Shown: positions 1-64,000 of the stretch, in pieces
How the letters are laid out: each line of letters starts with the position of its first letter
Position numbering within the stretch: the first letter of the stretch is position 1
Assembly: GCF_026151205.1 (NCBI RefSeq)
Contig: NC_087079.1
Coordinates: forward strand, 12,578,635-12,642,634
Reading direction: 5' to 3'
Length of the DNA: 64,000 nt
From: Bolinopsis microptera
Taxonomy: Eukaryota; Ctenophora; Tentaculata; Lobata; Bolinopsidae
Notes under the pieces: generated by a model
What the model was told of the DNA's origin: nothing
Databases searched by the model: none
Seen by the model: only the letters and a program-made list of their open reading frames with translations
Program-made: the position numbers and the translations under genes

Positions 1-18
1 ACGTCCTTGCAGTCAAAG

Positions 19-42
19 TGACGTCACAAATTTGTGACGTCA
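19..42. repeat. 24-bp perfect palindrome with two CRE-type octamers
   Basis: The 24 bases are identical to their reverse complement. Each end is TGACGTCA (19-26 and 35-42), the consensus cAMP-response element bound by CREB/ATF bZIP dimers, and the centre is CAAATTTG. It may be a regulatory site or simply a palindromic transposon end; no gene start is recognisable next to it. Confidence 0.85.
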
Positions 43-292
43 TCATAGCTGACAGCAAGGCGTCTCATACAGTCCGACCTCTCGGCACAGGACGGTTCGA
101 ATGTATTGTCAGTTCGAAATGTGTCGATTTACCACTAACTCGGTTTGGCTGTATAACAAACCTATTACTTTACCGTCCAAGATATTCATATATGATAATA
201 ATATGTATATATTATATATTTTGTTGTGAAATTCGTCGGTTTCCACTGCTGGGTTTTTAACCTATCATCGCTATTATTCCCACCATTTTCAG

Positions 293-432
293 AGCACTGC
301 TGCTGAAAGGACGGCTCCCACAAATTTAGAACAAATTTACCACAAAACGAAGAAGTACTATCAAAATTTTACCACCATTTTGGATGAACCTGGAAGATCA
401 ATTTCGTTGGAAAGTCGGGTCCCATGGCCCAG
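293..432 (+). CDS. Candidate internal exon, unknown protein
   Basis: A 140-base stretch is flanked by a pyrimidine-rich acceptor (CACCATTTTCAG ending at 292) and a donor (CCCAG/GTAAAT, GT at 433-434). One frame is open throughout: 46 codons plus 2 bases, starting STAAERTAPTNLEQ and ending near SLESRVPWP. The frame offset by one base hits a stop within about 12 codons. The composition is protein-like (hydrophilic, KTKKYYQN then LDEPGRS). I do not recognise the protein, and no neighbouring exon was found within the window, so it would be part of a gene with long introns extending to the left or right. The alternative is a chance open stretch between splice-like signals. Confidence 0.38.
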
Positions 433-2050
433 GTAAATTACAGCCCCTTTCAGCACCCCGCTTAAAAATGGACCATATCCAGCAAAATCTACCATACTGC
501 ATAAATATGGATCAACGTTGGATCGGTTCATTTCCCCAAAATTTCTGCATATACTTAATATAGTTATAGCTTTTTATCAACGTTACCGCTTTGAGTTCCC
601 ATACCAAAAGTTTTAGTTTAAATTATTCGGCGTAGGTTTTAATTAGATATTGGTACTTAATTACCATTTTGTGGAAAATTTTGAGCAATTATACTGCATT
701 TTTAACGCTTATATTATACGATGTTTTTATCTGTTTTCCAGATAAATGCGGTATAATTTCCCAATTCAATATTTTCCGACTGAAAATTTAGTTATACTTC
801 TAGTTCAGCAACAAGGGTTTTCATGTGTGTCACTAAGGTTTTCACAGCTTCATTCAATTTAACGTATCATTATTTTCGGCAGTGCTTATTTTCATGTTAC
901 GTTCTACGGAGTTTCAGAATGTTCATTACCATTCCAATGTTAAATGAGATTTTACTTTACATTCACAACTATATATAATGAGTGTCGAAATTCAGAATTT
1001 CCTCAAATTTCGACGGATTTTTTGTTCGGATACAACTGTTTAATATTTATCCTACTTGATGAGGAACATGATCATAATATTTCAATTTAATGACGATTTA
1101 AACGCTTTTTGGGTGATGTATAAATATAATATGTTGATTCGGGTACTATTATATGTTTCTACGTTATTTTGAGTATTGATATAGGTATATTGTATGATGT
1201 TGTATGCGTTCAGTTCTGTATTTGTATTAATGAGATGCATTTTTTCCAATTTATAGCTTATGTCTAGATATTTCTCGTAATAGTTCGAAATATTCTTGCC
1301 ATGATCTAGCATCGATTTCATGATACCACGTGGTATCAGCTTTACTTATAGTTTTGCCTGAGCATAATGTATCAAATGTAAACTAAAGAATAGTTAATAA
1401 GGTTTGGTAGATATTGGTGTATAGAATGGGGCGAATTTCGTGTTGTTAATTTTGAATTTTCTTGTAATATTCGGGTTGATATGACCAAACAATATAAGTA
1501 GGTCACTAAAATAGATTAAATCAAAATAGTCTGGCAGATCATCGAATACTTGATTGATATATACTAACGCATGATACTATTTTCAGTTTTCAAATTTCCT
1601 ACAATATGTTGGTGTTCGAATTTCTTTGCTTTTGGTCGTATTTTTTGTAAATATCTTGAACTTCATGTTCTTTGGAATGTTTGACTTGTAAGTTCAGTGT
1701 GTAAATTGAGACTGGCTAATTGTTGGGAATTTTCACTGTGCTTTAGCCGTTATATCAAGTCAACCTGTTATGCGTATTTGTGATCGATTTTCAGTGTAAT
1801 ATATGATATATTTGATAGAAAATTGAAAAGAAAATGGTGCGTTTTCCTTGTTTGTATTTAAGTTAAATTCACAAATGGTATCCAAATTCAAAAGAGAATT
1901 CAAACTCGAACTTAAAATCATTTTGAAGTATAACTGATAACGCGGGATGAAAGATTTTACGTAACATAACTGCGTTGTAGTTGTACAGCCACAGGGGACC
2001 AAGTTATAGTAATAGAGGGGTTGATTATTTTTATTTGTGCAAAGTAATCT
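433..2050. other. AT-rich DNA without recognisable genes
   Basis: About 1.6 kb of AT-rich sequence. Open frames here are under about 80 codons, with low-complexity translations and no family motif. No tRNA-like cloverleaf, tandem repeat or transposon end stood out. It could be intron if the candidate exon at 293-432 is real. Confidence 0.6.
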
Positions 2051-2058
2051 CTAAAGTG

Positions 2059-2770
2059 CACCAAACATTTCACCTAGCCATGAGTCTACGCGTACTGCGT
2101 GACGCGCTTGTTTCACGGACGCGCTTGTTTCAGTTTCACGGTCGAACGCTATTGCAAGTGCAAGCGAGATGGCTCTGGATAGAGCAAACCAAACATGCAC
2201 GTGGGGGCTATTCTGCATTTTCAATTTTAGAGATAATAGAGACAATTTTAACAACTGCGTTGTACAGATGACAAGGGTACCTCGATGTCAGCAGTCATAT
2301 AATATGTCAGATGTACATACTTGAACTACAACTACTTTAACGGGTGATACTCGTAAATAAATATTTGTTCCAACTCGGCGCGCGTCCTGGTAGGTTGTAA
2401 ACCTACAACAACTACTGTACTACAACTATAACAAGGGCGCGTTATATAATATTACTAGTATAATATTTGTAGCGCAATGCGTTACTGTGCCGCGCCCGCG
2501 CGCACTCAATGAGGCTTAACTCGCAGCGAGATCGCTAGATCGGCAAAATGCGCGCTACTGTGCCTCGCCGAGCTGCGATGAATTGACATCTACATTGTCA
2601 ATTAAGTATAATATATGTATATTTTATTTTATTTGAGTCAATAATGATGTGTTGCTCTATCCAGAGCCCTTGCGCTTGCAGTAGCGCGCCCCCGCCTATT
2701 TTGACTTGTGAAACAAGCGCGCCCGCAGTGGCGCGAAAGCACATGGTTAAGTGAAATGATGTGTATGGTG
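2059..2770. mobile_element. Inverted-repeat element, MITE-like
   Basis: Two imperfect inverted arms of about 120-130 bp (2059-2187 and 2652-2770) enclose about 464 bp. Shared landmarks are CATTTCAC near the outer end, then CCATG, a CpG-rich stretch with GCGCGCTTGTTTCAC on the right and GACGCGCTTGTTTCAC on the left, and GGCTCTGGATAGAGCAA at the inner end. The left arm carries a duplicated GCGCTTGTTTCA word. The interior has no transposase frame and contains a short CpG-rich islet (about 2460-2580). This architecture suits a non-autonomous DNA transposon, but I could not fix the exact termini or a target-site duplication. Confidence 0.55.
2390..2406. repeat. Short hairpin inside the inverted-repeat element
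   Basis: GTAGGTT and AACCTAC form a 7-bp stem with a GTA loop. It has no flanking T-run to suggest a terminator, and its function is unknown. Confidence 0.5.
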
Positions 2771-2975
2771 TAGGCAAAACGTTTGACGTTGCCATTTTGG
2801 ATTTGCCAATGTAATATACAGCATGCAATATGTTCAAACTTTTAAAGATATTGCACTAGTGACGGTATAAATACAAGTATGACGATCATTTATCAATTAC
2901 GGTTGCTGATCCGCACAATTTCCACAATTTCCGCTTGCAATATTTAATGTATAATTGAGAAATTGTTAGTAAATC

Positions 2976-3226
2976 GTTGACCATCGTTAATGATCTAGCC
3001 CGGCGCGCGCTACTTCGTAGCACTTGCCATCGGGCCAACATATAACATTTCGAAAAGAAAGCGGCGCGCGCTACTTCGAAGTTGACGGATGTTACTCGTC
3101 TAAATTTCTTCGAAGTAGCGCGCGCCGCTTTCTTCTCGATGGCAAGTGCTACGAAGTAGCGCGCGCCGGGCCAAATCATTAGCAATGGTCAACTTCGAAG
3201 AAATTTAGACGAGTAACATCCGTCAA
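2976..3226. repeat. Nested foldback (three overlapping inverted-repeat pairs)
   Basis: Outer pair: 2976-3032 with 3137-3193, 57 bp each, nearly identical apart from a few mismatches. Inner pair: 3051-3080 with 3109-3138, 30 bp, one mismatch. Third pair: 3082-3116 with 3192-3226, 35 bp and perfect; its left arm is the loop plus right stem of the inner pair. The word CGGCGCGCGCTACTTCG recurs in both orientations, so several mutually exclusive hairpins are possible. There is no coding potential. It is likely a foldback transposon or a palindromic rearrangement. Confidence 0.8.
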
Positions 3227-3440
3227 GTAAATTGTTCCTCTGCTTTAAGTATTTACTTTTTAGTCGAATTTCGCCCTATTTGCACATTAATAATATTGTT
3301 TTTATTATTATTGTTATCCTTTTTCGTCAATTAATTATAATCGAATCATAAGTTAATTAGTATAGGTATCAGAGACTCCAGTTTTTGAAATGAAGAGCAG
3401 TTCGCGGTTTTGTGGATCAATTCTATCTCCCTTCAGACAA

Positions 3441-4130
3441 GTAAGTGAGGTTTAAATGTGGTGTAAGTAAGGTTTAAGTGCGTTGTAAGTGTGGTATAAC
3501 TATAAGTGAGGTTTAAGTGTGTTGTAAGTGTGGTGTAAGTGTGGTGTAAGTGAGGTTTAAGTGTGGTGTAAGTGTGGTGTAAGTGTGGTTTAAGTGAGGT
3601 TTAAGTGTGGTGTAAGTGTGGTGTAAGTGAGGTTTAAGTGTGGTGTAAGTGTGGTGTAAGTGTGGTGTAAGTGTGGTGTAAGTGTGGTGTAAGTGAGGTT
3701 TAAGTGTGGTGTAAGTGTGGTGTAAGTGTGGTGTAAGTGTGGTGGAAGTGTGGTGGAAGTGTGGTGGAAGTGTGGTGTAAGTGTGGTGTAAGTGTGGTGT
3801 AAGTGTGGTGTAAGTGTGGTGTAAGTGTGGTGTAAGTGTGGTGTAAGTGTGGTGTAAGTGTGGTGTAAGTGTGGTGTAAGTGTGGTGTAAGTGTGGTGTA
3901 AGTGTGGTGTAAGTGTGGTGTAAGTGTGGTGGAAGTGTGGTGTAAGTGTGATGTAAGTGTGGTGGAAGTGTGGTGGAAGTGTGGTGTAAGTGTGGTGTAA
4001 GTGTGGTGTAAGTTTGGTGGAAGTGTGGTGGAAGTGTGGTGTAAGTGTGGTGTAAGTGTGGTGTAAGTGTGGTGTAAGTGTGGTGTAAGTGTGGTGTAAG
4101 TGTGGTGTAAGTGTGGTGTAAGTGTGGTGT
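3441..4130. repeat. 11-bp minisatellite, about 63 copies
   Basis: The tandem unit is GTGTGGTGTAA. Two variant units occur: GTGAGGTTTAA, concentrated in the first 300 bp, and GTGTGGTGGAA, in small clusters around 3741-3775, 3927-3980 and 4016-4035. The last roughly 95 bp before the macrosatellite are uniform. The + strand has no C from 3482 to 4136. It is not the canonical TTAGGG telomere repeat. Confidence 0.95.
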
Positions 4131-4243
4131 ATAAGGTCGCTAGTGATAAACCTTAAACCATTACCTCAAAAATGTCAATCAGTGTACAACCTCTAGTCTA
4201 ACTTTGACCCTATAATGTATAACAACGTTGAACCCTAACCCTC

Positions 4244-5397
4244 ACCAAAACCGTACGCTGAGAAATATTCAATTGTCATTGATATTCTCAAGGGCTTTAC
4301 AGTTTCTTCCAAGTCGCAAGGATTATTATATGAAAATCAATATGATTCAGAAAAATCTTTCGAAAAGCCGCACTTGACTTCCTTGTCGAATACATTGAAA
4401 AATCACTAGAGAGATAAAATTCATTGTTAATAGGCTTCTTCATTGATTTTCAGTACAAGATTTTGATACAATCTGTCATGATAAACTGCTTAAAAAACTG
4501 ATAGATTATGGAATTCGAGTCTGCAAATAAATTTATAGCCAGTTACCTCTCTAATAGGCAGCAATATGTTTCTGTACTTGGTGAGAATCCGAAAAAACTG
4601 TCTGTAATATTTGGTGTGCCTCAGGGTGTCAAGTATTAGGTCCATTGCTTTTCATTATCTACATCATGAAATTTATAGAGGTATTCAGACCTAGGTAAGT
4701 TTATACTTTTTTTGCCGATGACACCAACTACTTTGTTGTAGTTAAATGTATAAAAACACTTTACATGCAAGCATAAACAATTCATTAAAACTTGTTCATC
4801 AAATATGAAGAGTACTTGCTGATATCAACACAATGGAAAATGTTGTTATTTCACTTTAAGCACGAACTGTAGAAAATGAACCATGATTCAAACACTAAGG
4901 AATTAGAAACTGCAACTGAATAAATATAATAATTAAAAAGGTAGAGGAAAATAGTTCTTGGCGTTCATTATTGGACCAAAAACTGAACTGGGATGATCAC
5001 TGACGAGCGTTGAATCGTAATGAAATGTTGAGATCGGTAGAATATGTGGGAATCAGGTCGTGTGTACCTAAAACACTCTATAAGGACTGTACCACACCCT
5101 TTTTTGATCACAACTATGTTATGGAATATCTGTTTGGGGAGGTGTATCAAATAATAAACTAGAAGCCATTTCTAAAAACACAAAAGAAATGCATAGAATT
5201 CTCTTTGGTGATAATGATGCGTACCTTAAATAAGTTCAATACATGTGCACTGTGTCTAAGGCCTATCACTAGGGATATGACCGGTAAATTATCAAGCAAT
5301 GTTGTTAGGCAAAAGTTTCTTTGAACTAGAACACAGTAAAACCATCTGTAAGAGATAACTTCCTGACTGTCAACATACTTCATTTTTTTTTTTTTTT

Positions 5398-5479
<82 letters not shown>

Positions 5480-5797
5480 TTTTTTTAGTTGCAATGTTTA
5501 CTGGAATGTTTAATAATTTAATAAGTTCGATCACTGTCTCTATTGTTCTCTTTATTCAACAGGTCACAAGAAGAGACAACTACCTCATCCCACCCACTCC
5601 GTCCTCACTATTCTTCTACCAATAAAACAGTATTTGGAATCACTGCCGTTAAGTAACGAGTTGAAATGGCTTCTCCAATCATATCAGTATGTTCAATGAA
5701 TAATCTTAAGAAAGCTTAGTTAGAACTACAATTATAAATATGACAGCAACTATGGTGCAGTTACTACTTTGATGCAAATGAATTATCATTGAATATG
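4244..5797 (+). mobile_element. LINE reverse transcriptase, C-terminal part (unit 1)
   Basis: This is the reverse transcriptase of a CR1/Jockey-type LINE, which copies its RNA at nicked chromosomal DNA. Reading the copies column by column gives one open frame of about 480 codons. In order it has ENQYGFRKNHSTSH (RT finger motif), GIFIDLSKAFDT (motif A with catalytic Asp), VPQGSVLGPLLFIIYINE (motif B), FADDTN (motif C with the catalytic Asp pair), a KFLGVIID segment (motif E-like), then thumb and the C-terminal WNH...LWCSYNF tail. The endonuclease and the N-terminal part are absent, so the element is 5'-truncated. In this copy FADD survives at 4711-4722, but motif B is frameshifted and a 104-base poly-T tract splits the thumb region. 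It is not functional as written. Confidence 0.88.
5383..5486. repeat. Poly-T tract inserted in unit 1
   Basis: 104 bases of T with single C interruptions at 5410, 5430 and 5460. It lies in the LINE frame between the bases encoding VHNLH and KLHC, and no other unit has it. Removing it brings unit 1 to the common length. It may be the poly(A) tail of a minus-strand retro-insertion, or a sequencing artefact. Confidence 0.9.
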
Positions 5798-7799
5798 GAT
5801 AATAACTAAACTTAATCTATGAGATAAAACCAACGGTGTTATTGCAAAAACATGAATGGGTATCTGACCTATATATTAATATAAGAGACGAAACAAAAAC
5901 GAATCATCATACAACAAATTTTAAAATCTGCGGCACAGGATCTCGTTGTTTTCCTACTCTGCCTCTCCCAAACCCCTTCCTTCCCCTTTCTTCAGGTTTA
6001 TTCTTCAATTTTTTACAATTAGATAGCAGATATATTTTCTTTCGAATTAGTAATGGGATTATAATTTATTTGGTATGTATGTATGTTGTGGTTAGTGTTT
6101 GCCTAACAAGGTATGTGCTGTTATATTTTGAAGAATTTTGAGGCTCACGACGTCTCGTCACATGGGCTTTTTGAGTTGTAAGATGAGGTATATGTTTCAA
6201 ATCGCCTTACTTCGTATGGTGTGACTACATCGACAGTGTTTGCACTTGACCTTTTCCGGACGAGTGTTTGCCCATCGGGATCAAAAAATATGTCACCATG
6301 AAACATTACTTTGACACGTGAAATTATAAACGACTGTAATGATTCACATTAATTTTTCTTAGTATAATTTAGCTAGATTTTAGTTAGATACAACGATCAC
6401 AGAATAGAAGAGATCAATTGGGCTCTTGTTCTGCGACCGTGTTTAATCGGTGGGCCGAAAAGGTTTTTGTTGTGTAGTAGTGGCTGGGGAAAAAAACACG
6501 CTTTAAATATCATGTATGTAAATTTGTTAATTGGACATTAGCTGCCAACAGTTTATGTGGTAAAAAACAAATTTATGGTCAAACATTATATATCGTAGAA
6601 GGGCCAGACTTTACCCACATTCACTACGCATCTGGATGGATAATTGAGCACACAAGGATAAACTGACCTTTAAACATGACCACCAGCTATACACGTAATC
6701 ATAGCTACAAAATTAATAATTGCTCTACATTAGAAACATAAGGCTGATCTTATCACATTGTGGTTCTCCCATGGGGTTCGGTAAAGCCCTTAAGGCAACT
6801 GGGTCTCTTTTACCAGCCACAATAAAAATTGTAATGCCAGATACTGTCATAAACTGTAAACAACTATTTCAAAAATAAGATACTTTTTGCTAGAATTTTA
6901 CATTTTAAGCCATAGAGCAATCTTCTCAATTTTAAAATTTTAAATATAAACATTTTACCCTAACTATGATGTGGTGGCATTTCATACTTATCTAAAAAAT
7001 TCAACTTTGAAGTCAAATAGTTTATTAGTCACAACAAAATTATTGTTTAAGACATCCATTTTTGCATTGTGTTTCCATATTAGATTTATGATATGTATAG
7101 ATTGAATAATTGGTAATAAATTTAACTTTTGTTTTATTAACTTTTGTTTTATTAATTCAGATGTTGTTCAATGAGTTCGCCACAAAAATGTTCAAATTAT
7201 GTAGGAGGAGGTAAAGGACACAATTGCTGGCTGTGCTTCTCTTTGTGACCGTTTGACTACAATGAACATTTTGCGGGAGTTTTCAAGACGCTTTTATCGG
7301 TTCAGGCGTTGTTATTTACTGTTTTGCAAAAAGCCAGGCCAACATTTTGTTTTTGTGTTAGCCGTGCTACCAGGTTGCTGTGTATTATAACACTAAACAA
7401 TTATTACACTATACAAATTTGCTAACAAATCATGCAGATGAGTCGATCTAAGCTGGCAAACGTCAGACCACCACAGTTCAGCCGCCAAGTAACGTTTAAC
7501 GTGAAAACCGAAACACGTGGTTTTAGGTGTCATTTTGTAATCACTTTATGGTGGATTAATTCAGTAATGTTGAAAGGAAATTACAGTCACTGCCACCTAT
7601 AGCGTCTATTTCATGGGTCTGATTTAACGGCCAAGAAAATTAAAAGTACGTGCGCGCATAAGTAAACCCGCGCAAAATGTTGAGGTAGGGAGTGACTGCG
7701 GCGCGCTTTTAACATATATTACGTATTGCGCCGTACGTGAAACGGCAATATTTAGTAATTAAGTATTTGGTTTACATAAATTCCAAGTTTTTATCTTAT
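5798..7799. other. Unassigned 2-kb spacer (described for unit 1, present in every full unit)
   Basis: No known gene is recognisable. It contains: a strong pyrimidine tract ending in CAG at about 5947-5995, like a 3' splice site; a - strand stretch (about 6150-6500) where the copies together give several 40-50 codon open frames; a twice-repeated ACTTTTGTTTTATTA word followed by TTCAG/ATG (7158-7163); after that ATG, open frames of about 60 codons on both strands, none recognised; and a CpG-rich segment (about 7650-7740) with GTGCGCGCATAAG and GGCGCGCTTTTAAC words. In the other units the matching spacer carries the same landmarks. Confidence 0.6.
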
Positions 7800-8265
7800 C
7801 TAGCACTGGTCCAAAAATGTTCTAAGTTGTCATTATGCACTCATTATCGAACCTGCAATTGGGAATCTAGAAGAGATCGGTTTAGCCTTGATTTGATTGA
7901 GTTACAGGATGTGTTCATCAACGTCAGGTTTATTCTGTGGATTGGAGTCCCTTGAATTGATTTCCAAAGCCAAGAAGATTTTTAAATTAAAGTTATGGCT
8001 GGGCTTTGGTGGTATTTGCGTCATCCCTCAGTTCAGACAGGTTAAGTAAAGAGTATAGAGGATAATGGGTACCCTATTTATTTCACTATTTAAAAAGTTC
8101 AGTTATAGTACGAAGGTTTGTAAAGATTATGAACAGTAAGGAGTTATGACTGTTTAATTAATGGTTGTTGATTCTTGGAATAGAATTCAGCTCCCTAGTT
8201 TTTGACAACATTAAAGGTATAATAAGATTATTATGAACTACGATTTAGACTCCCCTAATCTTGGA
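7800..8265 (-). mobile_element. Second LINE, C-terminal fragment on the minus strand (unit 1)
   Basis: Read on the - strand, the copies together give about 160 codons homologous to the C-terminus of the + strand LINE but clearly a different family. KLGAEFYSKEST, TVHNLYKL, ELFKIVKYRVPISLYSLL, RDDRLIPPKP, IYKSSWLWNQF and LDAQSRFDNEWHNDNF align with LGKDFFELEHS, TVHNLHKL, EMFKINKFQSPVSMFSLF, RRDNYLIPPTP, IYQSTSIWNH and LELQSKYDRQLWCSYNF. The stop lies at the CTAGCA near 7800. The fragment is 5'-truncated where it meets the gene fragment, so it probably inserted there. It has no catalytic core and cannot be active. Confidence 0.75.
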
Positions 8266-8898
8266 GGCCACGTAAACACGATACTGCTGTGGCACAGCTT
8301 TCACTGGATCAGACACCACGTTGGATCAACCGGATTTGGTAAGGATCGGCTATTCTGAACGATCGCATCTATCGATGATAAGTGTATAGTTGCTTTTATT
8401 CGGCAATTTCTACAACCAGCAACCTTAACGCAGCATTTGTACGGAGAATCTTTTGATGCTGGCAGTTGATTTCATCACAATCGGATGACTATGATGAAGC
8501 TAGGGGGGGGGGGGGGAAAAACTTTCAAGTCTTGAAAACTGAAGTCGCATCTTCAACAGCAGAACATAAAGTGGAAAAGCTCCGCCAACATCTGGGCAGC
8601 TGAACTACATTCTATCTTGTTTACCATCTGCTGCAGCCGTAGATAATAATAACCTTAGATACGATAAGCTGAGGATGATAAGAAGAATAATGGGGAGCAT
8701 TGTACCAGTGACCAACTCTTATGAATACAGCTCCGAAATAGCTCATTTAAAACATCCAGTGCAAATGTTTTAAAGTCAGGTTGTGGAATGATCTGGTTCA
8801 TGCAGAAAAGCAGGAATACATTGTGGATCAACTGCCTTAAATGTCAGGACAATTGCACCAATGTGCCAGCTGAGGACTCAAAGTAGACTCTTATCTAG
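8266..8898 (+). pseudogene. Fragment of metazoan HAxTGxDT/CXC-type protein (unit 1)
   Basis: The copies read together give one frame of about 200 codons. In order: LLCHAFTGSDTTSWIHGIGK, IKHVGELLMLQL, LPPTSGTAEQHSN, VYHQLQ, then G.K and VTTLMNTAPKK, and a Cys-rich end, CNCLKSGCGNACSCRK and GIHCGSTCLKCQDNC. From memory, this order (HALTGCDTTS, LPPTxxAxxQH, WGW, CxC...CxCRK) marks a family of uncharacterised animal proteins, some labelled CXC-like. Five in-frame stops recur across copies, so it is a pseudogene fragment whatever the sequencing noise. In this copy AFTGSDTT lies at about 8297-8320 and CRKAGIHCGST at about 8801-8833. The function of the family is not known to me. Confidence 0.68.
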
Positions 8899-9160
8899 TA
8901 TATAATATGGTCATAATTATAAAGTACTGCTTCGATTTCACGATTTAATTTAGTGAAAAGTTGTTTATTATTCTGTTACGTAATTTTAAAATATTTTGAT
9001 CGGAAAATAATTTTCTAATTTTTGAATATTTGTTTATATTGATTAACTAATTAATTAATTATCTAATCAAATGGTTGTCAGATGAAAAAGTTGTTCTCGT
9101 TCCTGTTTTGAACTCATCAGTTTTAATTATAGACTTCTATGACATCAGAAGTCTTTTATG

Positions 9161-9575
9161 GCACTATACGTAGACGGAGTTAGAGTCCGCGGCGGAGCGC
9201 CGGACTCCGACCGGCGGATCCGGCGGTGCTCCGCTTAAATGTATTTACACTGACTCGAGTACAATTTTGGCGGAATCCGAGCGGAGCCGAGCGGGACTAC
9301 GAGCGGAATCCGTGCTGACTGTTAAAGTCCGCGCGGTATACGAGCGGCCTCCCGCGGCGGCTCGGCAGAGTGTCCAGACGCAGTGTAAGCCACTAGGCGG
9401 ACTCCGGGTCGCTGCGGATCCGGCGGAGTGCTTGGCGGACTCCGCCGGACCTCTCGCCGACTTGAATTCCGCCGGAGTCCACGCCAGCTAGGCGGACTCG
9501 CTCGGAGGGTCCGCCGGACTCCCAAACAGAGTCCACTGACTTCCGTCCTCCGAATTTCCGACCCTCGGCTAAATT
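9161..9575. repeat. CpG-rich block of 11-bp words and palindromes (unit 1)
   Basis: About 400 bp built from CGGACTCCGAG and its complement, in both orientations. Consensus landmarks are an AAAATGTA/TACATTTT hairpin near the left side, a central GCGGACTTTAAAGTCCGC palindrome, then CCGCCGGACTCC words. It ends in TTCCGACCCTCGGCTAAATT. Open frames through it translate to Ser/Arg/Pro-rich repeats on several frames at once, so they are by-products of the repeat and not genes. Confidence 0.88.
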
Positions 9576-9740
9576 GGTTCACCGTGACATACACACATTG
9601 CATTTTGCAATATGTGGTCAGATGAAAAGGTCGCTTCGCTAAGTGATAAACCTTAACCATTACCCTCAAAATGTCAATAGTGTACAACTCTAGTCCTAAC
9701 TTTGACCCTATAATGTATATACGTTGACCCTAAACTCCAC

Positions 9741-11211
9741 CAAAACGTCCGCCGCAGCGAAATATCAATGTCAATTGATATTCTCCAGGCTTTACAGTTT
9801 CTTCCAGTCGCAAGGCTTTATGATATGAAAATCAATATCGCTTCAGAAAAAATCTTCGAAGCCATGCACTTAACTTCTCTGTCGACTACATTGAAAAAAA
9901 ATCACTAAGAGATAATAATTCTTGTACTACGGCATCTTCATTGACATTTAAGTAAAGCTTTTAGATTACAATCTGTCATGATAACTGCTTAAAAAAAACT
10001 GAATGTTTATGGATTTAGAGGGGACTGCAATTAATATTAAATAGGACGTTACCTCTCTAATAGGCAGCCATATGTTTCAGTACTTGGAGAAGAATCCGAA
10101 AAACTGTCTGTAATATTTGGGTGTGCCTCAGGGGTCAGTATTAGGTCCCTTGCTTTTCATTATCTACATCAATGAAAATATATAGCAGTATCAGACCTAG
10201 GTAAGTTGATACTTTTTGCCGATGACACTAACATATTGTTGTTGATAAATGTATAAATAAAACTTTATGCAAAGCTAACAAAATTCTTAAACTGTTCTCA
10301 ATATATGAAGAGTAACTTGTGCATATCAACACAAAGAAATGTTGTTATATCCACTTTAAGCCCGAACTGTAGAAAGGAACCAGGTGATTCAAACACTAAT
10401 GAATTGAACTGACACTGAATATTATATAATTAAAAGGTTAGAGGTAATACTAAGTTTCATGGAGTCATTATTGACCAAAAACTGAACTGGGATGCTCACT
10501 TGAGTAGCGTTAATTAGTAAATTGAAATGTGAGATCTGGTAGACTATGTGGAATCAGGCGACGAAGTGTACCTAAAACACTCTATTAAAGACCTGTAACC
10601 ACACCTTTTTGAATCCACACCTATGTTATGGAAATATCTGTTTGGGGAGGGTGTATATCAAATAATAAACTAGAAGCCATATTTAAAACACAAAAGAAAT
10701 GCATAAGAATTCTCTTTGGTGATAATGATGCGTACTTTCAATAAGTTCAAAAACATGTGCCAGAGTAAGGCCTATCACTAGGGATAAGACCGGTAAAGTT
10801 TATCAAGCAGTGTCTAGGCAAGATTTCTTTTGAACTAGAACACTGTCAAACCAATCTGTAACGAGTATATCTTCACGACTGTCCACAATCTTCATAAGTT
10901 GCACTGTTTACATGGAAATGTTTAAAATTAATAAGTTCCCAATCACCAGTCTCAATGTTCTCTGTATTCAACAGGTCCCAAGACGAGGACAACTACTCAT
11001 CCAACCCACTCGTCCTCACTATTCATCTCCAATCAACCAGTATTTGGAATCACTGCCGTAAGTCAACGAGTGTGAAATTGACTTCTCCACTTCCTATCAG
11101 TATTTTCAAGAATAAATCTTAGAAAGCTTTGTTGAAAACAACAATCTATATATGACAGACAATATGGTGCACGTTACAAACTTTGATGCAAATGAATTAT
11201 CATTGAAATAG
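9741..11211 (+). mobile_element. LINE reverse transcriptase fragment (unit 2)
   Basis: Motif B (VPQGSVLGPLLFIIYINE) is intact at 10123-10176 and FADD at 10215-10226. Motif A and the finger region carry indels. The frame ends at the consensus TAG, 11209-11211, after LSLK. Confidence 0.88.
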
Positions 11212-13199
11212 GCTTTAATTAACTAAACTTATCTCATATGTAGTGTAAACCACGGGTGTTATTGCAAAGAACCATGACAAGGTATACAGAACCTAATATA
11301 TAATCTAAGTGACGAAACAAAAAACGAATCTTCATACTAACAATCTTTTAAAATCCTGCGGCACAGGATCCTGTTGTTTTCTACTCTGCCTCTCCAAAAA
11401 ACCATCTCCTTCCCCTTTCTTCAAGGGTTTATCTTTCTATTTTTTTAAATTAGATAGCAGATATATTTTCTTTCGAATTACGTAATGGCATTTTACATTA
11501 TTTGGTATCGTATGTATGTTGCGTTTAGTGTTGCTAACCTAGGTATGTGTGTATATTTTGAAGAATTTGAGGCTCACGACGTCTTCGTACCATGGGTTGA
11601 GTTGTAAGATGAGTACTTTGTTCAAATCGCCTTCTTCGTATGGTGAAACTTCGACAGTTTTGCCTTGACCTTTCGGACGAGTGTTTGACAACCGGGATCA
11701 AAAATATGATCACATGAACAATTACTTTGACACGTGAACTTATCAAACCGACCTGTAATGTTCCATTAAATTTTCTTAGTATATTTAGTAGTTATGAGTA
11801 GATACACACGATCACAGAATGAAGAGCACAATTGGGCTCTTTGTTCTGCCGACCGTGTTTCCTCGGTGGGCCGATCAGGTTTTGTTGTGTAGTAGTGCTG
11901 GGAGAAAAAAAACGCTTTAAAATTCAATGAATGTAAATATTGTTAATTGAATTAGTGCAACAGTTTATGTGGTAAACAAATATTATGGTCAAACATTATA
12001 TAGAGTTTAAGAAGGCATGATTAACCACATCACTAAGCATATGGATGGATAATTGCCACACAAGGATAAATCGACCTTTAAAAATGACCACCAGCCTATA
12101 CACGTTATCATAGCTCAAAATCAAATAATACTGCATCTAACATAGAAACATCTGGCCTGATATTATCCACATTGTGGTACCCTGGGGTTAGGAAAGCACA
12201 TTAACACGGCAAACTGGGTCCTTTAACTGCTCATTAAAACTAGTCCATGACGAGTTCTGTCATATACTGTAACCAACTAGTTAAAAAATAAGATATCTTT
12301 TGCTAGAATTTTACATTTTAAGCATAGAGCAATCTCTCAATTTTAAATTTATATATAACATTTTACCCTCAACTTGTGTGGTGGCATGTCACTACTTAAC
12401 TAAAATTCAACCTTCTGAAAGTCAATAGATTATTGTCACAAACCCAAAAATTATAGTTTTAGTCATACATTTTGCATTGTGTTTCCATTATTAGATTATG
12501 ATATGTAATGATTGAATTTTGGTAATAAATATGAACTTTTGTTTTATTAACTTTTGTTTATTAATTCATGATGTTGTTCAATGGTTTCGCAACAAAAAAT
12601 GTTCAAATTATGTAGGAAGGATAAAGGACTCAATTGCTAGTTGTGTTCTTTGTTGCCCGTTGACTTACAATGAACATTTGCGGTGTTTCTCCAGACGGCT
12701 TTATGGATGTGCGTGTTGTTTACTTGGTTTATGCAATGCCAGGGCAAAATTTTGTTCTTGGTGGTTAGCGTGCTACAGGTTGCAGAGTATTATAAACACT
12801 AACAATTATACACTATACTAATTTGCTATTACAATATTCATGCAGAGTCCGATCTAGTGGCAAACGTCAGGACACCTCAGTTCAGCGCAAAGTAACGTTT
12901 ACGTGAACACCGAAACACCGTGAGCTTTAGGTGTCATTTTGTAACATCACTTTATGATGGATAATTCAGATAATTGTTGATAGAAAATTACAGTCTCGGC
13001 CACTATTGCGTTATTCATGGGTCCTGATTATCGGCCAAGATTAAACGTACGTTCGCGCATAAGAAAAACCGGCAAATGTTGAGGTAGGGAGTAGCTGCGG
13101 CGCGCTTTTAAAACATATATACGTATAGCGCCGTACGGAAACGGCAATATTTAAGTAATTAAGTATTTGTTTACTAAATTCACGTTTTTATCAATAATC

Positions 13200-13660
13200 T
13201 AGCATGGATCCAAATGTTAAAGTTGTCATTATGCCACTCATTATCGAACCTGACACTTTGGCATCCTAGAAGTGATCGGTTAGGCCTTGATTTGATTGAG
13301 TTACAGGATGTGTTCACAAAGTAGTTTATTCTGTGATTGGAGGCCTTGAATTGATCAAAGCCAAGAAGATTTATATAAAGTTATGGCTTGGCTTTGGTGG
13401 TATTAGACAGGGAATCCCTCAGTTCAGACATGTTAAGTAAAGGTGTAGTGTGATATGGGTACCCTTTATTTCCACTATTTTAAAAAGTTCCAGTTATTAG
13501 ACGAGAGTTGTAAAGTTTATGAACGTAGGAGTTTATGGACTCGTTAAATAATGGTTTGGTTGATTCCTTGGAAATAGAATTCAGCTCCTAGTTTTTGACA
13601 ACTTAAGGGTTAAACAAGTTTATTTATGACTACCGATTTAGACTCCCCTAAAACTTGGAG
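13200..13660 (-). mobile_element. Minus-strand LINE C-terminal fragment (unit 2)
   Basis: Its C-terminal stop corresponds to CTAGCA at about 13200, and its truncated start abuts the gene fragment near 13660. Several single-base indels break the frame. Confidence 0.7.
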
Positions 13661-13664
13661 GAAC

Positions 13665-14271
13665 GTAAACACGATACTGATGTTGCCACGCTTTCACTGC
13701 GTTCAGACACCACCAGTTGGATCACGGAATTGGTAAGGATCGGCTCTATTCTGAACGATCGCATCTATCGATGAAAGTCGTAATAGATGCTTTTTATTCG
13801 GCAAATTCTACACCAGCAACCATAAGCATGTCGGAGACTTTTGATGCTGCAGTTGATTTCTCACATCGAGATGAATAGTCTGATGAAGGTAGGACTTTCA
13901 GTTCTTGAACAGAAGTCGCATTTTTCAACTGCAGAACATCAAGTGGGAACAGATCCCGCCAACATCTGGGACAGCTGAACAACATTCTAATATTGATTTA
14001 CCATCAGCTGCAGGAGTTAAAGATATAATAACCTAGTCCGATAAGTGAGGTGAAAGAAGAATAATGGGGCCGCATGTACCAGTGACCATATTATGTATAC
14101 TGCTCCGTAAAAGCTTCATTTTTAACATCAGTTGCAACTTGTTTAAAGTCAGGTTGTGGCAATGATTGTTCTTGCAGAAATGCAGGATTACATTGTGATT
14201 CAACCTGCCTTTAAATGTCAGGCAATTTGCACCAATGTGCAGCTGAGGATTCCTAAGTAGACTCTTATCTG
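13665..14271 (+). pseudogene. HAxTGxDT/CXC gene fragment, best-preserved copy (unit 2)
   Basis: WEQIPPTSGTAEQHSN is uninterrupted at 13944-13991 and GCGNDCSCRNAGLHCDSTC at 14152-14208, giving the clearest view of the Cys-rich motif in the window. The AFTG region is present but has a substitution and an indel (GGATCAG reads GCGTTCAG). The stretch expected to read WGW has lost bases here. Confidence 0.7.
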
Positions 14272-14560
14272 TATATAATATGGTCATACTATAAAGTTAA
14301 ATTTTGTATTCGTACTGCATTACGATTTCCGATTAATTTAGTGAAAAGTTGTTTATTATTCATGTTACGTTAATTTTAAAATATTTTGATCGAAAATAAT
14401 TTTAATAATTTTTGAAATATTTGTTTAATAATTGATTAACTTATTAATTAATTATAATCAAATGGTTAGTCAGATAAAAAAGTTGTTCTCTTTCCTGTTT
14501 TGAACACATCCAGTTTCAATCTAGAACTTTCTAGACATTCAGAAGTCGTTTTTTTATTGG

Positions 14561-14970
14561 CACTATCCTAGCGAGATAGATAGTCCGAGGCGGAGCCGAC
14601 GGAATACCGAGCGGACCTCGGCGGTGCTCGATAAAATGTATTTTTTACACTGGAATCGAGTACATTTTGGCGGACTACGAGCGGAGCCAGTTGCGGACTC
14701 CGAGCGCGACTACGAGCGGAATTTAAGTCCGCGCGGACTCCGAGGCGGGCTCCGCGGCGGCTCGGACAGAGTGTCCGCCGCAGAGTAAGCCACTAGGCGA
14801 TTCCGGTCCGCTGCGGACTCCGGCGGAGGGCTTGGCAGGACTCCCGCAGGACCTCTCAGCCAGACTTGAATCCGCCGGAGTCCGCCCAGATCGGCGGACT
14901 ACGATCGGAGTCGCCGGACTCCAACAGAGTCCACTGACTTCCGACCTACGACTTACCGAACATCGGCTAA
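14561..14970. repeat. CpG-rich 11-bp-word block (unit 2)
   Basis: Same organisation as in unit 1. The central palindrome is degraded (GGAATTTAAGTCCGC). It runs to the CATCGGCTAAATTTGTCA end marker. Confidence 0.86.
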
Positions 14971-15140
14971 ATTTGTCAAGTGACATACAAAATACGATTT
15001 TGCAATATTGTGGTCAGATGAACTGAAAGGTTCGCTAGTGATAAACCTTAACAATTACCTCACAATGTCCAATAGTGTACAACTCTAGTCATATCTTTGA
15101 CACCTATAATGTATAAACGTTGACAACCTAACCCTCCACC

Positions 15141-16600
15141 AAACCGTCGCGCAGCGAAATATCAATGTCAATTGATTATTCTCCAGGCTTACAGTTTCTT
15201 TTCCCGTCGCAAGGATTATTATATTGAAAATCAATATGGCTTCAGAAAATCATTCGACAAAGCCTTGACACTTAACTTCTCTGTCGATACATTGAAAATC
15301 ACTAAGAGATAAATATCATTGTACTAGCATCTTTCATTATTTAAACGTAAAGTTTTGATAAATCTGTCATGATAACTGCTTAAAAACTGAATGGATTATG
15401 GAATTCGAGGGACTGCAAAATAAATTAATTAGGCCCAGTTTCATCTCTAATAGCAGCAATATGTTTCAGTACTTGGAGAAGAATCCGAAAAACTGTCTGT
15501 TATTTTTGGTGTGCCTCAGGGCGTCAGTATTAGGTCCCTTGACTTTTCATTATCTACATCAAGAAATATATAGAGTATCAGACCTAGGTAAGTTCTATAT
15601 ATTTTGCCGAGGACACCAACATATTTTGTTGTAGATAAATGTAAAAAAACATCTTTCTGCAATGCTTAACAATATTCTTAAATTGTTCATCAATATATGA
15701 AGAGTAACTTGCTGCATATATACACAAAGAAATGTTGTTATATCCACATTTAGCCGACTGTAGAAATGAACAGATTCATAAACTAATGAAATTAGACTGA
15801 CACTGAATTTTATAATAATTAAAAAGGTAGAGGAACTAAGTTTATTGGAGTCATTATTGACCAAATACTGATATGGATGATTCACTTGATGAAGCGTAAA
15901 TCGTAAATTGAAATGGGAGATTGGCTTTTGACTTTTGTGGAATCAGTCGCTTTGTTACCTAAAACACTCTATTAGGACATGTACCCAATCCCTTTTTGAA
16001 TCAACACCTTTGTTATGGAATATCTGTTTGGGAGGCTGTATCATATTTAAAAACTAGAAGCACATATTTAAAACAATAAAGAAATGAATGAGAATTCTCT
16101 TTGGTCGATAATGATGCGTACTTCAATATGTTCATAAACATGTGGCAAGAGTAAGGCCTATCACTAGGATAAGAACGGTAAAGTTATCAAGCAGATGTTA
16201 GCAAAGATTTCGTTGAACTAGAAACTCAGTAAACCTATCTGTAAACGAAGTTATAACTTCCTGACAGTCCACAATCTTCATTAAGTTGCACTGTCTTACT
16301 GGTAATGTTTTAAAATTAATAAGTTCAAATCACCAGTCTCATTGTTCTCTTTATTCACAGGTCACAAGACGAGACAACTACATAATCACCCACTCCGTCT
16401 CACTTTTCATCTACCAAATCAACCAGTATTTGGAATTCACTGCACGGTAAGTCAACCCCCCAGTGAAATAGACTTCTCCACTCCTATCAGTATTATTTAG
16501 AATATTTCAGTAGGATAGCTTTGTTAGATCTACAATCTAATATGACAGACAACATGGTGCAGTTAAATAATTTGATGCAAATGAATTATCATTGAAATTG
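15141..16600 (+). mobile_element. LINE reverse transcriptase fragment (unit 3)
   Basis: Motif C reads FAED (15603-15614), replacing the first catalytic Asp by Glu. Motif B is split by an inserted base. The terminal stop is altered by substitution (GAAATTG for GAAATAG). Confidence 0.86.
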
Positions 16601-18588
16601 TTAATTAATAAAACTTAATCATATGAGTTAAACCGGTGTTATTGCAAAGAACCATGACAAGGGTATCAGACCTATAATTATTCTAAGAGGACGAAACAAT
16701 ACGAATCATCATACAAACAAAATTTAATCTGCGGAACAGGATCCTGTTGTTTTTCATACTATGGCCTTCCCCAACCCCTCTCCTTCCCCTTTCTTCTTGT
16801 TTATTCTTCAATTTTTTAAATTTGATAGCAGATATTATTTTTTTTCGAATTAGTAATGAATATCACGTTATTTGGTATAGTATGTATGGTTGTGTTTTGT
16901 GTCTTGCTAACTGGTATGTGCTGTTTATTTTGAAGATTTTGAGGCTCACGACGTCTCGTCCAATGGGTTGAGTTGTAAGCTGAGTATATGTTCAAATCGT
17001 CCCCTTACTTAGGTATGGTGAAAATCGACAGGTTTGACTTGACTTTCGGACGAGTGTTTGCCCACCGGGGGATCAAAAAATATGATTCACCTATGTACAT
17101 TACTTTGACACCGTGAACTTATCAAACGACTGTAATGATTCCATTAAATTTTCTTATATATTTAAGATAGTTTATAGTAGATACACACGTCACAGATTAG
17201 AATGAGCACATTGGCTCTTTGTTTGCGACCGTGTTTCTCGGTGGCCGACAGGTTTTGTTGTGTAGTAGTGCTGGCGGAAAACACGCTTTAATTATCAATG
17301 AATGTAATTATTGTTAATTGACATTTGTGCCAAAGTATATGTGGTAAAAAACAAAATTTATGGTCAACATATTATATATCGTAGGAAGGGCAATGATTTA
17401 CCAACATCCACTAAGCATCTGGATGGATAATTTGCAACAAGGATAAATGACCTTTAAACAGGTCCACCAGCTATACCACGTTATCTAGCTCCAAAATAAA
17501 TTAAAATTGATCTACATAGAAACATCTGGCTGATCTTATTCACATTGTGGTCCCCCTGGGTTACGGTAAAGCCCTTATACTGGCAACTGGGTCCTTTTAC
17601 AGCACAATAAAAAACTAGTTTGCTGTACATGTCATAAACTGTAACCAACTATTTAAAAAATAAGATATCTTTTGATGAATTTTACATTTTAAGCCATTAG
17701 TGCAATTCTATAATATTTTAAACATTTAAAAATCATACATTTTACCCTAATCTATGATGTGGTGGCATTTCATACTTAACTAAAATTCAACTTGGAAAGG
17801 TTCAATAGATTATTAGGTCAAAACAAAATTTATAGTTTAGACATCCATTTTGCATTGTGTTTCCCATTATTATGAATTTATGACTATGTATTGATTGAAT
17901 AACTGGTAAATAAATTTTTAACTTTTGTTTTATTAACTTTTTGTTTTATTATTCAGGTTGTTGTTCAATGAGTTCGACCACAAATGTTCAATTATGTAGG
18001 TGGTAAAGGGGACACGTTTGCTAGTAGTGATTATTTGTGCACGTTGACTTCTCATGAAATTTTGCGGAGTTTCTCCTGACGGTTGCTTTATCGGAGTGCG
18101 TGTTATTTACTTGGTTATGCACAAGCCTGGACAACATTTTGTTATTGTTGTTAGAACGTTGTACCAGGTTGCAGTGTATTATAAACACTAAACAATTTTA
18201 CACTATACAAATTTGCTAATACAATATCATGCAGAGTCCGCATCTAGCTGCAAAACCGTCTGAAACCACGTTCAGCGCCAAGTAACGTTTACAGTGAACA
18301 CCGAAAAACGAGGTTTAGGTGTCATTTTGTAAATCACTTTATGGATGGATTAATTCAGTTAATTGTGAAGAATATTACAGTCACTGCCAACTATGCGTTT
18401 ATGTCATGGGTCTGATTAACGGCCCTGAATAAACGTACGTGCGCGCATAAGAAACCGCGCCTAATGTTGAGGTAGGGAGTAGCTGCGGCGCGCTTTTAAC
18501 ATTTATTTACGTATAGCGCCGTTCGGAAACGGCAATATTTTAAAGTTATTAAGTATTTGTTAATAAATTCCACGTTTTTTTCATTTAT

Positions 18589-19055
18589 CTAGCATGGTCC
18601 TACAAATGTTAAAGTTGTCATTATGCCACTCATTATCGAAACCTTGGCTTTGGGCATCTAGATGAGTTCGTTTTGCCTATGATTTGATTGAGTACAGGAT
18701 GTGTTCCACAAAAGTTAGGTTTATTCTGGGATTGGAGTCTTGATTGATTCCAAAGACAAGATGATTTATAAATAAAGTTATGCTTGGCTCTTTGGTGGTA
18801 TAGACGGTCATCCTCAGTTAGGAATTTAAGTAAAGAGTAGTGGATATGGGGACCCTATATTTCACTATTTTAAAAAGTTCAGTGATAGTACGAAGTTTGT
18901 ATAAGTTATGCAACAGTTAAGGAGTTTTTGACTGATTAAGAATGGTATTTTGGTTGAATTCCTTAGGAATAGATTCAGCTACTAGTTTTGAAAACATAGG
19001 GTTAACAAGTTTATTATGAACTACCGATTTAGACCCCCATAATTGGAGGCCACGT
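18589..19055 (-). mobile_element. Minus-strand LINE C-terminal fragment (unit 3)
   Basis: CTAGCA stop marker at 18589. The WNQF and LIPPKP equivalents are recognisable but frameshifted. Confidence 0.68.
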
Positions 19056-19667
19056 TAAACCACGATACTGCATGTGCCACGATTTCACTGGATCTGACAC
19101 CACCTAGTTGGATCCACGGAAATGTAAGGATCGGCTATTCAGAACGATCGCATCTATCGATTGAAGTGTAATAGTGCTTTTTATTCGCAAATTCTAAACC
19201 AGCAACCAGAAAGCATGTCGGGAGAATTTTGATGCTGCAGGTTGATTTCATCCACAATCGAAGATGACTAGATGAAGCTAGACTTTCAGTTCTTGAACAG
19301 AAGTCGCAATCTTCACAGCAGTCATCAAGTGGGAACAAGCTCGCCAAACAATAGGGGACAGCTGAACAAACATTATAATATTGTTTCCATCAGCTGCAGG
19401 CGTAAGATACTAATAAACCTAGATCGATAAGCTGTGGATGATAAGAAGATGAATGGGGCGATGTACCCAGTGGACCACTCTTATGAATTTACAGCTCCGA
19501 AAAAGCTACATTTTAAACATCAGTTGCACTGTTTATAAGTCAGGTTGTGGCAATGATTGTTTCATTGCGGAAAGGCAGGAATCATTGTGGATCAACTGCC
19601 TTTTAAATGTCTGGACAATTGCCACCAATGTGCAGGCTGTGGACTTCATAAGTAGACTCTTATATAG
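19056..19667 (+). pseudogene. HAxTGxDT/CXC gene fragment (unit 3)
   Basis: Retains the fuller GGAGGCCACGT junction, which keeps KLGGHV in frame with the AFTG segment, as in unit 1. The Cys-rich end is frameshifted after GCGNDC (about 19543-19560). Confidence 0.64.
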
Positions 19668-19930
19668 TATTTAATATGGTCATATTAATGTACTGCTTCG
19701 TTTCCCGATAAGTTAGTGTAAAAGTTGTTATTATTCATGTTACGTAATTTAAATATTTTGAATCGAAATATAATTTTATAATTTTTTGAATATTTGTTTA
19801 TTAATTGATTAACTAATTAATTATTATCTAATCAAATGGTTGTCAGATAAAAGTTGTTCTCTTCCTGGTTTTGAACACATCAGTTTAATTCTAGAACTTT
19901 TCTAAAGACATCAGAAGTTCGTTTTTATGG

Positions 19931-20330
19931 CACTATCCGTAGCGGAGTAGAGTCCGCGGCGGAGACGCGGACTCCGAGCGGACTCAGCGGCGGTGCTCCG
20001 CTAAATGTATTACCTCTGGACTCGAGTACATTTTGGCAGGACTCGAGCGGAGCGAGGGGACTCGAGCGGACTCCGGGGAGCGGACTGTAAAGTCCGCCGC
20101 GGACTCCGATCGGATCAGCGGCGGCTCGGCAGAGCGTACGCCGTCAGAGTAAGGCCACTAGGCGGACTCCGGTCCGATGCGGACTCCGGCGGAGTGCTTG
20201 GCAGGACTCCGCCGGACACCTATCCGCCAGATTGATTCCTCCGAGTCGCAGCTCGGAGGACTCCGCTTCGGAGTCGCCGGACCTCATCAGAGTCCATGAC
20301 TTCCGACCCTCGACTTCGACATCGGCTAAT
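19931..20330. repeat. CpG-rich 11-bp-word block (unit 3)
   Basis: The AAAATGTA left stem is reduced to AAATGTATTACC. The CGGACTCCG words are otherwise as in unit 1. Confidence 0.85.
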
Positions 20331-20500
20331 TTTTGTCACGTCGTCATACAACATCAGCATTTTGCTTTATTTGTGCGTCAGATGAAAAGGTCGCTAGTGA
20401 TATAACCTTAAACAGTACCCATCACAATGTCAATATCTAGTGTACAACTGTAGTCCTAACTTTGACCCATATAATGTATAAAAGTTGAACTACCCTACAA

Positions 20501-21955
20501 CCAAACCAGTCCGCAGCGGAAATATCAATGTAATTGTATTCTCAGGCTTTACAGTTTCTTCCCAGTCGCAAGGATTATTATATGAAATCAATTGGCTTCA
20601 GAAAAATCATTCGACATACAAGCCATAACTAATTCTCTGTCGACTACATTGAAAATCACTAAGAGATAAAAATCTGTACTAGGCAATCTTCATTGATTTA
20701 AGTAAAGCTTTTGATACAATCGTCATGATATCAAACTGTTAAAAAAACTGAATGATTATGGAATTTCGAGGGGACTGCAAATAATTAATAGCCGTACCTC
20801 TCTAATAGGCAGCAATATGTTCAGTACTTGGAGAAGAATCCGAAAAAACTGTTGTAATATTTGGTGTGCCTCAGGGGTCAGTTTTGGATCCTTGCTTTTT
20901 CATTTTATACATCCAATGAAATATATAGGAGTTTCAGACCTAGTAAGTTTATACTTTTTGACAGATGACAACACATATTTGTTTGTAGATTAAATGTATA
21001 AAAACTCTTTACTGCAAGATAACAAATCTTAAACTAGTTCATCATATATGATGGAGTAACTTGCTGCATATAACACAAAGAAATGTTGTTTGATATCCAC
21101 TTTAAGCCGAACTGTAGAAATGGGAACCAGATTCAAAACACTAATGAATTAGAACTGAACAATGAATAATCTAATAATTTAAAAAGGTAGAAGGTATCTA
21201 GTTTCTTGGAGTCATTATTGACCAAAACTGAACTGGGATGATCAATGAGAGCGTTTAAATAGTTAATTGAAATGATGGATGGTTGACTATGTGGAATAAG
21301 ACGCTGTGTACTCAAAACACTTATAGGACCTGTACCACACCCTTTTTGAATCACACCTTTGTTATGGAATATCTGTTTTGGTGAGGTGTATCAAATAATT
21401 ACTAGAAGCCATATTTAAACACAAATGAAATGCATAAGAAATTCTCTTTGGTGATAATGATGCGTTCTTCACAATTAGTTCAATACATTTGTGCCAGAGT
21501 AAGGCCTCATCACTAGGGATAAGACCGGTAATGTTATCAAGCAGATGATTAGGCAAAGATTTCTTTGAACTAGAAACACAAGTAAACCAATCTGTAACGA
21601 GTATAACTTCCTGACTGTCCACAATCTTCATTAAGTTGCCACTGTTTATGGAAATGTTTTAATTAATAAAGTTCCAATCACCAGTCTCAATGTTCTCTTT
21701 ATTCAAACAGGTCACCAAGACGAGGACAACTACCTCATCCACCCACTCCGTCATCAATATTCATCTTACCAATCTACCTAGTCATTTGGAATCACTGCCG
21801 TAAAGTCGACGAGTGAAATAGACTTCTCCAACTCCTATCAGTATATTCATGAATAATCATTAAGAAAGCTTTAGTTAGATCAAAAATCTAAATAGACAGA
21901 CAACTAAGGGTGCAGTTTACATAACTTGATGCCAAATGAATTTATCATTGAAATC
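20501..21955 (+). mobile_element. LINE reverse transcriptase fragment (unit 4)
   Basis: Motif C is broken (TTTTTGACAGATGAC in place of TTTTTGCCGATGAC). VPQGS of motif B survives near 20865-20880. The final stop is lost by substitution near 21955. Confidence 0.86.
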
Positions 21956-22306
21956 GGTTAATTAACTAACTTATCATCATGTGTAAACCACGGTGTTATT
22001 GCAAATGCAACATGACACAGGGTATCAGACCTTATATATTAATTCTAAGAGACGAAACAAAACGAATCATCCATACTACAAATTTTAAAATCCTGCGGCA
22101 CAGGTCCTGTTGTTTTTCTACTCTGCCTCTCCCAAACCCCTTCCTTCCCCACTTTCTTCAGGTTTTTATTCTTCAATTTTTTAAATTAGATAGCTGATAT
22201 ATTTTCTTTCGAATTGTAATGCATTATAAAATATTTGGTATCGTATGTATGTTGTTGTTTAGTGTTGTAACTAGGTATGTGCTGTATATTTTGAGAATTT
22301 TGAGGC

Positions 22307-22645
22307 TCACGAAGTCATCGTACATGGGTTGAGTTGTAAGATGAGTATATGTTCAAATCGCCTTACTTCGTATGGTGAAACATCGACAGGTTTGCCTTGA
22401 CTTTCGACGAAGTGTTTGCCACGGGGATCAAAAAATATGATCACCTGAACATTTACTTTGACACAGTGGAAATTATCTACGACTGTTATGAATTCCATTA
22501 AATTTCTTGTATATTTAGCTAGTTTATGTAGATACACACGATCACAGAATAGACAGAGCTCCAATTGGGATCTTTTGTTCTGCGTCCGTGTTTCCTCGGT
22601 GGTGGGCCGACAGGTTTTTGTTGTGTATAGTGCTGGGGAAAACAC
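22307..22645 (-). other. Longest minus-strand open frame in the spacer (unit 4)
   Basis: 112 codons are open in this copy, containing FFDPRG and GKPVDVSPYEVRRFEHIL. Parts of the same peptide recur in the spacer of other units (for example 59874-60149), but the frame is not stable between copies and no family is recognised. It may be a decayed exon or chance. Confidence 0.2.
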
Positions 22646-23956
22646 TCGCTTTAATTATCAATTGATTTGTAAATATTGTTAATTGACATTAGTGCCAACA
22701 GTAGATGTGGTATAAAAACATAATTTATGGTCAAACATTATATAATCGTAGAAGGCCATGATTTACCCCACTTCCACTAAGCATCTGGATGGATAATTGC
22801 ACACGAGGATAAACTGACCTATTAAAACATGACCACAGCTATACAAAACCCGTTATCATAGCTCCACAAATAAATAAATTGATCTACATAGAAACATCTG
22901 GCACTGATCTTATCACATTGTGGTCACCTGGGGATCGGTAAAGCCTTAATCAGGCACTGGGTCCTTTTTATACCAGCCACATATAAAATAGTCTGCCAGT
23001 ACTTCATAAACCTGTAACCAACTTATTTAAAAAATAAGATATACTTTTGCTAGAATTTTACTTTTTAAGCCATAGAGCCAATCTTCTCAATTCTTAAAAT
23101 TTAAAAAATAACATTTTACCCTAACTATGATGTGTGGCATTTCAACTTAAACTAAAATTCAACTTTGAAAGGTCAATAGATTACTTAGTCACAAACAATA
23201 ATTATAGTTTAGACTTCCCATTTTGCATTGTGTTTCCATTATTAGAATTTATGATATGTATTGATTGATAATTGGTAATAAATTTAAATTTTGTTTTACT
23301 TATATTTGTTTTATTAATTCGATGTTGTTCCAATGAGTTCGCCACAAAATGTTCAAATTATGTAGGAGGGTAAAGGACACGTATTGCTAGTAGTGCTTCT
23401 TTGTGCCGTTGATACAATGACATTTTGCGGAGTTTCTCCAGGGACGTGCCTTTTTCGGAGTGCGTGTTATTTACTTGGTTATGCACATGCCAGGCCAACA
23501 TTATGTTTTTTGCTGTTAAGCCGTGCTACCAGGTGCAGAGTATTATAAAAAACTAAACAATTATACACTATCAAATTTGCTAATACAATATCATGCAGAG
23601 TCCGATCTAGCTGAAAGCTGACACCACAGATCAGCCGCCAAGTAACGCTTTATGTGAAACCCGAAACACGAGGTTATAGGTGTCATTTGTAAATCACTTA
23701 GGGATGGATAATTCAGTTATGTTTGAAGAAAATTACAGTCACTTGCCACTATAGCTTTAATTGACATGGGTCTGTTTAACGGCCACGAATAAACGTACGT
23801 GCGCGCATAAGAAACCCGCGACAAATGTTGAGCGTAGGGTGTAGCTGCGGCGCGCTTTTAACATATCATACGTTTATAGCGCCGTACGGAAACGGCAATA
23901 ATTTAAGTAAAGTAATTAAGTATTTGTATACATAAATTCCACGTTTTTATCAATAA

Positions 23957-24425
23957 TCTAGCATCGGTCACAAAACTGTTAAAGTTGTCATTATGACACT
24001 CATTTTTTTTCGAACATGCTCTTGGGCATCTAGAAGAGATCGGTTTAGCTTGATTTGATTGAGTTAAAGGATGTGTCACAAGGTCAGGTTTATCTGTGGA
24101 TTGGAGTACTTGAATTGTTCCAAAGCCAAGAAGATTTTCTATAAATAAAAGTTATGGCTTGGCTTTTGGTGGTATTAGACGGTCCATCCCTCGTTCAGGC
24201 ATGTTAGTAAAGTGTAGAGAGATATGGGTACCCTATATTTCAATATTTACAAAAGTTAAGTATAGTACGAAGTTTGTAATGATATGATCAGTAAGATGTT
24301 TTTGATTTAAATAATGGTTTGGTTGGATTCCTTGGAATAGAATTCCAGCTCATAGTTTTGACAAACAAAAGGGTACTTAAACATGTTTATTATGAACCTA
24401 CGATTTAGCTCCCCTAAACTTGGAG
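23957..24425 (-). mobile_element. Minus-strand LINE C-terminal fragment (unit 4)
   Basis: CTAGCA stop marker at about 23957. EFYSKESNQ is readable from the minus strand near 24320-24350. Confidence 0.68.
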
Positions 24426-24430
24426 CTCGT

Positions 24431-25032
24431 AAACACGATACTGCTGTGCACGCTTTCACTGGATCAGACACCCCAAACCAGTGGGATACCACGGAATTGG
24501 TAAGGATCGCTATTCAGAACGATCGCATCTATCGATGATAGTGTAATAGATGCTTTTTATTCGGCAAATTCTACACCAGAAACCATAAAGCATGTCGGAG
24601 AATACTTTTGATGCTGCAGTGATTTCTTCACAATCGAGATTGACCTAGATGATGCTAGACTTTCGTTCTTGAACAGAAAGTCGCAATCTTAACAGAAGAC
24701 ATCAAGTGGGAACACGCTCAGCCAACATCTGGGTCACGCTGAAATAACATTCTAATCTTGTATACCATCAGCTGCAGGCGTAGATAATATTAACCTAGAT
24801 CGATTAAGCTGGAGGATGAAAGAAGAATAATGGGCGCATGTTACAGTGACACTCTAGGAATACAGCTCCGAAAAAGCTCATTTAAAAAATCGTTGCAACT
24901 GTGTTTTTTAAAGTAAGTTGTGGAACTGTTGTTCTTTGCAGAAAAGCAGAATCATTGTGGTTACTGCCTTAAATGTCAGGACAATTGCTCCATGTTGCCT
25001 GCTGTGACTACATAAGTAAGACTCTTATCTAG
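24431..25032 (+). pseudogene. HAxTGxDT/CXC gene fragment (unit 4)
   Basis: AFTGSDT is intact near 24451-24471 and is followed by an insertion (CCCCAAACCAG). The terminal TATCTAG is conserved at about 25026-25032. Confidence 0.64.
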
Positions 25033-25310
25033 TATATAATATGGTCATATATAAAGTTACTGCTTCGATTTCCCGATTATTTTAGTGAAAAAGTTGTTTA
25101 TTATTTTTGTTCATGTGGCTTACGTAATTTTAAATTATTGATCGAAATTAATTATATAATTTTTGAAATTTGTTTAATATTGATTAACTATATTAATTAA
25201 TTATCTAATCAAATGGTTAGTCAGGATATAAAAAGTTGTTCTCTTTCTGTTTTGAACAACATCAGTTTTAATCTGAAAATTTCTAAGACCATTCGAAGTC
25301 GTTTTTAATG

Positions 25311-25718
25311 GACTATTCCGTCGCGGAGTAGAGTCCGCGGCGGAGCCGGCCGGACTCGAGCGGAACTCCGGCGGGCTCCGCTAAAATGTATTTACACTGG
25401 AATCGAGTTACTTTTTTGGCGGACTCCCGAGCGGAGCCGGGAAGCGGACCTCCGAGCGGACTCCGAGCGGTCCCTTTAAGTACGCCGCAGGACTCGAGCG
25501 GCTCCGCGGCGGCTCGGCAGAGTGTTCGCCGCAGAGTAAGCCACTAGGCGGAATCCGGTCCGCTGCGGACTCCGGCGGTCGTGCTTGGCGGACTCCGCCG
25601 GACCTCTCGCCAGGACTGAATCCGCCGGAGTCCGCCAGCTCGGCGGACTCCGCTCGGAGTCGCGGACTCCATACAGAGTCACTGACTTACGACCTCCGAC
25701 TTCCGACCCTCGGCTAAA
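25311..25718. repeat. CpG-rich 11-bp-word block (unit 4)
   Basis: Well-preserved word structure. The central palindrome is mutated to GGTCCCTTTAAGTACGCC. Confidence 0.86.
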
Positions 25719-25872
25719 TTTGTCACGTGACATACATCATAGGCATTTTGCAGTATTGTGTCAGATGAAAGGTCGCTAGTGATAAACCTTACCTTACCCT
25801 CACAATGCAATAGTGTTACAACTCTAGTCCTAACTTTGACCCTATATGTATAAAGTTGGACCCTAACCCTCC

Positions 25873-27323
25873 ACCAAACCGTCCCGCAGCGAAATATCCA
25901 ATGTCATTGATAATCTCCAGGCTTTACAGTTTCTTCCAGTCGCAAGGATTATTATATGAAAATAAATATGGCTTCCGAAAAAATCTTTCGACAAGCCATG
26001 CACTAAATTCTCTGTCGACTACATTGAAAAATCACTAAGAGTTAAAAATCATGTAATAGGCCTCTTCATTGATTTAAGTAAAGTCTTTGATACAAGCTGT
26101 CATGATAAACTGCTTAAAAAACTGAATGATTATGGAATTCGAGAGGGACTGCAAATAATTAATAGCAGTTAACTCTCTAATAGGCAGAATATGTTTAGTT
26201 CTTGGAGAGATCCGATAAATACTGTCTGTAATATTTGGTGTGCCTCAGGGGTCAGTATTAGGTCCTTGCTTTTCATTATCTACATTCAATGAAATTATAT
26301 AGAGTATCAGACCTAGGTAGTTTATACTTTTGCCGATGACACCAACTTATTTTTGTAGATAAATGTATGAAAAACACTTTACTGCAAAGCTAACAAAATT
26401 CTAAACTTGTTCATCAATATATGAAGGAGTAACTGATGCATATCAAACACAAAAGAAATGTTGTTATATCACTTTAAGCCCGAACTGTAGAAAGAAATGG
26501 AACCAGATCAAACACTAATGGAATTAGAACTGACTTGAATAATATATTAATAAATAGGTTGAGGTAAATAAGTTTATTGGGTTGTCATTATTGACCAAAA
26601 ACTGAACTGGATGCTCACTTGACGAGCGTTAATCGTAAATTGAAATGTGAGATTGGTATTAGAACTATGTGGAATCAGACGCTGTTTACCTAATAAACAC
26701 TATATAAGGACCTGTATACCTCAACCACATTTGAATCACACCTAAGTTATGGATTATCTGTTTGGGAGGTGTATCAAAATAATAAACTAGAAGCCATATT
26801 AAAACACAAAAGAAATGCATAAAGAATTCTCTTTGGTGATATTGATTGCTACTTCAATATGTTCAAAACATGTGCCAGAGTAAGGATATCACTAGGGTAT
26901 GGACGGTAAAGTTTATCAAGCAGGTTGTTAGGCAAAGATTTCTTTGAAATTAGAAACACGTAAACAATCTGTACTCGGTATAACATCCTGGAATGGTCCA
27001 CCATCTTCATAAGTTGCACTGTTTAATGGAAATGTTTAAAATTAATAAGTTCAATCACAGTCTCAATGTTCTTTATTCAACAGGTCACCAAGACAGAGAC
27101 AACTACCTCATCCCACCCACGCCGTCCTCAATATTCATTTACCAATCAACAGTATTTGGAATCCACTGCCGTAAAGTCAACGAGTGAAATAGTACTTCTC
27201 CACTCCTATCAGTATATTCAAGAATATCTTAGAAAGCTTTGTTAGAACTTACAATCTAAAATATGACTGACAACTATGGTGCTGTTACAACTTTGTTTTG
27301 CAAATGAATTATCATTGAAATAG
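25873..27323 (+). mobile_element. LINE reverse transcriptase fragment (unit 5)
   Basis: Motif A reads FIDLSKVFDT (one substitution) at about 26065-26094 and FADD is intact at 26329-26340. Motif B loses frame after VPQGSVLG. The consensus TAG stop is kept at 27321-27323. Confidence 0.88.
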
Positions 27324-29307
27324 GTTATTTACTAACCTTAATCTTATGAGTAAACCACGGTGTTATTGACAAAGAACCTGGACAAGGTATCAGACCTATA
27401 TTTTAATCGAAGAGACGAAACAAAACGAATCATCATACAACAATTTAAAATCTGCGGCACAGGATCCTGTTGTTTTCCTACTCTGCCTCTCCCCGAACCC
27501 TCTCCTTCCCCTTCTTCTGGTTTATTCTTAATTTTTTAAATTAGTTAGCAGTTATATTTTCTTTAGAATTAGTAATGGATTATACATTATTTGGTATCGT
27601 ATCGTATGTTGTGTTTAGTGTTTGCTAACTAGCGTATGGGCTGTATATTTTGAGATTTTGAGGCTCTCGACGTTCGTCCCATGGCGTTGAGTTGTAAGCC
27701 TGAGTATTGGTTCAAATCGCCTTACTTCGTTATGGTTGAACTCGACAGGTTGCCTTGACCTTTCGGCGAGTGTTGGCCCCACGGGGATCAAAAATATTAT
27801 GATCGCATGAACCATTACTTTGACACGTGTACTTATCAACGACTGTAATGTTTCCATTAAATTTTCTTAGTTATTTAGCTAGTTTATAGTAGATACAAAC
27901 GATCACAGATATAGTAGTGCACAATGAGCTCTTTGTTCTCGCGACCGTTGTTTCTTCGGTGGGCCGAACAGGTTTTTGTTGTGTAGTAGTGCTGGGGAAA
28001 AACACGCTTTAAATATCAATGAATGTAAATATTGTTAATTGACATTAGTTGCCACAGTTTATGTGGTAAAACTAATTTATGGTTCAAACATTATATATCG
28101 TAGAAGGGCTTGATTTACCAACATCCTACTAAGCATCTGGATGGATAATTAGCACACAAGGATAAAATGACCTTTAAACATGACCACCAGATATACCACC
28201 GTTAATCATTAGCTCCAAAATAATAAATTGCTCTAAATAGAAATAATATGGCATGATCTTATCACATTGTGGTCCCCTGGGGTTCGGTTAAAGCCCTTAC
28301 AGGCAACTGGGTCCTTTTACCTGCCACAAATAAACTAGTCATGCCTGTACTGTAATAAACTGTAAACCACTATTTTAAAAATAAGATTTCTTTTGCTAGA
28401 ATTTGTACATTTAAGCACTAGTGCAATCTTCTCTATTTTAAAATTTAATAAATATCCATTTCACCCTATCTATGTTGTGGTGGCATGTCATACTTACTAT
28501 ATTCAACTTTGAAAGTCATAGATTATTAGTCACAACAAAATTATGGTTTAAGACATCCATTTGCATTGGGTTCATTATTAGAGATTTTGATATGTATTGA
28601 TTTGAATATTTGTAATAAATTTAACTTTTGTTTATATTACTTTTGGTTTTTTTAATTAAGATGTTGTTCAATGAGTCGCCAAAAATGTTCAAAATTATGT
28701 AGGAGGGTAAAGGGGACACAATGCTAGTAGTGCTTCTTAGTGCCCGTTGACTTACCAATGTACATTTTGCGAGTTTCCCAGCGGCTTTTATCGGAGGTGC
28801 GTGTTTTACTTGGTTATGCACAAGCCAGGCCAACAAACTTTTTGTTTTTGTGTAGCCGTGATACCAGGTTGCAGAATTATTATTAAACACTAATCAATTA
28901 TACTATACAAATTTGCTAATTAAAATATAATGCAGAGTCGATCTAGATGCAACGTCAGAACACAACAATGTTCAGCGCCAAGTAAAACGTTTTTTTAAGT
29001 AACTCCGAAACACGTGGGTTTAGGTGTACCATTTTTTTTTTTTTGTAATACTTTATGGAATGGGATAATCAGTAATTGTTGAAGAAAATTACGTTCACTG
29101 CCACCTATAGCGTTATGTCATGGGTTGATTAACGGCCAAGGAATAAAACGTTAGTGTGAGCGCATAAGAAACCCGCACAAATGTTGAGGTAGGGAGTAGC
29201 TGCGCGCGCGCTTTTATTATATTACGTATAGCGCCGTACTGGAAACGGAATATTTTAAGTAATTAAGTATTAGTTTACATAATTCCACGTTTTTTTTATC
29301 AAATAAT

Positions 29308-29775
29308 CTAGCATGGTCCCCAAAACTGTTAAAGTTGTCATTATGCCACTCATTACTCGAACCTGCTTTGGGCATCTAGAAGAGATTCGGTTTAGCCTGA
29401 TGTGATTGAGTTAAAGATGTGTTTCACAAAGTCAGGTTTATTCTGTGGATTGGAGTCCTTGAATTGTTCAAAGCCAAGAAGATTTATAAATAAAGTTTTG
29501 CTTGGTTTGGTGGTATTAGTCGGTCATCCCTCAGTTAAGACATGTTAAGTAATGAGTGAGAGTATGGGTACCTATATTTCACTATTTTAATAGTTTCCGT
29601 TATTAGTACGAAGTTTGTAAAGATTATGAAACAGTATAGGAGTTTATGGACTTGTTAAATAATGGTTTGGTGATTCCTTGGAATAGAAAATTCAGACTCC
29701 TAGTTTTGACAAACATAGGGTTTCTAACAAGTTTATTATGAACTAACGATTTAGACTCCCCCTAAACTTGGAGGC
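29308..29775 (-). mobile_element. Minus-strand LINE C-terminal fragment (unit 5)
   Basis: CTAGCA stop marker at 29308. The segment matching TVHNLYKL lies near 29610-29635 on the minus strand. Confidence 0.69.
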
Positions 29776-29780
29776 ACGTA

Positions 29781-30393
29781 AACACGATTAATTTGCTGTG
29801 CCACGCTTTCACTGGATCAGACACCACCAGTTGAGATCCACGGAATTGGTAAGGTATCGGCTATTCAGAACGATTCGCATTCTATCGATGAAAGTGTAAT
29901 AGATGCTCTTTTATTCGGCAAATTCTACACCAGCAACCATAAAGCATGTCGAGAACTTTTGATGCTGCAGTTGATTCATCACAATCGAGATGACTAGATG
30001 AAGCTAGACTTTCAGTTCTTGGAACAGAACGTCGCAATCTTCAACAGCAGACATCAAGTGGGAACAGCTCCCGCAAAATCTGGGACAGCTGAACCAACTT
30101 CTAATCCTTGTTACCATAGCCTGCAGGCGTTAAGAGACTAATACCTAGATCCGATAAGCATGAGGAGTGAAAGAAGATAATGGGAGCATCTGTGTACCAG
30201 TGACCACTCTTATGAATACTGCTCCGAAAAAGCTCATTTAAAAACATCAGTTGCAACTGTTTAAGTCAGGGTTGTGGCAATGCTTGTTCATGCAGAAAGC
30301 AGGAACTTTGTGGATCAACCTTTGGGCCTTAAATCGTCAGGGACATTGCACCTAGTGCCAGCTGAGGACTCATAAGTAAGACTCTTATTCTAG
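29781..30393 (+). pseudogene. HAxTGxDT/CXC gene fragment (unit 5)
   Basis: HAFTGSDTTS is readable near 29804-29834, followed by a one-base insertion. GCGNACSCRK is in frame near 30270-30300. The HVGELL segment has lost a base. Confidence 0.66.
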
Positions 30394-30660
30394 TATATAA
30401 TATGGTCATATATAAAGTATGCTTCGATTTCACGAGTAATTTAGTGAAAAGTTGTTTATTATTTTTCCAATGTTACGTAATTTAAAATATTTGATCAGAA
30501 AAAATTTTATAATTTTGTGAATATTTGTTTAATAATTGATTAACATAATTAATTAATTATCTAATCAAAATGTTGTCAGATAAAAGTTGTTCTTTCTGTT
30601 TTGAATACCATCAGTTTAATCCTAGAACTTTCTAAGACATCAGAAGGTAGTTTTTATTGG

Positions 30661-31061
30661 CACTATCCGTCGCGGAAGTAGAGTCAGCGGACGGAGCCGC
30701 CGGACTCCTAGAACGCGGACTCCAGGCGGTGCTCCGATAAAATGTATTTACACTGGACTCGAGTACATTTTGGCGGACTCCGAGCGGAGCGAGCGGACTC
30801 GTGCGGACTCGAGCGGAATTTAAAGTCCGCCGCGGACTCACGAGCGGCTCCGCGGCGATCGGGCAGAGTGTCCGACGCATGAGTAAGCAACTAGGGGACT
30901 CCGGTCCGCTGCGGACTCCGGTGGAGTGATGGCGGACTCCGCCGGACCTCTTCCGCCAGACTTGAATCGCCGGAGTCACGCAGCTCGGCGGACTCCGCTC
31001 GGAGTCGCCGGACTTCCTACAGGTTCCACTGACTTCCGACCTCCGAATTCGCCCTCGGGCG
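30661..31061. repeat. CpG-rich 11-bp-word block (unit 5)
   Basis: The AAAATGTA (30739-30746) and TACATTTT (30764-30771) arms of the hairpin are both exact here, with a 17-base loop that includes CTCGAG. Confidence 0.87.
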
Positions 31062-31220
31062 AAATTTGTCCGTGACATACAACATAGCAATTTTGCATAT
31101 TGTGGTCAGATGAAAGGTCGCTAGTGATAAACCTTAACCATTCCTCACAATGTTCAATAGTGTACAACTTTGTCCTAACTTTGTCCATATATTGTTTAAA
31201 CGTTGACCCTATCCTACAAA

Positions 31221-32676
31221 AAACCGTCCGCAGCGAAATATCAATGTCTTTGATTATTCTCCAGGCTTTTACAGTTTCTTCCAGGCGCAAGATTATTTAT
31301 GAAAATCAATATTAGGCCTCAGAAAAATCATTCGACAAGCCATGAACTTAACTTCTCTGTCGACTACAATGAAAAATCAAAAGTGATAAAATTCATGTAC
31401 TAAGGCATCTCATTGATTTAAGTAAAGCTTTTGATACATTCGTAATGATAAACTGCTTAAAATCTGAATGATTTTATGGAATTTCGAGGACTGCAAAACT
31501 AAATTAATAGCCCAGTTAACTTCTAATAGGCAGCAATATGTTTCTGTACTTGGAGAAGAATCCGAAAACTGTCTGTAATATTTGGTGTGCATCGGGGTCA
31601 GTATTATGGTCCTTGCTTTCATTATCTACATCAATGAAATATATAGAGTATTCAATGACTACTAGGTATGTTTGACTTTTTGCCGATGAACACCATCATA
31701 TTTGTTGTAGATAATTGTATGAAAAACACTTTACTGCAAAGCTACAAATTTCTTAAACTTGTTCTTAATTTATGAAGTGTTAACTTGCTGCATATCAACA
31801 CAAGAAATGTTGTTATATCCACTTTAAGCCGAACTGTAGAAATGAAACAGATTCAAAACTAATGAATTAGAACTGAACACTGAATAAAAATAATTAAAAA
31901 GTAGAGGATACTAAGTTAGTGGAGTCATTATTGACCAAAAACTGAACTGGGTTGCTCACTTGAGAGCGTTAAATCGTAAATTGAAATGTGAGATTGGGGT
32001 ATAGACTTTGTGGAATCAGACGCTGTGTACTAAAACACTATATAAGGACCTGTACCACACCCTTTTTGAATCTCACTATGTTTATGGAATATCTGTTTGG
32101 GGAGGTGTATCAAATAATAACTAGAAGCCAGATTTAAAACTCAAAAGAAATGCTTAAGTAATTCTCTTTGGTGATAATGAGGCGTACTTCTATAGTTTCG
32201 AAAACATGTGCCAGAGTAAGGGCCTATCACTAGGGATAAGACCGGTTAAGTTATCAAGCAGATGTTAGGACAAAGATTTCTTTGAACTAGAACACAGTAA
32301 ACCAATCTGTAACGAGTATTACTTCCTGACTGTCCACACAATCTCATAGTTGACGTTTAATGGAATGTTTAAATTAATAAGTTCCAATCACGTCTCATTG
32401 TTCTCTTTATACAAACAGCGTCTCCAAGACGAGACAACTCCTAAATTTTATTTTTTTTTTTTTCCCCCAACCCCACTCCGTCCTCACTATTCACTCTACC
32501 AATCAACCAGTATTTGGAATCACTGCCGTAAGTCAACGAGTGAAATAGACTTCTCCACTTCCTATCAGTATATTCAAGAATAATCTTAAGAAAGCTTTGT
32601 TAGAATTCAATCTAAATATGACTGACAATTTTGGTGCTGTTACAACTTTGATGCAAATGAATTATCATTGAAATTG
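31221..32676 (+). mobile_element. LINE reverse transcriptase fragment (unit 6)
   Basis: IDLSKAFDT of motif A is intact at 31412-31438. Motif C reads FADE because of an inserted base. The T/C homopolymer insertion at 32451-32468 lies in the LIPPTPSS region. Confidence 0.87.
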
Positions 32677-34662
32677 GTTAATTAACTAAACTTTATATAT
32701 GAGTAAACACGGTGTTATGCAAAGAAACCATGATAAGGGTATCTGACATATATATTATCTAAGAGACGAAACAAAACGAATCATCATACAAACAAATTTT
32801 AAAATCCTGCGCCAGGATTCTGTTGGTTTTCCTACTCTTGCCTTACCAAACCCCTCTCCTTCCCCTTTCTTCAGGTTTATTCTTCAATTTTTTAATTAGT
32901 TAGCAGTATATTTTCTTTCGGAATTAGTCTGGCATATATACATTATTTGGTATCGTATGTATGTTGTGTTAGTGTTTGCTAACTAGGTATGTGCGTATTT
33001 TTTGAAGAATTTTGAGGCTCACGACGTTCTCGTCCCATGGGTTGAGTTGTAAGCTGAGTATAGGTTCAAATCGCCTTTACTTCGTATTGGTGAAAAAAAT
33101 CGGACATGTTTGCCTTGACCTTTCGGACGAGTGTTTGGCCACCGGGGATTCAAAAATTTTATCACCATGAACATTACCTGTGACACGTGAAAACTTATTC
33201 ACACAGACTGTAATGATTCACATTAAATTTTCTTAGTATATTTAGTAGTTATAGTAGATACACACGATCACAGAATAGAAGGCACATTGGGCTCTTTGTT
33301 CTGCGATCACGAGTTTCCTCGGTGGGCGACAGGTTTTGTGTGTAGTAGTGCTGGGGAAAAAAACGCTTTTAAATTCTATGAATGTAAATATTGTTAATTG
33401 AACATTAGTGCCACAGTTTATGTGGTAATAACAAAATTTATGGTTCATACATTATATATCGTTAGAAGGGCCATGATTTACCACATCCACTAAGCATACT
33501 GGTTGATATTTTAGCACACAAGGATAAACTGACACTTAACATGACCACCAGCATCCACGTAATCATAGCTCCAAATAAATAAAAATTGCTCTACATAGAA
33601 ACATCTGGCCTGATCTTATTACATTGTGTACCCTGGGGTTCGGTAAAAGCCCTTACAGGCTAATGGGGCTTTTACCAGCTCACAATAAAATTAGGTCATG
33701 CCAGTACTGTCATAACTGTACAACTATTTAAAATTAACGTTATCATTTTTGCTAGAATTTTACTTTTTAAGCCATAGAGCAATCTTTCAATTTTAAAATT
33801 TAAAAATAACATTATTACCGTAACTATGATGTCGGTGGCATTTATACTTAACTAAATATTCTAATTTGAAGTCAATAGATTATTAGTACAACAAAATTAT
33901 GTTTAAGACATCCATTTTGCATTGTGTTTCATGTATTAGAATTTATGATATGTATGTTTGAATAATGGTAAATAAATTTTACTTTTGTTTTATTAACTTT
34001 GTTTTATTATTCAGATGTTCGTTCAATGGACGGGTTTCGCTCCCCCACCCCCAAAAATGTTCAAATTTTGTTGGAGGGTAAAGGACACAATGCTAGTAGT
34101 GCTTCTTTGTGCCGTCTTGACTACACATGAAACATTTTGCGGAGTTTCTCCAGACGGCTTTTATCGGTTTTTGCGTGTTTATTTACTTGGTTATGCACAA
34201 GCCAGGCCAAATTTGTTTTTGTGTTGGCCGTGATACCAGGTTGCAGAGTATTATAAACACTAACAATTATACACTATACAAATTTGCATATTACAATAAT
34301 CATGCAGAGTCCGATCTAGCTGCAAAACGTCAGACACCACAGTTCGGCGACAAGGTAACGTTTAATGTGAACACCGAAACTAGAGGTTTGGTGTCATTTT
34401 GTAAATCACTTATGGATGGATTATTCAGTAATGTTTGAAGAAAATTACAGGTCACTGCCACCTATAGCGTTATGTCATGCGGTCTGATTAACGGCAAGAA
34501 TTATGTTCGTCGCGCGATAAGATAACCGCGCAAATGTTGTGGTACGGGAGTAGCTGACGGCGCGCTTTTAACATATAATTTACGTTATAGCGCGTTACGG
34601 AAACGGCCAATATTTAAGTAATTAATATTTGTTTACAATAAATTCCACGTTTTATCAATAAT

Positions 34663-35130
34663 CTAGCATGGTCCAAAAATGTTAAAGTTGTCATTTTGCC
34701 CACTCATAACGAACCTGCATTTGGGCTTCTAGAGAGTCGTTTAGCCTTGATTTGATTGAGTAGTTACAGGATGTGTTCTACAAAGTCAGGTTTATTCTGT
34801 GATTGGAGTACTTGAATTGATTCCAAAGCCAAGAAGATTTATAAATAAGGTTTAATGGCTTGGCTTGGTGGTATTAGGGGACGGTCCATCCATCAGTTCA
34901 GACATGTTACAGTAAAGAGTAGAGAGATATGGGTAACCCTAATTTCACTATTTTAAAAAAGATTCAGTTATAGTACGAGTTTGTAAGATTATGAACCGTT
35001 AAGGAGTTTATGATGTTTAAATAATGGTTTGGTTGATTCCATTGGAATTGAATTCAGATCCTAGTTTTTGACTATCATAAGGTCTACAAGTTTATTATGA
35101 AATACCGATTTAGACTCCCCTAAACTTGGA
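34663..35130 (-). mobile_element. Minus-strand LINE C-terminal fragment (unit 6)
   Basis: CTAGCA stop marker at 34663. The upstream end is read on the minus strand as PPSLGESKSV near 35105-35135, next to the truncation point. Confidence 0.69.
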
Positions 35131-35138
35131 GGCACGTA

Positions 35139-35732
35139 CCCGATACTGCTGTGCACGCTTTCATGGATCAGGACCACACCAGTTGGATACACGGATTTGG
35201 TAAGGATCGGATATTCAGTTCGATTCGCTTCTATCGATGAAAGTGAATAGATGCTTTTTTCGGCAAATTCTACACCAGCAACCATAAAGCATGTCGGAGT
35301 ACTTTTGATTGCTGCAGTTGATTTCACACATCGTGATGATAGATGAAGCTAGACTTCAGTCTTGAACAGATGTCGCAATTCTTCAACAGCTGACCATCAA
35401 GTGGAACAGCTCCCGCCAACATCGGACAGCTGAAACAAAATTCTAAATCTTGGTTACAATCAGCTGCTGGCGTAGTATAATTAATAACCTACGATACGAT
35501 AAGCTGAGGATGAAGAGAATAATGAGGCGAAGTACCTGTGGAACACTCTTATGAATACAGCTCCGAAAAAAGATCATTTTAAAATCAGTTGGCATCTGTT
35601 TAAATGTCAGGTTGTGGCCAATGCTTGTTAATGCAGAAAGCAGGATTACCTTGTGGATCAACCTGCCCTTAATGTCAGGACAATTGCACCATTGTGCCAG
35701 CTGAGGACTTATAAAGTAAGACTCTTATCTTG
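35139..35732 (+). pseudogene. HAxTGxDT/CXC gene fragment (unit 6)
   Basis: The AFTG segment has lost a base (TTTCATGGATCAG). The TGAGGATGAA stretch, where the family has WGW, is present near 35503-35512. GCGQCLLMQ replaces GCGNACSC through an inserted base. Confidence 0.64.
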
Positions 35733-35999
35733 TATATAATATGGGTCATATAATAAAGTAGCTGCTTCGATTTCCCGATTAATTTAGTGAAAAGTTGTTT
35801 ATTATTCATGTTACGTAATTTTAAAATTTTTTGGATCGAAAATAATTTTATAATTTTTGAATATTTGTTTAATAACTTGATTTAACTAATAATTAATTAT
35901 CAAATCAATGGTGTACAGATAAAATGTTGTCTCTTTCCTGTTTTGAAACAATCAGTTTATTCTAGAACTTTCTAAGACATCAGAAGTCGTTTTTATTGG

Positions 36000-36402
36000 C
36001 ACTTTCCGTCGCGGAGTAAGAGTCCGCGGCGTGTGCCGCCGGACTCCGACGCGGAATAAGGCGGATGCTCCGCTAAAATGTATTTACACTGGAACCTGAG
36101 TACATTTTTGGCGGTCTTCCGAGCGGAGCGAAGCGGGACTCCGAGCGGAATCCGAGGGACTTTAAAGGTCCGCGCGGACTCCGAGCGGCCCGCGGCGGCT
36201 CGGCAGAGTGTCCGCCGCAGAGTAAGCACCTAGGCGGAATCGGTTCCGTGAGGACTCCGGCGGAGTGCTTTGGCGGGGACTCCGCCGGAACTTCAGCAGA
36301 CTTGAACGCCGGATGTCCGCTGCTCGGCGGAATCCGCTCGGAGGTCCGCGGACTCCAACAGAGTCCACTGACTTCCGACCTCCGACTTCCGACCCTCAGA
36401 GC
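36000..36402. repeat. CpG-rich 11-bp-word block (unit 6)
   Basis: The central palindrome is near complete (GGGACTTTAAAGGTCCGC). The words CGGACTCCG and GGCGGACT recur as in the other copies. Confidence 0.86.
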
Positions 36403-36570
36403 ATAAATTAGTCACGTGACATACAACATGGCATTTTGCAATATTGTGGTCAGAGATGAAAAGGTGTAGTGATAAACCTTAACCATTACCCTCACAATGT
36501 CAATAGGTACAACACTTAGTCTAACTTTGACCCTTATTGGCATAAAACGTTGACCCTAACACACCTCCAC

Positions 36571-38018
36571 CAAAACGTCGCAGCGATAATACTAGCATCT
36601 GATATTCTCAGGCTTTACTGTTTCTTCCAGTAGCAAGGATTATTATATGAAATCATTATGGCTTCAGAAAAAATCATTCGACAAGCCATGCACTTAATTC
36701 TCTGTCGGACTAAATTGAAAAAACACTAAGAGATAAAAATCTGTAATAGGCATCTTCATTGATTTAAGTAAAGCTTTTGATACAATTGTCATGTAAACTG
36801 CTTAAAAAACTGAAATGATTATGGAATTCGAGGGATCTGCAAATAAATTAATAGCAGTTACCTCTTAATAGGCAGCAATAGTTTCAGTACTTGGAGAAGA
36901 ATCCGAAAAAATGTCTGTAATATTTGGTGTGCCTCAGGGGGACAGTATTAGGTTCCTTTGCTTTTCATTATCTAATCAATGATATATATAGAGTATCAAG
37001 ACTAGGTAAGTTTTTACTTTTTGCGATGACTCCAAACAATTGTTGTAGATAATGTTTAAAAACTCTTTACTGCAAACGCTTAAAAAATTCTCTAAACTTG
37101 TTCATCATATATGAAGAGTTAACTTGCCTGCATATCAACACAAGAAATGTTGTTTTATCCACTTTAAGCCGAACTGTAGAAATGAACCAGATTCAAACAC
37201 TAATGAATTAGATACGGACACTGAATAATATATAATTAACAAAGGTAGAGGAAACTAAGTGTCTTGGACGTCATTATTGACCAAAAACTGAACTGGGTTG
37301 CTTGTGGGTTCACTTGAGAGCGTTAAATCGTAAATTGAAAGTGACATTGGTCAGACTATGTGGAATCAGACGCTGTGTACTAAAACACTCTATAAGGGAC
37401 TGTACCACACCCTTTTGAATCACACCTATGTTATGGAATTTCTGTTTCTGTTTGGAGGAGGTGTTATCACAATAATAAACTAGATGCCATAGTTAAACAC
37501 AAAAGAAATGGCATAGAATTCTCTTTGGTGATAATGTGCAGTACTTCAATATGTTCAAAAAAATGTGCCAGAGTAAGGCCTATCACTAGGGATAAGACCG
37601 GTAAAGTTATCAGCAGATGTTAGCGCAAAGATTTCTTTGAACTAGAACACAGTAAACCAATCTGTAACGTGTATATACTTCCTGTCTGTCCACAATCTTT
37701 CATAAGTTGCACACTGTTTACTGGAACTGTTTTAAATTTAATAAGTTCCAATCACCAGTCTCAATGTTTCTTTTTCAACAGGTCACCAATACGAGTCAAC
37801 TACCTCATCCCACCACTCCGTCATCACTAATCATCTACATATCAACAGCTATTTGGATTCACTGCGTACGTCTACGAGTGAAATAGGACTTCTCCACTCT
37901 ATAAGTATATTCAAAGAATAATCTGAAGAAAGCTTTGTTTGAGAACACAATCTAAATATGACAGTCAACTATGGTGCTCGTTACAACTTTGGGCAAATGA
38001 ATTATCATTGGAAAATAG
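36571..38018 (+). mobile_element. LINE reverse transcriptase fragment (unit 7)
   Basis: FIDLSKAFDT of motif A is fully intact at 36755-36784. Motif C lost one base (TTTTGCGATGAC). The TAG stop is at 38016-38018. Confidence 0.88.
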
Positions 38019-40002
38019 GTTAATTAACTAACTTTATCTATGAGTAAAACCACGGTGTTATTGCAAAGAACCATGGACAAGGGATCATGACCTATATATT
38101 AATCTAGAGCGAAACAAAACGAATATCATTCAACAAATTTTAAAAGCCTGCGCTCAGGATCCTGTTGTTTTCCTACTCTGCCTATCCCAAAAACCCTCTC
38201 CTTCCCTTCCTTCAGGTTTAGTCTTCCCTCAAGTTTTAAATTAGTATAGCTGATAATATTTTCTTCGAATTAGTTCTGGGCATTATACATTATTTGGTAT
38301 CGTATGTATGTGTGTTAGTAGTTTGCTATCTAGGTATGTGCTGTATATTTGAAGGAATTTTGAGGCATCTCCGACGTCATCGTCCCATGGGTTGAGTTGT
38401 AAGCTGAGTATATGTTCAAACTCGCCTTACTTCGTATGGTGAAACATCGACAGGTTTGCCTTGACACTTTCGGTCGAATGTGTTTGACCCGGGTTTCAAG
38501 AAAAATTTGATCCACCATGAACATTACTTTGACACGTGAAAGTATCAAACGACTGTAATGATTCATTAAATTTTTTAGTATATTTTAGCTAGTTTATAGT
38601 AGAGACACAAGATCACAGAATAGAAAAGAGCACAATTGGCTTTGTTCTGCGACCGTGTTTCCTCAGGTGGCGACAGGTTTTTGTTGTTTTTGTAGTGTGC
38701 TGGGGAAAAACACGCTTTAAATATCTAATGAATTAAATAAGTTAATTGACATTAGTGCCTCAGTTTGTGGTAAAAAACAAATTTATGGTCAAAAGCTATA
38801 TATCGTAGATGGGCATGATTTACACCACACACTAAGCATCTGGATGGATAATTAGCACACAAGGATAAACTGACCTTTAAAAATGACAACCACTATACCA
38901 CTTAATCATAGCTCCAAAATAAATTATAGATATACATATGTAACATCTGGCCATGATTTATCACATGTGGTCACCCTGGGGTTCGGTAAAGCCCTTTCTG
39001 CAACTGGGTCCTTTTACCAGCCATCAATAAATAAGTCCATGCACCAGTACTGTCATAAACTGTAACATAATATTTAAAAATAAGATTATCTTTTGCTAGA
39101 ATTTAACCATTTTACGCCATAGTGCAATCTTCTCATTTTAAATTTAAAAATAACATTTACCCTACTATGATGTTGGTGGCATTTCATAATTAACTAAAAT
39201 TCAACTGTTGAAACGTCATTAGATTTTTAGGTCACAAACAATATTATAGTTTAAGCATCCTTTTAGCATTGTGTTTCCATTATTAGAATTTATGATATGT
39301 ATTGATTGAATATTTGGTAATAATTTTAACTTCTGTTCTTACTTACCTTTTGTTTTATTAATTCGATGTTGTTCAATGAGTTCGCCACAAAATGTTTCAA
39401 AGTATGAGGAGGGTAAAGGACACAATGCTAGTAGTTGCTTCTTTGTGCCCGTGGACTCAATGAACCCATTTTGCGGAGTTTCTCCAGACATCCCGGCTTT
39501 TATCTGGCCCGTGCGTGTTTTTTTACTTGGTTACTGCACAAGCCAGGACAACATTTGTTTTTGTGTTAGCCGTGCTAAGGTTGCAGAGTGATTATAAACA
39601 CTAAACAATTATACCACTTACAAATTTGCTAATACAATATCATGCAGAAGTCCGATTTGCTGCAAACGTCGAAACCACAGTTCAGCCGCCAGTAAGTTTA
39701 AGTGAACACGAAACACGAGGTTTACGGTGTCATTTTGTAAACTCACTTTATGGATGGTAGATTCCAGTAATTGTTGAAAGTAAATTACAGTCACTGCCAC
39801 CTATAGCGTTTATGTCACGGGTCTGATTAACGGCCAAGAATAATACGTTACGTGCGCGATAAGAAAACCGCGCAAAATGTTGAGGTAGGGATTAGCTGCG
39901 CGCGCTTTTAACATATTATTACGTTATGCGCCGTACGGGAAAACGGCAATATTTAGTAATTAAGTATTTGTTTACATAAATTTCCACGTTTTTATCAATA
40001 AT

Positions 40003-40490
40003 CTCAAGCATGGTCCAAAAACTGTTAAAGTTGTCATCTATGCAAACCTCCATTATCGAAACTGCTTTGGGCATCTAGAAGAGATCGGTTTAGACTGATT
40101 TGATGAGTTACAGGATGTGTTCACAATGTCAGGTTCTTTTTTCTGTGGTTCTGGGGAGTCCTTGAATTGAATTGATTCCAAAGCCAAGAAGCATTTAATA
40201 AATAAAGGTTATGGGCTTGGCTTTGGTGGTATAGACGGTAATCCCTAAGTTCAGACATGTTAAGTAAAGAGTAGAGAGTATGGGTACCCATTTATTTCAC
40301 TATTTTAAAAAGTTCAGTTATAGTACGAAGTTTTGTAAAGATTATGGAACCAGTAAGGAGTTTTGGCATGTTAAATAATGGTTTGGTTGATTCCTTGGTA
40401 TAGACATTCTGCTCCTAGTTTTTGGTCTTACATAAGGGTCTAAAAAAGTTTTATTATGAAATACGATTTAGACTCACCCTAATATTGGAG
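40003..40490 (-). mobile_element. Minus-strand LINE C-terminal fragment (unit 7)
   Basis: The stop marker is changed by insertion (CTCAAGCA). WNQF lies near a duplicated GAATTGAATTGATTCC, which adds bases to this copy. Confidence 0.67.
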
Positions 40491-40500
40491 GCACGTAAAC

Positions 40501-41107
40501 ACGATACTGCTGTGCCACGCTTTCACTGGATCAGACACCACAGGTTGGATCCACGGAATTGGTAAGGATCGGCTTTTCAGAACGATCGATTCTATCGATG
40601 GAAAAGTGTAATAATAGATGCTTTTTATTCGGCAAATTCTACACCAGCAACCATTAAAGCATGTCGGAGAAACTTTTGATGCTGACAGTTGATTTCATCA
40701 CAATCGAGATGACTAGATGAAGATAGACTTTCAGTTCTTGAACAGAAGTCGCAATCTTCAACAGCAGACATCAAGTGGGAACAGCTCACGCATCATCTGG
40801 GGACAGCTGAACAAAACATTATAATCTTGTTTACCATCAAGCTGCAGGGTAAGATAATATAACCTAGATCCGATCAAGCTGAGGATTGAAAGAAGATTAA
40901 CTGGGGCGCATGTACAGTGACCACTCTTATGAATCACAGCTCGAAAAAGTCATTTAAAACATCAGTTGCAACTGTTTAATGTCAGGTTGTGGACAATGCT
41001 TGTTCATGCAGAACAAGCAGGAATACATTGTGGATCAAACATGATTAAATGTCAGGTAAGTTGCACAATGTGCAGCTGAGGACTTCATAGTAAGACTCTT
41101 ATCTCTG
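40501..41107 (+). pseudogene. HAxTGxDT/CXC gene fragment (unit 7)
   Basis: CHAFTGSDTT is intact (about 40516-40545), and IGKDRLFR is readable to about 40580. The Cys-rich end has insertions (GGACAATGC, GAACAAGC). Confidence 0.66.
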
Positions 41108-41376
41108 TTTATAATATGGGTCCATATATAAAGTACTGCTTCGATTTACCGATTAATTTAGTGAAAAGTTGATTTATTATTCAGGCATACGTAATTTTTA
41201 AAATATTTTGACTCGTAAAATAATTTTATAGTTTGAATATTTGTTTAATATTGATTATCATATTAATGAAGTATATAATCAAATGGTTGTCAGTTAATTA
41301 GTATGTTCTCTTTCCTTGTTTGAACACATCAGTTTAATCTAGAACTTCTAAGACATCAGAAGTCGTTTTTAATTGG

Positions 41377-41797
41377 CAATATCCGTCGGCGGTGTAGAGT
41401 CCGCGGCGGCCAGCCGCAGGAATCCGAGCGGACTCCGGCGGTGCTCCGCCTAAAATGTATTTTATACCCCCACTGGACTCGAGGTACATTTTGGAGGACA
41501 TCCGAGCGGAGCCGTGACGGGACTCCGAGCGGACTCCGAGCGGTACTTTAAAGTCCGCAGACGGACTCCGAGCGGCTCCGCGGCGGATCGGCAGAGAGTG
41601 TCCGTCCGCAGAGTAAGCCACTAGGCGGACTCGGTTCCCCCCCACTGCGGACTCCGGCGGAGTGTCTGGCGGACTCGCCAGGACATCTCCGCCAGATTTG
41701 AATCCGCCGGAAGTCGCCAGCTCGGCGGACTCGCTCGGAGTCCGCCGGACTCCAACAGAGTCCACTGATTCCGTACTTCCGACTTCCGACCCTAGGC
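41377..41797. repeat. CpG-rich 11-bp-word block (unit 7)
   Basis: Two private C-runs (about 41467-41471 and 41637-41643) interrupt the words, resembling the other singleton homopolymer insertions in the array. Confidence 0.86.
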
Positions 41798-41964
41798 ATA
41801 ATTTGTCACGTGACATACAAAAATAGCATTTTGCAATATTGTGGTCAGATGAAAAGGTCGCTAGTGATAAAAACCTTAACTTACCCTCAACTATGTCAAT
41901 GTGTTACAAAACTCTGCTCCTAACTTTGGACCCTTTAATGTATTAAACGTTGACCCTAACCTCA

Positions 41965-43402
41965 CAAACCGCTCCGCAGCTGAATATATCAATGTCATTG
42001 ATATTCTCCAGGCTTTACAGTTTCTCAGTATGCAAGGATTTTTATATGAAAATCAATATGGCTTCAGAAAAAATCAATTAGGAACAAGCCATGCACTTAA
42101 CTTCTTGGCGACTAATGAAAATCACTAAGAGATAAAAATCATGTGTACTAGGCTCTTCATTGATTTAAAGTAAAGCTTTTGTACATCTGTCATAGATAAA
42201 TGCTTAAAAAAACTGAATGAATTATGGACATTCGAGGGATTAAAATTAAATTAATAGCCAGTTGAACTCTCCTAATAGGCAGCAATTGTTTCAGTAATTG
42301 GAGAAGAATCCGAATAACTGTCTGTAATACTGGTGGTGCCTCAGGGGGTCAGTAATAGGTCCTTGCTTTTCATTTTCTACATAATGAAATATATAGAGTA
42401 TCAGACCTACGGAAGTTTATACTTTTGCCCGATGACACCTACATATATGTGTAGATAAAATGTATAAAAACACTTTACTGCAAAGCTAACAACAATTCTT
42501 AAACTTGTTCATCAATTATATGAAGAGTAACTTGCTGCATATCAACACAAAGAAATGTTGTTATATCCACTTTGATAGCCGAACTGTAGAAATGAACAGA
42601 TTCAAAAACTAATGAATTAGAACTGACATGATTATATAATAATAAAAGGTAGCAGGAAAAACTAAAGTTTCTTGGAGTCCATTATTGACCAAAGAAAACT
42701 GACTTGGATGCTCACTTGAGAGCGTCTAAATCGTAATTGAAATGTGAGTTTGTTGACTATAGTGAAATCAGACGCTGTGTACATAAAAACTTATAAGGCC
42801 CTGTTCCTCACCGTTTTGAATCACACCTATGCTTATGGAATATCTGTTTGGGAGGTGTATCATATAATAAAACTAGAAGCAATATTAATAAACCAAAAGG
42901 TAATGCATAAGAATTCTCTTTGGTATAACTGATCGTACTTCAAATAAGTTACAAAAACTTGTGCCAGTGTAAGCCTACTCACTAGGGATAAGACCGGTAA
43001 GTTATCAAGCAGATGTTAGGCAAAGATTTCTTGAACTAGAAACAGTAATCCAACTGTCAAGAGTTAACGTCCTGACTGTCCACAATCTTCATAAGTTGCA
43101 CTGTTACTGGGAAAATGTTTAAAATTAATAAGTTCAATCACCAGTCTCAATGTTTCTCTTTATTCAAAGGTCACATAGACGAGGGACAATCCTCATCACC
43201 AACACTCCGTCCTCACTATTCTTCTACCAATAAACCAGTTATTTGGAATCACTGCGTAGTCACGGGGAAATAGACTTCTCCACTCCTATCTGTATATTTC
43301 AAGAATAATTTAAGAGAGCTTTGTTGAAACTACAATCTAAATATGACAGACAAAACTTGGATGCAGTTAAATCTTGATGCAAATGAATTATCATTGAAAT
43401 AG
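41965..43402 (+). mobile_element. LINE reverse transcriptase fragment (unit 8)
   Basis: Motif A and motif C each carry one inserted base (TTTAAAGTAAAGC; TTTTGCCCGATGAC), and motif B reads GGTGGTGCCTCAGG. The TAG stop is kept at 43400-43402. Confidence 0.86.
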
Positions 43403-45388
43403 GTTATTTAACAAACTTAATTCATATGAGTAAACCACGGTGTTATTGCAAAGGAAACCATGACAGGTATCAGGACCTATATTTTTATCTATGAGACCGA
43501 GACAAAACGAATTTCATTACAAACAAATTTTAAAATCATGTGGCAAAGGATCCTGTTGTTTTCCTACTCTGCCTATCCCAAACCCCTCTCCTTCCCATTT
43601 CTTCAGTTTATTCTTCAATTTTTTAAATTAGATAGCTGATATATTTTCTTCGAATTAGTTATGGCATATAATTATTTGGTATCGTATGTATGTGTGTTTA
43701 GTGTTTGCTAACTAGGGTATTGTGCACTGTTTATTTTGAAGAATTTTGAGGCTCACGACCGTCTCGTAATGGGTGAGTTGTAAGCTGAGTATATGTTCAA
43801 ATCGCCTTATTCGGATGGTGAAACATTCGACAGGTTTGACCTGACCTTTCGGACGTGTGTTGGCCAAAGGGATCAAAAAAATTTGATCACTTGAACATTA
43901 CTTTGACACGTGAAACTATCAAAAGACTGTATGTTTCCATTATATTTTTCTTAGTATATTTAGCTAGTTTATAGTAGAATACACAAGAATACAGATAGAA
44001 GAGCTACAATTGGGCTCTTTGTTCTGCGTCCGTGTTTCTCGGTGGGCCGGACAGGTTTTTGTTGGGTAGTAGTGATGGGGAAAACAAGCTTTAAATTTCA
44101 ATGAATGTAATATTGTTAATTGAACATTTGTTGCAACCAAGGGTGTTTATGTGGTAAAAACAAATTTATGGTCAAACATTATATATCGTAGAAGGGCATG
44201 TTTACCCACATGACACTAAGCATCTGGATGGATAATTTGCACCCAGTTAAAACTGACCTTTTAACTGTAACACAGCATTTACCCACGTAATCATAGCTCC
44301 AAAATAATAAATTGCTCTACATAGGAAAATTCGGACTGATTTACAAATTGTGGTCCCTGGAGGTTCGGTAAAGCATTACAGGAAACTGGGTCCTTTTTTT
44401 TTTCTACCAGCCCACAATAAAACTAGTCATGCCATGTACTGTCATACAACTGTACCAACTATTTAAAATAAGATTTCTTTTGCTTAGAATTTTTACATTT
44501 TATAGCCATTGAGCAATTACTCAATATTTAAAATTTAAAATTAAACATTTTACACTTTCTTTGATGGGTGCATTTCATACTTAACTAAATTCAACTTTGA
44601 AAGTCAATAGATTATTAGGCACAACAAATATTCTATTGTTTATGACTCCATTTTGAATTGTGTACTTATTAGATTTTATGTTATGTATTGATTGAATATT
44701 TGGTAATTACAAATGTTTACTTTTGTTTTATTTTCTTTTGTTTTTTTATTAGATGTGTTATATGGAGTTCCGACACAAATTGTTCATATTATGTAGGTGG
44801 GTAATGGACACATTTGTGCTAGGTGTGTTCTTTGTGCCGTTGACTACATTGAAATTTTGCACGGACGTTTCTCCTGTCTGCTTTTTTCGGTTGTGCGGTG
44901 TTATTTATCTTGGTTTGCACAAGCCAGGCCAACATTTTGTTTTTGTGTTAGCGTGCTACCAGGTTGCAGAGTATATATAAAATAAAACAATTATAAACAC
45001 TTTACAAATTTGTTACTACATTATCATGCAGAGTCGATCCTAGATGCAAACGTCAGACCACACAGTCAGCCGCCAGTAACGTTTAAGTGCAACACACGAA
45101 AACACAGGTTTAGGTGTAATTTTGTAAATCACTTTATGGATGGATAATTCAGTAATTGTTGTAGAAATTTACAGTCACTGCCACATATAGCGGTTATGTT
45201 CAAGGGTTCTGATTAACGGCCAAGAATAAACGTACGTTTGCGCGCATAACGAAACCCGCGCAAAATGTTTGAGGTAGGAGTAGCTGCGTAGAGCGCTTTA
45301 ACATATATTTCGTATAGCGCCGTACGGACTGGCATTTATTTATGTAATTAAGGATTTGTTGACGTATATTCCACGTTTTTATCAATAA

Positions 45389-45855
45389 TTAGCATGGTCC
45401 AAAACTGTTTAAAGTTGTCATTATTGCACTCATTTTCGACCTGCTTTGGGCATCTAGAAAGAGATCGGTTTTGCCTTGATTTGATTGAGTTACAGGATGT
45501 GTTCACAAAGTCAGGTTTATCTGTGGATTGGAGTCTTGAATTGATTCAAGCCAAGAAGATTGTTTAATAAAGTTATGGCTTGGGCTTTGGTTGGTATTTG
45601 ACGGTCATCCTCATTTTCAGAATGTTATGTAAAGAGTATTGAGAGATATGGGTACCTATAATTTCCACTATTTTTAAAAAAGTTCAGTTATGTACGAGTT
45701 TGTAATGATTATGAACAGTAAGGAGTTTATGACTGTTAAATTAATGGTTTGGTTGATTACCTTGGAATAGAATTCAGCTCTAGTTTTTTGACAAATCTAC
45801 TGGGTATACAAGATTATTATGAACTACCGATTTGACTCCCCCCTTAAACTTGGAG
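45389..45855 (-). mobile_element. Minus-strand LINE C-terminal fragment (unit 8)
   Basis: The stop marker is reduced to TTAGCA at 45389. The frame is broken by a deletion in the WNQFK region. Confidence 0.67.
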
Positions 45856-45861
45856 GCTCGT

Positions 45862-46472
45862 AAACACGATACTGCTGTGTTCCACGCTTTCACTGGATCA
45901 GACAAAACCACGTTGGATCACCACGAATTGGTAAGTGATCGGCTATTCAAGAACGATCGCATCTATCGATGATAGTGTAAATAGATGCTTTTTATTCCGG
46001 CAAATTATACACAGCAACCTAAATGCATGTCGGAGAACTTTTGATGCTGCAGTTGATTTCATCACAATAGAGATGATAGATGAAGTAGGACTTTCAGTTC
46101 TTGATCAGAAGCTCGCAATCTCAAACAGCAGAAATCAAGTCGGGAACAGCTCCCGCCACATATGGGACAGCTGAAAACATCTATCTTGTTTACCCATCAG
46201 CCGCAAGCGTAAGATAATAATCACCTGATCCATAAGCTGAGGATGAAAGAGAGATAATGGCGCATGTTTACCAGTGACCACTCTTATGAATACAGCTCCG
46301 AAAAAGCCTCATTATAAAACATCCTGTTGCAACTGTTAAAAGTCAGGTTGTGGCAGTATGCTTGTTCATGCAGAAAAGGCGGAATACATTGTGGATCAAC
46401 CTGACTTAAAATGTCAGGAACATTGCACCAAATGTGCCAGCTGAGACTTCATAAGTAAGGAATCTTATCTAG
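45862..46472 (+). pseudogene. HAxTGxDT/CXC gene fragment (unit 8)
   Basis: HAFTGSD is readable after an extra TT (about 45881-45905). TGAGGATGAAAG is conserved near 46238-46249. The CRK codons carry four A, the version that keeps the Cys-rich frame, but the next codon is changed. Confidence 0.65.
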
Positions 46473-46736
46473 TATATAATTTGGTCATATATAAAGTACT
46501 GTTCGATTTCCGATTAATTTAGTGAAAAAGTTCGTTATATTATTCATGTTACGTAATTTTAAAATATTTTGATCGAAAATAATTTTATAATTTTTTGATA
46601 TTTGTTTAATCAAGTGATTAATAATTAATTAATTATCTAATCAATGGTTGTCAGATAAAAAGTTGTTCTCTTTCCTGTTTTGAAACCATCAGTTTAATAT
46701 AGAACTGTTCTATGACTTCGAAGTCGTTTTTATTGG

Positions 46737-47150
46737 CACTATCCGTCGCGGAGTAGAGTCCGCACCCAAGGCGGAGCCGCGGAATCCGTGCGGACTCCGG
46801 GCCGGTGCTCCCGCTTAAAATGTAGTTAAACTGGATCGAGTCATTTTGGGCGGACTCGAGCGGAGCCGAGCGGGGACTCCAGAGCGGACTCCGAGCGGGA
46901 CTTTAAAGTCAGCCGCGGCTCCAGAGCAGGCTCCGCGGAGGATACCGGCAGAGTGTCCGCCGCCTGAGTAAGCCTCTTGGCGGACTCGGTCCGATGCGGA
47001 CTCCGGCGTGTGTTGGCGGACTCCGCGGTACCCTCTCCGCCAGACTTGAATCCAGCCGGAGTCCGCCAGCTCCGGCGGACTCCGCTCGGAGTCCGCCAGG
47101 ACTCAAACAGAGTCCACTGACTTCCGACCTCCGCTTCCGTCCCTCGGCTA
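46737..47150. repeat. CpG-rich 11-bp-word block (unit 8)
   Basis: GGGACTTTAAAGTC marks the palindrome centre near 46898-46911. A private CACCCAAGG insertion lies near the left side. Confidence 0.86.
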
Positions 47151-47314
47151 AATTTGTCACGTGACATACCAAAATGCATTTTGCAATATTGTGGTCAGAT
47201 GAAAAGGTCGCTAGTGATACCCTTAACCATTACCCTCACAATGTCAATAGTGTACAACTCTAGTCCTAACTTTGACCCTATAATGTATTACGTTGAACCT
47301 AAACTCCTCACTCA

Positions 47315-48758
47315 CAAACAGGTCCGCTGCGAAATTTCAAATGTCAGGAAATTATCCAGGGCTTACAGGTTTCTTCAAGTCGAAGGATTATTATATGAAA
47401 ATACAATATGGTTCAGCAAAAATCTTCGACAAGCCATGCACTTAACATACATCTGTCGATTAATTGAAATATAACTAAGAGTTAAAAATCTTGGACTAGG
47501 CATCTTCATTGATTTAAGTTAAGCTTTTGATACAATCTGTCATGATAAACTGCTTATAAACTGAATGAATTATGGATTCGTGGACTGCAAATATTTATTA
47601 GCCAGTTAACTCTCTATTAGGCAGCCAATATGTTTCAGTACTTGGAGAAGAATCGAAAAACTGTCTGTATATTTGGGGTGCCTCAGGGTCAGTTTTATGG
47701 TCACCTTGACTTTTCTTTTTGCTCACATCAATCAATATCATAGAGTATCAGACCTAGGTAAGTTTATACTTTTTGCGATGACTCCAAAATATTTGTTGTA
47801 GATAAATGTTAAAAACACTTTTCTGCCAACAATCCGCTACAAAATTCTTAAACTTGTTCATCAATTATGAAGTGTAAACTTGCTGCATATCAAACACAAA
47901 GAAATGTTGTTATATCCACTTTAAGCCGAACGGTAGAAATGAACCAGATTCAAACACTTAAATGAATTAGAATTGACTCTGAATATTATAATAATTAAAG
48001 GTAGAGAGGAAACTAGTTTCTGGAGTCATTATTGACCCAAAAACTGAACTGGGATGGCTCACTTGAGAGCGTTAAATCGTAAATTGAAATGTGAGATTGG
48101 TAGACTATGTGGAATCAGCGCTGTGTACCTAAAACATTCTATAAGGACACTGTACCCACAACCTTTTTGCAATCACCACCTATGTTATGGATTATCTGTT
48201 TGGGGAGGTGCTATCAAATAATTAAACTAGAAGCCAATTTAAAAAAACACAATGAAAAGCTTAAGAATTCTCTTTGGTGAATAATGTTGCGTCATCAATA
48301 AGTTCATAACTATGTGCCAGCGTACGGACTATAACTAGGGATAAGACGGGTAAAGTTATCAAGCTGATGTTAGGCAAGAGTTCTTTGAAACTAGAACACA
48401 GTAAACCAATCTGTATCGAGTATAACTTCCTGACTGTCCACAATCTTAATAAGTTGCACTGTTTAATGGTAATGTTTAAAATTAATAAGTTCCAATAACC
48501 AGTTCAATGTCTCTTTTATTCAACAGGTCACAAGTCGAGACAACTACATATAACACCCACTCGGTCCCTCACTATTCTTCTTACAATTCAACCAGTATTT
48601 GGAATCACTGCCGTAAGTAACGAGTGAAAATTGACTTCTCCACTCCTATCTGTATTTTCAAGAATAACTTAGAAAGCTTTGTTAGAACTACAATTCTTAT
48701 ATGACAGACACTATGGTGCAAGTTACAACTTGATGCAAATGAATTATCATTGATATAG
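47315..48758 (+). mobile_element. LINE reverse transcriptase fragment (unit 9)
   Basis: A substitution turns the Lys of IDLSKAF into TAA (about 47505-47522). Motif C lost one base. The TAG stop is at 48756-48758. Confidence 0.86.
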
Positions 48759-50737
48759 GTTAATAACTAAAACTTAATCATATGAGTATCCACGGTGTCT
48801 ATTGCAAAGAACATGACAAGGGTATAGTCCTATATAAGAATTAAGTGACGAACACAAAACGAATCTTCACTACGACTAATTTTAAAATCCTGCGGCCAGG
48901 ATCCTGTTGTTTTCCTACTCTGCTCTACCTAACCCCTATACCTTCCCTTTTCTTCAGGTTTATTCTTCAATTTTTTAAATTAGATAGCGATATAATTTTC
49001 TTTCGAATTAGTATGGCATTATACATTATTTGGTATCGTATGTATGTTGTGTTTAGGTTTGCTATATCTAGGTTATGTGCTGTATATTGTTGAAGATTTT
49101 TGAGGCTCAGACGTATCGTCCCTTGGGTTGAGTTGTAAGCGGGTTATATGTTCCAATCGCTCTTACTTCGTATGGTGAAAAATCGACAGGTGTGCCTTGA
49201 CCTTTCGGCGAGTGTTTGCCCACCGGGGTTCAAAAATTATGAATCCATGACATTACTTTGACTCAGTGAACTTATCAAACGTCTGTACTGATTCATTAAA
49301 TTTTCTTAGTTTATTTAAGCTAGATTATTGTAGATACACACGATCAATGAATAGCAAGAGCACAATTGGGACTCTTTGTTCTGCGACCGTGTTTCATCGG
49401 TAGGGCCGACGGTTTTTGGGTTGTGTTGTGTGCTGGGGAAAATACAACGCTTGAAAGATTATGTAATGTAAATATTGTTAATTGACATTAGTGCCACAGT
49501 TTATGTGGTAAACAAATTTATGGTCAAACTTTTATATATAGTGGAAAGGGCATGTTTTACCACATCAATATGCAATGGATGGATAAGTTGCCACACAAGG
49601 AATAAACTGACTTTAAACATGACCAACAGCCTTTACACGTAATCATAGCTCCTAATAAATAATTGATATACATGAAACATCTGGCCTGATCATTTTCACA
49701 TTGTGGTCCCACACGGGGTTCGGTAAAGACCTTACAGGCAACTGGTCCTTTTTCAGCCACAATAAAAATAGTCATGCCTGTACTGTCATCATCTGTAACC
49801 AACTATTAAAAAATAATATATCTTTTGCTAGTAATTTACATTTTAAGCCTAGGCATTACTTCTCAAATTTTAAATTTATAATTTAACTTTTACTAATAAC
49901 TATGATGTTGGTGGGGCGTTTATTACTTAACTAAATTCAATTTGAAGTCAATAGATTATTAGTCACAACAAAATTATAGTTTAAGAACATCCATTTTGCA
50001 TTGTGTTCCATTATTAGAATTTATGATGGTATTGATTGAATTATTGGTAATAATTTAAATTTTGTGTTTATTAAACTTTTGTTAATCTAATTCAGATGTT
50101 GTTCAATGAGTTGCCACTAAAATGTTCTAAATTATGTAGGAGGTTAAGGACACAATTGCTAGTAGTGCTTCTTGTGCCCGTTGACTTGACTACAATGAAA
50201 TTTTGCCGGAGTTTTTCTGTCGGCTTTTATCGGATGTGCGTTGTCTATTTACTTGGTTTTGCCAAAGCAGGCAAATAATTTTGTTTTTGTGGTTAGCCGT
50301 GATAACTGGTTTGCAGAGTATTTAAACACTAAACAATGATACACTATACAAATTGCTTATACATTTATCAGGCAGAGTCGATTGGCTGCAAACGTCAGAC
50401 ACCACAGTTCAGCGCCAAAGTAACGTTTTAGGACACCGAACACGTAGGTTATAGGTGTCATTTTGTAAATCACTTTATGGATGGGACTCCTAAAGTCAGT
50501 ATTTGTTGAAGCATATTAGTGTCAACTGCCATCCTTATAGCGTTATGGTAATGGTCTGATTAACGGCCAAGAATAACGTACGTGCGCGGCTTAAGGAAAC
50601 CCGAGCAAATGTTTGAGATAGGTGTAGCTGCGGCGCGCTTTTAAACATATATACGTATAAGCGCCGTACGGATGAAACGCAATATTTAAAGTAATTAAGC
50701 TAATTTGTTTACTTATATTCACGTTTTTAATCATAAT

Positions 50738-51205
50738 ATAGCATGGTCAATATACTGTTAAAGTTGTCATTATGATCTCATTATCGAACCTGCTTTTTTT
50801 TGGGCTATAGAAGAGATCGGTTTAGCCTTGATTTGGATTGAGTTACAGGTGTGTTTTCCACAAAGGCAGGTTTATTCTGGGATGGTAAGCTCCTTGAGTT
50901 GTTTCCAAAGCCGAGAAGATTTTTTAAATAAAAGTTATGGCTTCGCTTTCGGTGGTATTAGACGGTAATCCCTCTGTTCAGTCCTGTTAAGTAACGAAGT
51001 AGTGAGATATGGGTACCCTATATTTCAACTATTTTAAAAGTTCAGTTATAGTACGAAAGTTTGTAAAGATTATACACAGTAAGGAGTTTTTGACTGTTAA
51101 ATAATGTTTGTTGATTCCTGAGTAGAATTCAGCTCTAGTTTTTGACAAATATGGGCTCTACAAGTTTATTTATGGAACTACCGATTTAGACTCCCTAACT
51201 TGGAG
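50738..51205 (-). mobile_element. Minus-strand LINE C-terminal fragment (unit 9)
   Basis: The stop marker reads ATAGCA at 50738. LDAQSRFD is disrupted by a T-run near 50793-50800. Confidence 0.67.
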
Positions 51206-51211
51206 GCACGT

Positions 51212-51826
51212 AAACACGTACTGCTGTGCACGCTTTTCCATGGAATCTGACACCACTATGTGGGATCCACGGAAATTGGTAAGGCATCGGCTATTAGATA
51301 CGATCGAATCTATACGATGAAAGTGTAAATAGATGCTTTTTTATTCGGCAAATTCTACACCAGCAACCATTAAAGCATGTCGGGAACTTTTGATGCTGCA
51401 GTTGATTTCATCAACAATCGAGATTGACTAGATGAAGCTAGACTTTCAGTTCTTGAACCAGAAGTCGCAATCTTCAACAGCAGGAATCAAGTGGGAACAG
51501 CTCCCGCCAACTTTGGGACAGCTGAACAACATTCTAATCTTGGTTTACCATCAGCTGCAGGTTAAGTAAATAATAACCTAGATCCGATAAGATGAGGATG
51601 AAAGCAAGAATAATGGGGCGCATTGTACCAGTGAACAACTCTTATGGCATTACAGCTCGAAAAGCTCATTTTAAACATCAGTTGCAACTGTGTAAAGTCA
51701 GGTTGTGGCAATGCTTGTTCATGCAGAAAAGGCATGAAATACATTGTGGATCAACAGCCTTAACTGTAGGACAATTTGCACAAATGCTTGCAAGCTGAGG
51801 ACTTCATAAGTAAGATCTTTATATAG
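51212..51826 (+). pseudogene. HAxTGxDT/CXC gene fragment (unit 9)
   Basis: The LDEARLSVLEQ-type segment is clear (about 51427-51470, one inserted base). GCGNACSCRK runs in frame near 51705-51740 with four A in the AGAAAAG stretch. The final TATATAG lies at about 51820-51826. Confidence 0.66.
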
Positions 51827-52091
51827 TATATAATATGGTATATATAAAGTACTGCTTAGATTTCACGATTTATTTTAGTGAAAAGTTGTTTTATTTTATG
51901 TTACGTAATTTTAAAATATTTTTTGATCGAAAAGAATGTTTTATATTTTGAATATTTGTTTATAATTGATTAAATACATTAAGTAATTATCTAATCAAAT
52001 GGTTGTCAGTTAAAAAGGTTGTTCTTTTCCTGTTTGTGAACACATCAGGTTTAATCTAGAAACTTTCTAAGAATCAGAAGTCGTTTTTTTT

Positions 52092-52500
52092 GCACTATCC
52101 GTCGACGGAGTAGAAGTAAGCGGCGGAGACGCGGACTCGAGCGGACTCCGCGGTTGCTCCGCTAAAATGTATTTTAAATGGACTCGAGGACTTTTTGGCG
52201 GACTCCGAGCGGAAAAGCCGAGCGGACTCCGAGCGGTACTCCGTGCGGACTTTAATGTCCGCGCGGATCCGTGCGGCTCGCGGAGGCTCGGCTGAGTGTC
52301 CGCGAAGAGTAAGCCTATAGGCGGACTCGGGTCCGCTGCGGACTCCGGCGGATGTCGCAAGGGTAGGCGGGACTCCGACTGACTCTCCGCCCAGACTTGA
52401 ATCAGCCGAGTCCGCCTGGCTCGGCGGGACTCGCTCGGGTACGGCCGGGACTCCAACAGAGTCCACTGAACTTCACGACCTCGACTTCCGACCCTCGGCT
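52092..52500. repeat. CpG-rich 11-bp-word block (unit 9)
   Basis: The hairpin's right arm is degraded (GAGGACTTTTTGG). The palindrome centre reads GGACTTTAATGTCCGC. Confidence 0.85.
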
Positions 52501-52661
52501 AACTTGTCAGTGACATTAAAAACATAGCATTTTGCAATATTGTGGTCAGATGAAAGGTCGCTAGTGATAATCTTAACCATTACCCCTCACAATGCTTCAA
52601 TAGTGTACCAACTCGAGTCCTAACTTTGACACATAATGTATTAACGTTGACCTTACCCTCT

Positions 52662-54126
52662 CACCAACCGTCCGCAGCGAAATATCATTGTCTATTGATA
52701 TTCTCAGGCTTTACAGTTTCTTCAGTCGCCAAGGATTTATATATGAAAATCATATGGCTTCAGAGAAATCATTCGACAAGCCATGCACTTAATTCTTCTG
52801 TCGGACTACATTAAAAACCAACTTAAGAGATAAAAATCATGTACTAGGCATCTTCATTGGATTTAAGTAAAGCTTTTGATACAATATGTTCTGATAACTG
52901 CTAAAAAAACTGAATGATTATCGGTATTCGAGGGACTGCCAAATAAATAATAGGCCAGATTACCTCTCTATTAGGCAGAAATAAGTTTCAGTACTTGGAG
53001 AAGAATTCGACAAAACTGTCGTATTTTTGGTGTGTGCATCAGGGTCAGTATTTAGGTCCATTGCTTTTCATTATCTACATTCAATGAAATATATAGTGTA
53101 TCAGACCTAGGTAAGTTTATTACTTTTTGACGATGACTCAACACATATTTGTTGTAGTTAAATGTATAACAAACACTTTACTGCCAAGCTAACAAAATTC
53201 TTTAAACTTGTTCATCATATTTGAAAGAGTAACTTGCTGCTATCAACACAAAGAAATGTTGTTATATCCACTTTAGCCGAACTGTTAGAAATGACACAAG
53301 TTCAAACACTAATGAATTGAACTAGACACTGAATAATATAATATTTAAAAAAGGTAGAGGAATTAAGTTTCTTGAGTATTTATTGACCAAAAACTGAACT
53401 GGGATGCTCACTTGAGGAGCGTTAAATCGTAAATTGAAATGTGAGAATGGTCTAGAATATGTGGTATCTGACGCTGTGTAACCTAAAAAACACTCTATAA
53501 GGACCTGTACCACACCCTTTTGAATCACCCTATGTTTTATGGAATATCTGTTTGGGGACGGTGAAACAAATAATAAACTAGAAGCCTATTTAAAACACAA
53601 AAGAAATGCATAAGAATTCTCACTTTGGGTGATAATGATGCGTACTTCAATAAGTTCAAAACATGTGCCAGGAGTAAGGCCTATCACTAGGGGATAAGAC
53701 GGGTAAAGTTATCAAGCAGGATGTTGGCAAAGATTTCTTTGAACTAGAACACCAGTAAACCAATTCTGTAACGAGGTATAACTTCCTGACTGTTCCACAA
53801 TCTTAATAAGTTGCACTGTTTCAACTGGTAATGTTTAAAATTAATAAGTTCCAATCACCAGTCTCAATGTTCTCTTTATTCACAGGTCACACAAGAACGG
53901 ACAACTTACCTCATCCCACCCACTCGTCCTCACTATTCATCTACAATCAACCAGTATTTGGAATCACTGCCGTTTAAGTCAACGAGTGAAAATAGAACTT
54001 CTCACTCACTATCAGTATATTCAAGTATAATCTTAAGAAAGCTTTGTTGAACTACAATCTAAATATGAAAGACAAACTATGGTGCTGCAGTTACACTTTT
54101 GAGCAATTGAATTATCATTGAAATTA
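52662..54126 (+). mobile_element. LINE reverse transcriptase fragment (unit 10)
   Basis: Motif C reads FDDD (53126-53137), an Ala-to-Asp change with both catalytic Asp codons present. Motif A has one inserted G. KTQKKCIRILTL-type sequence is readable near 53590-53630. Confidence 0.87.
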
Positions 54127-56137
54127 GGAAAATTAACTAAACTATAATCATATGAGTAAAATAAAAACCCCCCCCCCACGGTGTTATTGCAAAGAACCAT
54201 GACAAGGGTATCAAGACCATATATTATCTAAGAGACGAAACAAAACGAATCATCATACAAACAAATTTAAATTCTGCGCAAGGATTCCTGTTGTTTTCTT
54301 CTATGCCTCTCCAAAAACCCATTCTCATTCCTTTCTTCAGGTTATTCTTCAATTTTCTTAATTTAGTATAGCAGATATATTTTTACTTTCGAATTAGTTA
54401 TGGCATTATAATTTTTGGTATCGTTTGTATGTTGTGTTTAGTGTTTGCTAACTAGGTATGTGCTGTATATTTTGAAGAATTTGAGGGCTCACGACGTCTC
54501 GTCCCATGGGTTGAGTTGTTAAGCTGGTATATGTTCAATCGCCTTTCTTCGTTATGGTTGAAAAATCGACAGGTTTGCCTTGACCTTTCGACGAGTGTTT
54601 GCCCACAGGGGATCAAAAAAATATGAATCACCTTGAAACATAACTTTGACACGTGAACTTATCAAACGACTGTAATGATTCCATTTAATTTTATTAGTAT
54701 ATTAGCTAGTTTATAGTAGTTACACACGATCAAAGAATTGAATAGCACAATTGGGCTCATTTGTTATGCGACCGTGTTTTCCCTCGGTGGGCCAGAAGGT
54801 TTTTGTTTGTGTAGTAGTGAGGGGGCGGAAAAACACGCTTTAATATAAATGAATGTTAAATATTGTAATTGACATTAGTGTGCCACAAGTTGATGTGGTT
54901 AAAACAAAATTTATGTCTAAACTTTTATCGTAGAAGGGCACTGATTTACCCACATCACTAAGGCATATGGAGGATAATTAGCACAAAAGGATAAAAGCCT
55001 TTAAAACATGGACCTCCTGCTATTCAACGTACGTAATCCTAGCTCCAAAATAAATAATTGCTCTAATTAGAAATCATCTGGCTGATACTTTTCAAAATTG
55101 TGGTCCCCTTGGGGCTTCGGTTAAAGCCCTTACAGGCAACAGGTCCTTATACAGCTCCCCAATTAATCTTTGTCATGCCCAGCCAGTACTTGTCATAAAC
55201 CTGTACCAACTATTTTAAAATAAGTATACTTTTGCTAGAATTTTACATTTTAAGCCATAGAGCAATATTCTCAATTTTAAATTTAAAAAACATTTTACCC
55301 TAACTATGATGTGGTGGCATTTTCATACTTAACTAAAATTAAACTTTGGCAAAGTCAATAGATTATTAGTCACAACATTAATTATAGTTTAAGGGAATCC
55401 ATTTTGCAATTGTGTTTCCATTGATTAGAATTTATGATATGTATTGAGTGAATAATTGGTAAATAAATTAACTTTGTTTTATTACTTTTGTTTTATTAAT
55501 TCAGATGTTGTTCAATGAGTTCGCCACAAATGTTCAAATTATGTAGGTGGGTTAAAGGGACAACAATTGCTAGTAGTGATTTCTTTATTTGGCCGTTGAC
55601 TACATTGGAAACATTTTGCAGGAGTTTTCCAGACGGCTTTTATCGTGAGTGGTGTTATTTACTTTGTTATGCACAAGCCATGCCAAACATTTTTGTTTTT
55701 GTGTTAGCCGTGCTACCAGGTGCAGAGTTTTATATAACACTAAACACTTATTCACTATACAAATTTGCTAATACAATATCAAGCAGTGTCCGATCTTGCT
55801 GCAACGTCAGACACACAGTTCAGCCGCCAGTAACGTTAAGTGAACACCGAAACACGAGGTTAGTGTTCATTTTGTAAAATCACTTTATGGATGGATAATT
55901 CAGTAATTGTGGAAGAAAATTACAGTCATGCCACCTATAGCGTCTATGTCATGGGTCTGATTAACGGCCAAGAATAAAAAACGTTGTGCGAGCATAAGAA
56001 AACACCGAGCTATATGTTGAGGTAGGGAGTAGCTGCGCGCGCGCTTTTAACATTATTACGTTATAGCGCCGTACGGAAACGCAATATTTATAGTATTAAC
56101 GTATTTGTTTTCATATATTTCCACGTTTTATCAATAT

Positions 56138-56612
56138 CTTAGCATGGTCCAAAACTTGTTTAAAGTTGTCATTATTGCCCACTCATTATAGAACCTGCTT
56201 TGGGAATCTAGAAGAGATCGGTTTAGCCTTTGATTTGATTGAGTTTACAGATGTGTTCACAAAGGAGGTTTATTCTGTGGATTGGAGGTCCTTGATTGAT
56301 TCCAATGCCAGAGTTTTATAATAAGTTATGGCTTGGCTTTGGTGGTATTAGACGGTCATCCCTCAGTTCCAGACATGTTTAAGTAAAGAGTAGAGAGGAT
56401 ATTGGGTACCTTATAATTTTCACTATTTTAAAAAGTTCAGTTATAGTTACGAAGTTTGTAAAAGATTCATGAACAGTAAGGAGTTTTATGGACGTTAATA
56501 ATGGTTGGTTGATTCCTTGGAATGGATATTCAGCTCCTAGTTTTTGACAACCATAAGGGTCTAACAAAGTTTATTATGATTTTCCGATTTGTCTCCCACC
56601 TAACTTTGGAGG
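56138..56612 (-). mobile_element. Minus-strand LINE C-terminal fragment (unit 10)
   Basis: The minus-strand frame at 56379-56567 is open for 62 codons and reads KLGAEYP, then ITELFKIVK. This is the clearest single-copy view of this fragment. Confidence 0.72.
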
Positions 56613-56620
56613 CACGTAAA

Positions 56621-57219
56621 ACACGATACTGCTGGTGCCACGCTTTCAATGGATCGACACAACCAGTTGGATACAACCGCGATTTAGGTTAGGATCCGGC
56701 TTTTCAGACGATCGGCATCTATGATTGAATGTGTAATAGTGCTTTTTATTCGGCAAATTCTTACACCCAGCAACCATAAAGCATGTCGGAGAACTTTTGA
56801 TTGATGAAGTGATTTCATAACAATCGAGAATGACTAGATGAAGCTAGACTTTCAGTTCTTGACAGAAGTCGCAATCTTCAACTGCAGGACATTCAAGTTG
56901 GGGACAGCTCCCGCCACAATCTGCGGACAGCCTGAACAACATTCTAATCTTGTTTAACCATCAGCTGCAGCGTAAGATAATAATAACCTAGATCGATAAG
57001 CTGAGGATGAAAATGAATAATGGGGGATGTACAGTGACCACTCTTATGAATAAAGCTCCGAAAAAGCTCATTAAAACATCAGTTTGCAACTGTTTTAAGT
57101 AGTTGGGAATGCTTGTTCATGCAGAAAGCAGGAATACAATTGTGGATCAACCTGCCTTAAATGTCAGGACAATTGCACAATGTGCTGCTGAGGAATTATA
57201 AGTAAGGACTCTTATCTAG
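56621..57219 (+). pseudogene. HAxTGxDT/CXC gene fragment (unit 10)
   Basis: The AFTG segment is altered by substitution and deletion (TTTCAATGGATCG). TGAGGATGAAAA is conserved near 57002-57013. The GCG codons of the Cys-rich end are deleted (AGTAGTTGGGAATGC). The terminal TATCTAG is intact. Confidence 0.63.
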
Positions 57220-57480
57220 TATTTAATATGGTCATATCTAAATTACTGCTTCGATTTCACGATAATTTGAGTGAAAGTTGTTTATTATCATGTTACGTAA
57301 TTTTAAAATATTTTGATCGAAAATAATTTTATAATTTTGAATATTTGTTTTATAATTGATTAAACTAATTATATTAATTATCTAATCAAATGGTTGTCAG
57401 ATAAAAGTTGTTTATCTTTCCTGTTTGAACACATCTTTTAATCTAGAACTTTCTATGACATCAGAAGTCGTTTTTATTGG

Positions 57481-57892
57481 CCTATCCGTCGCGGGTGTTA
57501 GAGTTCCGAGGCGGAGCCGACGGACCTCCGAGCGGATTCGGCACGGTGCTCCGCTAAAATGTATGTACACTGGACTCGAAGTACATTTTGGCGGAATCCA
57601 GCGGAGCACACGAGCGAATCCGAGCGGACTCCGTGCGGACTTTTAATTCCGCCCGCGGACTCCGAGCGGCCTCCGCGGCGGCTCGGCAGAGTGCCGTCCG
57701 GCAGAGGCTAAGCCACTGGCGGACTTCCGGACGCTGCGGACTCGGCGGAGTGCTTGCGGGACTACGCCCGGAACCTCTCCGCAAAGAATTGAAATCCGCC
57801 GGAGTCCGCCCCAGCTCGGCGGACTCCGCTCGGAGTCCGCCCGGACTCCAACAGAGTCATGACCTTCTAGACCTCCGACTTCGACCCTCGGA
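57481..57892. repeat. CpG-rich 11-bp-word block (unit 10)
   Basis: Open frames on both strands coincide here (for example 57588-57896 + and 57643-57930 -), as expected for a stop-poor palindromic repeat. Confidence 0.87.
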
Positions 57893-58056
57893 CTAAATTT
57901 TTCACGTGAATTCAACATAGCATTTTGCAATATTGTGGTCAGATAAAGGTCGCGAAGTGTATAACTTAACCATTACCATAACAAATGTCAATTGTGTACA
58001 ACTCTAGTCCTAACTTTGAACCCTACTAATGTCATAAACGTTGACCCTAACCCTCC

Positions 58057-59529
58057 ACCAAACCGTACCGCAGCGAATTATCATGGCATTGATATTCTCC
58101 AGGCTTTACAGTTTCTTTCCCCTGTCGCAAGGAATTATTTTATGATTATCTATAATGGCTTCAGGAAAAATCATTCGACAAGCCATTGCACTTAAACTTC
58201 TTCTGTCGATCTAACATTGAAAAATAACTAAGGATAAAAAATCATTGTTCTAGGGGCATATTTCATTGATTTAAGTTAAAGCTTTTGATACAATCTGTAA
58301 TATAAACTGCTTAAAAAACTGAATGATTATGGATTCGTGGGACTGCAAATAAATGAATAGCCAGTTACCTCATATAATAGGCAGCAATATGTTTTCAGTA
58401 CTTGGTGACAGAATCCGAAATAAACTGTCTGTAATATTTGGTGTGCCCAGGGTCTGTATTCAGGTCCCGTGCTTTTATTATCTACATCAATGAAAATATA
58501 TAGAGTATAAGAACCTATGTAAGTTTATTACTTTTGCCGATGCAAATAACATATTTGTTGTCTGATAAAATGTATAAAACACTTTACTGCAAGCTTTACA
58601 AAATCTTAAAACTTGTCTCATCAATATATGATAGAGTTTCTTCTGCTGCATATCAACACAAAGAAATGTTGTTATATCCACTTTAAGCCGAACTGTAGAA
58701 ATGAACAGATTCAATCACTAATGACATTAGAATAACTGACAATGGAATAATATAATAATTAAAAAGGTTAGAGGAAACTAAGTTTCTTGAGTCATTATGG
58801 ACAAAAAACTGAACAGGGATGCTCATTGGGAGCGTTAAGTCGTAACATTGAAATTGTGATGGTAGACTCTGTGGAATCAGTCGCTGTGTACCTAAAACAC
58901 TTAATTAAGGACCTGTACCACACCCTTTTTGAATCTCATCTATGTTATGGAATATATGTTTGGGGAGGTGTATCATAATAGTTAAACTAGAAGAAGCCAT
59001 ATTTAAAACACAAAAGAAATGCATAAGAATTCTCTTTGGTGATATTGATGCGTACTGCAATAAGATCAAAACATGTGCCAGAGTAAGGCCTATCATAGGG
59101 ATAAGACGGTAAAGTTATCAAGCAGATGTTAGGGCAAAGATTTCTTTGAACCTAGAAACACTGTAAACAATACTGTACGAGTATAATTCCTGACTGTACA
59201 CAATTCTTCATAAGTAGTTGCACTGTTTACTTGAAATGTTTTTAAAATTATAAGTTCCATCACCAGTCTAATGTTCTCTTTATTAATCAGGTCACCAGAC
59301 GTGCAATCTACCTCATCACACCACTCCGTCAGACTATTCATCTACAATCAAACCAGTATTTGGAATCACTGCCGTAAGTCAACGAGTGAAAATAGTCTTC
59401 TCCCACTACTATCAGTATATTCTCAAGTATAATCTAAGAAAGCTGTCGTTAGAACTACAATCTAAATAGACAGACAATACTATGTGCAGTCTACAACTTT
59501 GGATGCAAAGTATTATCCATTGAAAATAG
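58057..59529 (+). mobile_element. LINE reverse transcriptase fragment (unit 11)
   Basis: Motif C lost the second Asp through indels (TTTGCCGATGCAAAT), motif B lost bases (GTGCCCAGGGTCTG), and motif A has one inserted T. The TAG stop is at 59527-59529. Confidence 0.86.
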
Positions 59530-61528
59530 GTTAACTAACTAAACTTAATCATATGAGTAAACCACGGTGTTATTGACAAAGTACCATGACAAGGGTTATC
59601 AGACCTATATATTAATCTAAGAGACGAAACAATACGGATCCTATAAACAATTTTAAAATCCTGCGGCACAGGATCTGTTGTTTTCCTACTCTGCTCTCCC
59701 AAACCCCTTCCTTCCCCTTTTCTTCAGGTTTATTTTCAATTTTTTTCAAATTAGATAGCAGATATATTTTCTTTCGAATTCAGTAATGGCATTATACATA
59801 TTTGGTATGGTGTGTATGTTGTGTTTAGTGTTTGCAACTAGGTATGTGCTGTATATGTTTGAAGAATTGAGGCTCACGACGTATCGTCCCATGGGTTGAG
59901 TTGTAAGCTGTGTATATGTTCAATCGCCTTACTTCGTATGGTGAAAACATCGACAGGTTTGCCTTGGACCTTTCGGACGGAGTGTGTTGCACAACCGGGG
60001 ATCATAAAAATATGATCACCATGAACATTACTTTGACCGGAACTTATCAAACGACTGTAATCGATTCCATTTAAATGTTTGTCAGTCATTAGTAATATAA
60101 TTAGCTGTATTAGTAGATACACCACGATCACAGAATTAGAAGAGCACAATTGGGCTATTTGTATCTGCGACCGTGTTTCCTCGTGGGCGACAGGTTTTGT
60201 TGTGTAGTAGTGCTGGGAAATAACACGCTTTAAATAACAGAATGAATGCTAAATATTGTTAATTGACATTGTTTTTTTGGCCACAGTTTATGTGTAAAAC
60301 AAAATTTATGGTCAAACATTATATATCGTAGAAGGCATGATTTACCAACATCACTAAGCATCTGGATGGATAGTTTGCACACAAGGCATAAACTGACCAT
60401 TTAAAAATGACCACCAGCTATACAAGTAAATATAGCTACAAAAATATATAATTGCTCTACATAGAAACATCTAGGCCTGATCTTATCACATTGTGGTCCC
60501 TGGGTTCAGGTATAAGACCATTCACAGGCAACTGGGTCTTTTACCAGCCTCAATAAAACTAGTCATGCCAGTTCTGTCATAACTGTAACCAACATATTTA
60601 AAAATATGATATCTTTGCTAGAATTTTCACATTTTGAGCATTGAGCAATTCTTATCAATTTTAAAATTTTAAAATACTAATTTTACCCATAACTATGATG
60701 TGTGCATTTCATTATTAAACTAAAATTCATCTTTGAAGTCGATAGATTATTAGTCACACTAAAATTATAGTTTACAGACATCCTTTTTGCTTTGTGTTTC
60801 CTTTATTAGAATTTATGATTGTATTGATTGAATAAATTGGTAATTAATTTAATTTTGTTTTATTAACTTTTGTTTTATTATTCAGAAGCAGTAGTTGTTC
60901 AATGATTCGCCACAAAAATGTTCAAATTATGTAGGAGGTTAAAGGACCACAATTGCTCGTAGTGCTTCTTTGTGCCCGTTGACTACAATGAACAATTTTG
61001 CAGGAGTCTTCTCCAGACGGGCTTTTATCGGAAGTGCGTGTTATTTACTTGGTTTTGCACAAGCCAGGCCAACATTTTTGTTTTTTGTGTTAGCCGTGCT
61101 ACCAGGTTGCAGAGTATTATAAAAACTAAACAATTTATGCACTATACAAATTTGCTAATACAATATCATGCAGAGTACGATCTAGCTGCAAACGTCAGAC
61201 ACCACAGTTCAGACGAAGTTACGATTTACGTGAAACACCGAAATATAGAGGTTTAGGTGTCATTTTTGTAAATCACTTTTAGGATGGATAATTCAGTAAT
61301 TGTTGAAGAAAATTACAGTCACTGCCACCTTTAGCGTTATGTCATGCGGTATGATTTAAGGCCTAAGCATAACGTTACGTGGCGCATAAGAAACCAGCGC
61401 TATGTTGAAGGAGAGTAGCTGCACGGCGCGCTTTTTAACATATATTACGTAATAGCGCCGTACGGAAACGGCAATATTTAAGTAATTATGTATTTGTTTA
61501 CATAAATTCCACGTTTTTATCAAATAAT

Positions 61529-61990
61529 CTTGCATGGTCCAAAACTGTTTTAGTTGTCATTATGCCTCTCATATCGAACATGCTTTGGGCATCTAGAGAG
61601 ATCGGTTTAGCCTTGATTTGATGAGTTACTGGATGTGTTCTCAAAGTCTGGTTTATTTGTGGATTGGAGTCCTTGAATTGATTCCAAAGCACCAAGAAGA
61701 TTTATAAATATAGTTATGGCTTGGGACTTTGGTGGTATTAGACGGTCATCCTCAGTTCAGACATGTTAAGTAATGAGTAGAGAGATATGGGTTACCATAT
61801 ATTTCCTATTTAAAAAGTTCAGTTATCAGTACGAGTTCGTAATGATTATGAACAGTAGGAGTTTATGGACTGTTTAAAATAATGGGTTTGGTTGATTCAT
61901 TGGAATAGAATTCAGCTCCTAGTTTTTGACAACATAAGGTCTAACAACGGTTATTATGAACTACCGATTTAGACTCCCCCTAAACTTGGA
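61529..61990 (-). mobile_element. Minus-strand LINE C-terminal fragment (unit 11)
   Basis: The minus-strand frame at 61498-61695 is open for 65 codons and reads WNQFKDSNPQ near its start, then SLDAQSMFD. The usual stop is lost by substitution (CTTGCA for CTAGCA). Confidence 0.73.
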
Positions 61991-61998
61991 GGCACGTA

Positions 61999-62615
61999 AA
62001 CACGATACTGCTGTCCCCCTGCTGTGCCACGCTTTCCCAGTTCAGACTCCACAGTTGGATCACGGAATTGTAAGGATGGCTATTAAGACCGATCGCACTC
62101 TATCGTTGTAAGTAGTAATAGTTGCTTTTTTTTCGGCAAATTCTACAACAGCAACCATTATGAATGTCGGAGAACTTTTGATGCTGAAGTTGATTTAATC
62201 TCATAATCGAGATGACTTGATGAAGCTAGACTTTCAGTCTTGAACAGAAGTCGCACAACTTCAACAGCAGGCATCAGTGGGAACAGCTCCCGCCAACCAT
62301 CTGGGCAGCTGAACACACATTCTAATCTTGTTTACCATAGCTGAGGCGTTAAGATTATAATAACATAGATACGATAAGCTGAGGATGAAAGAAGAATAAT
62401 GGGGCGCATGTTCCAGTGACCACTCTTATGGAATACAGCTCCGAAAAAGCTCTTTAAAACAAATCCAGTTGCAACTGTTTAAAGTCAGGTTGTGGCAATG
62501 CCTTTGTCTACATGCAGAAAGCAGGAATACATTGTGGATAAACCTGCCTTAAATGTCAGGACAATTGCACCAATGTGCCAGCTGAGGACTTTCATATTGT
62601 AAGACTCTTATTTAG
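61999..62615 (+). pseudogene. HAxTGxDT/CXC gene fragment (unit 11)
   Basis: TGAGGATGAAAG, where the family has WGW, is exact (TGA at 62380-62382 and 62386-62388). The PPTSGT segment lost bases (CCAACCATCTGGGCAGC). The KCQDNCTNVPAED segment is in frame near 62550-62590. Confidence 0.66.
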
Positions 62616-62880
62616 TATATAATATGGTTAAATATAAAGTACTGCTTCGATTTCCCGATTAATTTAGTTGAAAAAGTTGTTTATTAGTCCTGTCTACGTA
62701 TTTAATATATTTTGATCAGAAAATAATGTTATAATTTTTGAATGTATGTTTTATAATTGATTAATAATTTATAAATTATCTAATCAAATGGTTGTCAGAT
62801 AAAAGTTGTTCTCTTTCCTGTTTGAACACATCAGTTTAATCTAGAACTTTCTATGTCATTAGAGAAAGTCGTTTTTATTG

Positions 62881-63280
62881 GAACTACGTAGCGGAGTAGA
62901 GTCCAGCGGCGGAGCCGCCCGGCACTCCGAGAGGACTCCGGCGGTTGCTCCGATAAAATGTATTAACACTGGACTCGAGTACATTTTGGCGGGACTCACG
63001 AGCGGAGCCGAGCGGACTCCGAGCGGACTCCGAGCGGACCTTTAAAGTCCGCCGCGGACTAGAGGCGGCTCGCGGCGGCTCGAAGAGGTCCGCGCGCAGA
63101 GTAAAGCCACTAGGCGGACTCCGGTCCGCTGAGGACTCCGGCGGAGTGCTTGGCGGACTCCGCGGACCTCTCAGCCAGACTTGAATCCGCCGGAGTCCGC
63201 AGTCGGCGGACTCCGCGCGGAGTAAGCCGACTCCAAACAGCGTCCACTGACTTCCGACCTCCGACTTCCGACCCTCGGCT
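62881..63280. repeat. CpG-rich 11-bp-word block (unit 11)
   Basis: The cleanest word array: GAGCGGACTCC repeats are regular at about 63000-63040, followed by CCTTTAAAGTCCGCCGCGG (one extra C in the palindrome). Confidence 0.88.
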
Positions 63281-63339
63281 AAAATTTGTCACGTGACATA
63301 CAACATAGCATTTTGCCAATTATTTGGTCAGATGAAAAA

Positions 63340-64000
63340 GGTCGCTAGTGATAAACATTAACATTACTCACAGTCAATAGGGTTACAACTCTAGTCCTAA
63401 CTTTGACCCTTAATTTTATAACTTTGACCTTAACCCTCACCAAAACCGTCCGCAGCGAAATATTCATTGTCATTGATATTCTCCTGGCTTTACAGTTTCT
63501 TCAGTCGCAAGGTTATATATGAAAATCATATGGCTTCAGAAAAAATCATTCGACAAGCCATGCACTTACTTCTCTGTCGACTACATGAAAATCATAGAGA
63601 TAAAAATTCATGTACTAGCTTCTGCATTGATATAATGTAAAAGTTTTTTGATACAATCTGTCATGATAAAATGCTTAAAAAACTGAATGATTATGGAATT
63701 CGAGGGAATGAAATAAATTTATAGCCAAGTTACCTTCTATTAGGCAGCATATGTTTTCAGTACTTGGAGAAGATCCGAAAAACTGTCTGTAATATTTGCG
63801 TGTTGCCTCAGGAGTCAGTATTAGGTCCCTTGCGTTTCATTATCTACATCAATGAAATATATAGGAGTATTCAGGAAATACGGTAAGTTTTACTTTTTGC
63901 CGATGACACCCAACATATTTTGTTTGTTGATAAATGTATAAAAAACAACTTTACTGCAAAGCTAACAAAATTCTTTAAACTTGTTCTTCATATATGAAGT
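63340..64000 (+). repeat. Macrosatellite unit 12, first 661 bp
   Basis: The array continues past the window edge. Only the leader and the first part of the LINE are included. Confidence 0.94.
63440..64000 (+). mobile_element. LINE reverse transcriptase fragment, cut by the window end (unit 12)
   Basis: Motif B has one Gly-to-Glu and one Leu-to-Arg change (PQESVLGPLRFIIYINE). FADD is intact at 63896-63907. Motif A has several indels. Confidence 0.86.

Follow-up and report, generated by a model that had tools for sequence, protein, structure and literature searches.

Macrosatellites such as DXZ4 and D4Z4 are built of several-kb units arranged head to tail and include a CpG-rich part. An array on contig C8 of the 264.65-Mb assembly also has a several-kb head-to-tail unit with a CpG-rich part; the C8 unit differs in being built from dispersed repeat debris, and neither an array length nor a place can be assigned to it. 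Like LINE families, the unit encodes a reverse transcriptase (in its part A); part A differs from them in being 5'-truncated and just one among several joined pieces. A second kind of system that this DNA resembles is technical. LR_Gapcloser accepts raw reads as its input and, according to its authors, raw reads closed more gaps than corrected ones did (PMC6324547). The DENTIST authors state that repeats can send reads to a wrong locus and that base accuracy is lower with other closers (PMC8848313). The C8 stretch looks like the product of raw-read filling of this type.

The window, which is the whole stretch of DNA analysed (64,000 nt, C8:12578635-12642634, forward strand), holds from 4133 to 64000 eleven complete head-to-tail units and two partial ones, laid out as follows.

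1-3440, no strand: left flank, without unit sequence
3441-4131, + strand: 11-bp satellite (GTAAGTGTGGT)n, about 63 copies
4133-4371, + strand: partial unit (consensus 5065-5294), at the abrupt left border of the noisy stretch
4372-9866, + strand: unit 1, with about 104 T in a row (5383-5486)
9867-26000, + strand: units 2-4, starting at 9867, 15269 and 20628
26001-31345, + strand: unit 5, the example unit for parts A-D
31346-63562, + strand: units 6-11, starting at 31346, 36691, 42094, 47442, 52786 and 58189
63563-64000, + strand: unit 12, beginning only, the array passing the window end

A sequence-only reading of this DNA had described a macrosatellite of at least 11 head-to-tail units of about 5.38 kb at 4135-64000. 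The count stands and the array is present, but it starts at 4133 with a partial unit and extends about 13.3 kb beyond the window, to about C8:12655912, where another satellite follows; the C8 copy totals about 73 kb. K-mer spacing in the window has maxima at 5.3-5.4 kb and multiples of this. The whole raw units (n=11) measure 5,344-5,495 bp with a mean of 5,381, in agreement with the 5,382 read earlier, but as the true period that figure gives way to the 5,297 bp of the error-corrected 11-unit consensus, the surplus of 75-84 bp being net insertion. When a 5,380-bp probe was compared with the window by BLAST, it found itself and nine complete copies, each as one match, at 81.9-85.6% identity overall; unit 1 was matched in two pieces with the T run between them, and there were two end pieces. 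The window thus has the kilobase-scale unit in many head-to-tail copies that a macrosatellite has; as for a defined chromosomal site, the identical letters occur on four contigs.

Each unit joins four parts, given here for unit 5.

26001-28656, + strand: part A, the 3' part of a LINE (non-LTR retrotransposon)
28652-29755, - strand: part B, a 1.08-kb repeat, dispersed in the genome, that carries the C-terminal peptide of a related LINE
29756-30648, + strand: part C, a dispersed repeat with short open frames
30649-31253, no strand: part D, CpG-rich GGACTCCGAGC-like repeats and their continuation, dispersed in the genome

The first 95 bp or so of part A sit at the end of the preceding unit, and the same piece closes unit 5 at 31249-31344. 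Part A has the reverse transcriptase domain that marks a LINE (Pfam PF00078, profile positions 28-165 of 205, about two thirds of the domain, E 2.4e-24), and one clean genomic copy of this LINE, L017, contains an open frame of 582 aa. The C-terminal peptides of A (+) and B (-) are related, with 41% identity across 108 aligned positions, and a CpG-rich block lies at about consensus 4600-5000, so that both the two different LINE fragments in opposite orientations and the CpG-rich block proposed earlier were recovered. The captured gene fragment of that reading may correspond to part C, which does have dispersed copies with short open frames; no gene was identified in it, and one 73-aa peptide of it has no Pfam match at E 0.1. 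Pfam searches of six peptides left three without any match; matches to L27_1 (E 0.0032) and Myosin_TH1 (E 0.079) fell under the curated cut-offs and were set aside. Searches of the window with Rfam at the gathering score and with ARAGORN gave no matches. Among the copies listed elsewhere in the genome, part C occurs in three inverted pairs and part D in at least three.

We compared each unit with the 11-unit consensus. Every unit differs from it by about 10% in a star pattern, with 3.5-5.0% mismatches, 3.7-5.9% insertions and 2.2-3.0% deletions per unit (n=11). Substitutions summed over the 11 units comprise 2054 transversions and 299 transitions, and they are strongly strand-biased (A>T 868 vs T>A 154; C>A 616 vs G>T 71), the direction of the bias being identical in all 11 units. 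Such a strand-specific, non-germline spectrum with frequent one-base indels is that of raw reads, and the divergence between units is neither transition-rich nor strand-symmetric, as it would be after segmental duplication of an old array. A literature search for A>T/C>A as a signature of any named platform gave no hits. A star describes the pairwise unit distances well (R2 0.96), leaving a residual sd of 0.0013 against a sampling sd of about 0.0037, and adjacent units are not closer to each other than distant ones. Outside A>T/C>A, 18 of the 5,297 columns share one alternative base in at least 3 of the 11 units (8 columns in at least 4 units, 6 of these 8 within one-base runs, and 10 in exactly 3), where about 0.7 would be expected from independent errors; C>A columns shared by at least 4 units number 8 against about 2 expected. 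This excess means that some real variation or context-dependent error is present, and the shared columns outside A>T/C>A lend slight, though non-zero, support to true variation between units.

The same noise recurs on other contigs, in three blocks.

35721-61791 (26,071 bp), + strand: block common to C8 and C3, equal to C3:1658638-1684708
49902-64000, + strand: block common to C8 and C2, reversed on C2 from C2:1315357 downwards, passing the window end
From 54576, + strand: block common to C8 and C13, starting at C13:7136014, passing the window end

All pieces compared are 100% identical to C8 at a constant offset: 4,945, 2,000, 300 and 5,126 bp on C3; 1,227, 2,000 and 300 bp on C2; and 1,790, 2,000, 300 and 300 bp on C13. 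For the C3 block this amounts to 12,371 bp that are letter-identical including the raw errors, and both of its ends lie mid-unit. The shared-block ends that were located are abrupt, inside units and at unrelated sequence, so that, one C2 end excepted, the errors are reused at unrelated places with abrupt ends, as raw-read sequence would be. Two further noisy stretches, at C12:4.53M and C3:21.07M, have the same unit order and noise unlike that of the C8 units, with four C/D junctions in the C12 stretch and six in the other. Relative to the unit their bias has the same direction as on C8 (5 vs 1 and 12 vs 2 on C12; 14 vs 0 and 13 vs 1 at C3:21.08M). One of the C12 and C3:21.08M stretches is reversed in the assembly, with the direction of bias kept; independent reads from either strand need not agree in this, so few reads may be involved.

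Clean copies of the parts match the consensus rather than single units, though more diverged copies exist. Four clean LINE copies (L015-L018) are 99.1-99.3% identical to the consensus and one clean part B copy is 97.9% identical; whole units, by comparison, reach 88.6-90.5%. Of nine LINE copies, some are less close, at 97.5% and 98.2% (the two in L020), 94.2% (one in L019) and 93.7% (L021), and two part C copies in L058 are at about 92%. In a search for the C/D junction, 39 of 41 rows from the best 40 of 458 candidates are unit copies at 86-91% identity, in six places, and the remaining two rows (98-99%) are one non-array place on C7 (C7:3888662-3891644), where alone a clean C-D join was observed. 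For the B/C junction, 37 of 41 rows from the best 40 of 155 candidates span it at 80-92%, the other four being partial 93-98% matches to dispersed copies of one side; among those best 40, the assembly showed no B/C unit junction joined in clean form. Window positions 2006-4131 have a paralogue on C8 itself, some 190 kb downstream (C8:12772801-12775074), and since the two are 97-99% identical this part of the flank looks clean. The match (98.7%) reaches 4131, so the noise begins immediately after it.

Four things are demonstrated: the spectrum of the noise, its letter-for-letter recurrence in the compared pieces, the abrupt ends and the clean part copies. On this basis we regard window 4133-64000 as, very probably, a gap in the assembly that was filled with uncorrected, raw long-read sequence of single molecules from inside an array of 5,297-bp units. 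The fill would have come from a raw read, PacBio-like in type, lying within a tandem array of the 5,297-bp composite unit, and a gap-closing program may have placed it; the identical noise suggests that pieces of one raw sequence were reused on at least three other large contigs. If raw-read sequence was pasted with its errors into four chromosome-sized contigs, the position and apparent divergence of the repeat are assembly artefacts. An old, genuine C8 macrosatellite, with units that have come to differ by about 10% from their ancestor and blocks since copied to C2, C3 and C13 by segmental duplication, would equally give the tandem order and the letter-identical blocks, and the small excess of variants common to at least three units agrees with it. 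However, neither the shortage of transitions (299 against 2054) nor the strand bias of 5- to 9-fold resembles germline mutation, the star distances show no neighbour effect, and the located block ends are abrupt, within units and at unrelated sequence; in addition, several dispersed copies of the part A LINE match the consensus at about 99%, so the array cannot be old. We rejected the old diverged array on the error spectrum and the star distances, and consider it extremely improbable. The tandem order could also be an artefact of a rolling-circle or circular template with no chromosomal array behind it, as the missing clean B/C junction among the best 40 of 155 candidates would allow, but clean copies are often missing simply where an array is unresolved, and the C12 and C3:21.07M stretches, with noise of their own, repeat the same unit in the same order, and we consider a template artefact very unlikely.

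Compatible with a gap fill is a narrower version of it, in which a young homogeneous array truly lies at C8:12.58 Mb, the gap was correctly bridged with noisy letters and the other three places are false. The longest copy (about 73 kb) is on C8, its left 31.6 kb have no twin seen, and satellites stand at both C8 borders, as at a real assembly break. Yet unit sequence stops on C8 at about 12655912 while C13, with the same noise before, has further units for about 9.3 kb, so that C8 itself looks like a cut piece; moreover, the left-flank paralogue continues beyond the 11-bp satellite with no unit found in the 5 kb examined. We hold a true C8 site to be possible but doubtful. The composite tandem array of the sequence-only reading is therefore there, but given the read-error-like spectrum and the same letters on four large contigs, a 5.38-kb macrosatellite at the C8 locus is not established. 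Assembly duplication, which that reading had named as its refutation, is borne out in that sequence is apparently duplicated between contigs, but not as regards the tandem order of the unit, which C12:4.53M and C3:21.07M also have.

Under the gap fill that we prefer, the genome probably does contain a tandem array made of LINE and other repeat debris, but where it lies, how many copies it has and how far they truly diverge are not readable from this window. Its units would be much more similar to one another than printed, with an expected divergence well under 2%. The array probably arose by tandem amplification of an already composite C+D stretch together with the 5'-truncated LINE and another LINE piece in reverse. 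We think it reasonably likely that behind the noise is a young, highly homogeneous array, with a composite 5,297-bp unit from four dispersed repeats and a single assembled stretch of 13 units or more, left unresolved by the assembly and for that reason seen in no clean joined copy. Such an array could be a lineage-specific macrosatellite of recent amplification.

Repeat counts, array dating, segmental-duplication calls and gene annotation in this assembly would be misled at six places (C8:12.58-12.66 Mb, C2:1.287-1.315 Mb, C3:1.659-1.685 Mb, C13:7.136-7.168 Mb, C12:4.53-4.55 Mb and C3:21.07-21.10 Mb), and the apparent unit age, frameshifts, copy number and position are technical on present evidence. 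The combination of a strand-biased spectrum, star distances and identical multi-locus noise offers an easy check for fills of this kind in other genome assemblies. When the real array is located, it would be a clean though ordinary example of joined transposon debris amplified in tandem.

A tandem array with a raw period of approximately 5.38 kb runs through the window, as the sequence-only reading had proposed. A 5,380-bp query (26001-31380) matched nine other complete copies, one more copy split in two and two terminal fragments, together spanning 4133-64000 at 81.9-85.6% identity with numerous small gaps. We cut 11 whole units (5,344-5,495 bp) from the window and refined their 11-way consensus to 5,297 bp. 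Flanking DNA of the same assembly places the end of the array at approximately C8:12655912 (C8 is the window's contig; C2, C3, C7, C12 and C13 are other contigs), giving a total of 73 kb, and N is absent from the 184 kb read around it. Unit 1 alone carries a run of approximately 104 T (94% T; window 5383-5486), most likely a read artefact.

Parts of the repeat unit, in consensus coordinates.
Part A, approximately 5203-5297 plus 1-2645, + strand: 5'-truncated LINE
Part B, 2641-3722, peptide on the - strand: dispersed repeat
Parts C and D, approximately 3722-5205: dispersed repeats, inverted pairs among them

The reading frame of the part A consensus gives a hit to PF00078, a reverse transcriptase family (E 2.4e-24), and a clean copy elsewhere (L017), free of the read-like noise described below, has a 582-aa open frame across the matching region. 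The truncation belongs to the unit, because eight of nine clean LINE copies have common sequence upstream of the unit start. The part B - strand peptide is 41% identical to the part A C-terminal peptide over 108 aligned positions. The contents first described, two LINE pieces in opposite orientations among them, are thus broadly right; no gene was identified for the "captured gene fragment" of that description. Parts C and D were seen joined in clean form, in the array's order, at one place (C7:3888662-3891644, L057). The main pieces there are 97.6-99.3% identical, a piece of 305 bp is 93% identical and approximately 1.4 kb of additional sequence lies inside; this place may be near the source of both parts.

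Queries with fragments of the unit hit C2, C3 and C13 at scores equal to those of places in the window. All sequence fetched within the blocks so shared agrees with C8 at 100% identity and constant offset, noise included.

Blocks shared with C8, with the lengths fetched and found identical.
C3:1658638-1684708, 26,071 bp: 4,945, 2,000, 300 and 5,126 bp
C2, reverse, one end at C8:12628536: 1,227, 2,000 and 300 bp
C13, start at C8:12633210: 1,790, 2,000, 300 and 300 bp

Of 20 300-bp probes, four agreed with C8 from end to end; the other 16, three of them unit-like (L029, L040, L047) and 13 lacking unit sequence, bracket the block ends. The ends located (those on C3 and C13, and one on C2) cut the unit at arbitrary positions and adjoin other sequence; on C13, unit sequence extends approximately 9.3 kb beyond the C8 array end, to C13:7168040. 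The same unit stands in tandem at C12:4532299-4548682 and C3:21070319-21103654 with its own noise, approximately 90% identical to the consensus where fetched, and these are likely further raw-read fills.

Whole raw units are 88.6-90.5% identical to the consensus, with mismatches of 3.5-5.0%, insertions of 3.7-5.9% and deletions of 2.2-3.0% per unit (n=11). Summed over the 11 units, substitutions comprise 299 transitions versus 2054 transversions and are strand-biased (A>T 868 versus T>A 154; C>A 616 versus G>T 71), with the direction of both biases identical in all 11. Context-matched rates, computed on the first consensus and only at positions with two agreeing neighbours on each side, were 5.2% for A>T, 5.7% for C>A and approximately 1.0% or less for the remaining types. 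Inter-unit distances fit a star with no neighbour effect, and the consensus is close to clean copies in the same assembly, with 99.1-99.3% identity to four of the LINE and 97.9% to one of part B. Independent technical errors on near-identical units explain this divergence; ageing of the array was rejected on the spectrum, the star distances and the closeness of consensus to clean copies.

Some results run against a technical origin. With A>T and C>A set aside, the units share slightly more variants than chance predicts: one alternative base recurs in at least three of 11 units at 18 columns, versus approximately 0.7 expected; eight of these reach at least four units, six of them in single-base runs. 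Some other clean copies depart further from the consensus, at 98.2, 97.5, 94.2 and 93.7% for the LINE and approximately 92% for two copies of part C. Relative to the unit, the strand bias also points the same way in the C12 and C3:21.08M stretches, an agreement not required of independent reads.

Genome queries with the joins between neighbouring parts gave no clean array among the C/D and B/C junction matches listed, the best 40 of 458 and the best 40 of 155 candidates, respectively, having been scored, so that counts are lower bounds. The C/D query gave at least 41 matches, 39 of them at 86-91% in six noisy places (at least 13 on C8, 6 on C13, 5 on C2, 5 at C3:1.66M, 6 at C3:21.07M and 4 on C12) and two in the one clean, non-array C7 place. 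With B/C, 37 of at least 41 matches span the junction at 80-92%; the remaining four are partial (93-98%) and match dispersed copies of one side. Although a clean copy may have gone unlisted, it would be expected near the top of the ranking, where the C7 place stood.

The left flank (window 2006-4131) has a paralogue on the same contig, approximately 190 kb downstream (C8:12772801-12775074, 97-99%), and the 5 kb fetched there holds no unit sequence. The match runs to base 4131; therefore the flank and its 11-bp satellite look clean, and noise begins directly after. Past the array end, 13 kb beyond the window, lies approximately 0.65 kb of an approximately 50-bp minisatellite (C8:12655913-12656566), visually noisy, with numerous surplus bases in runs, and followed by two or three regular copies; its error style looks unlike that of the array and is perhaps that of a second read.

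The noisy stretch is best read as a gap filled with uncorrected long-read sequence from an unresolved tandem array and reused at several gaps. Published gap closers take raw reads, and reads can be assigned wrongly at repeats (PMC6324547, PMC8848313). The organism probably has a real tandem array with this 5,297-bp unit, given that the array also appears in stretches whose noise differs.
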